This document shows, in pieces, positions 1 to 64,000 of a stretch of DNA of 64,000 nt; positions within the stretch are counted from its first letter, which is position 1; the number at the start of each line of letters is the position of its first letter. The position numbers and the translations under genes were made by a program. The notes beneath the pieces were generated by a model. It did no database searches. It saw nothing but the letters and a program-made list of their open reading frames with translations, and was not told where the DNA came from. Source of the stretch: Sedimentibacter sp. SX930 (GTDB taxonomy: Bacteria > Bacillota > Bacilli > Lactobacillales > Aerococcaceae); contig MUZD01000001.1 of assembly GCA_002155105.1 (NCBI GenBank), positions 62,001 to 126,000 of the forward strand, read 5' to 3'.

Positions 1-692
1 ATTCACCCAAACCAATCATCATCACCGGAGCCCAAAAACCGATCAATATGGAAATCACCGATTCGAAGACGAATCTCTTCGACAGTTTCCTGTACGCATC
101 TTCAGATTCCGCCAGCGGTGTCCAGATCGTCTTCAACGGGAAGGTTATCCTCGGAACACGGGCAAGGAAGACGCATTCCAAGAGCTTCCAGGCTTTTTCC
201 AGCATCAATTACCCTTATTTGGCGATCATCCAGGATGGACGCGTAATCTCCTACATCACAAAAGAAAAAGCGCCAGCACCGCGTTTCTATGACAGTCTGG
301 ATGCGAAGGTCGCGTTGTTCAAGCTGACGCCGGGAGTGGATTCGGATATTCTTGCTTACATGCTTGAACGGAACGATGCCATCATCATCGAAAGCTACGG
401 AGTCGGCGGGATCCCTTCGGCGCCGGAGTACGGGTATTTCGAGGTCATCAACCACTGGATCGGCCAAGGGAAGACTGTGGTCATGACGACGCAGGTCCCG
501 AATGAGGGCAGCGACATGGAAATCTACAAAGTCGGCCACGAACTGAAATCGCGGGTCAATATTTTGGAAGCCTACGACATGATCACCGAAGCGGTCGTAT
601 GCAAACTGATGTGGATATTGGGCCAGACGCAAGACCCGGCCCGGATCAAGCAACTTTTCTACACTACGATCAGCAATGATATCCTGTATTAA
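1..692 (+). CDS. Type I L-asparaginase, C-terminal part (5' end outside window)
   Basis: The reading frame is open from base 3, so the gene starts upstream of the window. The visible part begins with a TGAQKPIN segment and continues to the C terminus at 692. A segment carrying GTRARK, followed by an aromatic/Ser/Asn stretch (KSFQAFSSINYP), corresponds to the region that holds the catalytic lysine in AnsA-type asparaginases. ESYGVGG and VVMTTQVPNEGS match the C-terminal domain of the family. Known family role: cytoplasmic hydrolysis of asparagine to aspartate and ammonia. The nucleophilic threonine near the N terminus cannot be seen. A glutaminase activity or the tRNA-dependent GatD relative is less likely from these motifs. 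Confidence 0.85.
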   Translation, partial: SPKPIIITGAQKPINMEITDSKTNLFDSFLYASSDSASGVQIVFNGKVILGTRARKTHSKSFQAFSSINYPYLAIIQDGRVISYITKEKAPAPRFYDSLDAKVALFKLTPGVDSDILAYMLERNDAIIIESYGVGGIPSAPEYGYFEVINHWIGQGKTVVMTTQVPNEGSDMEIYKVGHELKSRVNILEAYDMITEAVVCKLMWILGQTQDPARIKQLFYTTISNDILY

Positions 693-736
693 AAGAGCGG
701 AAAAGCCATCCTCTGCGAGGGCTTTTCCGCTCTTTT
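691..736. terminator. Bidirectional rho-independent terminator
   Basis: A 17-bp inverted repeat (691-707 with 720-736) has A-rich and T-rich ends, so it can terminate the asparaginase gene and the convergent minus-strand gene. It overlaps the asparaginase stop codon. Confidence 0.85.
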
Positions 737-809
737 CTGTTTCGAGGAGCTATTTTTTGGGTGACTCTACGAACGCAGCCATCCTAAAACGGATCCCTCC
801 ATAAGCAAT

Positions 810-1373
810 CTAAAACCCATAGCTTCCAGTCGGCGTATCCAGAAAGAGCGGCAGGGTGGGAGGCTGGAAACTGAAAAGCACAAACGCAAGCGCGAAAAGA
901 AGCCAGAGCACGGTTGCCGTTCCAATCCAAATGCGCGGGGGCTCTAAATAGCGATAAGTGCGGGAAGCCAACAGTTGACCGCTGATGATGCCGAAAAAGA
1001 ACAGCAGCCCGTCAGTGAAAAGGGATTCGATGCCGAAAGCGCCTTTGAGCGTGTAGAATCCGGTAACGATGAGGAGCGGACAGAACAGCATGGACACGAT
1101 CCCCGCCAGCAACCAACGGGATGGCGAAAGACGGTATCTTTTTCCGAAAAAGAGGAAGATGAATAGAAACCACAGGAAAGTGGACCAGTAACTCATTTTC
1201 AGATGTTCCCAGACACTCTCGTTCACGGGGACGAAAGGCGCAGCCCAGCTGGCTTTCCCTAACCATACGAATTCGAAGTGGGAGAGGCCGCCGAACATCA
1301 GGATGAACGGGATGCCGGCAACAAAGGGACGGATGATGAATGCATCGGATTGGAAAACTCTTTTTTCAGTCAT
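810..1373 (-). CDS. DUF6512-like integral membrane protein
   Basis: A protein of about 187 residues with five to six hydrophobic segments. Near residues 50-60 it carries the motif VNESVWEHLKM, which I recognise from the DUF6512 membrane protein family of Firmicutes. The function of that family is unknown. I place the start at 1373, because the reverse strand has an AGAAAGAGGTG-type ribosome binding site just upstream. An in-frame start ten codons earlier lacks one. It is monocistronic and convergent with the asparaginase gene, from which it is separated by a terminator. Confidence 0.7.
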   Translation of the reverse strand: MTEKRVFQSDAFIIRPFVAGIPFILMFGGLSHFEFVWLGKASWAAPFVPVNESVWEHLKMSYWSTFLWFLFIFLFFGKRYRLSPSRWLLAGIVSMLFCPLLIVTGFYTLKGAFGIESLFTDGLLFFFGIISGQLLASRTYRYLEPPRIWIGTATVLWLLFALAFVLFSFQPPTLPLFLDTPTGSYGF

Positions 1374-1490
1374 CGCAAGCACCTCTTTCTCTCGGGCGGG
1401 CAATCGTCACGACTTTGGTGGATGAAGTATCTTTCGTGATCATTTTACCACGCGTCGACCCTGACTTCATCTAACTCGGCTGCATGCCAA

Positions 1491-1543
1491 AAACACCCCT
1501 CAGCATGGCGCTCCAATCGGAACTGCCATGCTGAGGGGTGTTT
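1491..1543 (-). terminator. Terminator of the first ABC exporter operon
   Basis: A 19-bp perfect inverted repeat (1491-1509 with 1525-1543) is followed on the minus strand by a run of T. It lies directly downstream of the minus-strand ABC gene ending at 1556. Confidence 0.85.
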
Positions 1544-1555
1544 GATTGTAAAAGT

Positions 1556-3442
1556 TTATTCGAGTTCGAATGCTCCGGTATAAAGCTGATAATATTTTCC
1601 TTGTTCGCCGATCAATTTCTCATGATCGCCGCGTTCGATGATACGGCCTTGCTCCATCAGCATGATCACATCCGCATTTTGGATCGTGGACAGGCGGTGG
1701 GCGATGACGAAAACGGTCCGTCCCTGCATCAACGCATCCATGCCGCGCTGGACGATCGATTCCGTCCGCGTATCGATGCTGGAAGTTGCTTCATCCAGTA
1801 TCATGACGGGAGGATCGGCAACGGCCGCACGGGCAATCGAAAGCAATTGTTTCTGCCCTTGGGAAAGGCCTTCGCCGTCGCCGGAAATGACTGTTTGGTA
1901 TCCCAGAGGCAAACGGGAGATGAAATCATCGGCATTCGCCAAACGCGCTGCCGCATAAATTTCTTCATCGGATGCGTGCAGATTGCCGTAACGGATGTTT
2001 TCCAGAATCGTTCCGGTAAAGAGGTTAGTGTCCTGCAACACGATACCAAGGGAACGGCGCAGGTCATTTTTCTTGATGTCTGCGATGTCGATGCCATCAT
2101 AAACGATTTTTCCGTCCTGGATATCATAGAAACGATTGATCAAGTTCGTGATGGTCGTTTTGCCGGCACCCGTCGATCCCACAAAAGCGACTTTCTCGCC
2201 GGGATGGGCATAGAGGCTGATGTCATGCAGAATCTGTTTGTCGGGATTGTAGGAGAAGTCGACATCAAAAAATCGGACATCACCGGTCAGTTGCGTATAA
2301 CGGACCGAACCATCTGCTTGAGGCACTTTCCATGCCCAAAGTCCGGTGTGGTTTTCGGCTTCCTTCACTTCATCACCGACCATGGTTGCATTCACCAAGG
2401 TTACGGTGCCTTCATCCAACTCAGGCTTTTCATCCATCAATTCGAAGATCCGCTCAGCACCCGCCAAAGCCATCACGATCGATGAAACTTGTTGGGAAAT
2501 CTGGTTGACCGGCATTGTGAAAGAACGGCTCAACTGCAGGAAGGAAGCAATCGCCCCCAAGGTCAATCCGCCGATGCCTGCGACAGCCATGGCGCCTCCG
2601 AACATTGCGATCAGAGCATATTGCAGGAATCCCAGATTCCCTAGGATCGGCATCAGGATATTTGCGTAGATGTTTGCGTTCGTCGCGCTCTCACGCAACT
2701 CGTCGTTGAGTTTGTCGAATCGTTCCTTCGATTCCGTTTCGCGTCCGAAAACTTTGACTTCTTTTTGCCCGTGCATCATTTCCTCGATATAGCCGTTCAC
2801 TTTACCGAGCGTCTGCTGTTGCTTGACGAAGTTGACGGAACTCTTGCCGCCGATCGTCTTTGTGACGGTGATCGACAAGGCAACCATCAGGACGACGATT
2901 AGCGTCAACGGCAAACTTACCGCCAGCATCGCAGCGAATACGCTGACGATCGTGACCAGGGAAGAAAAGGCCATCGGGATACTTTGCGAAAGCATCTGGC
3001 GCAAAGTATCGATATCATTGGTATAGCGGCTCATGACATCCCCGTGCGCATGCGTATCAAAATATTTGATCGGTAAGGTCTGCATATGCGCGAACAGCTC
3101 ATCGCGGATTTTTTTCTGGATCCCTTGGGAAATGGAAACCATCAGGATGTTGTAGACATACGTCGCCACGACACCGATCATGTAAATGCCGGCCATCATC
3201 GCGATCGCACGGTACATGCTGGTGAAAACCGGATTGGTTACGCCCAGTAAAGGCGTGATATACTCATCAATCAGCGTCTTCAGGAAAAGCGAACCCACAA
3301 CATTGGCAAGTGCGCTTATGAGGATACAGATCAATACAAGGCTAAAGGTGAATTTGTGGCCTTTGGAAATATAGGACAGGAGGCGTTTTGTCGTTTTGCC
3401 GGCATCTTTGGCTCCGCGTCGTTTTGGTTGATTAGGCTTCAT
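1556..3442 (-). CDS. Heterodimeric ABC exporter subunit, canonical ATPase site
   Basis: A half-transporter of 628 residues: six membrane segments in roughly residues 30-330, then a nucleotide-binding domain. Walker A (GSTGAGKTT, about residue 421), signature LSQGQ (about 526), Walker B with glutamate (MILDEATSS, about 547) and the switch histidine (IAHRLSTI, about 580) are all consensus for catalysis. The signature motif reads SQGQ rather than SGGQ. About 45 extra residues (ENHTGLWAWK region) lie between the membrane and ATPase domains, as in many clostridial and bacillar relatives. The start at 3442 has a GGGGG-type ribosome binding site. It overlaps the upstream partner gene by 11 bases, implying translational coupling. 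The family (LmrCD, BmrCD, EfrAB type) exports drugs or peptides; the substrate here is unknown. Confidence 0.9.
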   Translation of the reverse strand: MKPNQPKRRGAKDAGKTTKRLLSYISKGHKFTFSLVLICILISALANVVGSLFLKTLIDEYITPLLGVTNPVFTSMYRAIAMMAGIYMIGVVATYVYNILMVSISQGIQKKIRDELFAHMQTLPIKYFDTHAHGDVMSRYTNDIDTLRQMLSQSIPMAFSSLVTIVSVFAAMLAVSLPLTLIVVLMVALSITVTKTIGGKSSVNFVKQQQTLGKVNGYIEEMMHGQKEVKVFGRETESKERFDKLNDELRESATNANIYANILMPILGNLGFLQYALIAMFGGAMAVAGIGGLTLGAIASFLQLSRSFTMPVNQISQQVSSIVMALAGAERIFELMDEKPELDEGTVTLVNATMVGDEVKEAENHTGLWAWKVPQADGSVRYTQLTGDVRFFDVDFSYNPDKQILHDISLYAHPGEKVAFVGSTGAGKTTITNLINRFYDIQDGKIVYDGIDIADIKKNDLRRSLGIVLQDTNLFTGTILENIRYGNLHASDEEIYAAARLANADDFISRLPLGYQTVISGDGEGLSQGQKQLLSIARAAVADPPVMILDEATSSIDTRTESIVQRGMDALMQGRTVFVIAHRLSTIQNADVIMLMEQGRIIERGDHEKLIGEQGKYYQLYTGAFELE

Positions 3443-5171
3443 CAGCAATTTTGCCCCCTTTCGTTTGTGAATAGTAGACTTCTTGGTAAATGGTGTTTGT
3501 TGCCAGCAATTCATCGTGCGTTCCGATGCCATTGACGCTGCCGCTCTCCATCACGATGATTTTGTCGGCATCCTGAACGGAAGAGACGCGCTGGGCGATG
3601 ATGAATTTGGTTGTGTTCGGGATTTCTTCCTTGAAAGCGGTCCGGATCAAGGAATCCGTCCGGGTGTCCACGGCGCTGGTCGAGTCATCGAGAATCAGGA
3701 TTTTTGGTTGTTTCACCAAAGCGCGCGCGATACAGAGCCGTTGTCTTTGCCCGCCGGAGACGTTTGTGCCGCCTTCTTCAATATAAGTGTCGTAGCCATC
3801 AGGAAGGCGTTGGATGAATTCATCGGCTTGAGCTTGTCGCGCCGCAGTCATCAGCTCTGCATCGGTAGCGGCAGGATTGCCCCAACGCAGATTGTCTTTG
3901 ATCGTTCCCGAGAACAGGATATTTTTTTGGAGCACCATAGCGACTTCGCCGCGTAATGTCTGCATATCATAATCGCGTACATCGACGCCGCCGACTTTCA
4001 CCGTACCACCGGTTGCATCATAGAGACGCGGAATAAGGTGGACCAGAGAAGTTTTAGCACTGCCGGTTCCGCCGATGATGCCCACAGTTTCCCCTGATTT
4101 GACGGAAAAACTGACATTTTTCAAGGCAAGCTTCTGCGGATCGTTGGTGTAACTGAAGTCAACCTGCTCGAAACTGACAGATCCGTCAGGGATGACTGTT
4201 ATCGGATTGCTGTTGTTCTTCAGGTCGCTGTCCTCACTCAGTACTTCCACAATCCGCTCCGCTGAAGCACGGGAGATCGTGACCATAACGAAGACCATCG
4301 AAATCATCATCAGACTCATCAGAATTTGGGAAGCGTATGTGATCAGACTCATCAGTTGGCCTGTCGTCATCGAACCGGAGACGATCATGCGTGCGCCCAA
4401 TAGGGACAAGGTCAGAATGCTTGCGTACATCGTGAACTGCATCAGAGGGCTGTTGAACGCCAATATTTTTTCGGCCTTGGTGAAATCAGTGTAGATTTTC
4501 TTGGAGACGGATTTGAATTTTTCTGTCTCGTGCTCTTCACGCACAAAGGATTTGACGACCCGGATGCCATAAAGATTTTCCTGGACGACCCGGTTCAGCT
4601 TGTCATAGGTGCGGAAAACTCTCTGGAAAATCGGGAAGGCTTGTGACATGATCAGGTAAAGACCGAAGCCCAGGAACGGGATCGCTCCAAGGAAGACCAT
4701 CCCGAGTTCACTGTTGATGCTCAGAGCCATCAACAATGAGAATACGAGCATAAGCGGCGCCCGGACCATGATCCGGATGATCATCTGGTAAGAGTTCTGG
4801 ACATTCGTGATGTCCGTCGTCAAACGGGTGATCAGACTGGATGTCGAAAACTGATCGATATTCGAAAATGAGAAATCCTGGATATTGTAGTACATGTCCT
4901 TGCGGATATTTTTGGCGAATCCGGCCGAAGCTTTTGCCGCATGCAAACCGGACAGGACTCCGAACCCTAATGAGAAGAGGGTGGAGACGATCAAAATCAG
5001 TCCGATTCGGATGATGAAGGGCATGTCTCCTTCTCCGATCCCTTTATCGATGATCATAGACATCAAATAGGGGATAAGCACTTCAAGGACGACTTCCAAA
5101 GTGACATATATAGGGGCAAGGATCGAGTCCTTTTTATACTCGCGTATGCTGCCCATGAGTTTTTTTATCAT
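3432..5171 (-). CDS. Heterodimeric ABC exporter subunit, degenerate ATPase site
   Basis: A half-transporter of 579 residues: an N-terminal six-helix membrane domain, then an ATPase domain. Walker A is atypical (GGTGSAKTS, about residue 363). The signature is canonical (VSGGQ, about 469). The catalytic glutamate after Walker B is replaced by aspartate (ILDDSTSAVD, about 494), and the switch histidine by glutamine (IIAQRVSSV, about 524). These substitutions mark the non-hydrolysing half of asymmetric exporters, and the partner gene downstream supplies the complementary consensus residues. A MarR gene lies just upstream in the same orientation, so this is a MarR-ABC-ABC operon. The substrate is unknown; drug efflux is the usual role. 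Confidence 0.9.
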   Translation of the reverse strand: MIKKLMGSIREYKKDSILAPIYVTLEVVLEVLIPYLMSMIIDKGIGEGDMPFIIRIGLILIVSTLFSLGFGVLSGLHAAKASAGFAKNIRKDMYYNIQDFSFSNIDQFSTSSLITRLTTDITNVQNSYQMIIRIMVRAPLMLVFSLLMALSINSELGMVFLGAIPFLGFGLYLIMSQAFPIFQRVFRTYDKLNRVVQENLYGIRVVKSFVREEHETEKFKSVSKKIYTDFTKAEKILAFNSPLMQFTMYASILTLSLLGARMIVSGSMTTGQLMSLITYASQILMSLMMISMVFVMVTISRASAERIVEVLSEDSDLKNNSNPITVIPDGSVSFEQVDFSYTNDPQKLALKNVSFSVKSGETVGIIGGTGSAKTSLVHLIPRLYDATGGTVKVGGVDVRDYDMQTLRGEVAMVLQKNILFSGTIKDNLRWGNPAATDAELMTAARQAQADEFIQRLPDGYDTYIEEGGTNVSGGQRQRLCIARALVKQPKILILDDSTSAVDTRTDSLIRTAFKEEIPNTTKFIIAQRVSSVQDADKIIVMESGSVNGIGTHDELLATNTIYQEVYYSQTKGGKIADEA

Positions 5172-5227
5172 AGCGTTAATCCTTTCCGTAAATAATGATT
5201 GGGTGAGTTTTGAAACGGTTGAGGCAA

Positions 5228-5668
5228 TCAGCTCTCGGCATTTTTCGAAATTTTGGCGAGAATCGTCAAGAAAGTTGCGATTTCTTCTTCGCTTAATCCT
5301 TTGGACAATTGGCTCTCCACGGAATCAATCACTTGTTCCGTATTTTTTTTTGCATGCAAAGCCTTATCCGTCAGCATCATTTTCCGCAGTCTGGCGTCAT
5401 AAGGAACGGTTTCCCGCAGCAGCAAGCCATCTCTTTCCATCGTATTCAGGATGCCTGTGACGGTCGATTTGCGTATGTCGAATTTCTGTTCGAGATCTTT
5501 CTGAAAGACGTCCCTCTCTGCGGATTCTTTAGCGAGATAAGAAACGATCGCAAATTGCATGCCGGTCAAGCCATAACTATTATTTTCGGTCAAGTGTCTG
5601 TTCATGAGGCGCTTAACTTGTTGCCAAACTGATCTGATCCGGAATCCCAGCAGTTCTGTGTTGCTCAT
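5228..5668 (-). CDS. MarR-family transcriptional regulator of the ABC operon
   Basis: A winged-helix protein of 146 residues, the usual MarR size. The recognition region (DIRKSTVTGILNTMERDGLL) and wing (DARLRKMMLT) fit the family. It is the first gene of an operon with the two ABC half-transporters that follow after 56 bases on the minus strand. A GGGTGG ribosome binding site precedes the ATG at 5668. A perfect 8-bp dyad overlaps its promoter, so autorepression with release by a drug or metabolite is likely (inference from the family). Confidence 0.88.
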   Translation of the reverse strand: MSNTELLGFRIRSVWQQVKRLMNRHLTENNSYGLTGMQFAIVSYLAKESAERDVFQKDLEQKFDIRKSTVTGILNTMERDGLLLRETVPYDARLRKMMLTDKALHAKKNTEQVIDSVESQLSKGLSEEEIATFLTILAKISKNAES

Positions 5669-5683
5669 TATTTTTCACCACCC

Positions 5684-5707
5684 ATATAGTTCGTGCCCTA
5701 ACTATAT
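5684..5707 (-). promoter_or_regulatory. Probable MarR operator
   Basis: A perfect 8-bp inverted repeat, ATATAGTT (5684-5691) and AACTATAT (5700-5707), with an 8-base spacer. It sits at and just downstream of the -10 box of the MarR promoter, a typical place for an autorepressor site. Confidence 0.7.
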
Positions 5708-5732
5708 TATGCCTGTTACGAGGGATTGTCAA
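5704..5732 (-). promoter_or_regulatory. SigA-type promoter of marR-ABC operon
   Basis: On the minus strand TTGACA (5732-5727) is followed after exactly 17 bases by TAATAT (5709-5704), about 35 bases before the marR start codon. Confidence 0.8.
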
Positions 5733-5761
5733 TCATCTTGCTTACTTTTGAATCTTTTTTA

Positions 5762-5790
5762 TTTACTAAGAATACCGGGTGGGGTATAAT
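5762..5790 (+). promoter_or_regulatory. Promoter of thioredoxin gene
   Basis: TTTACT (5762-5767), a 17-base spacer and a perfect TATAAT (5785-5790) lie 60 bases upstream of the trxA start codon. The -35 box is weak. Confidence 0.6.
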
Positions 5791-5850
5791 GTGTTTTGTT
5801 GATAAGAAATTAAAGCAAAAATATACAGTTTAAGGAAGGATAGATAAAGA

Positions 5851-6165
5851 ATGAGCACACAAGTAACAGATAAAACATGGCAGAGTGAAGTACAGGAAGG
5901 TTTGACATTGATGGATTTTTGGGCGCCTTGGTGCGGACCTTGCCGCATGCTTGGACCCGTTTTGGAAGAAATCGAAGAAGAGATGGACAACAAAGTGAAA
6001 ATCGTCAAATTGAACATCGACGAGAACCAAATGACGGCTTCCCAGTTCGGCATCATGAGCATTCCGACAATGGTGTTGTTCAAAGATGGGCAACCGGTGG
6101 AAAAACTGACCGGCTACCATCCGAAAGATGTTTTGGTTGACTACCTGGAGACAAAATTAGCGTAA
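5851..6165 (+). CDS. trxA: Thioredoxin
   Basis: A classical thioredoxin of 104 residues with the active-site sequence WCGPC near residues 27-31 and the cis-proline segment IPTMVLF near 74-80. It is a cytoplasmic disulfide reductase fed by thioredoxin reductase, which is not in this window. An AAGGAAGG ribosome binding site lies upstream of the ATG. It appears monocistronic, with its own promoter (TATAAT at 5785) and terminator (6182-6211). Confidence 0.93.
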   Translation: MSTQVTDKTWQSEVQEGLTLMDFWAPWCGPCRMLGPVLEEIEEEMDNKVKIVKLNIDENQMTASQFGIMSIPTMVLFKDGQPVEKLTGYHPKDVLVDYLETKLA

Positions 6166-6181
6166 TATAATATGGAAGAGG

Positions 6182-6211
6182 GGGCTATCTCGTTGAGGTG
6201 GTCCTTTTTTT
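6182..6211 (+). terminator. Terminator of trxA
   Basis: A 10-bp stem with three G-U pairs (6182-6191 with 6195-6204) and a 3-base loop, followed by seven T. Confidence 0.7.
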
Positions 6212-6238
6212 GACTGTTCCCCGCTCTTGAAGACGCGA

Positions 6239-6268
6239 TTGTTTGCCGCCTTCCCGCTGTGATATAAT
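6239..6268 (+). promoter_or_regulatory. Promoter of acetolactate decarboxylase gene
   Basis: TTGTTT (6239-6244), an 18-base spacer and TATAAT (6263-6268) lie 60 bases before the start codon. Confidence 0.55.
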
Positions 6269-6328
6269 GGGCTATCATGTTCAGACAGAAAAAAATGATT
6301 GCATAGAGGCAGAGAAGGGCGGAAGCAG

Positions 6329-7042
6329 ATGGGCGAAAGTACATTGTATCAGCATCAGACGCTGGGGGATCTGATGGCGGGGGTATTCGACGGGACCCTG
6401 ACATTCGAAGAACTATTGAAGCACGGGGACATCGGAATCGGGACTTTCCATGATTTTGAAGGGGAATTGATCCTGCTGGATGGTATCGCCTATCAGGCGA
6501 AGGAGGACGGTTCGATCTCAAGCGTGGATCCAGCGCAGACAACGCCGCATGCTGCGGTGACGTTCTTCCGACCGGACCGCGAATACGATATCGACAGGCC
6601 GATGACGCTGAGAAAAGTACGCTCGGACATCGTCAAGCGCGTCCGCAGCCGGAATGTGTTTTCGGTCGTTAAGATTACAGGGCATTTCGAGTATATGCAT
6701 ACGCGGGCGGTGCCGAAGCAGCAGAAGCCATATCCGCGCCTGATCGAAGCGACGCGCGTCCAGCCGGAGTTTGAGGCCTATGATATGCAGGGAACCGCAA
6801 TCGGCATCTATACGCCAGAATTGTTTGACGGGGTAGCCAAAGGGGGCTTCCATTGCCATTTCATCAGCGACGATCGCAAGTTCGGCGGACATATCCTCGA
6901 TTACATCGTTGATGAAGCAAAATGCGAAATCCAAACCATCGAAAGCATCACGCAACATTTCGCCGTCCAATCCGATGATTTCATGGACAAGGAAATCGAA
7001 TACCACAACCTGGCGGAAGAAATGGCCGAAGCAGAGGGTTGA
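6329..7042 (+). CDS. budA: Alpha-acetolactate decarboxylase
   Basis: About 237 residues, the usual family length. It converts alpha-acetolactate to acetoin in the cytoplasm, diverting pyruvate to a neutral product. Recognisable family segments are ITGHFEYMHTRAVPKQ and the zinc-ligand region GFHCHFISDDRKFGGHILD, with three histidines. The ATG at 6329 has an AGAAGGG ribosome binding site. An in-frame TTG ten codons earlier is disfavoured. No acetolactate synthase gene is adjacent, so the gene is transcribed alone, with its own promoter and a strong terminator. Confidence 0.93.
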   Translation: MGESTLYQHQTLGDLMAGVFDGTLTFEELLKHGDIGIGTFHDFEGELILLDGIAYQAKEDGSISSVDPAQTTPHAAVTFFRPDREYDIDRPMTLRKVRSDIVKRVRSRNVFSVVKITGHFEYMHTRAVPKQQKPYPRLIEATRVQPEFEAYDMQGTAIGIYTPELFDGVAKGGFHCHFISDDRKFGGHILDYIVDEAKCEIQTIESITQHFAVQSDDFMDKEIEYHNLAEEMAEAEG

Positions 7043-7058
7043 TGAAGAAAAGTATATA

Positions 7059-7104
7059 AAAAGCGTTGGATAACCTCCGGAGACCGGGGTTATCCAACGC
7101 TTTT
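7059..7104. terminator. Bidirectional terminator between convergent genes
   Basis: A 17-bp perfect inverted repeat (7059-7075 with 7088-7104) with A and T flanks serves the acetolactate decarboxylase gene and the convergent kinase gene. Confidence 0.85.
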
Positions 7105-7116
7105 AAATTTTGTATT

Positions 7117-8031
7117 TTATTCGATTTTTTCCAGAACAACGCGGGCCAATTGCACTTTGATCTCATCGGCGGTGGCGATATCCGGTGAGAAGGCTGTGGC
7201 AGTCCCGCAAGCGACGGCTACCCGGAAAGCTTCCAATGGGTCCCCAGTACGGATAAAGGTCCCTACAAACCCGGCCACCATGGAATCTCCGGCACCGACC
7301 GGATTGGCGACTTCCCCGGATAAAGGCGGCGCATAGATGACTTCATTTGGTGTGAAGAGCAAAGCTCCATCCCCGCCCAAGGAAACAATGGCATGCTGCG
7401 CGCCCAATTCAACCAGTTGTTTGCCGTAAGGTATAACTTCCTGCCAAGTGGTGAAAGTCCGTCCGAAAAATTCGCCGACTTCCTTCTGGTTGGGTTTCAC
7501 AACCAATGGATGATACTGCAGACTGTTACGCAATTCCTCCTTAGTGATGTCGCAAGCAAAAGGCACGCCTTCCTCGTGCAAGGACCGGATCAGCTGTTCA
7601 TAAAAATCCTTGGGCATGGAAGGGAGCTTGCTACCCGACATCACAACGAAGTCCTGCGTCGAGATGTCCTCGAAACCTTTCATGAAACGGGCGACTTCCT
7701 CCTCGGTTGCGTTGGGACCGTAGTCGCTGATTTCGGTATCCTGATCTGATTTCAATACAAGATTGATACGGGTACGCTCTTTGATCACGGTGAATTGGTT
7801 GAGGATATTCAGTTCCTCCATGTATTCGCGCACAAAATCACCGGTGAAGCCGCCACGGAAGCCCAACGCGATCGAGGGTATTCCGAGTGCTTTCAGGACG
7901 CGCGAAACCATGATGCCTTTCCCGCCCGGCGTGATCAGTTCATCCTGCATGTGATGGGATTGGCCCAAAGTTAATCGGGGGACAGTGACGATATAATCGA
8001 TGGTCGGATTCAGTGTGATTGTGTAAATCAT
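7117..8031 (-). CDS. PfkB-family 1-phosphofructokinase / tagatose-6-phosphate kinase-like
   Basis: A PfkB-fold sugar-phosphate kinase of 304 residues. The N terminus MIYTITLNPTIDY and the C-terminal anion-hole/catalytic motif NPVGAGDSMVAGF (about residues 240-252) are typical of FruK and LacC. The ATG at 8031 has a GGAGGAG ribosome binding site. The first PfkB signature reads GGKGIMVSRVL, where relatives normally have GGKGINVSRVL: methionine replaces the asparagine that contacts the sugar. No PTS permease, DeoR regulator or aldolase is adjacent, unlike fru or lac operons. Substrate assignment is therefore open: fructose-1-phosphate, tagatose-6-phosphate or something else. Confidence 0.82.
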   Translation of the reverse strand: MIYTITLNPTIDYIVTVPRLTLGQSHHMQDELITPGGKGIMVSRVLKALGIPSIALGFRGGFTGDFVREYMEELNILNQFTVIKERTRINLVLKSDQDTEISDYGPNATEEEVARFMKGFEDISTQDFVVMSGSKLPSMPKDFYEQLIRSLHEEGVPFACDITKEELRNSLQYHPLVVKPNQKEVGEFFGRTFTTWQEVIPYGKQLVELGAQHAIVSLGGDGALLFTPNEVIYAPPLSGEVANPVGAGDSMVAGFVGTFIRTGDPLEAFRVAVACGTATAFSPDIATADEIKVQLARVVLEKIE

Positions 8032-8266
8032 ATAAAACTCCTCCAGTCTGGGATGGCACGCAGTTCTTTTCGCGTTCAACCAAAGTATAACCCTGTCGGC
8101 TGGCAAACTCAAAAAATAGCCTTTTTGGGCAGATACCCTTGCCAGAACGGAAAAGCCGTAAGCATAAACGCATGAAAAAGGACGGAATTGTGCTAAAATA
8201 AAGGGCATCATGAAAAGGTCCAAATTAGATAAATAGAGTATACGAACAGGAAGGAAGAAGCTTCGG

Positions 8267-10654
8267 ATGACAGACGAGAACTTAACTGAAAACATAGACG
8301 AGAGGCTAAAAGGGATAGAGAACAACATCAGAAAAAACATGTCCTTGAGCAGCGTCCCGGTCTTGATGGAAGCCATCCGGACGCATCCGGATCATCCGCA
8401 TGTGAATTACTTGTTGGGGCTCAGCCACTACAAGAACCGCAATCTGGAAAAAGCGATGCATTATGCATTGCGGGCAGTGGAATTGGACGGCACCGGCGAT
8501 GCCTATTTGACGCTGCTGGCGAAGCTGTATGCGGAGGACGGCGATGACAAGGCAGCCGAGAGCTATGCGCAAGCCGCTTTCACCCGCAACCCCGCCAATT
8601 GGGAAGCGGCCCTTGTCCTGGCGAAGATGGCATTCGAAAAGAACGACCTCCCGCGGGCGCTGGAACTCGTCGATCAGGTGCTCAAGCACACTCCGAAATC
8701 TTTCGCGGCATTGCGTTTGAAATCGAAAATCTACCTGCAGCAGGAAGAGGAACTGGAAACGATCTTGGCTTCCATCGAAGAGTCCGAAAAATACGGCTAT
8801 GATGATGCTATCGAATACGATCGCGTTTATGCCTACTACATCCACGGCCGTTTCGACGAATGTCGCCGTATCCACAAGGAATTGGAACGGACGCGGCCGC
8901 TTTCGCACAGCACCGAAAAAGTCGGCAAATTGATTGCGACCATGCAATCGAGCAGGCTGGCAAGAAGAGGGGCGCAAGCGGATTACTTCCATATGGATGC
9001 GACCCATTCCAACCGGAAAGTCAAAGTCTCTTTGGAAGAGTCCCTGGCCGAACTGAATGATCTGATCGGTCTGGCGGAAGTGAAGGAGACCATCAACCGG
9101 ATCGTGAAGCTTGTCGAATACGACAAGAAACGGGCCTATATGCTGTCGATCGAGAAGAATGAACAGCCTTCCTATCATTTCGCCTTTTCCGGCAATCCGG
9201 GCACAGGGAAAACGACGGTCGCCAGGATTCTGGGGGATATCTTCTATTCCCTGGGCATCCTCGAATCGGGTCAGTTGGTGGAAGTCGATCGCTCGGATCT
9301 GGTCGGCGGCTACGTCGGCCAGACTGCCCAGAAGACAAAGGCCGTTATCGAGTCGGCCATGGGCGGGGTGCTGTTCATTGATGAAGCCTATTCCTTGGCG
9401 TCCTCGGACAGCGATTCGCTCGATTACGGTTCCGAAGCCATCGACACTTTGATCAAAGCGATGGAAGATCACCGCAATGATTTCATCGTGATCCTTGCGG
9501 GTTATGACACAGGCATGAAGCAGTTACTGAAATCGAATCCGGGCCTGTCTAGCCGCATCAACATGCAGATCGATTTCGAGGATTTTTCCGATCAGGAATT
9601 GCTGGAAATCGCCAAGGTGCAAGCCAAGGATAACCATTATACGCTGACTGAGGAGGCGGAGCAGGCTTTCAGGGTCAAAATCAATCAGGAAAAAGTGGTC
9701 CCGCAGTTCGCCAATGCGCGTGCCGTCCGGAACATCATGGAAGAAGCGATGCGCGAACGGGCCTTCCGTCTGAGCGAAAAGCCGGTGACGAAGGATGATC
9801 TGGTCATCCTCGAGCCGCTCGATTTCGGCATCGACCCGAACCAACTGTTCGGGGATAATATTGAAGACTTGATGGCGCAGCTGCGCAATCTGGTCGGGTT
9901 GAAGGATGTCAAAAAACAAGTTAGCTCGATCATGAATTACGTACGTGCCGAAAAGCGCCGGGAAAAGATGGGGCATCCGATGAACGATTTGTCCTTGCAC
10001 ATGGTCTTCACCGGGAACCCCGGCACAGGCAAGACAACCATCGCACGGCTGATCAGCCAAATCCTGAAATCCATCGGTGTGCTGAAGCGCGGCCACATGA
10101 TCGAAGTCACAAGGGAAGAGCTGGTCGGGCAATACGTCGGCCAGACCGGACCGAAGACATTGGAGAAAATCAAGGAAGCTTACGGCGGCGTCCTGTTCAT
10201 CGATGAGGCCTATTCCCTTTATTCCGCCTCCGAAAACGATTTTGGTTATGAAGCCATCAGCGCTTTGATCAAGGAGATGGAGGACAACCGCGACAAGTTG
10301 GTCGTCATCATGGCGGGCTATCCGAGCGAGATGGAGCAGATGCTCAGCATGAACTCCGGCATCCGCAGCCGGATCGCCTACACGGTCGATTTCCCGGATT
10401 ACGACAGCGAAGAACTGACGGAAATCTTCCACATGGCCGCCACCCAGCAAGGTTTTGTGCTGACGGAGGAAGCCCAGGAGAAAGTGAAGAATCTGTTCGT
10501 GCAGTCCTATACAACACGCGACAGCCATTTCGGCAACGCCCGCACAGCCAGGAGCCTCTTCGAGAAGGCGAAGCTGCACCAAAGCAACCGCCTGGCCGAA
10601 GATGAGGAGGCCGACCTGTTCACGATCCTGCCGGAGGATATCGGAGAGAATTAG
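8267..10654 (+). CDS. TPR-containing double AAA+ ATPase (SpoVK/CbbX-like)
   Basis: A protein of 795 residues. Residues about 15-220 form TPR-like helical repeats (HYALRAVELD, YAQAAFTRNPANWEAAL). Two AAA+ modules of the CbbX/SpoVK class follow. Each has Walker A GNPGTGKTT (about 308 and 581), Walker B VLFIDEAYSL (about 370 and 643) and arginine-rich sensor segments (NARAVRNIMEEA, NARTARSLFEKA). Relatives act as hexameric remodelling ATPases, including EccA-type proteins of type VII secretion and CbbX activases. No secretion genes are nearby and the gene stands alone, so the client is unknown. The ATG at 8267 follows an AGGAAGGAAG sequence at a somewhat long distance. Confidence 0.85.
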   Translation: MTDENLTENIDERLKGIENNIRKNMSLSSVPVLMEAIRTHPDHPHVNYLLGLSHYKNRNLEKAMHYALRAVELDGTGDAYLTLLAKLYAEDGDDKAAESYAQAAFTRNPANWEAALVLAKMAFEKNDLPRALELVDQVLKHTPKSFAALRLKSKIYLQQEEELETILASIEESEKYGYDDAIEYDRVYAYYIHGRFDECRRIHKELERTRPLSHSTEKVGKLIATMQSSRLARRGAQADYFHMDATHSNRKVKVSLEESLAELNDLIGLAEVKETINRIVKLVEYDKKRAYMLSIEKNEQPSYHFAFSGNPGTGKTTVARILGDIFYSLGILESGQLVEVDRSDLVGGYVGQTAQKTKAVIESAMGGVLFIDEAYSLASSDSDSLDYGSEAIDTLIKAMEDHRNDFIVILAGYDTGMKQLLKSNPGLSSRINMQIDFEDFSDQELLEIAKVQAKDNHYTLTEEAEQAFRVKINQEKVVPQFANARAVRNIMEEAMRERAFRLSEKPVTKDDLVILEPLDFGIDPNQLFGDNIEDLMAQLRNLVGLKDVKKQVSSIMNYVRAEKRREKMGHPMNDLSLHMVFTGNPGTGKTTIARLISQILKSIGVLKRGHMIEVTREELVGQYVGQTGPKTLEKIKEAYGGVLFIDEAYSLYSASENDFGYEAISALIKEMEDNRDKLVVIMAGYPSEMEQMLSMNSGIRSRIAYTVDFPDYDSEELTEIFHMAATQQGFVLTEEAQEKVKNLFVQSYTTRDSHFGNARTARSLFEKAKLHQSNRLAEDEEADLFTILPEDIGEN

Positions 10655-10667
10655 TGGACAAACAAAA

Positions 10668-10710
10668 AACTTCTGCATTACGGAATTATTCCGTAATGCA
10701 GAAGTTTTTT
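10668..10710. terminator. Terminator after the AAA+ gene
   Basis: A 17-bp perfect stem (10668-10684 with 10690-10706) with a 5-base loop and T run, shared with the convergent DegV gene. Confidence 0.88.
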
Positions 10711-10713
10711 CTT

Positions 10714-11580
10714 TTATTCGGCGTTTCCTGATTTTTCGATTCCGGCAATCCCGAAAGCGCCGGGACCACCGTGGGAAGTGATGACGCCGCCGGTCTGGAC
10801 CCAAGTGACATCCTGGAAGCCTTTTTTCTTCGCGTAGTTTTCCATTTGGGTCATGATTTCTTCATCCAAGCCGAGCGATTTGATGAGGTACAGCTTGGTG
10901 TCGTCGATGGCGTAAGTTTTCAGGTAGTCATCAAAAAAATCGACAACGACGCGGCTCATCTTGCCGCGGTATTTTTTTGTGGAAACCAATTTGCCGTCGA
11001 TCAATTCGATCGTCGGTTTTATCTTCAGCAGCGATGCACCCAAATAGGCTGCATTGGAGACGCGGCCGCCTGCCCTCAGGAACTCGAGACCGGATGGCAT
11101 GAACGAGAAGTGCGTGTGCGGCACTACAGCTTCGATGGCGGAAATCAATTTTTCCACTGCGATATCCGGTTCCTTTTCAAGCAAATCAGCGGCATAAAGC
11201 ACGATTGCGGCCAAGCCGCCGGATACGTTCAGGGCATCGATGAGGTGGATGTTCTCGAAATCTTCCGCCGCCAACACGGCACTCTGGAATGAGGAAGAGG
11301 CCTTGGAGGTGTAGCCGATATGCACGATGATGCTGTCGGGCTGCTCAGAGCGGATCTTTTCGAAAAAAGCGGTATATTCTTTCGGATTGGTTGCGGTAGT
11401 GGAAGGCGTTTTTTTGGTTCGCTCGTAATAATCATACAGATCCGTGACCGGAAAAGATCCATCAAGATGATCGATATCATCCATGATGACGTGCATCGAT
11501 ACAATCTGGATATTGTGTTTCTTTGCCAAATCAGTGGGGATATCCGCGCCGCTTTCAGTCGTAAGGATTACTCTGCTCAT
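10714..11580 (-). CDS. DegV family fatty-acid-binding protein
   Basis: A DegV/FakB-fold protein of 288 residues. The family binds one fatty acid and, as FakB, presents it to the kinase FakA for acyl-phosphate synthesis. Family landmarks are the N-terminal TTESGADIP, the STTATNP loop, IDALNVSGGLA, RAGGRVSNAA and LLKIKPTIELIDGKL. The ATG at 11580 has a GGAGGAA ribosome binding site, so I reject a longer N-terminal extension. The gene is monocistronic and no FakA gene is in the window. The lipid specificity cannot be read from sequence. Confidence 0.88.
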   Translation of the reverse strand: MSRVILTTESGADIPTDLAKKHNIQIVSMHVIMDDIDHLDGSFPVTDLYDYYERTKKTPSTTATNPKEYTAFFEKIRSEQPDSIIVHIGYTSKASSSFQSAVLAAEDFENIHLIDALNVSGGLAAIVLYAADLLEKEPDIAVEKLISAIEAVVPHTHFSFMPSGLEFLRAGGRVSNAAYLGASLLKIKPTIELIDGKLVSTKKYRGKMSRVVVDFFDDYLKTYAIDDTKLYLIKSLGLDEEIMTQMENYAKKKGFQDVTWVQTGGVITSHGGPGAFGIAGIEKSGNAE

Positions 11581-11715
11581 ACTATTCCTCCGTCTCCAAT
11601 GGTCAAATATGTTATTGCCAATGGACTTAATTTGTTGGTTCCAATATACCACACTTTTAGTGCCCAACCAAAAAGTGTTATGATTGAATCAGAAACAGGA
11701 AGGGAAGAATGAGGC

Positions 11716-12054
11716 ATGGTAAAAAATGGGAAAAACCGGAAATCGGATATCGTTACGATGCTTGCGGTTGCGGGGTATGTGCTGTTCTTGGTGGTTGGCT
11801 TTCCTGCGGCTGAGAGAGCAGGCGGCTTTTATCCGGCGCTGATGATTTTGGCGGGAATCGCGGTTCTGTTCGCGATCGTCTACTACCATTCGCGCGTGAA
11901 TGCGTACGTCTGCCCAAAATGCCGGCGCAAATTCAAAATCAGCTTCCTGACGGATCTGTTGTCGTTGAACGGAGGCAAGCAAGGCAAACGGCTGGCCTGC
12001 CCGCATTGCGGCTTCAAAGGTTGGATGCAGGAGACTGCTCCTGACGAGGAATAA
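11716..12054 (+). CDS. Small membrane protein with C-terminal zinc ribbon, unknown function
   Basis: 112 residues: a basic N terminus, two adjacent membrane helices (about residues 12-30 and 37-57), then a soluble tail with two Cys pairs, CPKC (about 67) and CPHC (about 95), arranged as a zinc ribbon. A short GAGG precedes the ATG, and a better AGGAAGGG lies about 12 bases farther upstream. I do not recognise a named family. The topology suggests a cytoplasmic zinc-binding tail anchored in the membrane. A hairpin array follows the gene. Confidence 0.6.
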   Translation: MVKNGKNRKSDIVTMLAVAGYVLFLVVGFPAAERAGGFYPALMILAGIAVLFAIVYYHSRVNAYVCPKCRRKFKISFLTDLLSLNGGKQGKRLACPHCGFKGWMQETAPDEE

Positions 12055-12076
12055 AAATCAGCCTATGTTGGGGTCA

Positions 12077-12213
12077 AATTGTCGAATGCACTTCTTGCAT
12101 TCGACAATTACGTCTCATTCAGATGCAAAATTGTCGAATGGGCTCAAGTATTCGACAATTTCGTCCCGTCCGGCAATAAAATTATCGAATGCACTTCCTG
12201 CATTCGACAATTT
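12077..12213. repeat. Tandem hairpin array A (three units, 51-52 base period)
   Basis: Three inverted repeats start at 52- and 51-base intervals (12079, 12131, 12182, measured at the TTGTCG core). Unit 1 has a 14-bp perfect stem and a 5-base loop (12077-12090 with 12096-12109). Unit 2 has a 12-bp stem (12128-12139 with 12150-12161). Unit 3 has a 15-bp stem with one mismatch (12179-12193 with 12199-12213). The linkers differ. The array lies between convergent genes. Confidence 0.85.
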
Positions 12214-12270
12214 CGGTCCACCACCCACCAAGCTAAGGTCAACAGCACCAATAAAATCAGAAACGAGCAA

Positions 12271-12310
12271 AAAAACAGAGGCCATCTCATTTTACTTTGA
12301 GACGGCCTCT
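12271..12310 (-). terminator. Terminator of rlmN
   Basis: A 13-bp stem (12277-12289 with 12298-12310, one G-U pair on the minus strand) is followed on the minus strand by a T run. Confidence 0.8.
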
Positions 12311-12321
12311 GCTGAGGTCAA

Positions 12322-13386
12322 TTATTTGGTTGCTTTTTCCAGATGCTTGCTGCGCAGTTGGCCGCAGGCAGCATCGATGTCAGTGCCGTGTTCCTTGCGG
12401 ATTACGCAATTGATATTGTTCTTTTTGAGGATATCATAGAATGCCAAAATATCCTTTTTGGTGCTGCGCTCGTATTTGATGTGTTCGGCAACCGGATTGT
12501 AAGGGATCAGGTTCACGTAGGAAAGGTGACGCTTATCCTTCAACAAGGCAACCAATTCGTGCGCCTGCTCAGGTCTGTCGTTCACGCCAGAGATCATGAT
12601 GTATTCGAAAGTGATGCGGCGGTTTGTCTTTTCCAGATACTCGTCGATGGCGGACATGACTTCCTTCAGCGGGTGTTTGCGGTTGATGCGCATCATGCGG
12701 CTGCGGATTTCATCGTTCGGCGCGTGCAGGGACAAAGCCAAGTTGACTTGCAAGCCGTTTTCCGCGAATTCGCGGATTTTCGGAGCCAATCCGCTGGTGG
12801 AAACCGTGATATGACGAGCGCCGATTGCCAACCCTTTCGCGTGGTTGACGATGTTCAGGAAGGCGATGACATTGTCGTAATTGTCGAACGGTTCACCTAT
12901 GCCCATCACAACGATGTGGCTGACGCGTTCACCATTGCCTTTTTGATCCAAGTAGTGCTGGATCTGCATAATCTGTGCAACGATTTCGCCGGCAGTCAGA
13001 TCGCGTTGCTTGCGTTTCAGGCCGCTTGCGCAGAACGTGCAGCCGATATCGCAGCCGACTTGCGTCGTGACGCAGACGGACAATCCATAGTCCTGACGCA
13101 TCAGGACGGTTTCGATCATCAGTTTGTCTTCCAGTTGGAAGAGGTATTTAGTTGTGCCGTCCGCTGATTCTTGGACGACCACTTGATTCAGGGGCTGCAG
13201 CAGAAAGCTGTCGGAGAGAAGGGCAACCAAATCTTTAGACAGGTTCGTCATTTCCGAGAAATCGAGGACGCGTTTGATATATAGCCAGTCCCAGATCTGT
13301 TGGGCGCGGAATTTTTTCTGGCCTTGTTCCAACAACCAAGCTTCCAGCTGATCCAAAGTCAATCCATAAATAGAAGGTGTGTTCAT
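12322..13386 (-). CDS. rlmN: Dual-specificity 23S rRNA/tRNA adenine C2-methyltransferase RlmN
   Basis: A radical-SAM methyltransferase of 354 residues that methylates C2 of A2503 in 23S rRNA and A37 in some tRNAs. The iron-sulfur binding motif CDIGCTFC lies near residues 112-119. The downstream GIGEPFDN and SLHAPND segments match the family, and the C-terminal cysteine in [10 protein letters not shown] (about 345) is the methyl carrier. The ATG at 13386 has an AAAGGAAAG ribosome binding site. It is monocistronic, with a terminator at its 3' end. A tandem repeat array lies upstream between it and the NRAMP gene. Confidence 0.95.
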
Positions 13387-13507
13387 TATACTTTCCTTTC
13401 TTTACCGTTCAAATTTTCAATCCATATCATAACACATTTTTATGAAAATGGAATTACATCCTTAAAATAAGTGAAAAGGTGCAAAAAAGCACTTCAAATG
13501 CATGGAA

Positions 13508-13692
13508 TTCCCGGCGAAGGAATGCTCGCCGGGAAAACGCCACCGGAAGCGCCTGAAATTCCCGATGAAGGAATGCTCGCCGGGAAAACGCCACCGGAAG
13601 CGCCTGAAATTCCCAATGAAGGAATGCTCGCCGGGAAAACACCGCCGGAAGCGCCTGAAATTCCCGACGAAGGAAGTGTTTGCCGCAGTTGG
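13508..13692. repeat. Tandem repeat array B (four units, 51-base period)
   Basis: Repeat units begin at 13516, 13567, 13618 and 13669 (GAAGGAATGC phase), exactly 51 bases apart. Each of the first three forms a hairpin with stem CCCGGCGA/TCGCCGGG or a one-mismatch variant. The linkers (CACCGGAAGCGCC core) are nearly identical. The last unit is truncated. The array lies between the NRAMP gene and rlmN, both on the minus strand. Confidence 0.88.
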
Positions 13693-13700
13693 GTTGTCCG

Positions 13701-14978
13701 CTAAAATCCGAACAAATCCTTCAAGAACACTACGCCGATGCCGAACATCACCAACGTCGCAATGCCGCCGACCACATTTCCCAAACGGCGATTCGTATGG
13801 CTGCCCATCACCTTTTTATTGTTGCCGATGAAGAGGATCAGGAGCATCAGGGGCGGGGCCATCAAACCATTGATGGCTGCGGAATAATACAAAGCTCTCA
13901 TCGGATCGATCCCGACAAAATTGATCGTCAGTCCGATGAGCGTGGCGATGGTGATGACGCCATAGAAACCATGCGCCTCCTTCAGTTTCTTACCCAGACC
14001 CGTCTCCCAACCAAAAAATTCGGAAATGGCGTAGGATGAGGATCCGGCCAAAACAGGCACACCAAGCAGGCCTGTTCCGATGATGCCCAAAGCGAACAGC
14101 CAATAGGCGAAGTCTCCCACCAAGGGCCGAAGCGCTTGAGCGGCCTCCGAAGCAGAATTGATGGTGGTGATGCCGCTAAGGTGAAGGGTCCCGGCTGTCG
14201 TCAGCACAATCATGAAAGCAGTGACTGTCGTAAAAAACATCCCGACAATCGTATCAATCTTCATATCCTGGATATCCTTGACAAAGATGCGGGGTTTTCC
14301 GATGCCGATCCCTTTTATTTTATGCTCGACGATCTCTTTTTCCACTTCTTCATCCGCTTGCCAAAAAAACAGGTAAGGGGAAATCGTCGTCCCTAAAAAG
14401 GCCACCACATTAAGCGTGAATTCCCGGGAAGGGTAAAAGGTTGGGATGAGGGTATGCTGAAGGACAGCACCCCAATCCTGGCGGACCGTGAATGCCGTGA
14501 AAAAATAAGCGAACAGGGAAAGCGTCAAAAGCATCAGGAATTTCGAATAATTCTTGTAATCCATAAAAATTTCCAGGACCAAGGTCAGGGCAGTCATGAT
14601 CAGGATCCAAAAAATGAACGGCAAACCGAGCACCATCTGGGCTACCGCGGCCATCGCGCCCAAATCGGCACCGATGTTGATGGTATTGGCGATGAACAGA
14701 AGGGAGATTGCCGGATAGCTTACCCACTTAGGGTAGGATTGTTTCATGATCCCTGTCAGCCCTTTACCGGATACCATCCCGATCCGTCCGCACATTTCCT
14801 GGACGGCAATCGCAAAGATGCACGAAATCGGAGAAAGCCACAACAGATGAAGGCCGAACATGGCTCCCGTCTGCGAATAGGTGACGATTCCGGATGGATC
14901 ATCATCAGAGGCTCCAGTGATTACGCCAGGTCCAAATTTTTTGAGGAATTTTTTGGTCTTTTTGAGAATTTTACGCAT
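13701..14978 (-). CDS. NRAMP-related divalent metal transporter
   Basis: A membrane protein of about 425 residues with eleven or so hydrophobic segments and overall NRAMP similarity (GPGVITGASDDDPSGI in helix 1, GLPFIFWILIMTALTL, INFVGIDPMRALYYSAA). The canonical DPGN motif of helix 1 is replaced by DDDPSG. The helix-6 MPH motif region reads TISPYLFFWQA, so the metal-binding methionine is absent. This pattern resembles NRAMP-related magnesium or aluminium transporters more than manganese/iron NRAMPs (inference). The start at 14978 is favoured by GGGAG nine bases upstream. An in-frame GTG lies three codons earlier. Confidence 0.8.
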   Translation of the reverse strand: MRKILKKTKKFLKKFGPGVITGASDDDPSGIVTYSQTGAMFGLHLLWLSPISCIFAIAVQEMCGRIGMVSGKGLTGIMKQSYPKWVSYPAISLLFIANTINIGADLGAMAAVAQMVLGLPFIFWILIMTALTLVLEIFMDYKNYSKFLMLLTLSLFAYFFTAFTVRQDWGAVLQHTLIPTFYPSREFTLNVVAFLGTTISPYLFFWQADEEVEKEIVEHKIKGIGIGKPRIFVKDIQDMKIDTIVGMFFTTVTAFMIVLTTAGTLHLSGITTINSASEAAQALRPLVGDFAYWLFALGIIGTGLLGVPVLAGSSSYAISEFFGWETGLGKKLKEAHGFYGVITIATLIGLTINFVGIDPMRALYYSAAINGLMAPPLMLLILFIGNNKKVMGSHTNRRLGNVVGGIATLVMFGIGVVFLKDLFGF

Positions 14979-15219
14979 CTTTCTCACTCCCTTATTGGGT
15001 TGTGCATCTGCAACCAGAATTTCCGAAAAGAGTTGCGTTGGCCATCATCAGTGTCGGTCGGCAGTGGGATAAGGGAGCGGGTTTGCCCAGTTTTTTTTAT
15101 CTTCTTTGACATCATCATACCCACTATCCGCTAAGCTTGCAAGCACTTGCATCGCCATATGATATACTATTGATAGGAACGCAAATAACGAAAAATCCCG
15201 ACTGTCGAGGTGGACTAAA

Positions 15220-15597
15220 ATGGAAGAATCAGCTATAAAAATTGAAACGATCGATGCATACATCAGCCGCTATGATGAGGATATCCAGGCAATCCTGCAG
15301 GAATTACGCAGGCTGATAAAGGAAGAGGCACCTGATGCGACAGAAAAAATCAGTTATCAGATGCCGACCTTCTACCTGAACGGGAACCTGGTGCATTTTG
15401 CTGTGCAGAAAAATCATATCGGTTTCTATCCCGCACCAAGCGGCGTAGATGCTTTCAAGGAAGAATTGACGGAATACAAGACCTCAAAAGGCGCCATCCA
15501 ATTTCCACTGACGAAACCTATCCCATACGAGCTTGTGCGCCGGATTGTCCGCTTCCGGGTCGAAGAAGCGAAGCAAAATAAGAAACAGAGCAAATAA
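15220..15597 (+). CDS. DUF1801/YdhG-like protein
   Basis: A protein of 125 residues with the DUF1801 pattern: an N-terminal helical segment, then EKISYQMPTFYLNGNLVHFA, HIGFYPAPSGVDAF and KGAIQFPLTKPIPYELVRRIVRFR. Some relatives are annotated as frataxin-like iron chaperones, but this is weakly supported. A lysine-rich tail ends the protein. It is followed 48 bases later by a DUF1622 gene in the same direction, so the two may be cotranscribed. Confidence 0.8.
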   Translation: MEESAIKIETIDAYISRYDEDIQAILQELRRLIKEEAPDATEKISYQMPTFYLNGNLVHFAVQKNHIGFYPAPSGVDAFKEELTEYKTSKGAIQFPLTKPIPYELVRRIVRFRVEEAKQNKKQSK

Positions 15598-15645
15598 AGA
15601 ACGGATTCGTTACCAAATTTGAATATGGAAAAAGGAGGGACGTTC

Positions 15646-15981
15646 ATGAATTTGCATGCAGTCTTAACCGAAGTCATCCCAACACTTGCGAGCTTGATCG
15701 AGGGCATCGGCGTCCTGATCATCCTCTATGGATGCATCAAATCATTGTATCTGTTTTTTAAAGACAAGTTGAATTTGAGCAACAATCAACCGAAACTCGA
15801 ATTGGCCAAAGCGCTGGCGTTCAGCTTGGAGTTCAAACTGGCCGCGGAAATATTGAAGACAGTCATCATCCAGACGATTGATGAATTCATCGTCCTGTCT
15901 GCCATCGTCATCCTACGGGTTGTGCTGACGGTCGTCATCCATTGGGAAATCAAAAGCACCAATTCAGAAGTAGGGGAGTGA
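15646..15981 (+). CDS. DUF1622 family membrane protein
   Basis: A protein of 111 residues with three hydrophobic segments (about residues 10-35, 70-85 and 88-105). The motif LEFKLAAEILKTVI is the signature of the DUF1622 family, whose function is unknown. The ATG at 15646 is preceded by an excellent AGGAGGG. An in-frame ATG nine codons upstream is not. It is probably in one transcription unit with the DUF1801 gene. Confidence 0.82.
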   Translation: MNLHAVLTEVIPTLASLIEGIGVLIILYGCIKSLYLFFKDKLNLSNNQPKLELAKALAFSLEFKLAAEILKTVIIQTIDEFIVLSAIVILRVVLTVVIHWEIKSTNSEVGE

Positions 15982-16120
15982 CTTTTCCCCGCTCCTGGCA
16001 AATTAAATGAAAACGTTCTTTTTTCGCCCCGTTTTTGCCATCCTTTCGACATACTTCTTTCCTATACTGAACCTGTAGAAAAGAAGATCACGAAACATAC
16101 AAAAAAGGGAGCGGGTCAAA

Positions 16121-16663
16121 ATGAAAAAGTGGATGAACGGAATTGTGGGCGGGGCTTTGGCAGTCTTACTATTCAGCGGCACCGGCGTCATGGCATCCGA
16201 GGATGAAGAATTATATGGCGCTGCCGCGGTCAGCGAAGGCGAAACGTATACAATAGAAGAAATGTTGATTTACGCCATCCAGGATGAATATATGGCCGAA
16301 GCGTCCTACGAAGCGATCATGGAAGCATACGGAACGGTCAAACCATTCACAAGCATTGCCAGAGCGGAAGGCACACACATTTCATTGTTGTTGCCGCTGT
16401 TTGAAAGTTACGGATTTGAGGTTCCGGAAAATGAAGCGGAAGCCCGTATTGAATTGCCGGCTTCCTTGGCGGCAAGCTTTGAAAAAGGCGTGGCCGGCGA
16501 AATCGAAAACATCTCTGTTTATGGGCAATTCCTTGAGGACGAAGATTTGCCGGAAGATGTCAGAAGTGTCTTTGAACGTCTGATGGCAGCTTCCGAAAAC
16601 CATTTGGCAGCCTTTGAACGCGGCGTCGCCGGAAATCCTGATGGAGCCGGCAGGAAAAAATGA
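16121..16663 (+). CDS. Secreted DUF2202 ferritin-like protein
   Basis: 180 residues beginning with a signal peptide (MKKWMNG, hydrophobic core, probable cleavage after VMA near residue 25). The rest is a DUF2202 domain with helices bearing YAIQDEYMAEASYEAI, ARAEGTHISLLLPLFE and SENHLAAFERGV. These supply the Glu/His residues typical of ferritin-like di-iron bundles. Metal binding is an inference; the family has no firm function. GGGAGCGGG precedes the ATG as ribosome binding site. A strong terminator follows, then hairpin array C. Confidence 0.82.
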   Translation: MKKWMNGIVGGALAVLLFSGTGVMASEDEELYGAAAVSEGETYTIEEMLIYAIQDEYMAEASYEAIMEAYGTVKPFTSIARAEGTHISLLLPLFESYGFEVPENEAEARIELPASLAASFEKGVAGEIENISVYGQFLEDEDLPEDVRSVFERLMAASENHLAAFERGVAGNPDGAGRKK

Positions 16664-16676
16664 TACAAAACCATAG

Positions 16677-16718
16677 AACAAGCCACGCGCATAATCAACT
16701 TGCGCGTGGCTTGTTTTG
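16677..16718 (+). terminator. Terminator of DUF2202 gene
   Basis: A 15-bp perfect stem (16677-16691 with 16701-16715) ending in a T-rich run. Confidence 0.85.
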
Positions 16719-16736
16719 TATAAGTGTTTAAGCTGC

Positions 16737-16995
16737 CGGTTGTCCGATAACCGCGAAGAATCGGACAACCGGCACGCAAACGACCTGTAGCTTGTCCGAT
16801 AACCGCGAAGAATCGGACAACCGGCACGCAAACGACCTGTAGCTTGTCCGATAACCACGAAGAATCGGACAACCGGCACGCAAACGACCTGTAGCTTGTC
16901 CGATAACCGCGAAGAATCGGACAACCGGCACGCAAACGACCTGTAGCTTGTCCGATAACCGCGAAGAATCGGACAGCCAACGCGCAAGCGACCTG
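16737..16995. repeat. Tandem hairpin array C (five units, 52-base period)
   Basis: Units start at 16740, 16792, 16844, 16896 and 16948, exactly 52 bases apart. Each holds a hairpin with stem TTGTCCGAT and ATCGGACAA around a loop of about 11 bases, followed by a conserved linker (GGCACGCAAACGACCTG core). Units 1-4 are almost identical and unit 5 is degenerate. Because the spacers are identical it is not a CRISPR. It lies upstream of the molybdenum hydroxylase operon promoter. Confidence 0.9.
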
Positions 16996-17109
16996 CAGCT
17001 TATTTTTTTATGGTGGATAGTATAGCAGACCTGTATGTTAAAGTGTGCGGAAAAGATCAGAAAAAATGTAAAAACTGGCGGGAGACGCAAAAAGCACAAT
17101 GATCGGGTG

Positions 17110-17115
17110 TATAAT
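17110..17115 (+). promoter_or_regulatory. Putative -10 box of the molybdenum hydroxylase operon
   Basis: A perfect TATAAT about 70 bases before the first start codon; no good -35 is seen. A short dyad GGTTA-GAAG-TAACC (17124-17137) follows and could bind an operon-specific regulator. Confidence 0.5.
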
Positions 17116-17147
17116 GGGGATAAAGGTTAGAAGTAACCAGCTTCATA

Positions 17148-17162
17148 ATGTAAGCGTTATCT
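17148..17162 (+). promoter_or_regulatory. Catabolite-responsive element (cre, CcpA site)
   Basis: ATGTAAGCGTTATCT matches the cre consensus WTGNAANCGNWNNCW at every position. It lies between the putative promoter and the first gene, where CcpA binding represses. Confidence 0.75.
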
Positions 17163-17181
17163 TTATTGAGGGGATGATGTG

Positions 17182-17766
17182 ATGGGAATGGAAGGTGTTA
17201 TCTTGGCTGCTGGAAAGTCCTCCCGTATGGCGGGAAATTCAAAAATGACGATGGATTTGAACGGCAGGACCGTAATCGAAAGAAGCATCGATAGTCTGAG
17301 TCCGTTCTGCAGCCGCATCATCGTTGTGACGGGATTCCATTCCGAAGCAGTGAGGGAATCGGCCGGACACTGCCGGGATGTCATCTTTGTTCACAATCCG
17401 GACTGCGAAAAAGGCATGTTCTCCTCCTTACGGATGGGCTTGCAACGTACTGAAGCGGAGCGTGTCCTCATCCTGCCCGGCGACTGCCCTTTCATTACCC
17501 ATGAAGTCTGCGAGAAGCTGTTGGCGGTTAAAGGGGATATCGTTCTGCCTGCCTATCAGGGAAAGTGCGGGCACCCGGTCCTGTTGAACCGCCGGGCGAT
17601 TGAAGACCTGTTGGCGGATGATCGCTGCCAAAGCCTACAGGAATACCTAAGCGCAAACAAGGCGGAAATCATCGCGGTGGACCGTCCGGAGATTCTTTGG
17701 GACATCGACACGCCGGAGGATTATGCCAAATCAGTGGAGTATTTTCGAACGAAAGAAGTGAGGTGA
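17182..17766 (+). CDS. mocA: MocA-like molybdenum cofactor cytidylyltransferase
   Basis: A nucleotidyltransferase of about 194 residues. The N-terminal GVILAAGKSSRM is the NTP-binding loop, LILPGDCPFI (about residue 96) carries the metal-binding aspartate, and WDIDTPEDY is the conserved end of MocA/PucB proteins. Such enzymes convert molybdopterin to the cytosine dinucleotide form or otherwise mature the cofactor for the adjacent hydroxylase. It is the first gene of the operon, separated from the Mo subunit gene by four bases. Several start codons are possible; 17182 (ATG after GAGGGGATGATGTG) is preferred. Confidence 0.85.
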   Translation: MGMEGVILAAGKSSRMAGNSKMTMDLNGRTVIERSIDSLSPFCSRIIVVTGFHSEAVRESAGHCRDVIFVHNPDCEKGMFSSLRMGLQRTEAERVLILPGDCPFITHEVCEKLLAVKGDIVLPAYQGKCGHPVLLNRRAIEDLLADDRCQSLQEYLSANKAEIIAVDRPEILWDIDTPEDYAKSVEYFRTKEVR

Positions 17767-17770
17767 AGAG

Positions 17771-19897
17771 ATGGAAACCATCAGCAAATCCATCAGGCGT
17801 TTCGATTTTGATGACAAGGTCGAAGGGAAAGCAAAATACTGCGCCGATTTGCATCCGGAGGGCATGCTCTACGCAAGGACATTGCGCTCCGATGTGCCGC
17901 GCGCAAAAATACGAGCAATCCGTTTGCCTGAATTGCCGGAAGGGTACACGATCGTTGATCACCATGATATCCCCGGCAAGAACATCGTGCCGATCGTCTA
18001 TGATGATCAGCCATTTTTGGCCGTGGATGAAGTCAATTACATCGGTCAGCCGATTTTGTTGGTCATAGGGGAGGACAAGGAAACCATCCTTGATATCATC
18101 GGGAAAATAGAAGTGGACTACGAATTGCTGCAGCCAATCCTTTCAATCGAGGACGCGATGAAGCAGTCGGACTCCTTTATTTTCGGAGACAAACCTTATT
18201 TTGTGGGTTATGAATACGCGAAAGGTAATCCGGATGCGGCTATCGCCCAAGCAGTCCGGGTAATCGAAGATGAACTCCGCACCGGCTACCAGGAGCATGT
18301 CTATATCGAGCCGCAAGCGATGCTAGGCATCTATGATGGTGAGCGCGTCTCTGTTTACGGCTCAATGCAATGCCCCTATTATATCCACAGCGGCCTGAAG
18401 CAGGCGCTAGGCTGGGGGGACGACCGGGTGCGTGTCGTCCAGCTGCCGACGGGCGGAGGCTTCGGCGGCAAGGAGGAATATCCTTCGATCCCGGGAGTGC
18501 ATGCGGCTTTGGCGGCCATCAAGATGGGCAGACCGGTCCAATTGGTTTTCGACAGGCCGGAGGATATCCGCGCCTCGACTAAGCGCCATCCCAGCATCAT
18601 CCGCATCAAGAGCCATCTGGATGCGGATGGGCGCATCATCGCCAGGGAAGTCGACGTCAAGTTGGATGCCGGAGCCTATGCGGGCCTTTCCAGCGTTGTG
18701 CTGCAGCGTACAATCTTCTCTGTCTGTGGTGTTTACGATATTCCGAACCTGAAAGTGACGGGGAAAGCCTATGCGACCAATAACATTGTGACTGGCGCGT
18801 TCCGGGGCTTCGGCGGGCCACAGGCATTCTTCGCCATCGAAATGCATATGGCGCATATCGCGACCGAATTGGGCGTCGATCCGCTTGAATGGCGAAGGAG
18901 CTATTTCCTGAAAAAAGGGGACACATCCTCTACCGGCGGCGTCTTATATTCCGACATCAAACTGGCTGAAATCGCAGATGCTGTGAGCAGATTATCCGAT
19001 TATCAGGAGAAGCATAGCGCATTCAGCTCCAATAAGAGCTTCTGGAAGGGAATCGGCTGCTCGTTCTTTTTCCATGGTTGCGGCTTCACTGGATCTGGCG
19101 AGGCGGAACTGCTGAAATCACGAGTGAAACTGAAAAAATATGCGGACGGAACGGTGGGGATTTTTGTATCGAGCACTGAAATCGGCCAAGGGGCTCTGAC
19201 CACCTTGCGCAAAATCGTCGCTGAAAGCTTGGATATCCCGATTGCGCAAACCAAACTGACTTATCCGGATACCGCGGACTGCCCTGATTCCGGACCTACT
19301 GTCGCATCCCGGACGGTCATGATCGTCGGACGCCTGCTGCAGGAATGCGCCATAGAAATGAAACAGCGTTGGGCGGAGGAAACATTCGAAGTGATGAAGG
19401 ATTACGTTTATCCGGAACACTTGTCTTGGGACAGCGAGAAGTTGGCAGGGAATGCTTACCCCGAATATTCCTGGGGAGCCAATGTGGTCGAAGTGGCAGT
19501 CGATCCGGTAACGTATGAAGTCGAAACCAAAGGCGTTTGGGCGGTATATGATATCGGAACGCCGATAGACGAAAAGATCGTGCAGGGCCAGATCGAAGGT
19601 GGCATCATGCAGGGCTTGGGATACGCAGCCATGGAAAGACTGCAGACTAAAGAAGGCAATCTGCTGCAGGACAGTCTTTCCGAGTATCTGATCCCCGCGG
19701 CTGTGGACTTTCCGCGGATTACGCTTGAATTGATCGAAAACCCTTATGCTGGAGGCCCGTTCGGAGCCAAAGGATTGGGTGAATTGCCGATGATCGGTGC
19801 CGCTCCGGCATTTGCGGCCGCTGTAGAACAGGCAATCGGCAAAAAAATCGACCGTATCCCGGTGACCCCGGAATACATCAGGGAGTTGATGACATGA
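17771..19897 (+). CDS. Molybdenum hydroxylase, molybdopterin-binding catalytic subunit (xanthine dehydrogenase family)
   Basis: 708 residues, the size of a stand-alone large subunit. Family landmarks are the N-terminal FDFDDKVEGKAKYCADL, GGGFGGKEEYPS (about residue 230), TGAFRGFGGPQAFFA, STEIGQGALTTLRKIVAES, and the catalytic glutamate in FGAKGLGELPMIGAAPA (about 673). The enzyme hydroxylates an aromatic heterocycle or aldehyde at a Mo centre and passes electrons to the 2Fe-2S and FAD subunits encoded next. Purine (xanthine) is the usual substrate of this gene order, but nicotinate or other heterocycles are possible. The stop codon overlaps the next start. Confidence 0.88.
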   Translation: METISKSIRRFDFDDKVEGKAKYCADLHPEGMLYARTLRSDVPRAKIRAIRLPELPEGYTIVDHHDIPGKNIVPIVYDDQPFLAVDEVNYIGQPILLVIGEDKETILDIIGKIEVDYELLQPILSIEDAMKQSDSFIFGDKPYFVGYEYAKGNPDAAIAQAVRVIEDELRTGYQEHVYIEPQAMLGIYDGERVSVYGSMQCPYYIHSGLKQALGWGDDRVRVVQLPTGGGFGGKEEYPSIPGVHAALAAIKMGRPVQLVFDRPEDIRASTKRHPSIIRIKSHLDADGRIIAREVDVKLDAGAYAGLSSVVLQRTIFSVCGVYDIPNLKVTGKAYATNNIVTGAFRGFGGPQAFFAIEMHMAHIATELGVDPLEWRRSYFLKKGDTSSTGGVLYSDIKLAEIADAVSRLSDYQEKHSAFSSNKSFWKGIGCSFFFHGCGFTGSGEAELLKSRVKLKKYADGTVGIFVSSTEIGQGALTTLRKIVAESLDIPIAQTKLTYPDTADCPDSGPTVASRTVMIVGRLLQECAIEMKQRWAEETFEVMKDYVYPEHLSWDSEKLAGNAYPEYSWGANVVEVAVDPVTYEVETKGVWAVYDIGTPIDEKIVQGQIEGGIMQGLGYAAMERLQTKEGNLLQDSLSEYLIPAAVDFPRITLELIENPYAGGPFGAKGLGELPMIGAAPAFAAAVEQAIGKKIDRIPVTPEYIRELMT

Positions 19898-20370
19898 TGG
19901 AGGTCCTTTCATTCAAACTGAACGGGCAGGAGGTTACGTTGAAGACGGATTCTGTCAGAAGGTTGCTCGATATCATAAGGGAGGATTTTGATTGCAAAGG
20001 GGCCAAGGAAGGTTGCGGGGAAGGCGAGTGCGGCGCCTGCGCCGTGCTGCTGGATGGCCGTTTGGTCAATTCCTGCCTGATCACGGCAGCGATGGCAGCC
20101 GGAAAAAACATCTGGACCATCGAAGGCTACCGGGAAACGGAACGGTTCCAACTGCTGAAAAACAAACTGGCGGAGCACGGCAGCATCCAATGCGGATTCT
20201 GCACGCCAGGCATCATCATGGCGGCTGAAGCGTTACTTTCGAAAAATCCCAATCCGACAGAAGTTGAGGTAAGGGAAGGCATTTCGGGTAACCTATGCCG
20301 CTGCACGGGTTATACGATGATCGTCGATGCCATCCTGTCCGCAACACGGGAGGGGGATGGATTATGGTGA
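19894..20370 (+). CDS. Molybdenum hydroxylase, 2Fe-2S subunit
   Basis: 158 residues with two iron-sulfur sites. The N-terminal plant-ferredoxin cluster has cysteines in KEGCGEGECGACAV and the later Cys of LVNSC. The C-terminal helical cluster has CGFCTPG and CRCTGY. This is the standard small subunit of xanthine dehydrogenase-type enzymes, carrying electrons from Mo to FAD. The start overlaps the Mo-subunit stop (ATGA), and the end overlaps the FAD-subunit start by seven bases, implying translational coupling and equal stoichiometry. Confidence 0.92.
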   Translation: MMEVLSFKLNGQEVTLKTDSVRRLLDIIREDFDCKGAKEGCGEGECGACAVLLDGRLVNSCLITAAMAAGKNIWTIEGYRETERFQLLKNKLAEHGSIQCGFCTPGIIMAAEALLSKNPNPTEVEVREGISGNLCRCTGYTMIVDAILSATREGDGLW

Positions 20371-21212
20371 ACATATTCATTCCGGATACCTTGGCGGAGG
20401 CGTTGCGGATCAGAGGACAACATGAGACCATAGTCATCAATGGCGGAACCGATGTGATGGTGAAATACAGGCGTTGGAACGGTATGCCGCCGGATTTTCC
20501 GCTGGATGTGCTCCATATCGGAAATCTCGCGGAGCTTAAGCGCATCAAAATCGTAGAAGAAAACCTTGTGATTGGCGCAACCGTAACGCTTGCTGAACTT
20601 CTGGAGCATCCTATGGTGCCGGACTACATCAAACTACCGATTCGTCAATTGGCTTCCCCCGCCATCCGGAATATGGGGACGTTGGCGGGAAACCTCTGCA
20701 ACGCCTCTGCATCGGGTGACAGCCTGCCGATGCTTTATGCGCTCGACGCGGAGGTTACGCTTGCATCAACGGCCGGGATGCGCAAGCTTCCCGTTGGGCA
20801 ATTCATCACCTTTGCCAAACAGACACTGCTTCAGCCCGATGAACTGGTGACGGAGCTCACGATTCCGCTTTCCGACTATACGGTCTCCTATTACCGGAAA
20901 ATCGGTGGCAGGCAAGTCAACGCCATCTCCAAGGCGAGTTTCTATGCAGTGGCGATCAAGAAGGACGGCATAATCGAAGACGTGCGGATTGCATTCGGTT
21001 CCGTAGCTCCGACTGCCGTCAGGGACAGGGCCTGCGAAGAGATTTTGATAGGAGCAGCGGAAACGGAACTGGATGCAAAAATAGAAACGTTGCGCACGCT
21101 ATACGGAGAGTTGCTTGCGCCGTTGGACGACACCCGTTCTACGGCAGACTATCGGCGGTACGTGTCGCTGCAGTTGTTGGAGGATTTCATCGGGAGGGGG
21201 CTGGAGACATGA
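20364..21212 (+). CDS. Molybdenum hydroxylase, FAD-binding subunit
   Basis: 282 residues. INGGTDVMVKYR (about residues 26-38) and QLASPAIRNMGTLAGNLCNASASGD are the FAD pyrophosphate-binding segments of CoxM/XdhB-type subunits. YRKIGGRQVNAISKASF marks the C-terminal CO dehydrogenase flavoprotein domain. It transfers electrons from the 2Fe-2S subunit to NAD or another acceptor. I choose the ATG at 20364, which has a strong GGGAGGGGG ribosome binding site. Its stop overlaps the start of the following membrane protein gene. Confidence 0.9.
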   Translation: MVNIFIPDTLAEALRIRGQHETIVINGGTDVMVKYRRWNGMPPDFPLDVLHIGNLAELKRIKIVEENLVIGATVTLAELLEHPMVPDYIKLPIRQLASPAIRNMGTLAGNLCNASASGDSLPMLYALDAEVTLASTAGMRKLPVGQFITFAKQTLLQPDELVTELTIPLSDYTVSYYRKIGGRQVNAISKASFYAVAIKKDGIIEDVRIAFGSVAPTAVRDRACEEILIGAAETELDAKIETLRTLYGELLAPLDDTRSTADYRRYVSLQLLEDFIGRGLET

Positions 21213-21823
21213 ACAAGAAAGCCATTCAGATTGTCTACTGGGGTTCGCTGTGGGGGATAGCCGAGGCGACGTTGGGATATGTGCTGCATATGGTCGCAAT
21301 CCAACTTCCCGGACTTCCCGGGTTCGTGATGTTCCCTGTCGCCTTTTATTTTATGAGGAAAGCTTACTTGGCGAACGGGAAGGCCGGGGCGGTCTTTCAG
21401 GTGGCGGTGGTGGCGGCGTTGATCAAGTGTTGCGATTTCCTGATTCAGGGGAACATCCCGATCAGGATATTCAATCCGGCACTGTCCATCTTGTTGGAAG
21501 GGCTGGCTGTAGCTGCCGTGTTCACCTATGCCGAAAGACGGAAAAGTACTGTGGGTTTTGTGTCGGTTTTCTCGATGGGCTTCCTGTGGCGCGCGGCTTT
21601 TCTCGTCTATCTGTTCCTGATTTCGCTCATTGATCTGCCGGCCGCGCTTGCGACTGACGGACTGCAGCTCAGCCTGCGCTTCCTGATTTTGGAAAGCTTT
21701 GTGAACGCAATCCTGATGTTTGCTTATCTGAAAATTGAAAAGACTGCAGGCGTTGGTGCTGTGACTCCGGTGGTTGCTTATGCGGCGCTGGCGACGGCCA
21801 TCATGCTGACGCTTGCGTTTTAG
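21209..21823 (+). CDS. Six-helix membrane protein of the molybdenum hydroxylase operon, unknown function
   Basis: 204 residues, almost entirely hydrophobic, with five or six predicted membrane helices. Basic residues in ERRKS and RKAYLANGK suggest cytoplasmic loops. I do not recognise a named family with confidence. Size and hydropathy resemble substrate-binding S components of ECF transporters, and the next gene encodes a small P-loop NTPase. The start overlaps the FAD-subunit stop (ATGA), so it belongs to the operon. A role in uptake of the hydroxylase substrate, molybdate or a cofactor precursor is inference only. Confidence 0.6.
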   Translation: MNKKAIQIVYWGSLWGIAEATLGYVLHMVAIQLPGLPGFVMFPVAFYFMRKAYLANGKAGAVFQVAVVAALIKCCDFLIQGNIPIRIFNPALSILLEGLAVAAVFTYAERRKSTVGFVSVFSMGFLWRAAFLVYLFLISLIDLPAALATDGLQLSLRFLILESFVNAILMFAYLKIEKTAGVGAVTPVVAYAALATAIMLTLAF

Positions 21824-21833
21824 GGGTGGCGGC

Positions 21834-22352
21834 ATGGGACGCGTGACTATCATCACAGGTGAAATGGATGCCGGGAAGACGACGGAGCTGATCCGGCTCT
21901 ACAGTGAACTGCCCGCCGGTACGGCCGACGGTTTTGCGAGCATCAAAGCTTTCTCGAAGCAGGGTGCGTTCGAAGGATATGACTTGAAGAGACTGGCGAC
22001 CGGAACAACAGCTCCTTTCATAAGACTGAGCAAGGATGATGAAGTTCCACCTCAGCAGGAGAGCTTCGGATTCGACCGCTTCACTTTCCTGCGGGAGCCC
22101 CTCGCGGCAACTGAGGATGTTATCCGCGATATCATTTCCGATCCGGCAATCCGGACTATCCTACTGGATGAAATCGGTCCGGTCGAACTGCAAGGAAACG
22201 GGTTCTGCAGCGCATTGAAGAGTCTGTTGGAGAGCGAAAAGGATCTTTATCTTTGCATCAACCGAAAGAACCTGGATCCGGTGGCAAAAAAATTTGGAAT
22301 CGTGACGTACCGTCTGGTTGTAGTTGAAGATCAAACATTCCTCTCGCAATGA
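21834..22352 (+). CDS. Small P-loop NTPase (THEP1/DUF2478-like) of the molybdenum hydroxylase operon
   Basis: 172 residues. Walker A is GEMDAGKTT (about residues 8-16) and Walker B is TILLDEIGPVEL (about 103-114), a layout typical of THEP1-like nucleoside triphosphatases and related proteins found beside molybdenum genes. The C-terminal part LYLCINRKNLDPV is less conserved. It follows the membrane protein by ten bases with a GGGGTGG ribosome binding site, so it is the last gene of the operon. A role in cofactor insertion or transport is possible but unproved. Confidence 0.65.
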   Translation: MGRVTIITGEMDAGKTTELIRLYSELPAGTADGFASIKAFSKQGAFEGYDLKRLATGTTAPFIRLSKDDEVPPQQESFGFDRFTFLREPLAATEDVIRDIISDPAIRTILLDEIGPVELQGNGFCSALKSLLESEKDLYLCINRKNLDPVAKKFGIVTYRLVVVEDQTFLSQ

Positions 22353-22371
22353 TAAAAACGAGGGGAATGTT
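22334..22371 (+). terminator. Possible terminator of the molybdenum hydroxylase operon
   Basis: A 13-bp stem with two G-U pairs (22334-22346 with 22359-22371) overlaps the stop codon. The following T tract is interrupted, so efficiency is uncertain. Confidence 0.5.
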
Positions 22372-22462
22372 GTTGTTATCAAATGATGAGGCTTGCGCCA
22401 CAGCTCTTTTCCGCTTAGAATGGAAGGACTGCAAAATAACGGAAAAGAAAGGATGAGGCTGG

Positions 22463-23182
22463 ATGCGATTGGACAAACTGCTCAGCGAATGCGGCTACGG
22501 TTCGCGAGGACAAGTGAAAAAATTGATCAGAAGTAAACAGGTCAGCATCGACGGGGAAATCGTGCTGGCGGACAATCACAATGTCGATCCGCAGCTCCAG
22601 ACGGTCATCGTCTCGGGAAAAATGCTGACGCACCGCACCAATGTCTACTATATGCTGCACAAACCGGCCGGCGTCGTGACGGCGGTATCCGATGAAGGCA
22701 ACCGGACAGTCATCGATCTGATCGACCCGTCCGATCGCAGACCGGGCCTCTATCCTGTGGGACGGCTGGACAAGGATACGGAAGGTCTGTTGCTGATCAC
22801 GGACAACGGGCAGCTGGGCTATCAGCTGTTGCTGCCGCACAAAAAAGTGACGAAGCGCTATGAAGTCGTCGTGAATGAGCTTGTGACCACCGCCGATCAG
22901 GAAGCCTTCGCCGAAGGGATCGTCTTCCACGGCGGAACGACCTGCAAGCCGGCCCATTTGACCATCCTCAGCCACGGAGAAGACGAAAGCCGCGTGCTGC
23001 TGGACATCAGCGAGGGGAAATTCCACCAAGTGAAGAAGATGTTCCTTTCGGTCGGCAAGAAAGTCACCTATCTGAAACGACTGACGATGGGACCGATCGA
23101 ATTGGATGAATCGATTCCGCCGGGTAGCTACCGGCCGCTCAACGAAGAAGAATTGGAACAACTGAAGCCGTATTTCCGCTAG
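22463..23182 (+). CDS. rsuA: RsuA-type rRNA pseudouridine synthase
   Basis: 239 residues. An N-terminal S4 RNA-binding domain (MRLDKLLSECGYGSRGQVKKL) is followed by the synthase core with the catalytic aspartate in GRLDKDTEGLLLITDNG (about residues 93-109) and the KRYEVVV and GKFHQVKKM strands. RsuA modifies U516 of 16S rRNA; RluB/RluE family members are alternatives. A GATGAGG ribosome binding site precedes the ATG. It is convergent with the MmcQ-like gene and shares a terminator with it. Confidence 0.85.
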   Translation: MRLDKLLSECGYGSRGQVKKLIRSKQVSIDGEIVLADNHNVDPQLQTVIVSGKMLTHRTNVYYMLHKPAGVVTAVSDEGNRTVIDLIDPSDRRPGLYPVGRLDKDTEGLLLITDNGQLGYQLLLPHKKVTKRYEVVVNELVTTADQEAFAEGIVFHGGTTCKPAHLTILSHGEDESRVLLDISEGKFHQVKKMFLSVGKKVTYLKRLTMGPIELDESIPPGSYRPLNEEELEQLKPYFR

Positions 23183-23198
23183 GAAGAAGGCAAATCAA

Positions 23199-23240
23199 CC
23201 AAAAAGAGGAGGAGCTAATCAAAGCTCTTCCTCTTTTTGG
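23199..23240. terminator. Bidirectional terminator
   Basis: An 18-bp near-perfect inverted repeat (23199-23216 with 23223-23240) with A5 and T5 flanks lies between convergent genes and overlaps the last codons of the minus-strand gene. Confidence 0.8.
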
Positions 23241-23605
23241 CGTGCCAAAGCTTTTTTCCTCGGCTTCGTCTGCGTCAACCGGTAGCTTTCCGTGATGATG
23301 CGGTCAGCGATCGGGTAGAGCTCCTCGGAGACGAGCCGCAGCGTGATCCAGTGGGTCTTGTTCATATGATAAGCTGGCATGATTTCCGGAATCGTCTCGC
23401 GCAGATAGTCGTTCCGCTCGGGAGTATTCTTCACGTTCAGCCAAATTTCACCGTTCCGTTCATAGATGTAGGCGAAGGTTTTTCGGTTGCCTTCGTGGCG
23501 CATGACCGTCCATTCGGAGTCGCCGAATGGATAATCCTCGATGACGTGCGCGTGCTCCTGGCAAAGGGCGATCAGCCGGTTCCGGACAGTATGCAGTTCT
23601 TCCAT
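23219..23605 (-). CDS. MmcQ/YjbR family protein
   Basis: 128 residues with the MmcQ/YjbR pattern: an acidic N-terminal helix, PFGDSEWTVMR, FAYIYERNGEIWLNVK, and the C-terminal MNKTHWITLRL followed by DRIITESYRLT. The fold resembles a double-wing DNA-binding domain, but the function is not established. The ATG at 23605 has an AAGGAA ribosome binding site, so 24 additional upstream codons are rejected. The C-terminal tail is lysine-rich. Confidence 0.85.
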   Translation of the reverse strand: MEELHTVRNRLIALCQEHAHVIEDYPFGDSEWTVMRHEGNRKTFAYIYERNGEIWLNVKNTPERNDYLRETIPEIMPAYHMNKTHWITLRLVSEELYPIADRIITESYRLTQTKPRKKALARQKEEEL

Positions 23606-23690
23606 GTTACGTTCCTTCTTTCCTGTTCCTTTAACGCTACCCTTATTATATTCAATTTTCCCGAAAATGGCTTGCATCAGGTCGAATCTA

Positions 23691-23732
23691 TTGACATATG
23701 TCTGGATAATGCGATAATAGATAGCATGCTAT
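23691..23732 (+). promoter_or_regulatory. Promoter and candidate operators of the second MarR-ABC operon
   Basis: TTGACA (23691-23696), a 16-base spacer and GATAAT (23713-23718) form the promoter. Two perfect palindromes overlap it: GACATATGTC (23693-23702) on the -35 box and ATAGCATGCTAT (23721-23732) just after the -10. Both are candidate MarR sites. Confidence 0.65.
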
Positions 23733-23761
23733 GTATAAAAGTCCGGAAAGGAGGAAACATT

Positions 23762-24229
23762 TTGATTTCGCGCGAGATGATGGGAGCCTATATCCCGATG
23801 CTCCATAACCAATTCAAGGAACAAATGAACCGGATGGTGGACAAAATCGATTTGACCACGTCCCAGATCCATGTCCTTTTTTTTCTGAAGAGCCATGGCG
23901 ATGAGGAAGTGATCCAAAAAGACATCGAAGAGAAGTTTAACCTTTCCAATCCGACCGTGACTGGAGTAATCAAACGGCTGGAAGCGAAGGGGTTTGTCAC
24001 GAGGACAGTCAGTTCGAAGGATGCCCGCTCCAAGAGCATCCATCTGACAGAAAAAAGCATCGCCGCATCGGAGGAGATGAAGCAAGCTTTGCTTGAGGCC
24101 AACAAAAAAGTTTTCGAAGGGTTCAGCGAAGATGAACTGGATGTATTGGAAGAATGCTTCAAAAGGATGCTGCACAACCTCGAAGGCGGCTGTGTCCACG
24201 GGCATGTGCATAAAAAAGAAAACAACTAA
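23762..24229 (+). CDS. MarR-family regulator of the second ABC exporter operon
   Basis: A winged-helix regulator of about 155 residues. The recognition helix region NLSNPTVTGVIKRLEAKGFV and wing SSKDARSKSIHLT are typical. The C-terminal tail GGCVHGHVHKKENN has a Cys and three His, unlike the first MarR protein of the window, and could bind a metal (inference). The start is a TTG seven bases after AAAGGAGG. ATG codons five or six codons later are alternatives. The two exporter genes follow 24 bases downstream. Confidence 0.85.
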   Translation: MISREMMGAYIPMLHNQFKEQMNRMVDKIDLTTSQIHVLFFLKSHGDEEVIQKDIEEKFNLSNPTVTGVIKRLEAKGFVTRTVSSKDARSKSIHLTEKSIAASEEMKQALLEANKKVFEGFSEDELDVLEECFKRMLHNLEGGCVHGHVHKKENN

Positions 24230-24253
24230 ATTAGGAAAGAAAAGGGATAGCAA

Positions 24254-26482
24254 ATGAAAGTAATAATGAAATACTTAAAACCTTTTGCCGGTACGATCCT
24301 GGTCAGCCTGCTGATTTTATTCGGGCAGGCGATCGGGGAATTGAGCCTGCCGAATCTGATGAGTGACATCGTCAATACCGGCATCCAGAACGGAGGCGTC
24401 GAACAGGAAGCGCCTGAAGCACTGCCGGCGGAAGGTTTCACGCTCATGACGCTGTTCATGGCTGAAGAAGACAAGGAAACGTTCCAGAACAGCTATCAGC
24501 TGATCGAGGGCGGATCGTCGGAAGCCAAAGCCTACAGCGAAGAATTCCCGGAAAGCCAGGAAACGGATTTCTACGTGCTGGATGAAACCAATCCGGAACA
24601 ACTGACCTCGCTGGAGAGCATCTTCAGCAAGGCAAGCTACAGCTTCGTGACATTCATGCAGGAAATGTCTGCTCAGCAAGGCAATGCTGCGGCAGTCGAT
24701 GCCGAGAGCGGCTTCGAGGATGCCGATATGAACCAACTTTACGCACTGCTGCCGCAATTGCAGCAGTTGCCGCAGGAAGCTTTCACGGCGTCCATGGACG
24801 TTGCCGATGCTGCCGAGCCGATGCTCTACAGCCAAATCGGGATCCTGTTTACGAAACTCTTCTATGAAGATCTCGGAGCAGATATGGATGCGCTCCAGAA
24901 CCAATACATTATGACAAAAGGCGCACAGATGCTCGCCATCGCAGTCGCTGTCTCTGTTGCTTCCGTAGCGGTCGCGTATTTCTCTTCGCGGATCGCCGCG
25001 AAAGTGTCCGGCCGGATGAGAAGGGATGTCTTCGCGAAAGTCGAAAGTTTTTCCAACACCGAGTTCGATAACTTTTCGACCGCATCCCTGATTACACGCA
25101 CGACCAATGACGTGCAACAGATCCAGCAACTGATCACGATCGGTATCCGCATGCTTTGCTATGCTCCTATTTTGGCTACTGGTGGCCTGATTATGGCGAT
25201 AGACAAGAGCGTTTCGCTGGCATGGACGATAGCCGTTGCGGTCATTGCCCTTGTCGGGATCATGATGACGATCCTGTCGATTGCGATGCCGAAGTTCAAA
25301 GTGCTGCAGAGTTTGACGGACAGATTGAATCTGGTCAGCCGCGAAAACCTTTCAGGCATGATGGTCATCCGCGCTTTCGGGAATGAACCATTTGAAGAAA
25401 ACCGCTTTAACGATGCTAATGAAGAGTACACCTACACAAACCGCTTTGTTCAGCGTTTGATGTCCCTGTTGATGCCGGCGATGATGCTCGTCATGAACGG
25501 TGTTTCGCTGCTGATCATCTGGTTCGGTAGTCAGCAAGTCGCTGATTCTGCCCTGCAGATTGGGGACATGATGGCTTACATCCAATATGTGATGCAGATT
25601 ATCATGGCATTCTTGATGATTTCGATGATGTTCATCTTCTTGCCGCGTGCATCTGTATCGGCAACACGGATCGGGGAAGTGTTGAATACGGATCTGAGCA
25701 TCACAGATCCAATCGATGCGCAACCAAGCTTAAAGAATGAAGGCCTCATCACCTTCAACCATGTTTCTTATCATTATCCGAAGGCGAACGAGAATGTATT
25801 GACCGATATCTCCTTTACGGCCAGACCAGGCGAAACGACGGCAATCATCGGTTCGACCGGTTCCGGAAAATCGACATTAATCAATCTGATTCCACGCTTT
25901 TATGATGTGACGGACGGCGCCATCGAAATCGACGGCATCGATATCCGGAAAATGACTCAGGCCGATCTGCGCCGCAACATCGGCTACGTTCCGCAAAAAG
26001 GGATGCTCTTCTCCGGAGACATCGCTTCAAATGTTCTGTACGGAAAAGACGACGCTTCGATGGAGGACATCATGAAAGCCATTGAAGTCGCCCAAGCGAA
26101 AAATTTCGTATCGGATATGGAAGACGGCATCGAAACGGCCATCGCACAAGGCGGCGGTAACGTCAGTGGAGGGCAGAAACAACGCTTGGCCATTGCCCGC
26201 GCGTTAGTGAAAAAAGCGCCGATCTACATTTTTGACGACAGCTTTTCAGCGTTGGACTTCAAAACGGATGCGGCACTGCGTTCTGCATTGCATGCCTACA
26301 CGGACAATGCAACCGTCCTGATCGTGGCGCAACGAATCAGCACCATCATGGATGCGGAGCAGATCATCGTCCTCGATAAAGGTAGGATCGTCGGGATAGG
26401 AACTCACGATGCATTGATGAAAAACTGTGAGACTTACCAAGAAATTGCTAAATCTCAGCTTTCAGAGGAGGAATTAGCATGA
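24254..26482 (+). CDS. Heterodimeric ABC exporter subunit with large extracellular insert, degenerate ATPase site
   Basis: 742 residues, about 160 longer than the usual half-transporter. The extra length lies between membrane helices 1 and 2 (about residues 40-220). It is acidic and hydrophilic, with low Cys and runs of Gln/Glu, as expected for an extracellular domain. The ATPase domain has consensus Walker A GSTGSGKST (about 532) and signature VSGGQ (about 635). It has aspartate instead of the catalytic glutamate (FDDSFSALD, about 659) and glutamine instead of the switch histidine (VAQRISTI, about 693), so it is the degenerate half. The stop overlaps the partner start by four bases. BmrCD-type exporters with extracellular domains are the nearest known analogues. 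Confidence 0.9.
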   Translation: MKVIMKYLKPFAGTILVSLLILFGQAIGELSLPNLMSDIVNTGIQNGGVEQEAPEALPAEGFTLMTLFMAEEDKETFQNSYQLIEGGSSEAKAYSEEFPESQETDFYVLDETNPEQLTSLESIFSKASYSFVTFMQEMSAQQGNAAAVDAESGFEDADMNQLYALLPQLQQLPQEAFTASMDVADAAEPMLYSQIGILFTKLFYEDLGADMDALQNQYIMTKGAQMLAIAVAVSVASVAVAYFSSRIAAKVSGRMRRDVFAKVESFSNTEFDNFSTASLITRTTNDVQQIQQLITIGIRMLCYAPILATGGLIMAIDKSVSLAWTIAVAVIALVGIMMTILSIAMPKFKVLQSLTDRLNLVSRENLSGMMVIRAFGNEPFEENRFNDANEEYTYTNRFVQRLMSLLMPAMMLVMNGVSLLIIWFGSQQVADSALQIGDMMAYIQYVMQIIMAFLMISMMFIFLPRASVSATRIGEVLNTDLSITDPIDAQPSLKNEGLITFNHVSYHYPKANENVLTDISFTARPGETTAIIGSTGSGKSTLINLIPRFYDVTDGAIEIDGIDIRKMTQADLRRNIGYVPQKGMLFSGDIASNVLYGKDDASMEDIMKAIEVAQAKNFVSDMEDGIETAIAQGGGNVSGGQKQRLAIARALVKKAPIYIFDDSFSALDFKTDAALRSALHAYTDNATVLIVAQRISTIMDAEQIIVLDKGRIVGIGTHDALMKNCETYQEIAKSQLSEEELA

Positions 26483-28344
26483 GCGAAATGAAACAAAAAA
26501 GACCGCAAGGCGGTCCTGGCGGAGGACATGGTCCGATGGCCGGCATGAGTGCGCCGGTCGTGAAAGCTAAGGACTTCAAAGGCGGGTTCAAAAAATTGGC
26601 CGCTTATCTGTCGCCCTTCAAATGGCTGATGGCAGTCGTCTTCATATTGGCGATTGCTTCCTCCCTATTTGGGATCGCTGGACCAAAAATCATGGCTTTG
26701 GCCATCGACAAATTGGTTGCCGGCATCATGCTGAAATTCACAGGCGGATCCGGCGAAATCGATTTCGATTATATCGGAACAGTTCTGTTGGGTCTTCTGG
26801 CCTTGTACGTGCTCAGTGCCGCTTTCTCTTATCTGCAAGGTTTTCTGATGTCGGGTGTCTCCGCAAAAGTTTCCTATAAACTGCGCAAAGACATCATGGA
26901 GAAAATCAACAAATTGCCGCTGGCCTATTTCCACAAGAACAGCCAAGGCGATGTGCTTTCCAGGATCACGAATGACGTGGACATCCTGAATACCAGCTTG
27001 AACCAAAGCTTAACCCAGATCATCACATCGATCACGACATTGGTGGGAGTCTTCATCATGATGCTGACGATCAGCTGGTCGCTGACGCTCGTCATCCTCG
27101 TCGTCCTGATTGTGTCCATGATGCTACTGATGCTGATCATGTCGAAGTCGCAGAAGCACTTCGTCAACCAGCAGAAATACTTGGGTGCGGTCAATGGCCA
27201 TGTCGAAGAGATGTACGGCGGACATGTAGTCATGAAAGCCTTCAACGGGGAAGAAAAATCCGTTGCCGCTTTCGATAAAGAGAACGATCAATTGATCGAG
27301 GCCGGCTTCAAGGCCGAGTTCCTTTCCGGTTTGATGATGCCTTTGTTGAGCCTAATCGGAAATCTTGGTTATGTCGTGGTCTGCATCATGGGGGGCGCGA
27401 TGGCTGCTGCCGGAAATATGACGATCGGGGATATCCAAGCCTTCCTGCAATACGTGCGCAACTTCACGCAACCTTTGACGCAAGTCGCTCAAGTGGGGAG
27501 TCAATTGCAACGGATGGTGGCTGCCTCTGAACGTATTTTCGAGTTCCTGGAAGAGGAAGAAGAGACAGTGACGGAAGCGAAAATCGAAATGGCGACTGCT
27601 GATGTCAAAGGAAATGTCCGCTTCGAGCACGTCAAGTTCGGCTATGAACCGGATCATCTGGTCATCAAGGACTTCTCCGCGGATATCAAAGAAGGACAAA
27701 AAGTCGCGCTCGTTGGTCCTACCGGTGCTGGCAAGACGACGATGGTGAAATTGTTGATGCGTTTCTACGACTTGACGGACGGCGCCATATATATAGATAA
27801 CCATAAACTTACCGATTTCACGCGCAGCGATCTGCGGACGGAATTCGGGATGGTGCTGCAGGATACTTGGCTGTACAATGGCACTATCATGGAAAACATC
27901 CGCTATGGGAAACTGGATGCGACGGATGAAGAAGTCATTGCCGCCGCAAAAGCTGCGCAGGTGGATCACTTTGTCAGGACGTTGCCGGATGGCTATGATA
28001 TGGTCCTGAACGAAGAAGCCAACAATGTTTCGCAAGGTGAAAAACAATTGCTGACGATCGCGCGCGCCATCCTTGCCGATCCGCAGATCATGATCCTGGA
28101 TGAAGCAACAAGCTCGGTCGATACGCGGACGGAAGTGCTGATCCAGAAAGCGATGGATACGCTGATGCAAGGCAGAACAAGCTTCATCATCGCGCATCGC
28201 CTGTCGACCATCAAAAATGCCGACCTGATCCTCTGCATGAACAACGGGGACATCGTCGAACAAGGCACCCACGAAGAATTGCTGGCTAAGGGCGGCTTCT
28301 ACGCCGACCTCTACAACAGCCAATTCGACGAAGGCGAAGAATAA
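26479..28344 (+). CDS. Heterodimeric ABC exporter subunit, canonical ATPase site
   Basis: 621 residues. The N-terminal tail of about 35 residues is rich in Gly, Pro and Met, followed by six membrane helices. The ATPase domain has Walker A GPTGAGKTT (about 413), signature VSQGE (about 517), Walker B with catalytic glutamate (MILDEATSSVD, about 538) and switch histidine (IAHRLSTI, about 572). It supplies the active hydrolysis site for the pair formed with the preceding gene, to which it is coupled by an ATGA overlap. A repeated structured element begins two bases after the stop codon. Confidence 0.9.
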   Translation: MSEMKQKRPQGGPGGGHGPMAGMSAPVVKAKDFKGGFKKLAAYLSPFKWLMAVVFILAIASSLFGIAGPKIMALAIDKLVAGIMLKFTGGSGEIDFDYIGTVLLGLLALYVLSAAFSYLQGFLMSGVSAKVSYKLRKDIMEKINKLPLAYFHKNSQGDVLSRITNDVDILNTSLNQSLTQIITSITTLVGVFIMMLTISWSLTLVILVVLIVSMMLLMLIMSKSQKHFVNQQKYLGAVNGHVEEMYGGHVVMKAFNGEEKSVAAFDKENDQLIEAGFKAEFLSGLMMPLLSLIGNLGYVVVCIMGGAMAAAGNMTIGDIQAFLQYVRNFTQPLTQVAQVGSQLQRMVAASERIFEFLEEEEETVTEAKIEMATADVKGNVRFEHVKFGYEPDHLVIKDFSADIKEGQKVALVGPTGAGKTTMVKLLMRFYDLTDGAIYIDNHKLTDFTRSDLRTEFGMVLQDTWLYNGTIMENIRYGKLDATDEEVIAAAKAAQVDHFVRTLPDGYDMVLNEEANNVSQGEKQLLTIARAILADPQIMILDEATSSVDTRTEVLIQKAMDTLMQGRTSFIIAHRLSTIKNADLILCMNNGDIVEQGTHEELLAKGGFYADLYNSQFDEGEE

Positions 28345-28345
28345 T

Positions 28346-28591
28346 AAGAAAAGCGGAACGGGTTCGTTCAGCCCTGAAAGAAATTTAGGAAATCGTGCCG
28401 ACTGAGCATCGTAGAGCGCAATATGCTGAGAGACTTCCTGCGTCAGCAGGTTAGTCGAATAGTATCCTTGGCTCGCAGAGACAAGGGGTTCTTTTATTCT
28501 TTCCGAAGGGCTTACCCGTGAAGCTAGCCATCATTAATGGATGCATGAAAATTTTGCAATCCTATGAAACACCTACGGTGATGCACTTTTG
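28346..28591 (+). ncRNA. Repeated structured element, copy 1 (candidate ncRNA or miniature mobile element)
   Basis: The first 78 bases (28346-28423) are identical to 59921-59998. The last about 90 bases (from about 28500) closely match 60013-60106. The middle about 76 bases are unique to this copy. Base pairing is conserved in both copies: GGGT and AGCCC near the 5' end pair with GGGCT and ACCC near the 3' half, and a CACC/GGTG hairpin closes the 3' end. Both copies directly follow a stop codon in the same orientation. I cannot assign an Rfam family from memory. Confidence 0.7.
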
Positions 28592-28640
28592 ATTCTATAA
28601 AAGATCTCTATTATGATAAAAAACTGCATTATGCAAGCCT

Positions 28641-28689
28641 AAAGAAGATGATCCCGATACGTAATCGGGATCATCTTCTTTATTTTTTT
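28641..28689 (+). terminator. Rho-independent terminator
   Basis: An 18-bp perfect stem (28641-28658 with 28664-28681) and a 5-base loop, followed by an A and seven T. It ends the ABC operon transcript after the repeated element. Confidence 0.88.
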
Positions 28690-28877
28690 GCCCATTTCCC
28701 AAAAAATAGTTGTGAAAGCGGATTTGTCAATACCGATTATAAAAAAAACTCATCTAAGAGTTCCCGATTGGAATTCAGATCCTCCGCAAGAAGGACATAA
28801 ACCTTTAACGGATGCCATCGTAGCACACTTATCTAAGTGAGGATGATTGCGTTCACAAATTATTAACAATAAAAAAG

Positions 28878-28906
28878 TTGTAACCGGTTACCGCCGATGG
28901 TATTAT
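28878..28906 (+). promoter_or_regulatory. Promoter with LacI-type operator, first GPH transporter
   Basis: TTGTAA (28878-28883), a 17-base spacer and TATTAT (28901-28906). The perfect 12-bp palindrome GTAACCGGTTAC (28880-28891) overlaps the -35 box and looks like a LacI/GalR-family operator. The surrounding 60 bases recur upstream of the third GPH gene. Between the terminator at 28689 and this promoter I see nothing else. Confidence 0.65.
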
Positions 28907-28997
28907 TTCCTTAGTTATTACAACTCAGTTTTATCAATCGCTTTTCGGATACTTTTAAACGCAACGGAGTTTCATAATGCGATAACGTTTATTGAAT

Positions 28998-29013
28998 TGT
29001 AAGCGCTAAAATT
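28998..29013 (+). promoter_or_regulatory. Probable cre (CcpA) site
   Basis: The sequence TTGTAAGCGCTAAAA matches the cre consensus except at one position near its end. It lies downstream of the promoter and 20 bases before the GPH start codon. The duplicate locus at 33.3 kb lacks it. Confidence 0.5.
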
Positions 29014-29033
29014 CAAAATATGGAGGGATTTTT

Positions 29034-30554
29034 ATGTCAAAAAATGATCCAACGGTTCTAAGTGAAACGAAACTCAACCGCGCCAAACTATGGCAAATCG
29101 TTTTATTCACTTTGAATAACTCATCAACAAATATTTACTTGTTCGCTTTTGGTTTTGTCGTCTACTATTCCACAGGCCTTGTAGGCTTAACCGCGTTGTT
29201 CGTCAGTCAAATTATGGGGTATATCCGTATCTTTGATGGGGTTATTGACCCGGCTATCGGCGTTTTGATCGATAAGACAGACACTAAATTTGGTAAGTAT
29301 CGTCCCATTATGGTTTTAGGAAATATTATTACTGTTATTTCATTCTTGGTATTATTTAATATTCATGGTCTGGGCGAAGGAATGAAAATTCCGGTTTTCT
29401 TACTTGCATTAGTCGTGCATAAAATCGGTTATTCCTTGCAAGCGACGGTTACAAAAGCCGGTCAAGCAGCTTTGACAAGCGATCCAAAACAACGTCCCAT
29501 CTTCAATATCGTTGATGGTTGGGTAACGACTTTATTGTTCACGGGTGGTCAAATTGTGGTCGCAAACCTCTTAGTACCGAAATACGGCGGATTTACTCCG
29601 GAATTCTTCAAAGTATTTATCCCAGGAATCATGATCATCTCAGCTGTCCTAGGAATTTTGGCAATTATTGGTATTGCGGAAAAAGACAACAAACAATACT
29701 TCGGGATTGGTGAAAAAACGACTAAAACATCTTTCAAAGATTACTGGGCAATCGTCAAAGGCAACAGACCTTTGCAAATGTTGACCATGGCAGCAGCTTT
29801 TGTGAAGTTCAATGCGCAAATGTTCGGAGACCAAGTTGTATTGATGATCCTGTTCGGTATCATCTTCGGTAACTTTGGCTTATCAGGAACAATCTCGTTA
29901 GTGCTGATTTTACCTAACCTTTTGTTCACAACCTTTGCGGCGACAATTGCGCAAAAAAGAGGATTGCGTTACTCCTATGTCCGTTACTTGCAAGGTGCTG
30001 TTGTTTCATTGGCCCTATTAGGCGGCTTGCTTTTCTTTGCGAACCCAGGTGACTTGAGCTTCTCTAACATAACGTTATGGACAGTTGCCTTTACAGTCGT
30101 TTTTGCTTGTGCAAAAGGATTCACATCCACTCCATCAGGCTTGGCCTTGACGATGGCAGCGGATGTCTCCGACTACGAAACTAGTGTTTCCGGACGTTAT
30201 GTTTCTGGAATGTTGAGCACCATGTTTTCATTGACTGACTCCGTGGCATCATCGTTCGCACCAATGTCGATTGGTTGGATCTTAGCCGCTGTAGGATTTG
30301 CGCAAGCCTATCCAACTGCTGACACGCCACTTTCGCCACAATTGCGCATGGCTGGTATTGTAATGATTTCAGTTTTGCCATTGGTCGGTACACTTATTGC
30401 TTTGACGTTTATGAAATTCTACCCATTGGATAAAGAAACAATGGAAAGCGTTCAAATTAAAATTGCAGCGATGAAACAATCTGACCCAAGTGATGATGAT
30501 AATGCAGAAATGCCTCAAGTAATCCCTAATACAATCCCTGCAATGAATGACTAA
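29034..30554 (+). CDS. GPH-family sugar:cation symporter (copy 1)
   Basis: 506 residues with about twelve hydrophobic segments and the GPH (MFS_2) pattern: GYIRIFDGVIDPAIGVLIDKTDTKFGKYRP in the helix 2-3 region (read in parts) and FTSTPSGLALTMAADVSDYE late in the protein. GPH proteins import glycosides, pentosides or hexuronides with Na+ or H+. The protein is about 94% identical by hand count to the product at 33385-34854. It is about 17 residues longer at the C terminus. GGAGGG precedes the ATG. A palindromic operator and cre site lie upstream. The substrate is unknown. Confidence 0.85.
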   Translation: MSKNDPTVLSETKLNRAKLWQIVLFTLNNSSTNIYLFAFGFVVYYSTGLVGLTALFVSQIMGYIRIFDGVIDPAIGVLIDKTDTKFGKYRPIMVLGNIITVISFLVLFNIHGLGEGMKIPVFLLALVVHKIGYSLQATVTKAGQAALTSDPKQRPIFNIVDGWVTTLLFTGGQIVVANLLVPKYGGFTPEFFKVFIPGIMIISAVLGILAIIGIAEKDNKQYFGIGEKTTKTSFKDYWAIVKGNRPLQMLTMAAAFVKFNAQMFGDQVVLMILFGIIFGNFGLSGTISLVLILPNLLFTTFAATIAQKRGLRYSYVRYLQGAVVSLALLGGLLFFANPGDLSFSNITLWTVAFTVVFACAKGFTSTPSGLALTMAADVSDYETSVSGRYVSGMLSTMFSLTDSVASSFAPMSIGWILAAVGFAQAYPTADTPLSPQLRMAGIVMISVLPLVGTLIALTFMKFYPLDKETMESVQIKIAAMKQSDPSDDDNAEMPQVIPNTIPAMND

Positions 30555-30659
30555 AGCTAAAACTTTATATTTTTGAGCAAAAGGAAAAATAATAATGATA
30601 GCGATTACGGGGATAGTCAGCCTAAACTAGACACCAAAAATAACGCTATCATGCAGCCC

Positions 30660-30702
30660 GAGAAGATGATGACGATAAACTGTCGGGGTCATCTTCTCTT
30701 AT
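30660..30702 (+). terminator. Terminator after first GPH gene
   Basis: A 10-bp perfect stem (30660-30669 with 30689-30698) with partial inner pairing and T-rich end. Its stem sequence resembles that of the terminator at 28641. A separate dyad GATAGCG/CGCTATC flanks 30598-30650. Confidence 0.7.
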
Positions 30703-30806
30703 TTAATACCATGATGCTTGGTGGGAGAATTAGCTGATTTGAAAAATATAAATTCAACCTATATAGAATAGTTCTCCAATTATTATAGAGAAAAGAGGAA
30801 AATCTG

Positions 30807-32267
30807 ATGGCAGAAGAAAAAATTGTCAAGCAGCAAAATTCAGCAAACGAAATGAAAAGCAGTCTAACCCTGAAGCATAAATTGGGTTATGGTGCTGGAG
30901 ATGCCGGTGGGGTTGCTACCCTAGTCTTGATCGGAACATTCATGAACCGATATCTTACAAACGTATTAGGCATACCATTTGCAACACTATCTGTACTGTT
31001 GCTCGTTTGGAATATTTGGGATATGGTCAATGACCCGATGATGGGTACTTTCATGGATAAGTCCTTCTCTAAATCACAGGGCCAAAAAGATAAGTTCCGT
31101 CCTTGGATGTTGCGCTCTATTCCATTGATTGTTATCGGTCTGATTGCATTCTTCTCCGTACCTTCAATGTTTGATGGTATGATGCGTTTAGTAGCTATTT
31201 TTCTATTAAAAGTTCTCTACGAATTAGGTTACACTATGATGAACATTGCCATGGGATCAGTTCTTGGGGTAATGGCCTTAAACGATAGAGAAAGAACTAC
31301 TTTATCTTCGGCTCGTGGTATGGGATCAACAGTCGGTGGTCTGATCAGTTCAATGTCTATACCGTTGATTCTTGCACGTTTAGGTGAAAACACAACCGGT
31401 TATATGGTTTCAGGTATCTTCGCGGCTATCTTAGGTGGTGCACTGATCTTCTTCCACTATTGGGGAACTGAAGAACGGAATGCTGCAGCGAAACTTGCCG
31501 CAGAAGAACAAGCAGAACCGACAAAATTCTCAGATATTTTTGTTACATTAGCTAAAAACAAAGCGTTCTTGTCACTTTGTTTACACTCGATTGTAATCGT
31601 TTTTGGTTCAACCTTATTCAATACAACGCTTCCTTATATTTATGGCGATGTATTTGGTGATATTGGTTTAATGGGAACTGCTGCATTAATCGGTCAAGGG
31701 TTACCAGTAGTGCTGTTACTTATCGCTCCATACTTGGTAAAATTCATTGGATCTACAGTTAAAGTAATCCGTACTTATTTACTATTGAGTGCCGCTATCT
31801 TTATTGGCTTGTACTTCTGGAAATTAGTGGGTGACTTGCCACCAGTCCTATACATGGTTTCTGCCAGCGTCGGTATTGCTTTCATGCTGATGTCCGTTCA
31901 ACTTCAATGGGGTCTTGTTTCAGAATCCATTGACTACAACGAATACATCACTGGCAAACGCTCCGAAGGTTCCATCTACGGTAACTTCTCGCTGACAAGA
32001 CGTCTTGGCCAAATGTTGGCGCAATCCCTTGTTGTCTTGATGATTGGTTGGATTGGTTACAGCCAACAGGCCGCTCAAGCTGGTCAAGCGCAATCAGCTG
32101 AAGCTGTTGAAGGATTAGTTCTAATGAACCTTGTTGGTCCAGCCGTTTGTGCTTTATTATCATGGGTTTCATTCAAATTCATTTGGAACATTACTGATGA
32201 AACACGTGAGGCGATGACTTCAGCTCGTCTGGCAAGACTTGAGGAATTTGATAAGAAAAATGATTAA
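30807..32267 (+). CDS. GPH-family sugar:cation symporter (divergent paralogue)
   Basis: 486 residues, twelve hydrophobic segments. The N-terminal LKHKLGYGAGDAGG and the following NIWDMVNDPMMGTFMDKS are the GPH signature (conserved Asp residues of helix 2). The C-terminal half carries QLQWGLVSESIDYNEYITGKRSEG, another family mark. It is only distantly similar to the other two GPH proteins of this block. GAGGAAA precedes the ATG. The gene is followed 27 bases later by the creatininase-family gene, so the pair probably forms an operon for one compound. Base composition is visibly AT-richer than the flanking regions. Confidence 0.85.
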   Translation: MAEEKIVKQQNSANEMKSSLTLKHKLGYGAGDAGGVATLVLIGTFMNRYLTNVLGIPFATLSVLLLVWNIWDMVNDPMMGTFMDKSFSKSQGQKDKFRPWMLRSIPLIVIGLIAFFSVPSMFDGMMRLVAIFLLKVLYELGYTMMNIAMGSVLGVMALNDRERTTLSSARGMGSTVGGLISSMSIPLILARLGENTTGYMVSGIFAAILGGALIFFHYWGTEERNAAAKLAAEEQAEPTKFSDIFVTLAKNKAFLSLCLHSIVIVFGSTLFNTTLPYIYGDVFGDIGLMGTAALIGQGLPVVLLLIAPYLVKFIGSTVKVIRTYLLLSAAIFIGLYFWKLVGDLPPVLYMVSASVGIAFMLMSVQLQWGLVSESIDYNEYITGKRSEGSIYGNFSLTRRLGQMLAQSLVVLMIGWIGYSQQAAQAGQAQSAEAVEGLVLMNLVGPAVCALLSWVSFKFIWNITDETREAMTSARLARLEEFDKKND

Positions 32268-32294
32268 CCAGGAGCATAATAGCGAGGTGCACTT

Positions 32295-33149
32295 ATGAAA
32301 TTAAGAAGTCACTTATTGAATGTTTTGGTCAATGATGAAGTGGAGGCTTACTTAAAGGAGAGCGATGTCATCATCGTGCCTTTTGGACCAACCGAACTCC
32401 ATGGCGGCCTACCATTGGATTGCGAAACAATATTGGCTGAGGGGATTGCCTTGTTGATGGCAGAAAGGACAAACTCACTTGTCCTTCCGCATGTCCCGTA
32501 TATTTATTCAGGGGCAACCGCCTCAGGCAAGGGAACCATCCAATTAACCGTTAGGGAAAGTGCCGATATGCTGCAGGGTCTGGCACAGTCCTTATTGCGA
32601 TCAGGCTTCAAAAAGCAAATCTTCATTAGTCTGCACGGCCCAGCTCATATCTCAATGAATCCGGTTGTGCGTGATTTCTTTGATGAAACAGGCGTAGCCA
32701 TCCTCTATATTGATGGCATGATAACCGCCCAGAAATCCGGCGTCTTTTCAGATCCGAAAGAGATGATGCTCAATTTGGATAAGATGATTCTTGGGGCTTA
32801 CAAGTTACGTAATCGTTTGGATGATATATTGCTGAGCTCTGATTATGCAGAACCAGTTACCCAGACTCCATCAGTTTTCGGTAACCTAAGTGCCCAAGCC
32901 TTTCAATCGGGAGCAACAGGTTATTATTTCAAGGAACATTCAGACCATATGGCAACCTCTGCGATACCTGATATTGAAACGCGAGACCGCATGGCAGAAG
33001 AGGGAATGGTACTGCTGAATAAGATGGTGGATGCAATTGATTTTCCAACTTTACTTAAGGAAATGGCGATTCAAGAAGATTATCTTGAAGAGGTTTACGA
33101 TCGTTACCCACACGTGCCGGCTGCCTACAATCGACACAAAAACATTTAA
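32295..33149 (+). CDS. Creatininase-family metal-dependent hydrolase
   Basis: 284 residues. IIVPFGPTELHGGLPLDCET (about residues 26-45) contains the Glu, His and Asp metal ligands of creatininase-family amidohydrolases, and SGATASGKGTIQL fits the next conserved block. The family segment usually written NGHGGN is here SLHGPAH, so substrate recognition probably differs from creatininase. Some family members hydrolyse keto-sugar ring bonds, which would suit the adjacent GPH transporter, but this is inference. A GCGAGGTGCAC sequence precedes the ATG as a modest ribosome binding site. Confidence 0.75.
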   Translation: MKLRSHLLNVLVNDEVEAYLKESDVIIVPFGPTELHGGLPLDCETILAEGIALLMAERTNSLVLPHVPYIYSGATASGKGTIQLTVRESADMLQGLAQSLLRSGFKKQIFISLHGPAHISMNPVVRDFFDETGVAILYIDGMITAQKSGVFSDPKEMMLNLDKMILGAYKLRNRLDDILLSSDYAEPVTQTPSVFGNLSAQAFQSGATGYYFKEHSDHMATSAIPDIETRDRMAEEGMVLLNKMVDAIDFPTLLKEMAIQEDYLEEVYDRYPHVPAAYNRHKNI

Positions 33150-33161
33150 ATAGTTTCACAG

Positions 33162-33193
33162 ACTGCTCCCCGTAATATGGGGGCAGTTTTTTT
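33162..33193 (+). terminator. Terminator of the GPH2-creatininase unit
   Basis: A stem of nine pairs with one bulged T (33162-33171 with 33179-33187) is followed by seven T. Confidence 0.8.
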
Positions 33194-33268
33194 ATATTCA
33201 TTGTCAAAAGCAGGTGTAGATCACTTTTCCAAGAAAAAAGCGTTCACAAAGTATTAACAATAAAAAAG

Positions 33269-33297
33269 TTGTAACCGCTTACTTTCGATGGTATCAT
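33269..33297 (+). promoter_or_regulatory. Promoter of third GPH gene with degenerate operator
   Basis: TTGTAA (33269-33274), 17 bases, TATCAT (33292-33297). The dyad GTAACCGCTTAC (33271-33282) has one mismatched pair compared with the perfect copy at 28880. Flanking bases match the first GPH promoter, showing that the regulatory region was duplicated too. Confidence 0.6.
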
Positions 33298-33384
33298 TTC
33301 CTTAGATATTATAACTTAGTTTCATAATGTGATAATCGAATTTGGTGAAGAAATTTTGAAATTATTAATATGGAGGGGATTGTT

Positions 33385-34854
33385 ATGTCAAAAAATACTT
33401 CAACGCTTCAAGAAGAGACGAAATACAATCGCGCTAAACTTTGGCAGATCGTGTTATTCACTTTGAATAACTCATCAACAAATATTTATTTGTTCGCTTT
33501 TGGTTTTGTCGTCTACTATGCCACAGGTCTTGTAGGCTTAACCGCGCTATTCGTCAGTCAAATTATGGGGTACATCCGTATTTTTGATGGCGTCATTGAT
33601 CCGGCTATCGGAGTTTTGATTGATAAAACGGATACTAAATTCGGTAAGTATCGTCCCATTATGGTTTTAGGCAATATTATCACTGTTATTTCATTCCTGA
33701 TATTATTCAATATTCATGGAATGGGTGAAGGAATGAAAATTCCGATTTTCCTGCTTGCGTTAGTCGTGCACAAAATCGGTTATTCCTTGCAAGCGACGGT
33801 TACAAAAGCCGGTCAAGCTGCTTTGACAAATGATCCAAAACAACGGCCTATCTTCAATATTGTTGATGGTTGGGTAACGACTTTATTGTTCACGGGTGGT
33901 CAAATTGTGGTTGCAAACTTCTTAGCGCCAAAATACGGCGGTTTCACACCGGAGTTTTTCAAAGTATTTATCCCAGGAGTCATGATTATCTCAGCTATCC
34001 TAGGAATTTTGGCAGTTATCGGTATTGCCCAGAAAGACAACAAACAATTCTTCGGAATTGGCGAAAAAACGACCAAAACGTCGTTCAAAGATTACTGGGC
34101 AATCATCAAAGGCAACAGACCTCTGCAAATGTTGACCATGGCAGCAGCTTTTGTGAAGTTCAATGCGCAAATGTTCGGCGATCAAGTTGTGTTGATGATC
34201 TTGTTCGGTATCATCTTCGGTAACTTTGGCTTATCAGGAACAATCTCGTTAGTGCTGATTTTGCCTAACCTTTTGTTTACAACCTTTGCGGCAACCATTG
34301 CTCAAAAAAGAGGGTTGCGTTACTCTTATGTCCGTTACTTGCAGGGTGCCGTTGTTTCATTGGTCCTATTAGGCGGCTTGCTTTTCTTTGCGAATCCAGG
34401 TGACCTGAGCTTCTCTAACCTATCGTTATGGACAGTTGCCTTCACAATCGTTTTTGCTTGTGCGAAAGGATTCGCATCCACTCCGTCAGGCTTGGCTTTG
34501 ACAATGGCAGCGGATGTTTCCGACTACGAAACAAGTGTTTCCGGACGTTATGTTTCCGGAATGTTGAGCACCATGTTCTCCTTGACCGACTCAGTCGCGT
34601 CATCCTTTGCACCGATGTCGATTGGTTGGATCTTGGCCGCTGTAGGATTTGCGCAAGCTTATCCAACGGCTGACACGCCACTTTCGCCACAATTGCGCAT
34701 GGCTGGTATTGTAATGATTTCAGTTTTGCCATTGGTCGGTACACTCATTGCATTGACGTTCATGAAATTCTACCCATTGGATAAGGAAACAATGGAAAAT
34801 ATTCAAATTAAAATTGCAGCGATGAAACAAGACGATTCAAGCGAGGCTGAATAA
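33385..34854 (+). CDS. GPH-family sugar:cation symporter (copy 2)
   Basis: 489 residues, about 94% identical to the protein at 29034-30554. Differences concentrate in the first 15 residues and the acidic C-terminal tail, with conservative substitutions elsewhere. All GPH landmarks are intact (GYIRIFDGVIDP, KFGKYRP, STPSGLALTMAADVSDYE), so both copies look functional. The ATG at 33385 has GGAGGGG eight bases upstream; an earlier in-frame start is rejected. The gene has its own promoter, copied from the first locus but without the cre-like site. The substrate is unknown. Confidence 0.85.
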   Translation: MSKNTSTLQEETKYNRAKLWQIVLFTLNNSSTNIYLFAFGFVVYYATGLVGLTALFVSQIMGYIRIFDGVIDPAIGVLIDKTDTKFGKYRPIMVLGNIITVISFLILFNIHGMGEGMKIPIFLLALVVHKIGYSLQATVTKAGQAALTNDPKQRPIFNIVDGWVTTLLFTGGQIVVANFLAPKYGGFTPEFFKVFIPGVMIISAILGILAVIGIAQKDNKQFFGIGEKTTKTSFKDYWAIIKGNRPLQMLTMAAAFVKFNAQMFGDQVVLMILFGIIFGNFGLSGTISLVLILPNLLFTTFAATIAQKRGLRYSYVRYLQGAVVSLVLLGGLLFFANPGDLSFSNLSLWTVAFTIVFACAKGFASTPSGLALTMAADVSDYETSVSGRYVSGMLSTMFSLTDSVASSFAPMSIGWILAAVGFAQAYPTADTPLSPQLRMAGIVMISVLPLVGTLIALTFMKFYPLDKETMENIQIKIAAMKQDDSSEAE

Positions 34855-34930
34855 ATGCCTCCGGCAATCCCTACAAGGGACGACTCAGCCAACGAGCTTT
34901 TCATTTCAGAGCAAGAGGAACATTAAATGT

Positions 34931-34988
34931 ACTAAGATCAGTAGCGCTGACCATTCCCTTGGTTTGTACTACTGATTTTAGTATTTTT
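34931..34988 (+). terminator. Terminator with long loop after third GPH gene
   Basis: A 14-bp stem with one G-U pair (34931-34944 with 34969-34982), a 24-base loop and a T run. Confidence 0.7.
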
Positions 34989-35001
34989 GTTTGTTTAAAA
35001 A

Positions 35002-35034
35002 AGTTCCCGGCGAAATCATGCTTCGCCGGGAACT
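35002..35034. repeat. Single hairpin related to array B
   Basis: A 13-bp perfect inverted repeat (35002-35014 with 35022-35034) with a 7-base loop. The stem contains CCCGGCGA/TCGCCGGG as in array B at 13.5 kb. There is no T tract, so it is not a standard terminator. It lies between convergent genes. Confidence 0.75.
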
Positions 35035-35075
35035 GCTGTCGGAAGGAATAGATACTTAGTCTATTGCCGCTTCTC

Positions 35076-35408
35076 TCAATTTTTCAACTTCATATTTTCA
35101 TAGTTCATGTTCGGGTTCAGCAGGCCGCGGTTGCTTTTCAGGACGAAAGAGAAGCTACTGTCATTGAAATCGATGATGTTGTCCTCATCCAGTTGCTGCA
35201 GACTGTCCTTTGTGGCTTTGACGGCGCCAAAGTTGGTGTCCAAAACAGTGTCGTAGTTCGGGTTTCCCTCATCATACGCTCGGATTGTGAACATGCTGCT
35301 GTCCGGTCCGCCGCAGCCGTAGATGGTGCTCATGTACAAAGAGAGTTCTTCGGTCATCCCCAATTTTTCCAGTCGTTGCGTGGCATTTTCAGTAAATGTC
35401 AATTTCAT
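35076..35408 (-). CDS. HesB-like iron-sulfur biogenesis family protein
   Basis: 110 residues with similarity to the HesB/YneR-type Fe-S biogenesis family: N-terminal MKLTFTENATQRLEKL, then a segment with GCGGPDSSMF and a C-terminal strand FVLKSNRGLLNPN. Unlike true IscA/ErpA carriers, only one cysteine (in YGCGG) is visible and the CXC motif at the C terminus is absent. A cluster-carrier role is therefore doubtful. AGGGGTG precedes the ATG. The gene is monocistronic on the minus strand. Confidence 0.75.
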   Translation of the reverse strand: MKLTFTENATQRLEKLGMTEELSLYMSTIYGCGGPDSSMFTIRAYDEGNPNYDTVLDTNFGAVKATKDSLQQLDEDNIIDFNDSSFSFVLKSNRGLLNPNMNYENMKLKN

Positions 35409-35484
35409 TTCTAATCACCCCTTGTGCTAATTATAAAGCATGCCCTCGCGAAACAAATCGAATATGCTCAATCTGATAAAATGT

Positions 35485-35513
35485 TTGACAAGGTTAAAAA
35501 CGGATGGTATATT
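35485..35513 (+). promoter_or_regulatory. Promoter of Met T-box / metY
   Basis: TTGACA (35485-35490), exactly 17 bases, TATATT (35508-35513). Confidence 0.8.
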
Positions 35514-35529
35514 TAATTAAATTCTAATA

Positions 35530-35812
35530 GAAGAGCGATGAAGAGAAGAGTACCTTTCAATCGTCATTCCAGAGAGCCCCGGCAGGTGAAAAGGGGTATG
35601 ATGAAAAAAAGCGAAGATGGTCTCGGAGCAAAGCAATGCGGATAGTGTTGCTTCGATTTGTGCACGATAGCGCACAGAAGTATAACAAGCTGCAGCTTGC
35701 GTACTTTTTAAGGTAAGGATCGCGAGGTCCCTACGAACATGGGTGGTAACACGAAGAGCTTTCGTCCCTGTATTTCAATCAATTGGAATATAGGGACGAG
35801 GGCTTTTTTCTT
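35530..35812 (+). ncRNA. T-box leader, methionine specific
   Basis: A tRNA-sensing leader. It shows the stem I purine-rich segment (AGAGAGC...GGTGAAAA), a specifier loop with GAAGATGG placing ATG (Met) at 35617-35619, and the T-box core GGGTGGTAACACG (35741-35753). A 14-bp terminator follows (35763-35776 with 35785-35798, then a T run). Uncharged tRNA-Met should pair with the core and prevent termination, so metY rises when methionine is scarce. Confidence 0.9.
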
Positions 35813-35920
35813 TTTGCAAAATCAGAGAAATGAACAGAAGCAACCTCGGCTAATCGACAATGACACCAAGAGCAACCGCTATGCAAGAATAGATCGAAAA
35901 TCAGAAGGGGAAGATGACAA

Positions 35921-37201
35921 ATGACAGAGAAAAATTACAGTTTTGAAACGTTGCAAGTACATGCAGGCCAAGTGCCGGACCCCGTTACCGGAGCCCGTGC
36001 GGTGCCGATCTACCAAACTACCGCCTTCGTCTTCGATAGCGCGGAACAGGCTGCCGGCCGTTTTGCTTTGACGGATGCCGGAAATGTCTACACTCGTTTG
36101 ACGAACCCGACAACAGCAGTCGTGGATGCGCGGGTTGCGGCGCTTGAGGGCGGCACATCCGCAGTTACAGTCGCTTCAGGCTCGGCTGCTATCACGTACG
36201 CTATCCTGAACGTTGCGCATGCGGGCGATGAAATCATCGCGGCCAGCACGCTCTACGGCGGCACCTACAATCTATTCAGTGCGACCTTGCCTAATTTGGG
36301 CATCAAAACAACTTTTGTGGATCCTGAAGATGGGGCTAACTTCGAAGCTGCCATCACGGAAAAGACGAAAGCCATCTTCATCGAATCGATCGGAAACCCG
36401 AGCACCAACCTGATCGATATCGAAAAAGTCGCTGAAATCGCGCATAACCACGGCATCATTTTGATTGTGGACAATACATTCGGTACACCTTACCTGATCC
36501 GTCCGTTCGAATTCGGCGCCGATGTTGTGGTCCACTCCGCTACAAAATTCCTGGGCGGACATGGCACAACAATGGGCGGAGTCGTCGTCGAATCCGGTAA
36601 ATTTGATTTCGCAGCCAGCGGAAGGTATCCTGGCTTCACGACGCCGGATGCGCATTACAACGGGTTGGTCTATACCGATCTGGGACCTGGCGCATTCACG
36701 ACCAAAATCCGCGTGCAACTGCTGCGCGATACGGGAGCCTGCATCGGACCGATCGATTCGTTCCTGTTGCTGCAAGGGATCGAAACTTTGTCATTGCGCG
36801 TTGAACGCCATGTCGAAAATACCCGCAAAGTCGTTGCATATTTGGCGAACCACCCGAAAGTGTCCTGGGTGAATTATCCGGAACTGCCGGATAGCAAGTA
36901 CAAGGCGCTTGCCGACAAATACTTCCCTAAAGGCACCGGATCGATCTTCACTTTCGGCATCGAGGGCGGCAAACAAGCCGGCATCGAGTGGATCGACAAG
37001 TTGGAGTTATTCTCGCTGCTTGCGAACGTTGCCGATGCAAAATCCTTGGTCATCCATCCGGCCAGCACGACCCACGCGCAACTGAGCGACGAAGACCTCA
37101 TTGCTGCAGGCGTTTCCGGGGACATGATCCGTCTGTCCATCGGAATCGAAAATGCCGATGACATCATCGCCGACCTGGATCAAGCTTTCGGACAAATCTA
37201 A
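35921..37201 (+). CDS. metY: O-acetylhomoserine sulfhydrylase (O-acetylhomoserine aminocarboxypropyltransferase)
   Basis: A PLP enzyme of 426 residues in the Cys/Met metabolism family, making homocysteine from O-acetylhomoserine and sulfide. N-terminal [22 protein letters not shown] and the long form (over 420 residues with the FVDPED insertion) are typical of MetY rather than cystathionine gamma-synthase. The PLP lysine is in [12 protein letters not shown] (about residue 208). AGAAGGGGAAG precedes the ATG. The gene lies behind a Met T-box leader and ahead of its own terminator, so it is a one-gene methionine-regulated unit. Confidence 0.93.
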
Positions 37202-37212
37202 ACTAAGCGTAA

Positions 37213-37256
37213 TTCGCTCCGTCAGAACCCAAATTCTGACAGAGCGGATTTTTTTC
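37213..37256 (+). terminator. Terminator of metY
   Basis: A stem of 12-13 pairs with one mismatch (37215-37227 with 37234-37246) is followed by a T run. Confidence 0.8.
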
Positions 37257-37266
37257 GGTTCATTAT

Positions 37267-37295
37267 TTGCTGACCAAATGTTGGAATGCTATACT
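37267..37295 (+). promoter_or_regulatory. Promoter of leader peptide / MFS exporter
   Basis: TTGCTG (37267-37272), 17 bases, TATACT (37290-37295). It implies a leader of about 230 bases before the MFS start codon. Confidence 0.65.
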
Positions 37296-37331
37296 ATTCC
37301 TAGTTATGATTACTAATGGAGGAGAGCGGTC

Positions 37332-37463
37332 ATGAGCGCGAAATTGAGATTTTTTTTGACCTTGATGCATGGTATTTTTTCCGATGCGGCAGTTCAAGGG
37401 GCGGAGTCTGCCCAAAAATCAAAAAAAATCAAACAACAATACGCTTCTTGCTGCTTATCCTGA
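37332..37463 (+). CDS. Candidate 43-residue leader peptide upstream of MFS exporter
   Basis: A short open frame with a strong GGAGGAG ribosome binding site nine bases before its ATG. The product begins MSAKLRFFLTLMHGIFSD and ends in YASCCLS. The stop codon lies 17 bases before an intrinsic terminator, and the MFS gene follows. This arrangement is that of ribosome-mediated attenuators controlling antibiotic-resistance genes: a drug that stalls the ribosome in the leader would prevent the terminator from forming. I recognise no homologue with certainty. The peptide may act only through its translation. Confidence 0.6.
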   Translation: MSAKLRFFLTLMHGIFSDAAVQGAESAQKSKKIKQQYASCCLS

Positions 37464-37480
37464 ACAAAGCGATAAGTCCG

Positions 37481-37510
37481 GCTATGGGGCCTCCCATAGC
37501 TATTTTTTTT
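37481..37510 (+). terminator. Attenuator terminator between leader peptide and MFS gene
   Basis: An 8-bp perfect stem GCTATGGG/CCCATAGC (37481-37488 with 37493-37500) with a 4-base loop, then TA and eight T. It ends 23 bases before the MFS start codon, so full-length transcription needs readthrough. Confidence 0.8.
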
Positions 37511-37533
37511 GCAAGAAAAGAAGGGACTATCAA

Positions 37534-38751
37534 ATGGAAAATCACCCATCATTACATAAAAATATCTCGCTAGCTAAAAAATATGCCTTCATCCAATACT
37601 TTGGCATCACCTCGTTATGGCTCCTTTATCTGAGTTCATTCAAAGGGATGACCTTGGTGCAGATTGGCTTTCTGGAGTCTATCTTCCATATCACGAGTTT
37701 TGTCTTTGAAGTGCCCTCAGGTGCTTTGGCGGACCGTTTTGGCTACAAAAAAATCCTGTTGTTCGGGAAAGTGATGGCCATCATCAGCTCGATTGGGATG
37801 ATTTATGGTCAGAGTTTCTCTCATTTTGCGGTTGCGTTCGCGTTCTCAGCGCTTTCCTACAATTTCAACTCGGGGACCTACGAAGCGTTGATCTTCGAAA
37901 GCATGAAAGGATTGGACGAGGAAAGCGGCTATCTGGACAAGCTGGCCCACATCAATTTCCTGATCGAGATCAGTGCCCAAAGCGGCGTGATCCTTGCCGG
38001 GATTTTGGCTGACACTTATTTTCAAGCCGTGTATATGGTAAATATTGTGCTCTGCTTGCTGAATATGTTGCTGATATACCGCATGGTAGAACCAATCAAG
38101 CGACTGGCTCCACAATCGGATGAAACAGTCGGATTATCCAAAAAAGTGGGGCAGTCCTACACCCGGATTCTGGAGAATGCTTGGCAGTTGCTGAAACGGC
38201 ATAAAGAGCTTCGGGGCTGGATACTGTTTTTTGCTTTGCTGGACAGCTTTGCAGCGACTTACTATTTCTATTTCCAGAACTACCTGTCGGTGCTGGGATA
38301 TAACGGTAAAGCTACGAGCTTCTATCTGTTTGCGGCTGCTCTGTTCGGCATCTTTGGAGCAAAATTTTCTCCATCCATCGAGCAGAAACTACGCAAAAAC
38401 CGAATCCCTTATGTCTTCCCCGTAGTTGTATTATTGTCATTGCTGCTCTCGGCTTTGGGTAATCAGCTGCTGATTTTTGTTGGATTTGTACTTTCAATCA
38501 TTTTTTCCGCGGTGTCGCCGACAATCGCGAGCGCCTACATCAATCAGTTGATCCCTTCCGAAGAACGGGCGACGCTTTTGAGTGCGAACAGCATGGCCTA
38601 TAGCCTCTGCATGATAATCCTTTTTCCGGTGATCGGAGGCGTCATTGATCTATTGGATTTCCGGATCGCCTATTTGACGATGGGACTATCGATTATGGTT
38701 GTAGGTGGAACTTTCGCAGTAGTCGTTAAAAAACAATTTTACCGAAAATAA
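37534..38751 (+). CDS. MFS transporter (putative drug exporter) controlled by attenuation
   Basis: 405 residues with about twelve membrane helices. The loop 2-3 motif A appears as GALADRFGYKK (about residues 62-72), preceded by FEVPSG as in many drug:H+ antiporters. The ATG at 37534 has GAAGGGA as ribosome binding site, and longer upstream extensions run through the terminator and are rejected. The gene lies behind a leader peptide and terminator, which supports antibiotic-inducible expression (inference). The true substrate is not readable from sequence. Confidence 0.82.
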   Translation: MENHPSLHKNISLAKKYAFIQYFGITSLWLLYLSSFKGMTLVQIGFLESIFHITSFVFEVPSGALADRFGYKKILLFGKVMAIISSIGMIYGQSFSHFAVAFAFSALSYNFNSGTYEALIFESMKGLDEESGYLDKLAHINFLIEISAQSGVILAGILADTYFQAVYMVNIVLCLLNMLLIYRMVEPIKRLAPQSDETVGLSKKVGQSYTRILENAWQLLKRHKELRGWILFFALLDSFAATYYFYFQNYLSVLGYNGKATSFYLFAAALFGIFGAKFSPSIEQKLRKNRIPYVFPVVVLLSLLLSALGNQLLIFVGFVLSIIFSAVSPTIASAYINQLIPSEERATLLSANSMAYSLCMIILFPVIGGVIDLLDFRIAYLTMGLSIMVVGGTFAVVVKKQFYRK

Positions 38752-38776
38752 AGGGATTGAAAAATTGAAGAAGGAG

Positions 38777-38800
38777 GCTGTCTCTCGAGACAGCTTTTTT
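38777..38800 (+). terminator. Terminator of MFS gene
   Basis: An 8-bp stem GCTGTCTC/GAGACAGC with a 2-base loop, followed by six T. Confidence 0.8.
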
Positions 38801-38816
38801 GCATAGTAATGAGGCT

Positions 38817-38960
38817 GTGGTTGTCCGATTCATCGGTAATATCGGACAACCAGCACCGACGCCGAACAGTGGTTGTCCGATTCATCGGTAATATCGGACA
38901 ACGAGTGCCCAAGCCAAACATCGGTTGTCCGATTCAACAGTAATATCGGACATCTTCGGA
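38817..38960. repeat. Tandem hairpin array D (three units, 52-base period)
   Basis: Hairpins with stem GTTGTCCGAT/ATCGGACAAC begin at 38821, 38873 and 38925 (TTGTCCG phase), 52 bases apart. Units 1 and 2 have identical loops and unit 3 is degenerate at its 3' end. The stem is the same as in array C. Linkers differ in detail. It sits between convergent genes. Confidence 0.88.
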
Positions 38961-38982
38961 TATCTTCGGACTTCCGTCTTCA

Positions 38983-39501
38983 TCAAAGATACTCCTCCAA
39001 TACCGACCAAGCCTCCAGCTTTTCGGGCAGCGTTTTGACATGTTTGCCGCGCATGGGGCTGGTCGAAGGGAGCGGCAGGTAGACCAAGCCGGATTCCTCA
39101 TCCAGACCGAAGTGCTTTTTGTAGCTGCGGTAAGCTTTTCCGCCGTTGAAGGCGATAGCTTTTATCTGGGGATGTTCGCGTAAAAGGGTCTTCAAGTCGT
39201 TTGGATATTCTTCTTTGATGGCCGAATCGAGGCTGCCTTCCCGGTAACAGGAGTGAATGACATCCCAGAGGGCGACGTGATGCTTTTTCAGCAGCGATAG
39301 GCGGTCTTCGTAGGTCACCGGATCCTCTTTCTCTAGAAGAGCAAAAATGATTTCCCAGAAATGGTTCCTCGGGTTCCCGTAGTAGTGCTGTGCTTCCAGC
39401 GACTTCGCGCCGGGCATCGATCCCAGAATCAGAACCTTGGCATGCGGATCGATGACGGGTGCCATCGAGTAAAGTTTGTCGGATTGTTTCAGTCGGAACA
39501 C
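38983..39501 (-). CDS. DNA-deoxyinosine glycosylase (hypoxanthine-DNA glycosylase, UDG superfamily)
   Basis: 172 residues. VLILGSMPGAKSLEAQHYYGNPRNHFW (read in two parts, about residues 24-50) is the signature of the family-6 UDG-fold enzymes that excise hypoxanthine from DNA. LPSTSPMRG (about 147) is the C-terminal active-site loop, with Met where relatives often have Ala. The gene acts in repair of deaminated adenine. The start is a GTG at 39501 with GGAAAGGA almost adjacent. An ATG eleven codons in is an alternative without a visible ribosome binding site. Confidence 0.85.
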   Translation of the reverse strand: MFRLKQSDKLYSMAPVIDPHAKVLILGSMPGAKSLEAQHYYGNPRNHFWEIIFALLEKEDPVTYEDRLSLLKKHHVALWDVIHSCYREGSLDSAIKEEYPNDLKTLLREHPQIKAIAFNGGKAYRSYKKHFGLDEESGLVYLPLPSTSPMRGKHVKTLPEKLEAWSVLEEYL

Positions 39502-39590
39502 ATCCTTTCCAAGTTATTGTGTATCCATTCTACCAAAACCGCACCGGAGCGGGAAACATTCGAGCTTGCCAATTTTTTTAAATAAAACAG

Positions 39591-39619
39591 TTGACGGAAG
39601 GTCAGCGATGCGTTAAAAT
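39591..39619 (+). promoter_or_regulatory. Promoter of trp operon
   Basis: TTGACG (39591-39596), 17 bases, TAAAAT (39614-39619). Confidence 0.75.
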
Positions 39620-39629
39620 AATCCCAACA

Positions 39630-39929
39630 TTAAGAAATCGTTAGAAAAATCATTTCCATCTAATAAAACCGATAATCAAGAGAAGTACGCATCATACCTT
39701 GTTTCCAGAGAGTCGCCGCCAGTGAGAGTGCGATAGCGAAGGGGATGCCGAATGGACTTGAGAGGGTTGCCTTGAAAAGAGTAGGGGCAAACGGGGAACC
39801 TGGTCCGTTAACAGACAGGCACATATGTTGGTATGTGAACGAGTGGGCGATTATTATCGTCAATTTGGGTGGTATCGCAGGAGAATACAAGCTCTTGTCC
39901 CTTTAAAGGGGGGACAAGGGCTTTTTTTG
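39630..39929 (+). ncRNA. T-box leader, tryptophan specific
   Basis: It shows stem I with AGAGAGTCG and GTGAGAG, a specifier loop GAATGGAC placing TGG (Trp) at 39753-39755, and the T-box core TTGGGTGGTATCGCAG (39865-39880). The terminator (39891-39901 with 39911-39921, one G-U pair) is followed by a T run. Uncharged tRNA-Trp should promote readthrough into trpD. Confidence 0.9.
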
Positions 39930-39956
39930 TACACAAAAAATGATGAGGTGAATGAA

Positions 39957-41024
39957 ATGCTAGAGATAAAAGAGACGAAACAGACCGAAGAAATTCTCCC
40001 GCAAGACAGCATGAAAGCCGCTATCGATAAACTAGTGAAAAAAGAAGAGCTTTCTCCGCAATTGACGAAGACCATCATGCACCAAATCATGAGCGGTCAA
40101 GCCAGTCCGGTCCAGATTGCATCTTACCTGACTGCTATGCGGATGAAAGGCGAGACGGCCGGAGAAATCAGTGCTTCCGCTGAAGTGATGCGGGATTTTT
40201 CCAATAAAGTACGAACCAAGAAGACGGCATTGGACATCGTCGGAACCGGCGGCGATCAATCCTTCACTTTCAATATCTCAACCGTCTCATCCTTTGTCAT
40301 CGCGGCCGCAGGGATCCCGGTGGCGAAACACGGCAACCGCAGCTCCTCAAGCAAATGCGGCAGCGCGGATGTGCTGGAAGAATTAGGCGTGAACATCGAA
40401 GCCAGTGCGCAACACAGCGAAGCGATGCTGGAAGAAATCGGGATGTGCTTCATGTACGCCCAAAAATACCATCCATCGATGAAGCATGCGGCACCCGTCA
40501 GGAAAGAAATGGGCGTCCGGACGATCTTCAACGTCCTGGGGCCATTGGCGAACCCGGCCAATGCGAACATGCAATTACTCGGTGTATACGATGTCGCGCT
40601 AGTGGATACGATGGCTGAGGTACTGAACCAATTGCAGATGGAACGGGCTTTGGTATTCGGCGGAAATGACGGTCTGGATGAAATCACTTTGACCACAACA
40701 TCGGAAGTCGCGGAGCTTCGTGACGGCAAAGTCACCCACTTCAAGTTCGATCCGAAAGATTACGGTTTCGAGTACTGCACTAACGAAGATCTGGTGGGCG
40801 GAGAACCGGCTGAGAATGCCGCAATCGCCTTGGCTATCTTGAGCGGCGAAAAGGGACCGAGGCGCGATACCGTACTTTTGAACGCCGGTATGGCCATTTA
40901 TCTGGCCAACGACGATTATACGATCGCTGACGGCATCAAATGTGCTGCCGAACTCATTGACAGCGGAGCGGCACTGGGGAAATTAAAGCAATTTATCACT
41001 GCATCACAGGAGGCGACAAAATGA
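39957..41024 (+). CDS. trpD: Anthranilate phosphoribosyltransferase
   Basis: About 355 residues. It joins anthranilate to PRPP. The PRPP-binding DIVGTGGDQSFTFNIST (about residues 91-107) and KHGNRSSSSKCGSADVLEELG are fully conserved. The ATG at 39957 has GAGGTG six bases upstream. The N terminus carries about 16 residues more than typical TrpD, which often starts at the equivalent of MKAAIDKLV. It is the first structural gene after the Trp T-box. trpE and trpG, which normally precede it, are absent here. Its stop overlaps the trpC start (ATGA). Confidence 0.95.
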   Translation: MLEIKETKQTEEILPQDSMKAAIDKLVKKEELSPQLTKTIMHQIMSGQASPVQIASYLTAMRMKGETAGEISASAEVMRDFSNKVRTKKTALDIVGTGGDQSFTFNISTVSSFVIAAAGIPVAKHGNRSSSSKCGSADVLEELGVNIEASAQHSEAMLEEIGMCFMYAQKYHPSMKHAAPVRKEMGVRTIFNVLGPLANPANANMQLLGVYDVALVDTMAEVLNQLQMERALVFGGNDGLDEITLTTTSEVAELRDGKVTHFKFDPKDYGFEYCTNEDLVGGEPAENAAIALAILSGEKGPRRDTVLLNAGMAIYLANDDYTIADGIKCAAELIDSGAALGKLKQFITASQEATK

Positions 41025-41803
41025 TATTGGACGAGATCATAGCAGCGACAAAAATACGCGTGGAAAAAGCCAAACAGGCAATCCCATTGGAAGAAATGAA
41101 GCAAGCCGCCTTGGCGATGCCGATCAATCAGGATTTCCCATTCGAGCAGGCGCTGACCGGTGAAGGGATCCGTTTCATCTGCGAATGCAAGAAGGCATCC
41201 CCTTCGAAAGGCGTGATTGTGGAGGATTTCCCATACCTCGAAATCGCCAAGGCCTACGAAGAAGCGGGAGCATCCGCAATCTCGGTATTGACAGAGCCCG
41301 ATTTTTTCCAAGGCGAAAACCGCTTCCTGACGGAAATAAAACAGGCAGTATCGCTTCCGGTCATCCGGAAAGATTTCATCATCGATGCCTACCAAATCTA
41401 TGAGGCGAAGGTCATCGGCGCGGATGCCGTACTGTTGATCGCGACCATCCTGAACGAGGAAGAGTTGGATGCTTTCCAACGCTTGGCCCGCGAACTGGGG
41501 CTTTCAGCCCTGGTGGAGGCCCACACCGAAGAAGAACTCCTGAAAGCGTTGCGGACGAATCCGAAGATCGTTGGCGTCAACAACAGAGACTTGAAGACTT
41601 TCAAAGTGGACATCCAGCAGTCCATCAGGCTGCGTGCACTGGTGCCTGATGATATCCTTTTCGTGGCCGAAAGCGGCATTTCGGAAAGACAGCAAGTCAT
41701 CGAATTGGAAGAGGGCAACGTCGATGCCATCCTGATCGGCGAAACGATGATGGTTTCTCCAGACAAAAAAGGCATGCTCGATCGCCTGCGGGGAATCGGC
41801 TGA
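41021..41803 (+). CDS. trpC: Indole-3-glycerol phosphate synthase
   Basis: A (beta/alpha)8 enzyme of 260 residues that closes the indole ring. ICECKKASPSKGVI (about residues 53-66) includes the catalytic lysine. VLTEPDFFQG, VIRKDFIIDAYQIYEA, VGVNNRDLKTF and ESGI are the standard blocks. It overlaps trpD by four bases and trpF by one base (TGATG), consistent with translational coupling. Confidence 0.96.
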   Translation: MILDEIIAATKIRVEKAKQAIPLEEMKQAALAMPINQDFPFEQALTGEGIRFICECKKASPSKGVIVEDFPYLEIAKAYEEAGASAISVLTEPDFFQGENRFLTEIKQAVSLPVIRKDFIIDAYQIYEAKVIGADAVLLIATILNEEELDAFQRLARELGLSALVEAHTEEELLKALRTNPKIVGVNNRDLKTFKVDIQQSIRLRALVPDDILFVAESGISERQQVIELEEGNVDAILIGETMMVSPDKKGMLDRLRGIG

Positions 41804-42414
41804 TGGTCAAGGTGAAAATCTGCGGCCTGAAGCGAGTAGCGGATGCCGAAATGCTGAACGAGCTGCGCCCGGATTTTGCAGGCTTCATTTTCGCTCCCAG
41901 CAAGCGCCAGATTTCGTTGGAGCAGGCGCTGCAAATCAGGGCAGCCTTGATTGATGCCATTCCGGCAGTCGGCGTCTTCGTCAACGAACCGATCGAAAAC
42001 ATCGTCGCAATCGTTGAGAGCCGGGCAATCCAGATCGTGCAGCTCCACGGCGATGAGGATAACACTTATATAGAAGAGTTGGGCAAGCGGATCACGCTTC
42101 CGATCATCAAAGCGGTCGCGGTCAAGGACGCCGCCGATGTCAAGAAGGAATACGCTGCCGATATCCTCCTCTATGACACGTACCAAAGCGGTATGGCCGG
42201 CGGGACGGGAAAGACATTCAACTGGGATTTGCTGAAGGAAGCAACGCATCCATTCTTCCTGGCGGGCGGCCTGCATGCAGGCAACCTCGAAGCAGCCATC
42301 CAAAAAGTTCAACCATACGCAGTTGACATCTCGAGCGGCGTCGAAACGGACGGCGTGAAGGATTTTGAAAAAATCAGAGCAGTAATGGAAATCATTGGGA
42401 GGTCAATAAAATGA
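41803..42414 (+). CDS. trpF: Phosphoribosylanthranilate isomerase
   Basis: 203 residues. N-terminal [12 protein letters not shown] carries the catalytic Cys, [11 protein letters not shown] and VQLHGDED follow, and [17 protein letters not shown] includes the phosphate-binding loop. The catalytic aspartate lies in that DTYQ segment. It catalyses the Amadori rearrangement between the TrpD and TrpC steps. It is coupled to trpC and trpB by overlapping start and stop codons. Confidence 0.96.
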
Positions 42415-43592
42415 ATAGTTATTTTGGAGCACACGGGGGACAGTTCATTCCCGAAACGTTGATGAACGCTTGTTTGGAACTGTCGGAAGCTTTTTTCCGA
42501 TTCAGTGAGGATCCGGAATTCAAAAAAGAATTGAATGATCTGTTGGATAACTACGCAGGCAGGCCATCCCGCCTCTATTACGCGGAAAAGATGACGAAGA
42601 ACCTCGGCGGAGCGAAAATCTACCTGAAACGTGAAGACTTGAACCACACGGGCTCGCATAAGATCAACAATGCACTCGGTCAAGTATTGTTGGCCAAGAA
42701 GATGGGCAAGAAACGGATCATCGCCGAGACAGGCGCCGGCCAGCATGGCGTGGCAACAGCTACAGCTGCTGCGCTTCTGGATATGGAGTGCGTCGTCTAC
42801 ATGGGCGAAGAGGACACCCAACGCCAAGCATTGAACGTGTTCCGGATGGAATTGTTGGGCACGAAAGTGATTCCCGTGACGAGCGGGACCGCCACCCTCA
42901 AGGACGCGGTCAACGAAGCGATGAAGGATTGGGCTTCCACGTTTGAAGAATCGCATTACTGCATCGGATCGGTCATGGGGCCGCATCCATTCCCAACCAT
43001 GGTCCGCGATTTCCAGAAGATCATCGGGGAAGAGACCAAAGCCCAATTGGCCCAAGCGGAAGGCAGGCTGCCGGATGTCGTGATGGCTTGCGTCGGCGGC
43101 GGTTCGAATGCGATCGGGACTTTCTACGACTTCATCGGCGACGAAAGCGTGCGTCTGATCGGCTGCGAAGCTGCCGGCAGAGGCATCCACACGCAAGATA
43201 CGGCTGCGACAATCGCGACCGGGACACCAGGCATTTTCCACGGCATGAAATCGTATTTCTGCCAGGATGAATACGGCCAGATTGCCCCTGTTTACTCGAT
43301 ATCGGCAGGTTTGGACTATCCGGGCATCGGGCCTGAGCATGCGGACCTCTATGACCGAGGCCGCGCCGAGTATGTTTCGGTGACCGATGACGAAGCTGTC
43401 GCCGCCTTCGAATACCTGGCGCGGATGGAAGGGATCATCCCGGCCATCGAAAGCTCGCATGCAATCGCGCATGCCATGGTTTTGGCGCCGACGTTGGATC
43501 CGGAAAAGATCATCGTCATCTGTCTGTCGGGCCGTGGGGACAAGGACGTCGCCGCAATCGCAAGATACAAGGGAGTGGACATTCATGAATAA
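42411..43592 (+). CDS. trpB: Tryptophan synthase beta subunit
   Basis: 393 residues, the TrpB1 type that partners TrpA. The PLP lysine is in [15 protein letters not shown] (about residue 84), the phosphate-binding loop is GGGSNAIG (about 229), and AETGAGQHG is intact. It condenses indole with serine. The start overlaps trpF by four bases and the end overlaps trpA by eight bases. Confidence 0.96.
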
Positions 43593-44361
43593 AATCACAG
43601 CTGCCTTCAAGCACAAGGCATTCATCCCGTTCGTGACTGCGGGGGATCCAGACCTGGAAACCACGAAGGAACTGATCAGGGAAATCGTTGCGAACGGAGC
43701 GGATATCGTCGAAATCGGCATCCCGTTCTCTGATCCGGTTGCGGAAGGTCCTGCCATCCAAAAAGCGGATGAGCGGGCTTTGGCGAACGGCATCAATACG
43801 GACGATATTTTCCGGATGGTCGCTGAGTTGCGCACCGAAATCGATACACCTTTCGTCTTCATGACCTACATCAACCCAGTTTTCGTCTACGGCATCGATA
43901 AATTCATGGCGCGCTGCAAAGAGACCGGCGTCGACGGCGTCATCATCCCGGATGTTCCGTTTGAAGAGAAGGGCTTCATCCAGGAAGCTTGCCGGGACCA
44001 TGGCATCACCTACATTTCCATGGTGGCACCTTCTTCCGCTGAAAGGATCGCCATGATCGCCAAAGAAGCGGAAGGCTTCCTGTACGTCGTTTCTTCCTTA
44101 GGAGTCACCGGCGTGCGCAGCGACATCACGACTGATATCGGCAGCATGCTGGCCGAAATCCGCAAAATCAGCGATATCCCTTGCGCCATCGGCTTCGGGA
44201 TTTCCAACGCGCAACAAGCCAAAGCCATGAGCGAAGTCGGTGATGGCGTCATCATCGGTTCCGCAATCATCAACATCATGGAAAAATACGGAAAAGATTC
44301 GCCCAAACCGGTAGGTGCCTTCGTAGCGGAAATGGTGAAAGCCATCCGCGGTGGCAACTGA
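43585..44361 (+). CDS. trpA: Tryptophan synthase alpha subunit
   Basis: 258 residues. Catalytic Glu and Asp lie in [15 protein letters not shown] (about 42-56), and the phosphate-binding segments are PSSAERIA and [11 protein letters not shown] choose the ATG at 43585, which overlaps the end of trpB. It is the last gene of the trpDCFBA unit. Phosphoglycerate mutase follows 74 bases later without an obvious terminator. Confidence 0.95.
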
Positions 44362-44395
44362 AGTCCTTAAACGTGAACCGCACCGCTTGTAGCAG

Positions 44396-44401
44396 TATAA
44401 T
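44396..44401 (+). promoter_or_regulatory. Possible -10 box upstream of phosphoglycerate mutase
   Basis: A perfect TATAAT 35 bases before the gene, without a recognisable -35. The gene may be transcribed from here, from the trp operon, or both. Confidence 0.35.
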
Positions 44402-44435
44402 GAAAGAAAAATACAGGCGGAAAGTGGTGATGGTG

Positions 44436-45122
44436 ATGAGGAAAATAATTTTGATTCGTCATGGGGCAAGCGAGTGGAACTTGTTGAACCTGTTTACGGG
44501 CTGGACGGATGTCGACTTGAGTGAACAGGGTGTCACGGAAGCGAAAGAAGCCGGCCGGAAACTCAAGGAAGCCGGGATTGAATTTGATATGGCGTTCACA
44601 TCCGTACTGCAACGAGCGATCAAGACCTGCCATATTGTTCTGGATGAAATGGATCAATTATGGATACCGGAAGTGAAAAGCTGGCGACTCAATGAGCGGC
44701 ACTATGGCGATCTGCAAGGACTGAACAAACAGGAAACAGCCGAAAAATATGGAGAAGACCAGGTTCTGAAATGGCGGCGCTCCTATAACACGTTGCCGCC
44801 GCTGATGGATCCGGATAATCCGCTGTCGCCGGTCAAGGATCGCCGCTACGCCAACCTGCAGAAACGGATCATTCCGATGGGGGAAAATTTGGAGACCACT
44901 TTGGAACGTGTCATACCGTTTTGGGAAGATCAGATCGCTCCAGCGGTTCTGGACCGAAAAACGGTACTGGTGGCGGCCCACGGGAACTCCTTGCGGGCAT
45001 TGATCAAATATCTTGAAGAGATACCCGATGATGAGATTATGGCTTTGGAAATCCCTACCGGACAACCATTGGTCTATGAGTTGAATGATGACCTGACGAT
45101 CATCAGAAAATACTATCTTTAA
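44436..45122 (+). CDS. gpmA: 2,3-bisphosphoglycerate-dependent phosphoglycerate mutase
   Basis: 228 residues, the exact usual length. [25 protein letters not shown] carries the phospho-histidine (about residue 8). Other blocks are [24 protein letters not shown], and [16 protein letters not shown] with the second histidine. Interconverts 3- and 2-phosphoglycerate in glycolysis. The ATG at 44436 matches the family N terminus; a second ATG two codons earlier is possible. A strong terminator follows. Confidence 0.93.
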
Positions 45123-45125
45123 CAA

Positions 45126-45166
45126 AAAAGATGCGGCCGGGAATCGGAATCCCGGCCGCATCTTTT
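45126..45166. terminator. Bidirectional terminator after gpmA
   Basis: A 17-bp GC-rich perfect inverted repeat (45126-45142 with 45150-45166) with A and T flanks lies between convergent genes. Confidence 0.88.
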
Positions 45167-45172
45167 GTTGCA

Positions 45173-45949
45173 TCATTTTTCTTCAGCCATCAATTGAAAG
45201 TTGAAACGGACGTCACTGCTGGTCCCGTCCTGCAGGTAAGATCTTTCCACGAAAGTCACCCGATCGGAATGGTCAATGAGGATCAGTGTCGTGGAACGGG
45301 TGCCGTAGCGTTCCGTCCGGATGAAATTGGCGGAAACGGCACGCAAAATCGGCAAATCCAGCGGCAAATCAGGCAGTTGGTCATCCGACGGGGGCGTCCG
45401 GTCCGCCATGATGCGGAAGATGGCCTCTTCGTCCAACTCGGATGAAGAAGCCAGTTCGGCCATTGCCGCTTTGGTGAGGGTGACTTTTGGCCATGGTGTA
45501 TCGAGCGTGGCGTTGCTGACGGCATGGTTGCCTGTTTGAATGATGCTAATTTCGTCCAAAATATTGTTGTAATGATGGAGACTGTCTCTCGAACCGACAA
45601 TCAGATTGAAGCCGTTGTAGTCGGTCCGCTGTTGCCTGACCTGATCCAAATATTCGTTGGGGCCCATGCTGCCGGTCAGGTAATCCATCACCAGGTTGCC
45701 GCGGGACAGTTTTTGGTCGGATTCCTGGGTGGTCGTCAAATAACTATTGGTCACTGCAGCGATCCTTCCTTGTTTGGTGATCCCGAGCCAAGTGCCGCGG
45801 GCGCTCAAATCTTTCCCCGCCAACAAATCGGGATACTCCGGCCAGAAGTGCGCAGGCAAGGATGGGCGGTCATATTGCTCATCCCGATTGGCCACGAGAA
45901 TCAATTTGTAAGAAGCGTTTTGGCTGAGTTGCAACGAAATCAGACACAT
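45173..45949 (-). CDS. NRDE-motif (TANGO2-like) family protein
   Basis: 258 residues. It begins MCLISLQL, so removal of Met would expose an N-terminal cysteine as in Ntn-hydrolase folds. ILVANRDEQYDRPS contains the NRDE motif (about residues 20-24), followed by AGKDLSARGTWLGI and VTNS as in TANGO2 homologues. Eukaryotic homologues affect Golgi organisation and haem or lipid handling; the bacterial function is unknown. GGGGGA precedes the ATG at 45949. An in-frame extension upstream lacks a ribosome binding site. Confidence 0.85.
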   Translation of the reverse strand: MCLISLQLSQNASYKLILVANRDEQYDRPSLPAHFWPEYPDLLAGKDLSARGTWLGITKQGRIAAVTNSYLTTTQESDQKLSRGNLVMDYLTGSMGPNEYLDQVRQQRTDYNGFNLIVGSRDSLHHYNNILDEISIIQTGNHAVSNATLDTPWPKVTLTKAAMAELASSSELDEEAIFRIMADRTPPSDDQLPDLPLDLPILRAVSANFIRTERYGTRSTTLILIDHSDRVTFVERSYLQDGTSSDVRFNFQLMAEEK

Positions 45950-46095
45950 AGCTATTCCCCCAGTAAGATGTTGTTCTTTTGTTAAGTATAGCATGCGCAA
46001 CCTTCAAGGCTGAAATGAAAAAACCGCGTCGGGAAAGGCCTGCTGAGTGCAGCTCGACTGCTTGTCCCAAATTTTAAAACGTGCTGGATATGAGC

Positions 46096-46101
46096 TATAA
46101 T
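46096..46101 (+). promoter_or_regulatory. Putative -10 box of lipoprotein gene
   Basis: A perfect TATAAT 77 bases before the start codon, with only a weak -35 (TTTAAA at 46073-46078). Confidence 0.45.
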
Positions 46102-46177
46102 AAGGATGACAGTAACACCGCCGCGCCAATCGGAAATACAACAACAGGATCAACATTATTCGAAGGGGTTGTTTAGG

Positions 46178-46900
46178 ATGCTTAAGGATAGAAAAAAATA
46201 TTGGACAGTTTTGCTGGTCAGTCTTTTTCTGGCAAGTTGCAGCCAAACGCAGGAAACGTCTGAAGAAGAAAATTCATCTCAAGCAACAGCACAGAGCGGT
46301 TCGGCAGCCAGTACCGCGAGCAGCGAAACGGAAGCAACGTCGGCAGAATCCACTGAAGTCGGTGATCGTCTGGGCAAACTATCGAAAAGCTACATCGATA
46401 TCATGGGCAGCGGCAATTACTATATGGCTTTCCGCTCCACAACAACATATGAAGGCGAAGTGATGGAATCCGAGACAATGATGACCGTTTCAGGAGACCG
46501 GACCGCAATGCATTCTAAGTCCGCAGAGACCGACACCGTAATGGTGATGATGGACGGCAATATCTATATGATCGACCATGCCAGCAAAACGGTGATCGTA
46601 ATGCCCCAGACAACGGCCGAAGGGGATGAGACCCTCCCGGAAATACCGGAATCAAGCGAGCCGGTCGAAGTGGATGACATCGAATACATCGGCAGCGGTG
46701 AGGAAGACGGCTTGGTGTATGAGGAATATCGCACGGAGGGCGGTACACAAATCTTCTACTATTTTGATGGCGCCGACCTGAAGAAAATCAAGACGATCGA
46801 TGAATCATTTGAATCGGTCATGGAAATCCTCGAATTGTCCGATAACGTGTCGGAGGATGCTTTTGAAATACCAGCGGACTATCAGCAAGTGACTTACTAG
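46178..46900 (+). CDS. Putative surface lipoprotein, unknown function
   Basis: 240 residues. A basic start (MLKDRKKYW), a hydrophobic stretch and the lipobox LASC (about residue 19) identify a lipoprotein anchored on the outer face of the membrane. Next comes a Ser/Thr/Glu/Ala-rich linker of about 45 residues, then a beta-rich domain (YYMAFRSTTTYEGEVMES, GNIYMIDHASKTVIVMP, QIFYYFDGADLKKI). This resembles LppX/outer-membrane lipoprotein-sorting folds only in general. GAAGGGG lies upstream. The Ca/Na exchanger gene follows after 37 bases and may be cotranscribed. Confidence 0.75.
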   Translation: MLKDRKKYWTVLLVSLFLASCSQTQETSEEENSSQATAQSGSAASTASSETEATSAESTEVGDRLGKLSKSYIDIMGSGNYYMAFRSTTTYEGEVMESETMMTVSGDRTAMHSKSAETDTVMVMMDGNIYMIDHASKTVIVMPQTTAEGDETLPEIPESSEPVEVDDIEYIGSGEEDGLVYEEYRTEGGTQIFYYFDGADLKKIKTIDESFESVMEILELSDNVSEDAFEIPADYQQVTY

Positions 46901-46937
46901 ATGGAATGATAAAATACGCATGTAAAGGAGTGGGACA

Positions 46938-47933
46938 ATGGCACTGCTATTGGAACAGATGAACGGATATTTGTTGGTTGCAGTGCTTGTCCTCTGTATT
47001 TGGGTGCTGTCCAAGGCGACAGATATCCTGGTCGATGAAGCCGTTTCGTTGTCTTTGGAGTGGGGGATGTCCCAGCTTGTGATCGGCGCGACGATTGTTT
47101 CTTTGGGAACATCGTTGCCGGAACTGGCGGTATCTATCTCCTCATCCTTGAAGGGTAACGGCATTCTGGCTTTGGGGAATGTCATCGGTTCGACATTCGT
47201 GAACACCAGCTTCATTCTGGGAATCGGAGCGCTCTACGGAAGCATACCCGTCAATCGGAAAACGGCGCATAAACACACCGTTTTGTCGGGGCTTTCGCTT
47301 TTGTTGATCCTCTCCTCACTGCCGATTTTTCATGCGGATGGCCAAGGGAAGATACCGCAATGGATTGGCATTTTCTTTCTGATTTTGACCCCCGTTTACT
47401 TCTATTGGACGGTGCGGGAAGGGAAGCTGTCCGATCAAGAGGCTGTCATTGAAGAAGACAAGGAAAAAGGTCTCCCGATTCTGGTCAAATTGATTAAGTT
47501 GCTCATCAGTGCAGGCTTTGTGATTACGAGTGCCTCTGTATTGGTAAGTACAGTGGAAATCGGTGCTGCCCGGATTGGCATCCCTGATTCGGTCATCGCT
47601 TCCACAGTTGTGGCCTTCGGAACCGGACTGCCGGAAATAAGCACAACCATTGTTTCCGTAAAAAAAGGCTACGGCGCTTTGGCGATGGGGAACATCATGG
47701 GTTCCAACTTGTTGAATACTTTGTTCGTTCTTGGTGTGGCATTAGGATTGACACCGGGAGGAATTATCGTCAGTCCGGATTTCTATCAGATCCATTTTCC
47801 GGCTTTGGCTATTCTGCTGTCAGTTTTGGGATACTTTTCCTATAACAACAAACGCGATGTCATCAGCAGAAAAGAAGGGCGCATTTTGATACTGTTCTAT
47901 CTTGTGTATCTGGTATGGAACTATTTCTTATAG
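46938..47933 (+). CDS. CaCA-family calcium/sodium exchanger (YrbG-like)
   Basis: 331 residues with about ten membrane helices and the two inverted alpha-repeats of the family: GATIVSLGTSLPELAVS with GNVIGSTFVN in the first half (about residues 51-92), and STVVAFGTGLPEISTTI with GNIMGSNLLN in the second half (about 217-255). The Glu of each LPE motif binds the cation. Probably exports Ca2+ or another cation in exchange for Na+ or H+. GGAGTGG precedes the ATG. Confidence 0.88.
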   Translation: MALLLEQMNGYLLVAVLVLCIWVLSKATDILVDEAVSLSLEWGMSQLVIGATIVSLGTSLPELAVSISSSLKGNGILALGNVIGSTFVNTSFILGIGALYGSIPVNRKTAHKHTVLSGLSLLLILSSLPIFHADGQGKIPQWIGIFFLILTPVYFYWTVREGKLSDQEAVIEEDKEKGLPILVKLIKLLISAGFVITSASVLVSTVEIGAARIGIPDSVIASTVVAFGTGLPEISTTIVSVKKGYGALAMGNIMGSNLLNTLFVLGVALGLTPGGIIVSPDFYQIHFPALAILLSVLGYFSYNNKRDVISRKEGRILILFYLVYLVWNYFL

Positions 47934-47934
47934 C

Positions 47935-47973
47935 AAAAAGGTTCGTGACCCCACAAGGGCCACGAACCTTTTT
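47935..47973. terminator. Bidirectional terminator
   Basis: A 13-bp perfect inverted repeat (47935-47947 with 47961-47973) with A5/T5 flanks lies between convergent genes. Confidence 0.85.
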
Positions 47974-47976
47974 CTG

Positions 47977-49257
47977 TTATTCTTCTTCAGTATCGTTAAC
48001 GTTCTCGGGAGTATCCCGGGCAACATCCACAGTCGCGAAATCCTTGACGGGGGTGGAGCCGTTCACCAAGACAGCCTCTTCCTCGTCCAGCTCGAATGGA
48101 CCGGCCACTTCGCCAAAATAACGATTGTAACGCAGCTTGAATTTTTCGAGTACATGTTCGAGCAGGATCTTCAGCATCGCGAAGAGCGGCACACCTAAGA
48201 TCATTCCGATAAAGCCAAGCAGATTTCCCATGATCAGCAAAACGATGATGATCGTCAGCGGATGCATCTTCAAATTTCGGCCCATGATGCTAGGTTCGAT
48301 GATGTTGCCTTGGATGAATTGCGCCAAAGCCCAGACGACGGCCATTTTCAGGAGCATGGCCGGAGACGTGAAGGCAGCGACGAACAAGGCCGGGATGACC
48401 CCGATGGTCGCTCCGATGAAAGGGATGACCGCCGTAAAGGTAGCAATCAAGGCGAGAACGAATGCATATTCCAAACCGATGATCAAATAACCGACTATCA
48501 GCAAGGCACCCAGACTCAAGGCAACGAGCAGCTGGCCTTGAACATAGGAACCGACCTGAAGCGACATCTGTCTGGATATCTTTTCGATATCAGCGCGGAA
48601 AACAGGCGGGATGTTCTTCATGACAAAAGGTTGGAACTTTCCTTGGTCCTTCAGCATGAAGAAAAGGATGACCGGGAAAGTGACTGTTACGACCACTACG
48701 CTGGAAATGGTGGAAAAGATGTTCATGATTTTTTCGCTCGAGTTGCCGATCCAGGCCAGAATCATCTCAGGGATACTGCCCACTGTGCTGTCCAACCAAG
48801 TTTGCGCTTGCTCATAGTAGTCCTTGAAGGTACTGTTCGCGAGCAGATTGTCAAAATAGGCATTCATCTGTTCAATGTAGGTAGGAAATTCATTGACCAA
48901 ATTGGTGAGTTGGCTGGACAGAATAGGAACCAAAAGAACAAGCCCATAGACCAGCATCAAAATGAAGAGTACAAAGACGATAGAGGTCGCCATTCCCCGG
49001 TTGATTTTCCTTCTTTCAAGGAAGGTCACCATCGGATTGAATATATAATAGAAGACGATTGCTAAAATCACGGGTGCCACGATGGTCGAAAAAATGACCT
49101 GCAACGGTTTGAAAATGAATGAAATGGTATCCATCGTAAAGATGAGCACGCCGATCAGAATCAGGGTGGACAGGATATAGATGATTGTCTTGCCGCCCAA
49201 AAAGGAGATGAGGCGCGTATCTTCGGGTATTGTTATTTTCGTTTCTTTCTTTTGCAT
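47977..49257 (-). CDS. AI-2E family transporter (PerM/YdiK-like)
   Basis: 426 residues with about eight membrane helices. The middle region has an extracytoplasmic segment (LVNEFPTYIEQMNAYFDNLL), and the C-terminal part has LALIATFTAVIPFIGATIGVIPA (in parts) and GNIIEPSIMGRNLKMHPLTIII, all typical of the AI-2E/PF01594 family. Members include TqsA (autoinducer-2 export) and Na+/H+ antiporter-like proteins, so the substrate is open. It ends with an acidic tail of about 45 residues. GAAAGGA precedes the ATG. Confidence 0.88.
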   Translation of the reverse strand: MQKKETKITIPEDTRLISFLGGKTIIYILSTLILIGVLIFTMDTISFIFKPLQVIFSTIVAPVILAIVFYYIFNPMVTFLERRKINRGMATSIVFVLFILMLVYGLVLLVPILSSQLTNLVNEFPTYIEQMNAYFDNLLANSTFKDYYEQAQTWLDSTVGSIPEMILAWIGNSSEKIMNIFSTISSVVVVTVTFPVILFFMLKDQGKFQPFVMKNIPPVFRADIEKISRQMSLQVGSYVQGQLLVALSLGALLIVGYLIIGLEYAFVLALIATFTAVIPFIGATIGVIPALFVAAFTSPAMLLKMAVVWALAQFIQGNIIEPSIMGRNLKMHPLTIIIVLLIMGNLLGFIGMILGVPLFAMLKILLEHVLEKFKLRYNRYFGEVAGPFELDEEEAVLVNGSTPVKDFATVDVARDTPENVNDTEEE

Positions 49258-49470
49258 ATGCTGTCCTTTCTTACGCCGTAGCCGGATTTGGCCCGTATAG
49301 CGGCATAGCGGGTTTCTATTTTTAGTTTACCAGAGTTCCCTTTGAAAGCCATACTGCAAAGGTCCTATTTCCGGGAAATTCTGTCGTACGATTGCTCGTT
49401 TGAGGGGTCCCGGAATGAAATGTGTTAAAATGACAGAACAAAAAGCAACACCAGAGGAGGACGGCAACAA

Positions 49471-50076
49471 ATGAAATACAGCATCTATACACGGACCGGC
49501 GATAAAGGCAACACACGCATCGGAGGTGGGAAAGCTCTTCCGAAAAATGCCGAGAGGATCGAAGCTTTCGGCGCGCTCGATGGTCTGAATTCATGGTTCG
49601 GCCTTGTCCGCACGAAAAATGATTGTGGCGAGGACATCCAGGAGGACATGGCGCTCATCCAACAGTTCCTGTTCGATTGTTCCTCAGATCTGTCGATCCC
49701 TAAAGGGCACCGGGAGTACAAGCTCACCCAAGATCACATCGACTGGTTGGAGAAGAAAATCGATGGCTACAGCGAAGAACCAGAGGAGACCCAGTACTTC
49801 ATCATACCGGGCGGAACGGAACTGGCAAGCTGGTTCCACATTTTGCGGACGACGACCCGCGACGCGGAACGCCGGATCGTCACCTTCATGGAGCAAGAGC
49901 CGGAAGAAGTGAATCCGTTCGTCCTGAAGTTCATCAACCGGCTTTCTGACTATCTGTTTGTCGTGGCCCGGGTCGCCAATGCCCGCAAAGGCGTTCCTGA
50001 CCTGCCGTACGAGCGCAGTGAAAAAGTGTTCCGCATTTCCGGAGATAAGGACAGTTCCAAGGCGAAACCGGAATAA
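49471..50076 (+). CDS. PduO-type ATP:cob(I)alamin adenosyltransferase
   Basis: 201 residues. YTRTGDKGNTRIGGG (about residues 5-19) is the ATP phosphate loop. RTTTRDAERRIV (about 129-140) and NRLSDYLFVVARVAN (about 157-171) are the conserved corrinoid/ATP blocks. It makes adenosylcobalamin, needed by B12-dependent diol or glycerol dehydratases or by corrinoid salvage. No other cobalamin gene is nearby. GGAGGA precedes the ATG. Confidence 0.92.
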   Translation: MKYSIYTRTGDKGNTRIGGGKALPKNAERIEAFGALDGLNSWFGLVRTKNDCGEDIQEDMALIQQFLFDCSSDLSIPKGHREYKLTQDHIDWLEKKIDGYSEEPEETQYFIIPGGTELASWFHILRTTTRDAERRIVTFMEQEPEEVNPFVLKFINRLSDYLFVVARVANARKGVPDLPYERSEKVFRISGDKDSSKAKPE

Positions 50077-50100
50077 TAGAGGAAGCCAAGAATCGGGTTC

Positions 50101-50240
50101 TCCTCCGGTGAGGAGAACTTACGCCGGAGAAGAGAATCCCACCAAAATGTCACCTCCGGTCCACGCGGCTTCGCCGGAGTTCGGCATTCTGGAAATAAGT
50201 CTCCTCCGGCCAACAGATTGCCCGCCGGAGCTGAGCAGCT
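50101..50240. repeat. Tandem hairpin array E (three units, about 51-base period)
   Basis: Hairpins with stem CTCCGG(T/C)G-type left arms at 50103, 50154 and 50204, each closed by CGCCGGAG, are 51 and 50 bases apart. Loops differ in sequence and length. Linkers are not identical. The array sits between the convergent adenosyltransferase and NAD(P)HX repair genes. Confidence 0.82.
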
Positions 50241-50301
50241 TGGGGGAATCATCTTCTCAGGCCGCCGCACCTGGAAGCACCCACACATTGCTCCAAACAA
50301 C

Positions 50302-50347
50302 AACGCCCAAGGATCCCGGCAGCAGACTGCCGGGATCCTTGGGCGTT
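50302..50347. terminator. Bidirectional terminator
   Basis: A 21-bp perfect inverted repeat (50302-50322 with 50327-50347) with a 4-base loop lies between array E and the convergent nnr gene. Confidence 0.85.
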
Positions 50348-50369
50348 TCGTTTATTTCGCATTAAATAA

Positions 50370-51917
50370 TCAGCGCAATACCGCTGGTAAAGCTTCGATA
50401 AGATCAGAAGCCATCAAGCTGTATTCGGATTTTTCCTGGGCGGTGATATCACCCGCCAAACCGTGGATGTAGACGCCCAGTTTGGCCGCCTCGGAAGGGG
50501 TCGAGCCTTGAGCCAACAAGCCGGCGATGATGCCGGTGAGGACATCGCCTGAACCGCCAGTCGCCATGCCGTTGTTGCCGGTAGCGTTGATGAAACGTTC
50601 ATCCTGGTGGGCTACGACAGTCCGGGCATCCTTCATGACAAAAGTCAGATCCGAATCAGCCGTGCAAAAATCTGCAGTCCCCAGAAGATCCGCTTTTATA
50701 TCCGCCAGATCCTTATCCAAAAGACGCGCCAGTTCCTTCAAATGTGGGGTAAGGATGCTTCCCTCCGGAACGGTCTGCGCTACTGCGCTGATGCGGGCAC
50801 GGGAATCGTTCCCCGCCAACGCCGCTTCGTTGAAACGATCGGAAAGGATATTCAAGGCATCCGCATCGAGGATCAGAGGGATCTGGCTGTTTTTGAGAAC
50901 CAGATCGACCACTGTCCGGGCGGCATCGGACTTCCCGATTCCTGGCCCGACAACAATCGCATCGGCGCAGGAAACCGCCGTGATGATTTTCAGGCGCTCA
51001 CTCTCCTTATCCAACCCGTCCGGCTGGTAAGTCGTCAGGATGGCTTCAGGCAGTTGCATCTGAAGGATGGCGCGGTTTTCATCCGGAGTGACAATCTGGA
51101 CCAGCCCGGCGCCCGTACGATAGGCGGCTTTTGCCGAAAGGAAGGCAGCCCCGCTCATGTTTGCGGATCCGGCGATGATCACGACCCGGCCGTAAGTGCC
51201 TTTGTTCGAATAGGCCGCGCGTCTCGGAAGCGAAAAAAGATCGCTCTCTTCATAGAACAGCACATTCGAAGAAATGGCGTCCATGGCGCTCGGCGGGAAA
51301 CCGATGTCGCTGACGATCAATTTTCCGGTGTGCAAAGAACCGGGGTAAAGCAGCTGGCCGATTTTTTCGATCCCGAAAGTGATGGTCACATCCGCCCGGA
51401 CAGCGGTCCCCAGCACTTGTCCATTGTCGGCCGAGATGCCGGATGGGATGTCGACGGCAAAGACGTATCCGTGGAACTCGTTCATGAGTTGGATCGTCTC
51501 CGCGTATTTCCCTTCTGCGGGCCTGTCCAATCCGATGCCGAAAATAGCATCGACCAAGACGGTGTAGCCTTTGAAATTGATTTCGCTGACGTCATCCCAG
51601 ATGACCATTTCCAAGTTTTCGATGATGTCTAGTTGTTTTTTGGACTCAGCGGACAATTTTTCGCGTTCGCCGATCAGGAATACATCCACTTGGAAGCCGT
51701 GGTTCAACAAAATGCGGGCTGCCGCCATTCCGTCGCCGCCGTTGTTGCCTGAACCGCAGATCACGAGGATGATGTCCTCTCTTGAGATGCGTTCTTCCAT
51801 GGCTGTGACGACCTGATTCGCTGCATTTTCCATCAGCACCATGGCTGGGATGCCGATCTCATCGATCGTAAAGGCGTCGATTTTTTTCATCTGTTGGCTG
51901 TTGACAAGTTTTTTCAT
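50370..51917 (-). CDS. nnr: Bifunctional NAD(P)HX epimerase / ADP-dependent dehydratase
   Basis: 515 residues. The N-terminal epimerase domain contains GSGNNGGDGMAAARIL (about 56-71). The C-terminal ribokinase-fold dehydratase domain contains NNGMATGGSGDVLTGIIAGLL (about 445-465) and the AYRTGAGLV and GPGIGKSDAA segments. The enzyme repairs damaged hydrated NADH and NADPH in the cytoplasm. The ATG at 51917 follows AGGAGG; an upstream in-frame extension is rejected. Confidence 0.93.
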   Translation of the reverse strand: MKKLVNSQQMKKIDAFTIDEIGIPAMVLMENAANQVVTAMEERISREDIILVICGSGNNGGDGMAAARILLNHGFQVDVFLIGEREKLSAESKKQLDIIENLEMVIWDDVSEINFKGYTVLVDAIFGIGLDRPAEGKYAETIQLMNEFHGYVFAVDIPSGISADNGQVLGTAVRADVTITFGIEKIGQLLYPGSLHTGKLIVSDIGFPPSAMDAISSNVLFYEESDLFSLPRRAAYSNKGTYGRVVIIAGSANMSGAAFLSAKAAYRTGAGLVQIVTPDENRAILQMQLPEAILTTYQPDGLDKESERLKIITAVSCADAIVVGPGIGKSDAARTVVDLVLKNSQIPLILDADALNILSDRFNEAALAGNDSRARISAVAQTVPEGSILTPHLKELARLLDKDLADIKADLLGTADFCTADSDLTFVMKDARTVVAHQDERFINATGNNGMATGGSGDVLTGIIAGLLAQGSTPSEAAKLGVYIHGLAGDITAQEKSEYSLMASDLIEALPAVLR

Positions 51918-52162
51918 TGAATATTCCTCCTGATGGTTGGTGGATGTCATTCCATTTTCACAATTGATATTATACCATTCTTGGTGCGTGAAAGAATACG
52001 GGGAGCCTGATATAGCTTTATCCAAGGCGGAATCTAATGATTGCCTTAACAAGCCGTGACTATTCTGCACAACAATTTTCTGAAAACTTAGGGAAAACAG
52101 TCATTCACTTTTTATAAGTAATGTGATAATCTTATCAAGGAACTCGAATAAGGGAGGAATGT

Positions 52163-53086
52163 ATGATGATCGAGCTGATTGCAACAGCCGAGTCAGTAGC
52201 GCAAGCCAAGGAATTGGTGGATTGCGGTGTAAATATACTATATATAGGAGAGGATGAGTACGGCCTTCGTTTGCCGTATTCCTTCACCAGAGAGGAACAG
52301 CGTGAGGTCATTGCCTATGCGCACGCGAAAGGCGCGCAAGTCAGTGCCGCGGTGAACGCGATCTTCCATAACGATCGGATCAATCAAGTGGCCGAATATC
52401 TGGCTTTCCTACGTGAAGCGGAAGTCGACAGCATCACGTTGGGCGACCCTGGCGTAGTGCAGGTCATGCGGGAACAGGATTTGTTCATCCCTTACCGTTA
52501 TGACGCACAAGTCATGGTGACTTCAAGCGGACAGATAAATTTCTGGGCGAAAAGGGGAGCGGTCGGTTCCGTGCTGGCCCGTGAAGTGCCTTTCGAGGAA
52601 ATGAAGAAGTTGATTCCGGGCGCTTTGGTGCCGGTCGAAGTGTTGGTGTACGGTGCCACTTGCATCCATCAATCGAAACGCAACCTGCTTGAAAATTATT
52701 TCAATTTCATCGAGAAAGAGGAAGCTGTGAACAAAGAGCGCGGGTTGTTCATTTCCGAGCCTAAAAAAGTGGATTCCCATTATTCCATCTATCAGGACCG
52801 CAACGGAACGCACATCTTCGCCAACAATGACCTTGATCTGATGCCTCATCTGGGCGAACTGACTGCTATTGGCGTATCGCAATGGATGCTGGATGGATTG
52901 TTCACCCCAGGCGAGAATTTTGTCGCAATCGCGAAACTGTTCGTGGAGGCGCGTGAAGCCCTTGCGGAAGGAAAATGGACGGAGGAATTGGCTGAACGTT
53001 TGGATGCCGAATTGCACGCTTTGCATCCCGCCAACCGTGAGCTGGATTCCGGATTCTATTCCAAGGATCCGAACGAAGTCGTCTGA
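52163..53086 (+). CDS. U32-family protein, TrhP1 (YrrN)-like
   Basis: 307 residues. Peptidase-U32 fold beginning MIELIATAESVAQAKELVDCGVNILYIGEDEYGLR (in parts). It pairs with a longer U32 protein encoded downstream, as do B. subtilis YrrN and YrrO (TrhP1/TrhP2), which help hydroxylate uridine 34 of tRNAs. It lacks the C-terminal four-cysteine set of the longer partner; only a few scattered cysteines are seen. AGGGAGG precedes two adjacent ATG codons, 52163 and 52166. A proteolytic role, as the old family name implies, is unlikely. Confidence 0.85.
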   Translation: MMIELIATAESVAQAKELVDCGVNILYIGEDEYGLRLPYSFTREEQREVIAYAHAKGAQVSAAVNAIFHNDRINQVAEYLAFLREAEVDSITLGDPGVVQVMREQDLFIPYRYDAQVMVTSSGQINFWAKRGAVGSVLAREVPFEEMKKLIPGALVPVEVLVYGATCIHQSKRNLLENYFNFIEKEEAVNKERGLFISEPKKVDSHYSIYQDRNGTHIFANNDLDLMPHLGELTAIGVSQWMLDGLFTPGENFVAIAKLFVEAREALAEGKWTEELAERLDAELHALHPANRELDSGFYSKDPNEVV

Positions 53087-53122
53087 TACTTTGATACTGA
53101 AAGAAAGAGAGTGTATACACAC

Positions 53123-54361
53123 ATGCGAACAATAACAAAGAAGCCCGAGGTCTTGGCCCCGGGCGGAACATTGGAAAAATTGAAGACAGCCATCCACTAC
53201 GGAGCTGATGCCGTCTATATCGGCGGAGAAGCGTACGGCTTGCGCAGCCGCGCAGGCAACTTCGACTATGAGGAAATGGCGGAAGCAGTCGCTTTTGCGC
53301 ATAGCCACGGTTCGAAGATCTATGTCGCCGCGAATATGGTCACCCATGAAGGCAACGAGGAAGGCGCAGGTGAATTCTTCCGCACTATCCGTGATATCGG
53401 TATCGATGCGGTCCTGATTTCGGATCCCGCGTTGATGGAAATTGCCGTGACCGATGCACCCGGCTTGCCGATCCATTTGTCGACCCAGGCTTCCGCGACA
53501 AACTACCAGACGCTCAATTTTTGGGCGAGCGAAGGGTTGGAACGCGTTGTTTTGGCCCGTGAAGTATCAATGGCAGAAATCCAGGAAATGAATGAGAAGA
53601 CCGATGTCGAAATTGAAGCCTTCGTCCACGGGGCGATGTGCATCTCCTATTCGGGCCGTTGTGTCCTGTCCAACCACATGTCGAACCGTGATGCCAACCG
53701 CGGAGGCTGCGCGCAGTCTTGCCGTTGGAAATATGGCTTGTTCGATATGCCGTTGTTGGGACAACAGAACCCTGTAGGTGCCGGCGAAGAAGGCATCGAA
53801 GAGAAATTCTCCATGAGTGCAGTCGACTTGTCGATGCTGGAGCACCTGCCCGACCTGATCGAGAGCGGCGTCGACAGCCTGAAAATCGAAGGGCGCATGA
53901 AATCGATCCACTACGTGTCGACTGTAGTCAATGTCTATCGCAAAGCCGTGGATGCTTATTGCGCCGATCCCGATCATTATGAACTGAAGCAGGAATGGGT
54001 GGATGAGTTGTGGAAAGTCGCGCAGCGCGAATTGGCTACCGGTTTCTTCTACAAGGATCCGACCGAGGATGAACAACTCTTCGGCCAACGCCGCAAAATT
54101 CCGCGCTATGGCTTCGTCGGCCAAGTGATGGCCTACGATCCGGAAACGCAGATGGCTACGATCCAGCAACGGAACAATTTCGGTGTCGGAGACGAAATCG
54201 AATTCTACGGGCCGGGATTGCGCCACAACATACTGACTGTGGAAGCTATCTGGAACGAACACGATGAAGCGATCGACCGTGCGCCTAACGCCATGATGAC
54301 CGTGAAGATGAAAGTTCCTTTCGTCGTTGAACGTTTCGATATGATCCGCAAAAAGAAATAA
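53123..54361 (+). CDS. U32-family protein, TrhP2 (YrrO)-like, Fe-S tRNA hydroxylation
   Basis: About 412 residues. N-terminal PEVLAPGGTLEKLKTAIHYGADAVYIGG (in parts) is the U32 signature. GAMCISYSGRCVLSN and NRGGCAQSCRWKY supply four cysteines for an iron-sulfur cluster, as in RlhA/TrhP/UbiU proteins. KIEGRMKSIHYVSTVVNVYRKA and a C-terminal beta-barrel domain follow. Inferred role: prephenate-dependent 5-hydroxylation of U34 in tRNA, together with the preceding gene 36 bases upstream. The ATG at 53123 is preferred; a GTG four codons earlier is possible. Confidence 0.87.
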   Translation: MRTITKKPEVLAPGGTLEKLKTAIHYGADAVYIGGEAYGLRSRAGNFDYEEMAEAVAFAHSHGSKIYVAANMVTHEGNEEGAGEFFRTIRDIGIDAVLISDPALMEIAVTDAPGLPIHLSTQASATNYQTLNFWASEGLERVVLAREVSMAEIQEMNEKTDVEIEAFVHGAMCISYSGRCVLSNHMSNRDANRGGCAQSCRWKYGLFDMPLLGQQNPVGAGEEGIEEKFSMSAVDLSMLEHLPDLIESGVDSLKIEGRMKSIHYVSTVVNVYRKAVDAYCADPDHYELKQEWVDELWKVAQRELATGFFYKDPTEDEQLFGQRRKIPRYGFVGQVMAYDPETQMATIQQRNNFGVGDEIEFYGPGLRHNILTVEAIWNEHDEAIDRAPNAMMTVKMKVPFVVERFDMIRKKK

Positions 54362-54380
54362 AAAAGCGAAGACTTCAAAT

Positions 54381-54409
54381 TTGCTTTCTGCTGACCTGTC
54401 GTTTATAGT
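54381..54409 (+). promoter_or_regulatory. Promoter of riboswitch/P-type ATPase unit
   Basis: TTGCTT (54381-54386), 17 bases, TATAGT (54404-54409). Transcription would start about 12 bases before the aptamer. Confidence 0.65.
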
Positions 54410-54427
54410 AAAAAAGAATTAAATAGA

Positions 54428-54574
54428 AGTTTTCCGTAGGGGAGTAACTAGCAGCCGAGCTGCGGCAATGCCAACAATAAGTAGATCCGAGAGGACCTTC
54501 TGGCATTGCCTTAAATAGTGAGACTTACGCCTACCGTTTCTTGAGAGAAACGGTAGCGCGTAAGTCTCTTTTTT
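54428..54574 (+). ncRNA. Probable yybP-ykoY (manganese) riboswitch with terminator
   Basis: The conserved segment GGGGAGTAACTAGC (54439-54452) matches the signature of the yybP-ykoY aptamer. A 10-bp stem GGCAATGCCA/TGGCATTGCC (54474-54483 with 54501-54510) and a GACCTTC segment follow. The expression platform is a long two-part hairpin (54520-54530 with 54558-54568, inner stem ACCGTTTC/GAAACGGT) ending in six T. The downstream P-type ATPase matches known members. Mn2+ binding would favour readthrough. Confidence 0.72.
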
Positions 54575-54699
54575 ATTTCTCAATTGCGGGAAAAAATGGG
54601 GTGAAAGCGGCAGAAACGTGATGCAAGGATAGGGAAAACGATACAACGGTGAACCATGAAAATAGATGAGAACAGATGACTAAAACAGGGGGATAACGA

Positions 54700-57423
54700 A
54701 TGGAAAACGAAAGAATAGGCACAAAAACGCTGGAAGCAAAACGGAATGCGGGTCATCCGCACAAGAACAAGCCGGGGGGAACTTTCTTGGAGGCATACCA
54801 GAAAAGCTTGGAGACGATTTTTGCGGAAACTGGCAGCACTAGGGAAGGGCTCGATGAGCAGTTCGTCGAAACCAGACAGGCAGAACGTGGATTCAACGAA
54901 TTAGCGACGAAGGAACGTGATTCGGTTCTGAAGTTGTTTGTTGAGACGTTCAAGGATGCGATGGTACTAGTGTTGCTGGCTGTCGCCGCAATTCAGATGG
55001 CCATGGGGCATGCAGCGGAATCCTTGATTATCTTTGCTGTGCTGATGATCAATGCGGTCGTCAGCATCATCCAGACGCGCAAAGCTGAAGGTTCGCTGGA
55101 TGCCTTGAAGAGCCTGTCCGCTCCGATGGCTAAGGTAAAAAGGGCTGGCGCTCGGCTGACCATTCCGGCAAGAGAATTGGTTGTCGGCGATATCGTCAGC
55201 TTGGATGCCGGCGATTATGTCCCTGCGGATGGCCGCTTGGTTGAAGCTGGTTCGCTGAAGGTGGAAGAAGGGATGCTGACCGGGGAGTCCATTCCTGCGG
55301 ACAAAGAGGTGAAGGATATCAACGGCGCCGTCCCGATAGGGGATCGCTCCAATATGGTGCACAGTGGGACGCTGACGGTGTATGGCCGCGGCGAGTTCCT
55401 CGTAACGGGTATTGCCAATGATACGGAAATCGGTAAAGTGGCAAACCTGTTGGAAAATGCGCTGGCAAAGCAAACGCCGCTGCAAAGGAATCTGGAGCAT
55501 TTCAGCAAAAAATTGGGCGTAGGAATTCTGGTGCTTTCCGGCCTCATTTTCGGTATCCAGTTCATACGCATGTTGGGGGAAGGCACAACTGATATGGGAG
55601 CTGGCATGTTGAGCGCATTCATGTTCGCTGTAGCCGTGGCTGTAGCCGCCATCCCGGAAGCCCTGCAGTCGATTGTGACAATCGTCCTTTCGATAGGGAC
55701 GAAAAAGATGGCCAAGCAAAACGCGATCATCCGCAAGTTGCCTGCAGTGGAAACATTGGGATCGACCAGCATCATCGCCACCGACAAGACCGGAACTTTG
55801 ACGCAGAATAAGATGACGATCGTTGATCACTATTTGGCGAATGGGCAATCAGGCACCTTCAACAATCAGCCGCGGACGTGGTCATTTGATGAACAGAGAT
55901 TGATGCAGATCGCTGTCTTGGCCAACGATGCCAGCATCAACATGGAAGGGCAGGAATTGGGGGATCCCACGGAAATTGCCATGGTCGCCTTCAGCAACAA
56001 AATGAACCAACCGTTTGGCGAGCTGCGGGCAGCCTATCCCCGCGAAGCTGAACTGCCATTCGATTCGGAACGGAAGCTGATGTCAACGGTTCATACGATC
56101 GACGGCGAACGCTTGCTCCTGACTAAGGGCGGGCCCGATGTCGTGTTTGGGCGCAGCACCAAAATATTGATCAACGGTGAGGTGTTGCCGTTGACGAAGG
56201 AGCTGCTGGGGGAAATCAAGGAACAGAACGAATATTTCTCAAGCCGCGCCCTGCGTGTGTTGGCTTTCGCCTACGGGCCGCTGGAGGAAAAAGAGGCGCT
56301 CGATTTCAACGTGGAGCACGATCTCATCCTGGTCGGACTTATGGCGATGATCGATCCGCCACGCGAAGCGGTATACGCCGCGGTTGAGGAAGCAAAGAAG
56401 GCCGGCATCAAGACCGTGATGATCACCGGCGACCACAAAACAACGGCGCGCGCAATTGCCCGCGACATCGGCATTGCGGATGAGGAGGACCTCGCTTTGA
56501 CTGGCCAGGAACTAGACAACCTCAGCGATCGGGAATTGGATGGCATCCTGGAGCGGGTATCCGTCTATGCCCGGGTATCCCCCGAGAACAAGATCCGGAT
56601 TGTCCGCGCATGGCAGAACAAAGGCCATGTCACCGCAATGACGGGCGATGGGGTGAATGATGCGCCGGCTTTGAAGCAGGCGGATATCGGCATCGCCATG
56701 GGTAGCGGAACTGATGTAGCGAAAGAGGCGGCAGCGATGGTGCTGACCGACGACAACTTCGTTTCCATCGTCAGCGCGGTCGGAGTAGGACGGAACGTCT
56801 ATGACAATATCAAGAAAGCCATCGCTTATCTCTTCTCAGGTAATCTGGGGGCAATCATTGCAATCGTCGCAGCGCTCCTGATGGACTGGGTGAATCCGTT
56901 CACAGCCCTGCAACTGCTGTTCATCAACTTGGTCAATGATTCCATTCCGGCAATTGCTTTGGGGATGGAGAAGGGCGAGCCTGACGTGATGGACCGCAAA
57001 CCAAGGGATCCAAACGAGGGCATTTTCTCCGGAGATACGCTCGTTTCTGTCATCTACCGAGGGGTGCTGATCGGGGCAGCCGTCATCCTTTCTCAATACA
57101 TCGGACGGGGCTACTCGGCTGAGATGAGCGTAGCCATGGCTTTCTCTACCTTGATCATTGCGCGCACTTTGCAGACATTCCCGGCCCGTTCGAATTCCCA
57201 GACGGCCATCGGAGCAGGCTTCTTTGCGAACAAATATGTCCTCTATGCCGTAGCGTTCTGCAGCACACTCTACGCAGCGACTTTGTTGCCGGCGGTGCGC
57301 GGCATCTTCTCGATACCGGCTGAATTCGGTTTGGTGCATTTCGGGATGGCGGCAGGACTTGCCTTGACCGCTGTCGCGTTGATGGAAGCGACGAAGCTGA
57401 TCATCAAACGAGTCAGGAACTGA
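54700..57423 (+). CDS. P-type cation-transporting ATPase (Ca2+/Mn2+ type)
   Basis: 907 residues. The phosphorylation site is DKTGTLT (about residue 361), the actuator TGES (about 193), and the hinge GDGVNDAPALKQADIGIAMG (about 648-667). Helices flanking PEAL (AAIPEALQS) and NLVNDSIPAIALGME fit SERCA/PMR1-like P2A ATPases, similar in layout to Lactococcus YoaB. The first 30 residues are a polar extension. A Mn-type riboswitch upstream points to manganese export when the ion is abundant (inference). A GGGGG-rich segment precedes the ATG. Confidence 0.88.
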   Translation: MENERIGTKTLEAKRNAGHPHKNKPGGTFLEAYQKSLETIFAETGSTREGLDEQFVETRQAERGFNELATKERDSVLKLFVETFKDAMVLVLLAVAAIQMAMGHAAESLIIFAVLMINAVVSIIQTRKAEGSLDALKSLSAPMAKVKRAGARLTIPARELVVGDIVSLDAGDYVPADGRLVEAGSLKVEEGMLTGESIPADKEVKDINGAVPIGDRSNMVHSGTLTVYGRGEFLVTGIANDTEIGKVANLLENALAKQTPLQRNLEHFSKKLGVGILVLSGLIFGIQFIRMLGEGTTDMGAGMLSAFMFAVAVAVAAIPEALQSIVTIVLSIGTKKMAKQNAIIRKLPAVETLGSTSIIATDKTGTLTQNKMTIVDHYLANGQSGTFNNQPRTWSFDEQRLMQIAVLANDASINMEGQELGDPTEIAMVAFSNKMNQPFGELRAAYPREAELPFDSERKLMSTVHTIDGERLLLTKGGPDVVFGRSTKILINGEVLPLTKELLGEIKEQNEYFSSRALRVLAFAYGPLEEKEALDFNVEHDLILVGLMAMIDPPREAVYAAVEEAKKAGIKTVMITGDHKTTARAIARDIGIADEEDLALTGQELDNLSDRELDGILERVSVYARVSPENKIRIVRAWQNKGHVTAMTGDGVNDAPALKQADIGIAMGSGTDVAKEAAAMVLTDDNFVSIVSAVGVGRNVYDNIKKAIAYLFSGNLGAIIAIVAALLMDWVNPFTALQLLFINLVNDSIPAIALGMEKGEPDVMDRKPRDPNEGIFSGDTLVSVIYRGVLIGAAVILSQYIGRGYSAEMSVAMAFSTLIIARTLQTFPARSNSQTAIGAGFFANKYVLYAVAFCSTLYAATLLPAVRGIFSIPAEFGLVHFGMAAGLALTAVALMEATKLIIKRVRN

Positions 57424-57441
57424 TTAATCTTGACACAGTAA

Positions 57442-57479
57442 AAAAACGGCCTGGGAACTTGGATTCCCGGGCCGTTTTT
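57442..57479. terminator. Bidirectional terminator
   Basis: An inverted repeat of about 15 pairs with one bulge (57442-57456 with 57464-57479), A-rich and T-rich flanks, between convergent genes. Confidence 0.82.
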
Positions 57480-57494
57480 GCGATTAAGATATCA

Positions 57495-58685
57495 TCAAGA
57501 AAAGAGTCGTTCTTTCGGCTGAGCAGGTACTTTGAACAGCAAGGCGATCACTGCAGCGATGACCGTAAAGACGAAAAGGAGCAGATAAAGGTAATTCAGC
57601 CCGATCTGATCGATGATGGGGCCGGCCATCATCTGGAAGAAGATGGTGCCGATGTTCCTGGAAAGCATGGCGACGACTGCCGTTCCCGTAGCAATCAGTT
57701 TCCGGTTCAACAAGGTGGAGACCATCTTGAGGTTCAGCATGATAAAGGTGCCGGAAGCGAAAAACTTGGTCAGGACGGTCGCAATGGAAAGCACCAGAAA
57801 GTCGCTCGAAAGGAAATTGATCAGATACTCTGTCCCCGACAAGAATAGAATGGCCAGAAGCAGCTGCTTGTTCGTGAAATGGTCCATGAAGCGGTGCGAC
57901 AAAGCCATCGCGATGACTTCCGCAAACAGGGCCACTGTCAGGGTCGTGCTGACAAGTGCGACTGGAGCGCCCGTATCGGTCAAAAGCAACGGCAGATAAC
58001 TGGTGTTGACCGTGTTCGTGCCGAAAATGATGAACGCCAAAAGCAGATAAGTGATGAACAGTTTGTTCTGGAAGATGTTCTTGAGTGTATTGCCTCCAGA
58101 AGGTTCCTCCTGCTTCTCGGCTGCATGCTCTGGAGAGGCAGCCGTTTGCTCCGGTTTAGGTAAGAGATAAAGGAACACGATGCTTGCAAAATAACAGGCG
58201 AGATAGAGCACAAAAATCGATTTCGGCGATACAAAATCGTAGATGATCCCTGAAATCTGTTGTCCAGCCGCATAGCCGATTGTTCCCCAAAGGCGAATTT
58301 GGCCGAATCTGTAAGGGCTGTTGGTCGCAAGCACATCGAACAGAGGCGCGAGCCCCAAGGTGATGGCGTTCGCCAAACCATAAACGAGTCCGAAGAGCCA
58401 GTTGCCTGTGAAGAAAAAAAGCCCACTGCTGATGACAGCTGAAATCAACACATAGATGGTGACCGTTTTGCGGGTTCCCCATTTTTCGTTTGAATACCCG
58501 ATAAGTCCTTGGATGATGAGTGCGATTATGTTAGAAAGGATAAGGATGAATGAAATTTCCGACCCGCTTTTCCCCAGGTCACGCATGTAGACGGTGATCA
58601 ATGATGATAAAGCTGACATGGCCATAAAATAGAAGATGAACAATAACACGTATTGTTGATACAGACGCTCCTTAAAATACCCCAT
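57495..58685 (-). CDS. MFS transporter (MFS_1-like, PPP/LacY-related)
   Basis: 396 residues with about twelve helices. The N-terminal MGYFKERLYQQYVLLFIFYF, GYSNEKWGTRKTV in the loop 2-3 position and RLWGTIGYAAGQ around helix 5 resemble the nucleoside/phenylpropionate/sugar branch of the superfamily. The central loop is rich in Glu/Pro/Ala. The ATG at 58685 lies about ten bases after GGGGGA. The gene stands alone on the minus strand and the substrate is unknown. Confidence 0.8.
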   Translation of the reverse strand: MGYFKERLYQQYVLLFIFYFMAMSALSSLITVYMRDLGKSGSEISFILILSNIIALIIQGLIGYSNEKWGTRKTVTIYVLISAVISSGLFFFTGNWLFGLVYGLANAITLGLAPLFDVLATNSPYRFGQIRLWGTIGYAAGQQISGIIYDFVSPKSIFVLYLACYFASIVFLYLLPKPEQTAASPEHAAEKQEEPSGGNTLKNIFQNKLFITYLLLAFIIFGTNTVNTSYLPLLLTDTGAPVALVSTTLTVALFAEVIAMALSHRFMDHFTNKQLLLAILFLSGTEYLINFLSSDFLVLSIATVLTKFFASGTFIMLNLKMVSTLLNRKLIATGTAVVAMLSRNIGTIFFQMMAGPIIDQIGLNYLYLLLFVFTVIAAVIALLFKVPAQPKERLFS

Positions 58686-58899
58686 AAAAATGCATTCCCC
58701 CAATAAGTTCACTAGTATACAATATTCTAACACATGAAACGGTGATTAAGCTGTTTCTTTCTTAAATTGAAAAGTGCTTCGCAAATCTCGCACCATTCTT
58801 CCTCGAAATTGTAAAAAGCGTTCGAAAGCTGCCGCGCATCAGGCTGTGGATGCGTTATAATGATAGACAACTACAATGATGGAAAGGAGGGGCTTGCTG

Positions 58900-59907
58900 A
58901 TGTATCCAAGAACCCAAAAGAAGATCGCTGAGATGCTGAAAGATGCTGTTTTCCCAGGGGCGACGTATACCTTTATCGATAAGGAAAAAATGGAAACCCG
59001 GCTGATTGGATCGGCGGCGATCCTGCCCGAGCGGGAACTCTTACGGGAGGGCGTGCTCTATGATGTGGCGTCTTTGACGAAGGTGATCGTCACGACAACA
59101 CTGCTGCTCCAACTGTATGAAGAAGGGGAAATCAACTTTGAAGATCCGGTGCGAGCGTATCTGCCGGCATTCCAGTCTGGCTCGGTGACGATCCGCCATC
59201 TGCTGACGCACACGTCAGACCTGAAAGGCTACATCAAAAACCGCGATGCGCTTTCGGCCGAGGACCTTTCTGCCGCCTTGATTTCCCTTAAGCCTGGAGA
59301 AAACCTCGGGGGGGAAGTGGTCTATACCGACACCGGTTTGATCCTGGCAGGCTTCATCATCGAGAAGCTGACAGGGAAATCGGTTGAGGAAAACTTTGAG
59401 GAACGCATCAAGCAGCCGCTAGCCATGACGGAGAGCAGCTATCAGCCAATTGATCCGATGCGCTGCGTTCCGACGCAAAACCATCCGACCAGAGGGGTGA
59501 TCCGCGGTAGCGTGCACGATCCGAAAGCCTTGATCCTGGGCGGTCATTGCGGAAGCGCTGGCTTGTTTGCGCCGATGAATGATCTGATCCGGTTCTCCCA
59601 GATGCTGCTGCATTTCGGGGAATGGGAAGGCCAGCAGATTTTGCGGAAAGAGAGTGTTCAAGCCTTGCTGCGGGATTGGGGAAATGTCCACGGCCAACCG
59701 CGCTCCTTGGGATGGAACCTGTTTCAGGATGGAGAAGACTTTGTGTTGTGGCACACCGGTTACACCGGCACATTCATGATACTGGATCCGAACCGGAAAA
59801 AAGGATTTTTGCTGCTTTCGAACCGGGTCCATCTCGAAGACCGCAGGCCGGAATGGATAGCGGTCCGCGATGAGCTGATCGCCATCTATCTGAAGGAATC
59901 ACGTTAA
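58900..59907 (+). CDS. Beta-lactamase-family serine hydrolase (class C/esterase type)
   Basis: 335 residues. The nucleophile motif SLTK (about residue 58), a YTDTG segment taking the place of YxN (about 148), and HTGYTG (about 286) for the third motif fit the class C beta-lactamase/DD-peptidase/esterase superfamily. The aspartate variation in the second motif is common in esterase-like members. No signal peptide is visible, so it is probably cytoplasmic and not a resistance enzyme. GGAAAGGAGG lies nine bases before the ATG at 58900. The second copy of the repeated structured element begins 13 bases after the stop. Confidence 0.83.
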   Translation: MYPRTQKKIAEMLKDAVFPGATYTFIDKEKMETRLIGSAAILPERELLREGVLYDVASLTKVIVTTTLLLQLYEEGEINFEDPVRAYLPAFQSGSVTIRHLLTHTSDLKGYIKNRDALSAEDLSAALISLKPGENLGGEVVYTDTGLILAGFIIEKLTGKSVEENFEERIKQPLAMTESSYQPIDPMRCVPTQNHPTRGVIRGSVHDPKALILGGHCGSAGLFAPMNDLIRFSQMLLHFGEWEGQQILRKESVQALLRDWGNVHGQPRSLGWNLFQDGEDFVLWHTGYTGTFMILDPNRKKGFLLLSNRVHLEDRRPEWIAVRDELIAIYLKESR

Positions 59908-59920
59908 GGGAAAATAGAAT

Positions 59921-60106
59921 AAGAAAAGCGGAACGGGTTCGTTCAGCCCTGAAAGAAATTTAGGAAATCGTGCCGACTGAGCATCGTAGAGCGCAATAGG
60001 TACGATTTGTCTAATTTCCGAAGGGCTAACCCGTGAAGCTGGACAACTTTTTGGATGCATGAAACACTTTGCAAACTTGTGAAACACCTATGGTGATGCA
60101 CTTTTG
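59921..60106 (+). ncRNA. Repeated structured element, copy 2 (candidate ncRNA or miniature mobile element)
   Basis: It is identical over 78 bases (59921-59998) to copy 1 at 28346 and closely similar over the last about 90 bases. The middle is only 15 bases, compared with about 76 in copy 1. Outer pairing GGGT/ACCC and AGCCC/GGGCT is preserved. An inner GGAAAT/ATTTCC stem extended by CGTGCC/GGTACG closes the short middle. The 3' end has a CACC-TAT-GGTG hairpin. The copy directly follows a coding gene in the same direction. Confidence 0.7.
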
Positions 60107-60134
60107 AGTTAAAATATTGTATACAACGCTATCA

Positions 60135-60165
60135 AAAAAACGCCACTTTTTGGGTGGCGTTTTTT
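60135..60165 (+). terminator. Terminator downstream of copy 2
   Basis: A 12-bp stem (AAAAAACGCCAC with its complement, 60135-60146 and 60154-60165) ending in six T. Confidence 0.85.
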
Positions 60166-60166
60166 G

Positions 60167-60404
60167 CTGTCCTTGGATGGACGGTATCCTTTAGAAAGTG
60201 GACGGTGAAGTTGCAGCTTCACCGTTCCGGTTCGGAGGTCTAAAGAAAAAGAGTAAATTATCTCAGTAACTTCAGAGTATACAGTGATACTCTGAATATA
60301 GTATGACAGCTTATTAATATTTTGGAAAGTAATAAATGAAAAAATTCACATGAAAATCAACAACGAACACGCGGGTACTGTCAATGGAAGCTCGCTGTCA
60401 TGCC
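60167..60404. other. Gene-free stretch with two small hairpins
   Basis: No coding potential is seen. CGGTGAAG-TTGCAG-CTTCACCG (near 60211-60232) and AGAGTAT-ACAGTG-ATACTCT (near 60276-60295) form small hairpins of unknown meaning. Confidence 0.5.
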
Positions 60405-60449
60405 AAAAAACGCAGCGCAACTCAATTTCTGAGTAGCGCTGCGTTTTTT
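60405..60449. terminator. Terminator of the MetE-like gene (bidirectional)
   Basis: A 14-bp perfect stem (60405-60418 with 60436-60449) with A6/T6 ends, downstream of the minus-strand gene. Confidence 0.85.
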
Positions 60450-60495
60450 GCTGTCGGGATTTTTGAGTGCTCGAAACCAAATGTGCAACAAGCTA

Positions 60496-61614
60496 TCAGT
60501 CGCCCCAGATTTCGTCAGCGATTTGTTTGACCAATGCCAATTTAGCCCATTGTTGTTCTTCCGTGAGATTGTTTCCTTCTTCGGTTGAAGCGAAACCGCA
60601 TTGTGGGCTCAGGCATAATTGCTCCAAAGGCACGAATTTAGCAGCTTCGGCGATACGCGCTTTGACTTCGTCGATATTTTCCAATTCCGGCGTTTTTGAA
60701 GTGATCAGGCCCAAGATGATTTGGCCGTCTCCTTTGTAGTAGCGCAAAGGTTCGAACCCGCCGGCGCGGTCGGTGTCATATTCCAGGAAGAAGCCGTCAA
60801 AGCCGGTTTCGCCGAACAGTTCTTTCGCAACAGGCTCATAAGCGCCTTCCTGCGAATAGGACGAACGGAAATTACCGCGGCAGATATGCGTCGTGACGAC
60901 CAGATCTTCAGGCAGACCGATCTGGATATTTTTGACGTTTTCAGTAGCGACGCGTTTCAATTCATCATAAGTTTCCTGAGAACCGAAAATTTCCAGCGCT
61001 TTTTCCGAGCAAAGGTCGCCCCAGAAAGTGTCATCAATCTGGATGTAACGGTTACCCAACGAGTAGAAGTGCAGGATCGTGTCGCGGTATGCTTGCTGCA
61101 GATCGGCAGCATACTCCTCCAATGTAGGATAAACTTCTTCGTTGCGGAAACCGAGGCGGATCAACTGATTCGGGCTCGGAATTGATACTTTCGCAACGGC
61201 TTTGTCGCCGACTGCTTCAGCCAAGAAAGCATAGTCCGCGAAGAATGGGTGTTCCGGATTAAAGGCGATCTTGCCGATGTTGCGTACGCTGTGGGCGCTT
61301 GTCACAACGTTGTGGAATTGTTTGCCTTGCGCCGCGAGGTAACCTTCAAAGCCAAGGAGGTTCTCAAGAAAATCGAAATGCCAATAAGAGCGTCTGAATT
61401 CTCCGTCCGTTATGCCTTTATAGCCAAGCTCAATCTGTTTTTCGATGATGCGTGTGATCTCGACATTTTCGATTTCGCGCAGGGCTTCTTTCGTGATTGT
61501 GCCTTCAGCCAGCTCTTTGCGGGCTTTTTTGATGCTTTCGGGACGCAGGAAGCTTCCTACGTGGTCTGCGCGGAAGGGCGCTTTCGTTCTGCTTAAAGTT
61601 GTTTGGGTTGTCAT
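60496..61614 (-). CDS. Cobalamin-independent methionine synthase-like protein (YxjG/YxjH type)
   Basis: 372 residues, equivalent to the C-terminal half of MetE. FRADHVGSFLRPESIKKA is the conserved start. The zinc ligands are expected at the His and Cys of VTTHICRGNF (about 240) and the Cys of LSPQCGFAS (about 342). Proteins of this short type probably methylate homocysteine, but the methyl donor is not established. The ATG at 61614 has AAGGAAA; a longer frame would run through the T-box terminator and is rejected. Control by a Met T-box supports a role in methionine supply. Confidence 0.9.
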   Translation of the reverse strand: MTTQTTLSRTKAPFRADHVGSFLRPESIKKARKELAEGTITKEALREIENVEITRIIEKQIELGYKGITDGEFRRSYWHFDFLENLLGFEGYLAAQGKQFHNVVTSAHSVRNIGKIAFNPEHPFFADYAFLAEAVGDKAVAKVSIPSPNQLIRLGFRNEEVYPTLEEYAADLQQAYRDTILHFYSLGNRYIQIDDTFWGDLCSEKALEIFGSQETYDELKRVATENVKNIQIGLPEDLVVTTHICRGNFRSSYSQEGAYEPVAKELFGETGFDGFFLEYDTDRAGGFEPLRYYKGDGQIILGLITSKTPELENIDEVKARIAEAAKFVPLEQLCLSPQCGFASTEEGNNLTEEQQWAKLALVKQIADEIWGD

Positions 61615-61645
61615 GATAATTTCCTTCTCTCGTTTGTTTTTTTGT

Positions 61646-61930
61646 AAAAAAATACGTCCTTGCGCATTGTGCTGCGCAAGGACGTATGAAAGATTCATCG
61701 TGTTACCACCTTGGTTCAGAAAAACCTCTCGATTTTCCCCTTAACCAGTACGCCGCAACAAATCGCTGTTCCGGGATACTGTGATGCTGTAACGGGCATT
61801 CCCGTGGAGGGCTAAGGTTCTAAAAAGAGCGTTCGCCGTCCACTCACTCGAAGACCATTTTCTGGATAGCATCCCTGTCCTCTTCTCAACTACCGAGGTT
61901 CTCTGTGCATTTCGTCCATCCGTACTTATC
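61646..61930 (-). ncRNA. T-box leader, methionine specific (second)
   Basis: Read on the minus strand. The specifier loop GAAAATGGTC places ATG at 61858-61856, the T-box core ACCAAGGTGGTAACACG is at 61715-61699, and the terminator is a 15-bp perfect stem (61687-61673 with 61666-61652) followed by T residues. Readthrough into the MetE-like gene is expected when tRNA-Met is uncharged. Confidence 0.9.
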
Positions 61931-61964
61931 TTTTCAATGTGGATTTATTTTGAAATTTATATAC

Positions 61965-61993
61965 ATAATAACAAGCGGATAAGAATGAGTCAA
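61965..61993 (-). promoter_or_regulatory. Promoter of second Met T-box
   Basis: On the minus strand TTGACT (61993-61988), 17 bases, TATTAT (61970-61965). Confidence 0.75.
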
Positions 61994-62062
61994 ACTATTT
62001 TTAATTATTTTTTCATTTATTAGATTCGGTGGCTTGGCATCTGTTTCCTTTCAGGAAGGAAA

Positions 62063-62111
62063 TTGCATTTGGAACAGCGAGGGTATATACTTCATATAGA
62101 TAGATGTCTAT
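62063..62111 (+). promoter_or_regulatory. Promoter and candidate operator of arsR-like gene
   Basis: TTGCAT (62063-62068), 17 bases, TATACT (62086-62091). Just downstream is the dyad ATAGA-N6-TCTAT (62096-62111), within a segment resembling the arms of the 24-bp inverted repeat at 62828. Confidence 0.6.
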
Positions 62112-62179
62112 GAGAAGGCTTCAAGGGTGACAGAACGGGCTAGGTGCCTCAATAGATATCAGGAAAAGAGGAACTGAGT

Positions 62180-62470
62180 ATGACGATTGAATACAAAACA
62201 TACGCGAAATGTCTGAAAGTGTTGTCGGACGAAACTAGATTGGAAATCATGGATTTATTGTCGGAAGGCGAAATGTGTGCCTGTGCGTTGTTGGATCAGT
62301 TTTCGATCACCCAACCGACCTTGTCGTATCACATGAAGATGATGAAGGACTGCGGCTTGGTGGCCAGCAGAAAAGACGGCATTTGGGTCAAATATTCCGT
62401 GAATCATGAAAAATTGGATGAATTGAAGGACTTTTTCCAGACAATGGCAAAGCAAAGCACCACTGTATAG
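62180..62470 (+). CDS. ArsR/SmtB-family metal(loid)-responsive repressor
   Basis: 96 residues. Winged helix with recognition region SITQPTLSYHMKMMKDCGLV. The segment EGEMCACALL (about residues 30-39) carries a Cys-x-Cys pair at the place of the ELCVCDL arsenic/antimony site of ArsR, and a third cysteine lies in KDCGLV. It therefore probably senses As(III), Sb(III) or a related thiophilic ion. The first gene of the locus, followed by a thioredoxin-like gene and a permease. GAAAAGAGGA precedes the ATG. Confidence 0.87.
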   Translation: MTIEYKTYAKCLKVLSDETRLEIMDLLSEGEMCACALLDQFSITQPTLSYHMKMMKDCGLVASRKDGIWVKYSVNHEKLDELKDFFQTMAKQSTTV

Positions 62471-62492
62471 CACGAGAAAGCAGGGGATGGAA

Positions 62493-62726
62493 ATGGAAAT
62501 CAAAATACTGGGACCAGGGTGCCGCAACTGCGAGAAACTGCAGGCCAATGCACATGAAGCACTGAAGAAAATCGGCATGGAAGCAACCATCATCAAAGTG
62601 GAAGATCCGATAGAAATCGCAAAATACGGCATCATGCAGACTCCGGGCCTGGTCATCAATGAAAAGGTCGTCTCATATGGGCGGATCTTGACACCCAAAC
62701 ACATTGCAGAACTGCTGCAAAAGTGA
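62493..62726 (+). CDS. Small thioredoxin-like protein with CRNC active site
   Basis: About 77 residues. N-terminal MEIKILGPGCRNCEKLQANA has the CXXC site, and MQTPGLVINEKVVSYGR the cis-proline loop, as in the small redox-active disulfide family found beside DUF318 permeases. Probably a thiol carrier for the permease or its substrate. The ATG at 62493 is preferred since AGGGG lies six to seven bases upstream; an in-frame ATG two codons earlier exists. The gene beginning at 63966 starts with almost the same sequence. Confidence 0.83.
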   Translation: MEIKILGPGCRNCEKLQANAHEALKKIGMEATIIKVEDPIEIAKYGIMQTPGLVINEKVVSYGRILTPKHIAELLQK

Positions 62727-62758
62727 AGAACAGAGAAAACACCTATCTTTGGATGAAC

Positions 62759-62805
62759 AAGCTGCGAAACTGGGGTTCTGCTCCTGCATTATCGCAGCTT
62801 TTTTG
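62759..62805 (+). terminator. Terminator with long loop
   Basis: A 9-bp stem AAGCTGCGA/TCGCAGCTT (62759-62767 with 62792-62800), a 24-base loop and a T run. It separates the arsR-thioredoxin unit from the permease promoter. Confidence 0.65.
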
Positions 62806-62827
62806 AAGCCTTTCACTACCCAAGAAC

Positions 62828-62889
62828 AACACATTGACATTTATCTATGTGTGGGCGTATACTGACACATAGATAAATGTCAATGTGTT
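62828..62889 (+). promoter_or_regulatory. Permease promoter bracketed by a 24-bp inverted repeat
   Basis: A perfect 24-bp inverted repeat (62828-62851 with 62866-62889) with a 14-base centre. The promoter TTGACA (62834-62839), 18 bases, TATACT (62858-62863) lies inside it. The arms contain CATAGATAAATGTC, similar to the candidate operator of the arsR-like gene, so the repressor probably controls the permease here. Confidence 0.75.
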
Positions 62890-62925
62890 ATGTGAAAAAA
62901 TACAAAATAGAAGGTGCAGTTCATC

Positions 62926-63930
62926 ATGGGAATTTTTCAATGGTTAAATGATCAGTTATTAAAAATGCAGTGGCTCAGCGATTTGGTCGCTGTGCTTGTC
63001 CGGGATGTCTTCGGATTGGACCTCGCCAGCAGGGTAGGCGCCAGCATCCACTTCTTCATCTACGACGTCATCAAAATCTTCATTCTGTTGTCGGTGCTGA
63101 TTTTCTCCATTTCATACGTGCAAAGCTTTTTCCCGCCTGAGCGGACGAAGAAAATCTTGGGACGCTTTGATGGGATCACCGCCAATATCCTGGCGGCGTT
63201 GCTGGGGACGATTACACCATTCTGTTCCTGTTCTTCGATTCCACTTTTCATCGGCTTCACCGGATCGGGACTGCCGTTGGGCGTGACGTTTTCGTTCCTG
63301 ATCTCTTCACCGCTTGTTGATTTGGCATCGATTATCCTCTTGGCCAGCATCTTCAACTGGAAAATCGCCATCGCGTATGTCGTTGTGGGATTGATACTTG
63401 CGGTTGTCGGCGGAACCTTCATCGGGAAAGCGCACATGGAGGACCAGGTCGAATCCTTTGTGTTCGGTAGCCCGACAATTGAACTTGAGGAAGCAGAGTT
63501 GACAAGGAGGGATCGTGTCAATTATGCAGTCGATCAAGTGAAGGAAGTCGTCCAGAAAGTGTGGCTGTATGTGCTCCTTGGGGTCGGCATCGGAGCCGCC
63601 ATCCACAACTGGATTCCGGAGTCCGTTATAACGGCTCTGTTGGGCCAAGATAAATGGTATTCGGTATTGGTGGCAACATTCGTCGGGGTTCCGATGTATG
63701 CAGATATTTTCGGGACGCTGCCCATTTCCGAAGCACTTGTCGCAAAAGGGGTCGGATTGGGAACCGTGCTTTCCTTCATGATGGGTGTAACGGCATTGTC
63801 CTTGCCGTCGATGGTCATGCTGAAGCAGGTCGTCAAACCAAAATTGTTGGGCCTCTTCTTCGGAATCGTGGCAGTCGGTATCATCATCATCGGCTATGTG
63901 TTCAATTTCCTGGGACCAATCTTTATGTAA
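62926..63930 (+). CDS. DUF318/ArsP-like permease with CSCS motif
   Basis: 334 residues with eight or more membrane helices. TPFCSCSSIPLF (about residues 101-112) is the hallmark of the PF03773 permeases, including ArsP, which exports trivalent organoarsenicals. FSFLISSPLVDLASI and FVGVPMYADIFGTLPISEAL are the matching second-half blocks. The ATG at 62926 has AAGGTG nine bases upstream. With the ArsR-like repressor and two thioredoxin-like proteins it forms a probable metalloid or thiol-stress locus. The true substrate is inference. Confidence 0.85.
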   Translation: MGIFQWLNDQLLKMQWLSDLVAVLVRDVFGLDLASRVGASIHFFIYDVIKIFILLSVLIFSISYVQSFFPPERTKKILGRFDGITANILAALLGTITPFCSCSSIPLFIGFTGSGLPLGVTFSFLISSPLVDLASIILLASIFNWKIAIAYVVVGLILAVVGGTFIGKAHMEDQVESFVFGSPTIELEEAELTRRDRVNYAVDQVKEVVQKVWLYVLLGVGIGAAIHNWIPESVITALLGQDKWYSVLVATFVGVPMYADIFGTLPISEALVAKGVGLGTVLSFMMGVTALSLPSMVMLKQVVKPKLLGLFFGIVAVGIIIIGYVFNFLGPIFM

Positions 63931-63965
63931 TCAAATCAAAAATAATAAGCAGGAGGAATATCATC

Positions 63966-64000
63966 ATGGAAATCAAAATTTTGGGTATAGGCTGCAAAAA
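63966..64000 (+). CDS. Second thioredoxin-like protein, cut by window end
   Basis: Only eleven or so codons are present: MEIKILGIGCK. They match the start of the protein at 62493 (MEIKILGPGC). AGGAGGA lies just upstream, and the permease stop is 35 bases before, so it is part of the permease transcription unit. Confidence 0.75.
   Translation, partial: MEIKILGIGCK

What the first reader, a model, noticed from the sequence alone, without database searches (positions are those of the whole stretch)
12077..50240. A family of intergenic hairpin arrays sharing a 50-52 base period but not a stem sequence
Five arrays (12077-12213, 13508-13692, 16737-16995, 38817-38960, 50101-50240) repeat a hairpin three to five times. 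Every measured unit-to-unit distance is 50, 51 or 52 bases. Stem sequences fall into at least three types: TTGTC(C)GA(A/T), CCCGGCGA and CTCCGGYG. The constant spacing with variable sequence suggests selection on geometry: 52 bases is about five turns of B-DNA, so successive dyads would face the same side. All arrays are intergenic, and three of five lie between convergent genes. Possible roles: phased binding sites for a nucleoid or topoisomerase partner (compare BIME), RNA 3' end structures, or a self-expanding element.
Basis: partly seen in the sequence, partly recalled or inferred. Interest (0 to 1): 0.78.

Follow-up and report, generated by a model that had tools for sequence, protein, structure and literature searches.

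The report
Evenly spaced hairpin arrays between genes
This bacterium and some of its relatives carry many rows of DNA palindromes between genes, whose sequences differ from row to row but whose spacing is held almost to the base, mostly near whole turns of the DNA helix, which suggests that something reads them by geometry.

Summary
The genome is a Trichococcus (3.13 Mb). In 704 kb sampled without regard to arrays, 24 of 27 intergenic tandem repeats (periods 12-160) have period 50-52, with at least seven stem sequences. Contexts: convergent 12, tandem 9, divergent 0; divergent gaps are 28% of background.

Adjacent units of the main class differ at 32% of linker but 4% of arm positions, yet 75 of 80 spacings are exactly 52; the local indel rate predicts about 76 length changes, 5 are seen. 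A same-species strain differs by whole units at two arrays.

Four other genera of the family have arrays with other stems, spaced mainly 31, 40-43, 51-52 and 62 bases, near 3, 4, 5 and 6 turns. Of 179 adjacent pairs none shifts by 2-20 bases. Exceptions exist: 38 and 68-69 in one class.

Best explanation: BIME-like DNA elements whose dyads must keep a fixed, probably rotationally phased distance for a protein complex. Protein and function are not shown. RAYT, terminator, RNA and SbcCD-loss explanations were tested and are disfavoured.

The parts
12077..12213 (.). Array A1: three hairpins, arms TTGTCGAAT (one TTATCGAAT), dyads 51.5 apart, between convergent genes 11716-12054 (+) and rlmN 12322-13386 (-)
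13506..13675 (.). Array A2: TTCCCGGCGA hairpin units 51 apart, three recognisable and a decayed fourth; just downstream of the Nramp-like gene 13701-14978 (-)
16740..16976 (.). Array A3: five TTGTCCGAT-11-ATCGGACAA hairpins (type I) exactly 52 apart, between tandem genes
38821..38953 (.). Array A4: three type I hairpins 52 apart, between convergent genes 37534-38751 (+) and 38983-39465 (-)
50103..50230 (.). Array A5: three CTCCGG..CCGGAG hairpins 50.5 apart with unrelated linkers, between convergent genes 49471-50076 (+) and 50370-51917 (-); related copies are dispersed in other Trichococcus
12270..12313 (-). Terminator-like hairpin with T run after rlmN, between the gene and A1
   Evidence: sequence; scan
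16677..16720 (+). Terminator-like hairpin after gene 16121-16663, between the gene and A3
38776..38802 (+). Terminator-like hairpin with T run between gene 37534-38751 and A4
50308..50352 (-). Terminator-like hairpin between A5 and gene 50370-51917, read by eye

Best explanation
The arrays are a lineage-specific, BIME-like class of intergenic DNA element that works through geometry. Each array is a row of inverted arms in which loop length, linker length and so dyad-to-dyad distance are held fixed, mostly near a whole number of helical turns: five in Trichococcus, mainly four and also three, five and six in other genera of the family. SHOWN: arrays of many stem sequences share the spacing; spacing resists indels while linkers diverge; in this genome arrays sit at gene 3' ends and between convergent genes; copy number changes by whole units. 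INFERRED: adjacent dyads must lie on the same face of the duplex because one protein complex, or neighbouring protomers, touches several of them at once. Because stems differ between arrays, the common reader is more likely a shape- or wrap-sensitive factor (a topoisomerase or nucleoid protein, as gyrase on E. coli BIME-2) than one sequence-specific regulator. Likely use, not shown: a topological or transcriptional buffer between converging genes.
For: 24 of 27 unselected intergenic tandem repeats have period 50-52. Type I, duplicates removed: 75 of 80 adjacent spacings are 52, with mismatches 4.3% in arms, 15.5% in loops, 32.3% in linkers; ordinary intergenic DNA has 34 indels per 307 substitutions, so about 76 length changes were expected and 5 seen. 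Convergent 12, tandem 9, divergent 0 against 52/163/84 background gaps. Four other genera: main spacings 31, 40-43, 51-52, 62 with other stems; 154 of 179 adjacent pairs at the family mode and none shifted by 2-20 bases at 31.8% divergence outside the arms. Steps of 10 and 22 bases inside single stem families. Rung test p = 0.0009 on four rungs. Same-species strain differs by 102 and 104 bases at A2 and A4. At A1, L027 has arms TTGCCGAAT and TTCTCGAAT with exact partners.
Against: The CTCCGG class has spacings of 38 (9) and 68-69 (6), with 27 at 87-90 that read as 38 plus 51; with 38 and 68.5 as extra rungs p rises to 0.10. G059's commonest spacing is 43 (4.13 turns). Single off-ladder spacings of 20, 57, 60.5, 61 and 67.5 occur, mostly from six-base arms. 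One Trichococcus array has period 73. In G059, 3 of 14 arrays are divergent and 1 convergent. Type I arms are conserved in sequence, with 2 base-paired changes among 51 changed pairs, which fits a sequence-specific reader as well. An E. coli BIME array has period 113, 10.8 turns. No protein was identified. Arrays within a genome share history, so stem classes are not fully independent.
Confidence: 0.42

Rival explanations
1. Selfish or mechanically expanding palindromes: a replication or recombination process (slippage, hairpin-templated repair, or looping-out that favours whole turns) makes and homogenises the arrays. Fixed spacing is a by-product of how units are copied, and 3'-end location only reflects where insertions do no harm.
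For: Copy number changes quickly by whole units; loops and linkers are alike within arrays and different between arrays; arms kept as partners could come from templated repair; arrays avoid divergent gaps, where promoters lie.
Against: Linkers that have diverged by a third keep their length; arms are conserved far more than linkers; several unrelated stems in one genome share one period. No RAYT-like gene with flanking hairpins.
Confidence: 0.33
2. Arrays of operators for sequence-specific DNA-binding proteins, one per stem class, inherited from one 52-bp ancestor in Trichococcus.
For: Type I arms are conserved at 96% across the genus while linkers vary; arms occur as inverted pairs, 137 of 153.
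Against: About 15 stem classes in G036 alone would need as many factors; the location is at 3' ends, not at promoters.
Confidence: 0.13
3. RNA elements: hairpins at 3' ends of transcripts that terminate, stabilise or process RNA.
For: 3'-end location, stable stems, matched arm changes at A1. REPs of Proteobacteria are argued to act partly as RNA (PMC3733652, passages).
Against: A T-rich tail follows 1 of 87 distinct type I units. A terminator stands between gene and array at A1, A3, A4 and A5. Type I loops are sense in 4 and antisense in 4 arrays between tandem genes. G-T against A-C mismatches 8 to 5. No Rfam match at the arrays at gathering scores. RNA gives no reason for spacings near 31, 41, 52, 62. 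The terminator scan is insensitive: 11 of 45 array-facing genes against 40 of 199 control genes.
Confidence: 0.1

Closest known systems
REP / BIME elements of Proteobacteria (BIME-2 in E. coli)
   Same: Intergenic palindromes of similar size, often in rows, mostly between convergent and co-directional genes; BIME-2 is reported to bind DNA gyrase (PMC2817692 and PMC3733652, passages).
   Different: No GTAG or CGTC tag, no RAYT, units head to tail instead of alternating, many stem sequences per genome, spacing nearly invariant. In 200 kb of E. coli K-12 the one tandem BIME array found has period 113.
BOX elements of Streptococcus pneumoniae
   Same: Intergenic element of a Lactobacillales species with a variable number of tandem inner modules that can fold (PMC3049150, passages).
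   Different: BOX is one sequence family with boxA and boxC ends; these arrays have no common end modules that I saw and many stem sequences. No BOX model was run here.
CRISPR arrays
   Same: Palindromic repeat alternating with a spacer of fixed length.
   Different: Linkers of neighbouring units are related copies, not unique spacers; many small dispersed arrays; stems differ between arrays.

Membership tests
REP/BIME | GTAG or CGTC tag beside the palindrome | tested here: not met
   Type I: GTAG in 9 and CGTC in 2 of 87 distinct units, about 4.6 expected by chance for one tag
REP/BIME | Associated RAYT transposase flanked by the palindromes | tested here: not met
   Y1_Tnp search of the own genome: 3 matches at two places, both beside a tnpB-like gene (my reading); no flanking type I or CTCCGG pair; a period-51 array lies about 1 kb from the second place
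REP/BIME | Neighbouring units in alternating orientation | tested here: not met
   Loop sequence has one orientation along each type I array listed
REP/BIME | Intergenic, downstream of genes, rare between divergent genes | tested here: met
   12 convergent, 9 tandem, 0 divergent in the own genome; G059 does not follow
REP/BIME | Binds gyrase (BIME-2) | not testable with these tools
   needs experiment
BOX | boxA-(boxB)n-boxC order | not tested
   no BOX model run; only passages of PMC3049150 read
Intrinsic terminator | T-rich tract directly after the stem | tested here: not met
   1 of 87 distinct type I units; other classes not counted
CRISPR | Identical repeats with unique spacers | tested here: not met
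   linkers of neighbours are 68% identical on average
Rfam families | Match at gathering score | tested here: not met
   only a T-box leader at 39663-39905 in the window

The most novel reading that the evidence does not exclude
A family-wide system of intergenic DNA arrays in which the conserved, heritable feature is spacing in whole helical turns (3, 4, 5 or 6) and the sequence is almost free: a geometry-defined element read by one conserved DNA-wrapping or bridging machine, with different genera settled on different rungs of the same ladder.
Probability: 0.28. Interest if true: 0.9.

Novelty: new variant of a known kind. Interest (0 to 1): 0.72.

Why it matters
The intergenic palindrome families I could compare with (REP, BOX) are defined by sequence. 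Here many unrelated stems in one genome keep one spacing against drift, and related genera keep other spacings near whole helical turns. If confirmed this gives a natural experiment for how DNA topology or a nucleoid protein selects intergenic sequence, and it makes a testable question of whether BIME-like repeats elsewhere are also read by geometry.

Tried and rejected
Chance: rejected by shuffles, spacing counts and 1.0 Mb of other bacteria. RAYT-driven REP: see membership test. Loss of SbcCD: SbcD over the curated cut-off is found in the own genome and 11 of the 12 other Trichococcus genomes (not in G070, 51% complete); G036, G024, G048 and G059 have only weak hits, but so do G001, G034 and G035, where 40 kb each showed no arrays. 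DNA-uptake word: 16 of 153 arms stand without a partner, 13 of them in genes, about 6.5 expected. Phage or plasmid origin: 4 viral contigs with the type I pattern once each and no tandem hairpin array in the fetched parts; no plasmid match for one G036 cluster. Phasing between neighbouring arrays of different stem: scattered and dependent on the choice of dyad, not used. Coding repeats: 52, 41, 40, 31 and 62 are not multiples of three. First terminator scan was too strict; one search replaced it and is still insensitive.

Dropped or set aside: tandem repeats without hairpins (L163 periods 60-61, L202 period 48); low-complexity repeats under 25 b; a two-copy period-51 hairpin pair in G052, not used in the tests; pairs 75 b or more apart. 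One search counts some arrays in both registers; tries to count each once and misses the ten-base steps of the TTATACG family, which I read from the arm positions printed in the same call. The values of the phase tests were entered by hand; one G036 stem appears at two rungs. One search counted two arrays twice through overlapping loci; one search replaces it for spacings and mismatch rates, and the orientation and pair counts were made on distinct units.
Full report
WHAT IS THERE. The five arrays are real. The window is positions 62001-126000 of contig 1 of a 3.13-Mb, 37-contig genome. Its rlmN protein is 98-99% identical over its whole length to those of eight other Trichococcus (L021-L028), so the genus is Trichococcus. 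The TTGTCCGAT-11-ATCGGACAA hairpin of A3 and A4 (type I) occurs 52 times in the genome, with none for the reversed control pattern; many of the listed places stand exactly 52 apart. It occurs in 10 of 13 Trichococcus genomes and 0 of 63 other genomes of the family. A draw of 246 genomes of the order found it in 3, all Trichococcus.

PERIOD. In 464 kb of the genome all 49 pairs of similar hairpins within 250 bases are separated by one to four times 51-52 bases. A search for tandem repeats of period 12-160 found 27 intergenic ones in 704 kb of contig 1 taken without regard to arrays; 24 have period 50-52. With eight stretches chosen around type I hits it is 33 of 36. Stems include TTGTCCGAT, TTGTCGAAT, TTCCCGGCGA, CTCCGG, AAGATGAAT, TTCCCGAAT, CCCGCC and ACCATGGAT.

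PLACE. Of 21 unselected arrays with both neighbours called, 12 are convergent, 9 tandem and 0 divergent; 3 more lie at stretch ends. Gaps of 150 bases or more in the whole sample are 52 convergent, 163 tandem and 84 divergent (Fisher p = 1e-4 and 0.002). Genes were called with my own codon-usage script, which can miss genes. In the window a terminator stands between gene and array at A1, A3, A4 and, by eye, A5, so these arrays probably lie outside the main transcripts.

SPACING IS HELD WHILE SEQUENCE DRIFTS. In the held Trichococcus loci, duplicates removed, there are 116 type I units with 80 adjacent spacings under 130: 52 in 75, 51 in 4, 53 in 1. At 52, neighbours differ at 4.3% of arm, 15.5% of loop and 32.3% of linker positions. 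Arms were found with at most three mismatches per unit, so the arm figure is somewhat low. Ordinary intergenic DNA between the window and a same-species strain shows 34 indels and 307 substitutions in 25 regions, 10.6 kb. At that ratio the 685 loop and linker differences would bring about 76 length changes; 5 are seen. The control is between strains, the test between neighbouring copies, which is a weakness. A5 keeps 50.5-base spacing with unrelated linkers.

CHANGE IN TIME. Against the same-species genome G068 (about 95.6% identical where aligned), the window has three units against none at A1 (gap 267 against 112), is 102 bases longer at A2, has five units against four at A3 (where G068 also has unrelated extra DNA), is 104 bases shorter at A4 (three units against five), and is equal to within one base at A5. 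In other species the arrays are present, absent or reduced. At the A1 site L027 carries arms TTGCCGAAT and TTCTCGAAT with exact partners and TTCCCGAAT with one G-T pair.

OTHER GENERA. Stretches of up to 20 kb from 20 other genomes of the family (5 of them under 5 kb) showed hairpin arrays in four genera, G024, G036, G048 and G059; more sequence of these and others was then taken. G036: of 39 intergenic tandem repeats of period 25 or more in 380 kb, 32 have period 40-42, 4 have 31, and one each 51, 62 and 101, with about 15 stem classes. Main dyad spacings: G036 31, 40-42, 51-52, 62; G024 40-41, 51-52; G048 41; G059 41-43; single values of 20, 57, 60.5, 61 and 67.5 and sums of units also occur. 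In 179 adjacent pairs with 31.8% mismatches outside and 9.7% inside the arms, 154 spacings equal the family mode, 10 differ by one base or less, 13 by 22 or 31, one by 41 and one by 26.5. Steps inside one stem family: GTATAAC..TTATACG hairpins of constant size stand 41 or 51 apart, the linker longer by ten; TGCCGGA arrays mostly alternate 40 and 62. Stretches of 20 other genomes of the order (364 kb) showed no such ladder. Context in relatives: G036 convergent 15, tandem 18, divergent 1, edge 10, against gaps 10/71/19; G059 convergent 1, tandem 10, divergent 3, so G059 does not share the convergent excess.

IS IT THE HELIX? 'Five turns' was proposed before these genera were seen. With 10.4 bases per turn fixed from Trichococcus, the other genera's distinct rungs (31, 41, 51, 62) give p = 0.0009, and one value per genus and rung (eight) p = 5e-6. 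Against this, the CTCCGG class has 38 (9) and 68-69 (6) spacings, and 27 at 87-90 that read as 38 plus 51 with a missed hairpin, beside 153 at 49-52. In G065 these are joints of a four-hairpin, 189-base higher-order repeat. With 38 and 68.5 as two more rungs p is 0.10. Fixed spacing is strongly supported; rotational phasing is supported but not proven.

HOW IT MAY WORK. Indel avoidance at constant geometry with free linkers is what a DNA-bound complex touching successive dyads would impose. Because stems differ, a wrapping or shape-reading factor is more plausible than one sequence-specific protein, though type I arms are conserved in sequence too. Gyrase on E. coli BIME-2 is the obvious precedent (PMC2817692, passage). 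This step is inference; I found no protein.

WHAT IT IS NOT. Not REP/BIME by tag, RAYT or alternating orientation; not CRISPR; not intrinsic terminators; no Rfam family at gathering scores (see membership test). Not explained by loss of SbcD, which Trichococcus has.

NOVELTY. The Trichococcus genome paper PMC6950789 has no occurrence of 'repeat', 'palindrom' or 'intergenic' in its main text. Nine searches of the open library, judged by their listings, showed no paper that describes such arrays in this family. Most subscription journals are not held, so this is weak evidence of absence. Read: PMC3733652, abstract, one section and passages; PMC2817692, PMC3049150 and PMC6950789, passages only.

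Noticed in passing
L144-L150 (stretches of G067, G065, G068, G071): Copies of the A5-type three-hairpin stretch are dense in gene-variable regions (PTS operons, NERD proteins, a TOTE conflict primase-helicase, an IS3-like transposase), in four of the loci in one orientation opposite to most genes; L146 does not follow.
   Followed up: partly
L145:3099-4250: Bacterial higher-order repeat: four different CTCCGG hairpins repeated as a block of about 189 bases, six blocks in a row.
   Followed up: partly
L239:12573-14554, L241, L196 (G036): A repeat GTAAGTGGGAAGTGA, in both orientations, stands at or near many array borders; 43 hits at up to 3 mismatches in 380 kb, possibly a palindromic or mobile end.
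   Followed up: partly
G061 (contig length equals T. collinsii DSM 14526) and G065: No exact type I hairpin in these two near-complete genomes against 113 in G067 (contig length equals T. patagoniensis DSM 18806): abundance varies strongly within the genus.
   Followed up: no
window 39663-39905: T-box leader upstream of the gene called at 39927.
   Followed up: no
L188:18877-19063 (G068): A tandem repeat of period 73 between tandem genes, outside the 50-52 class.
   Followed up: no
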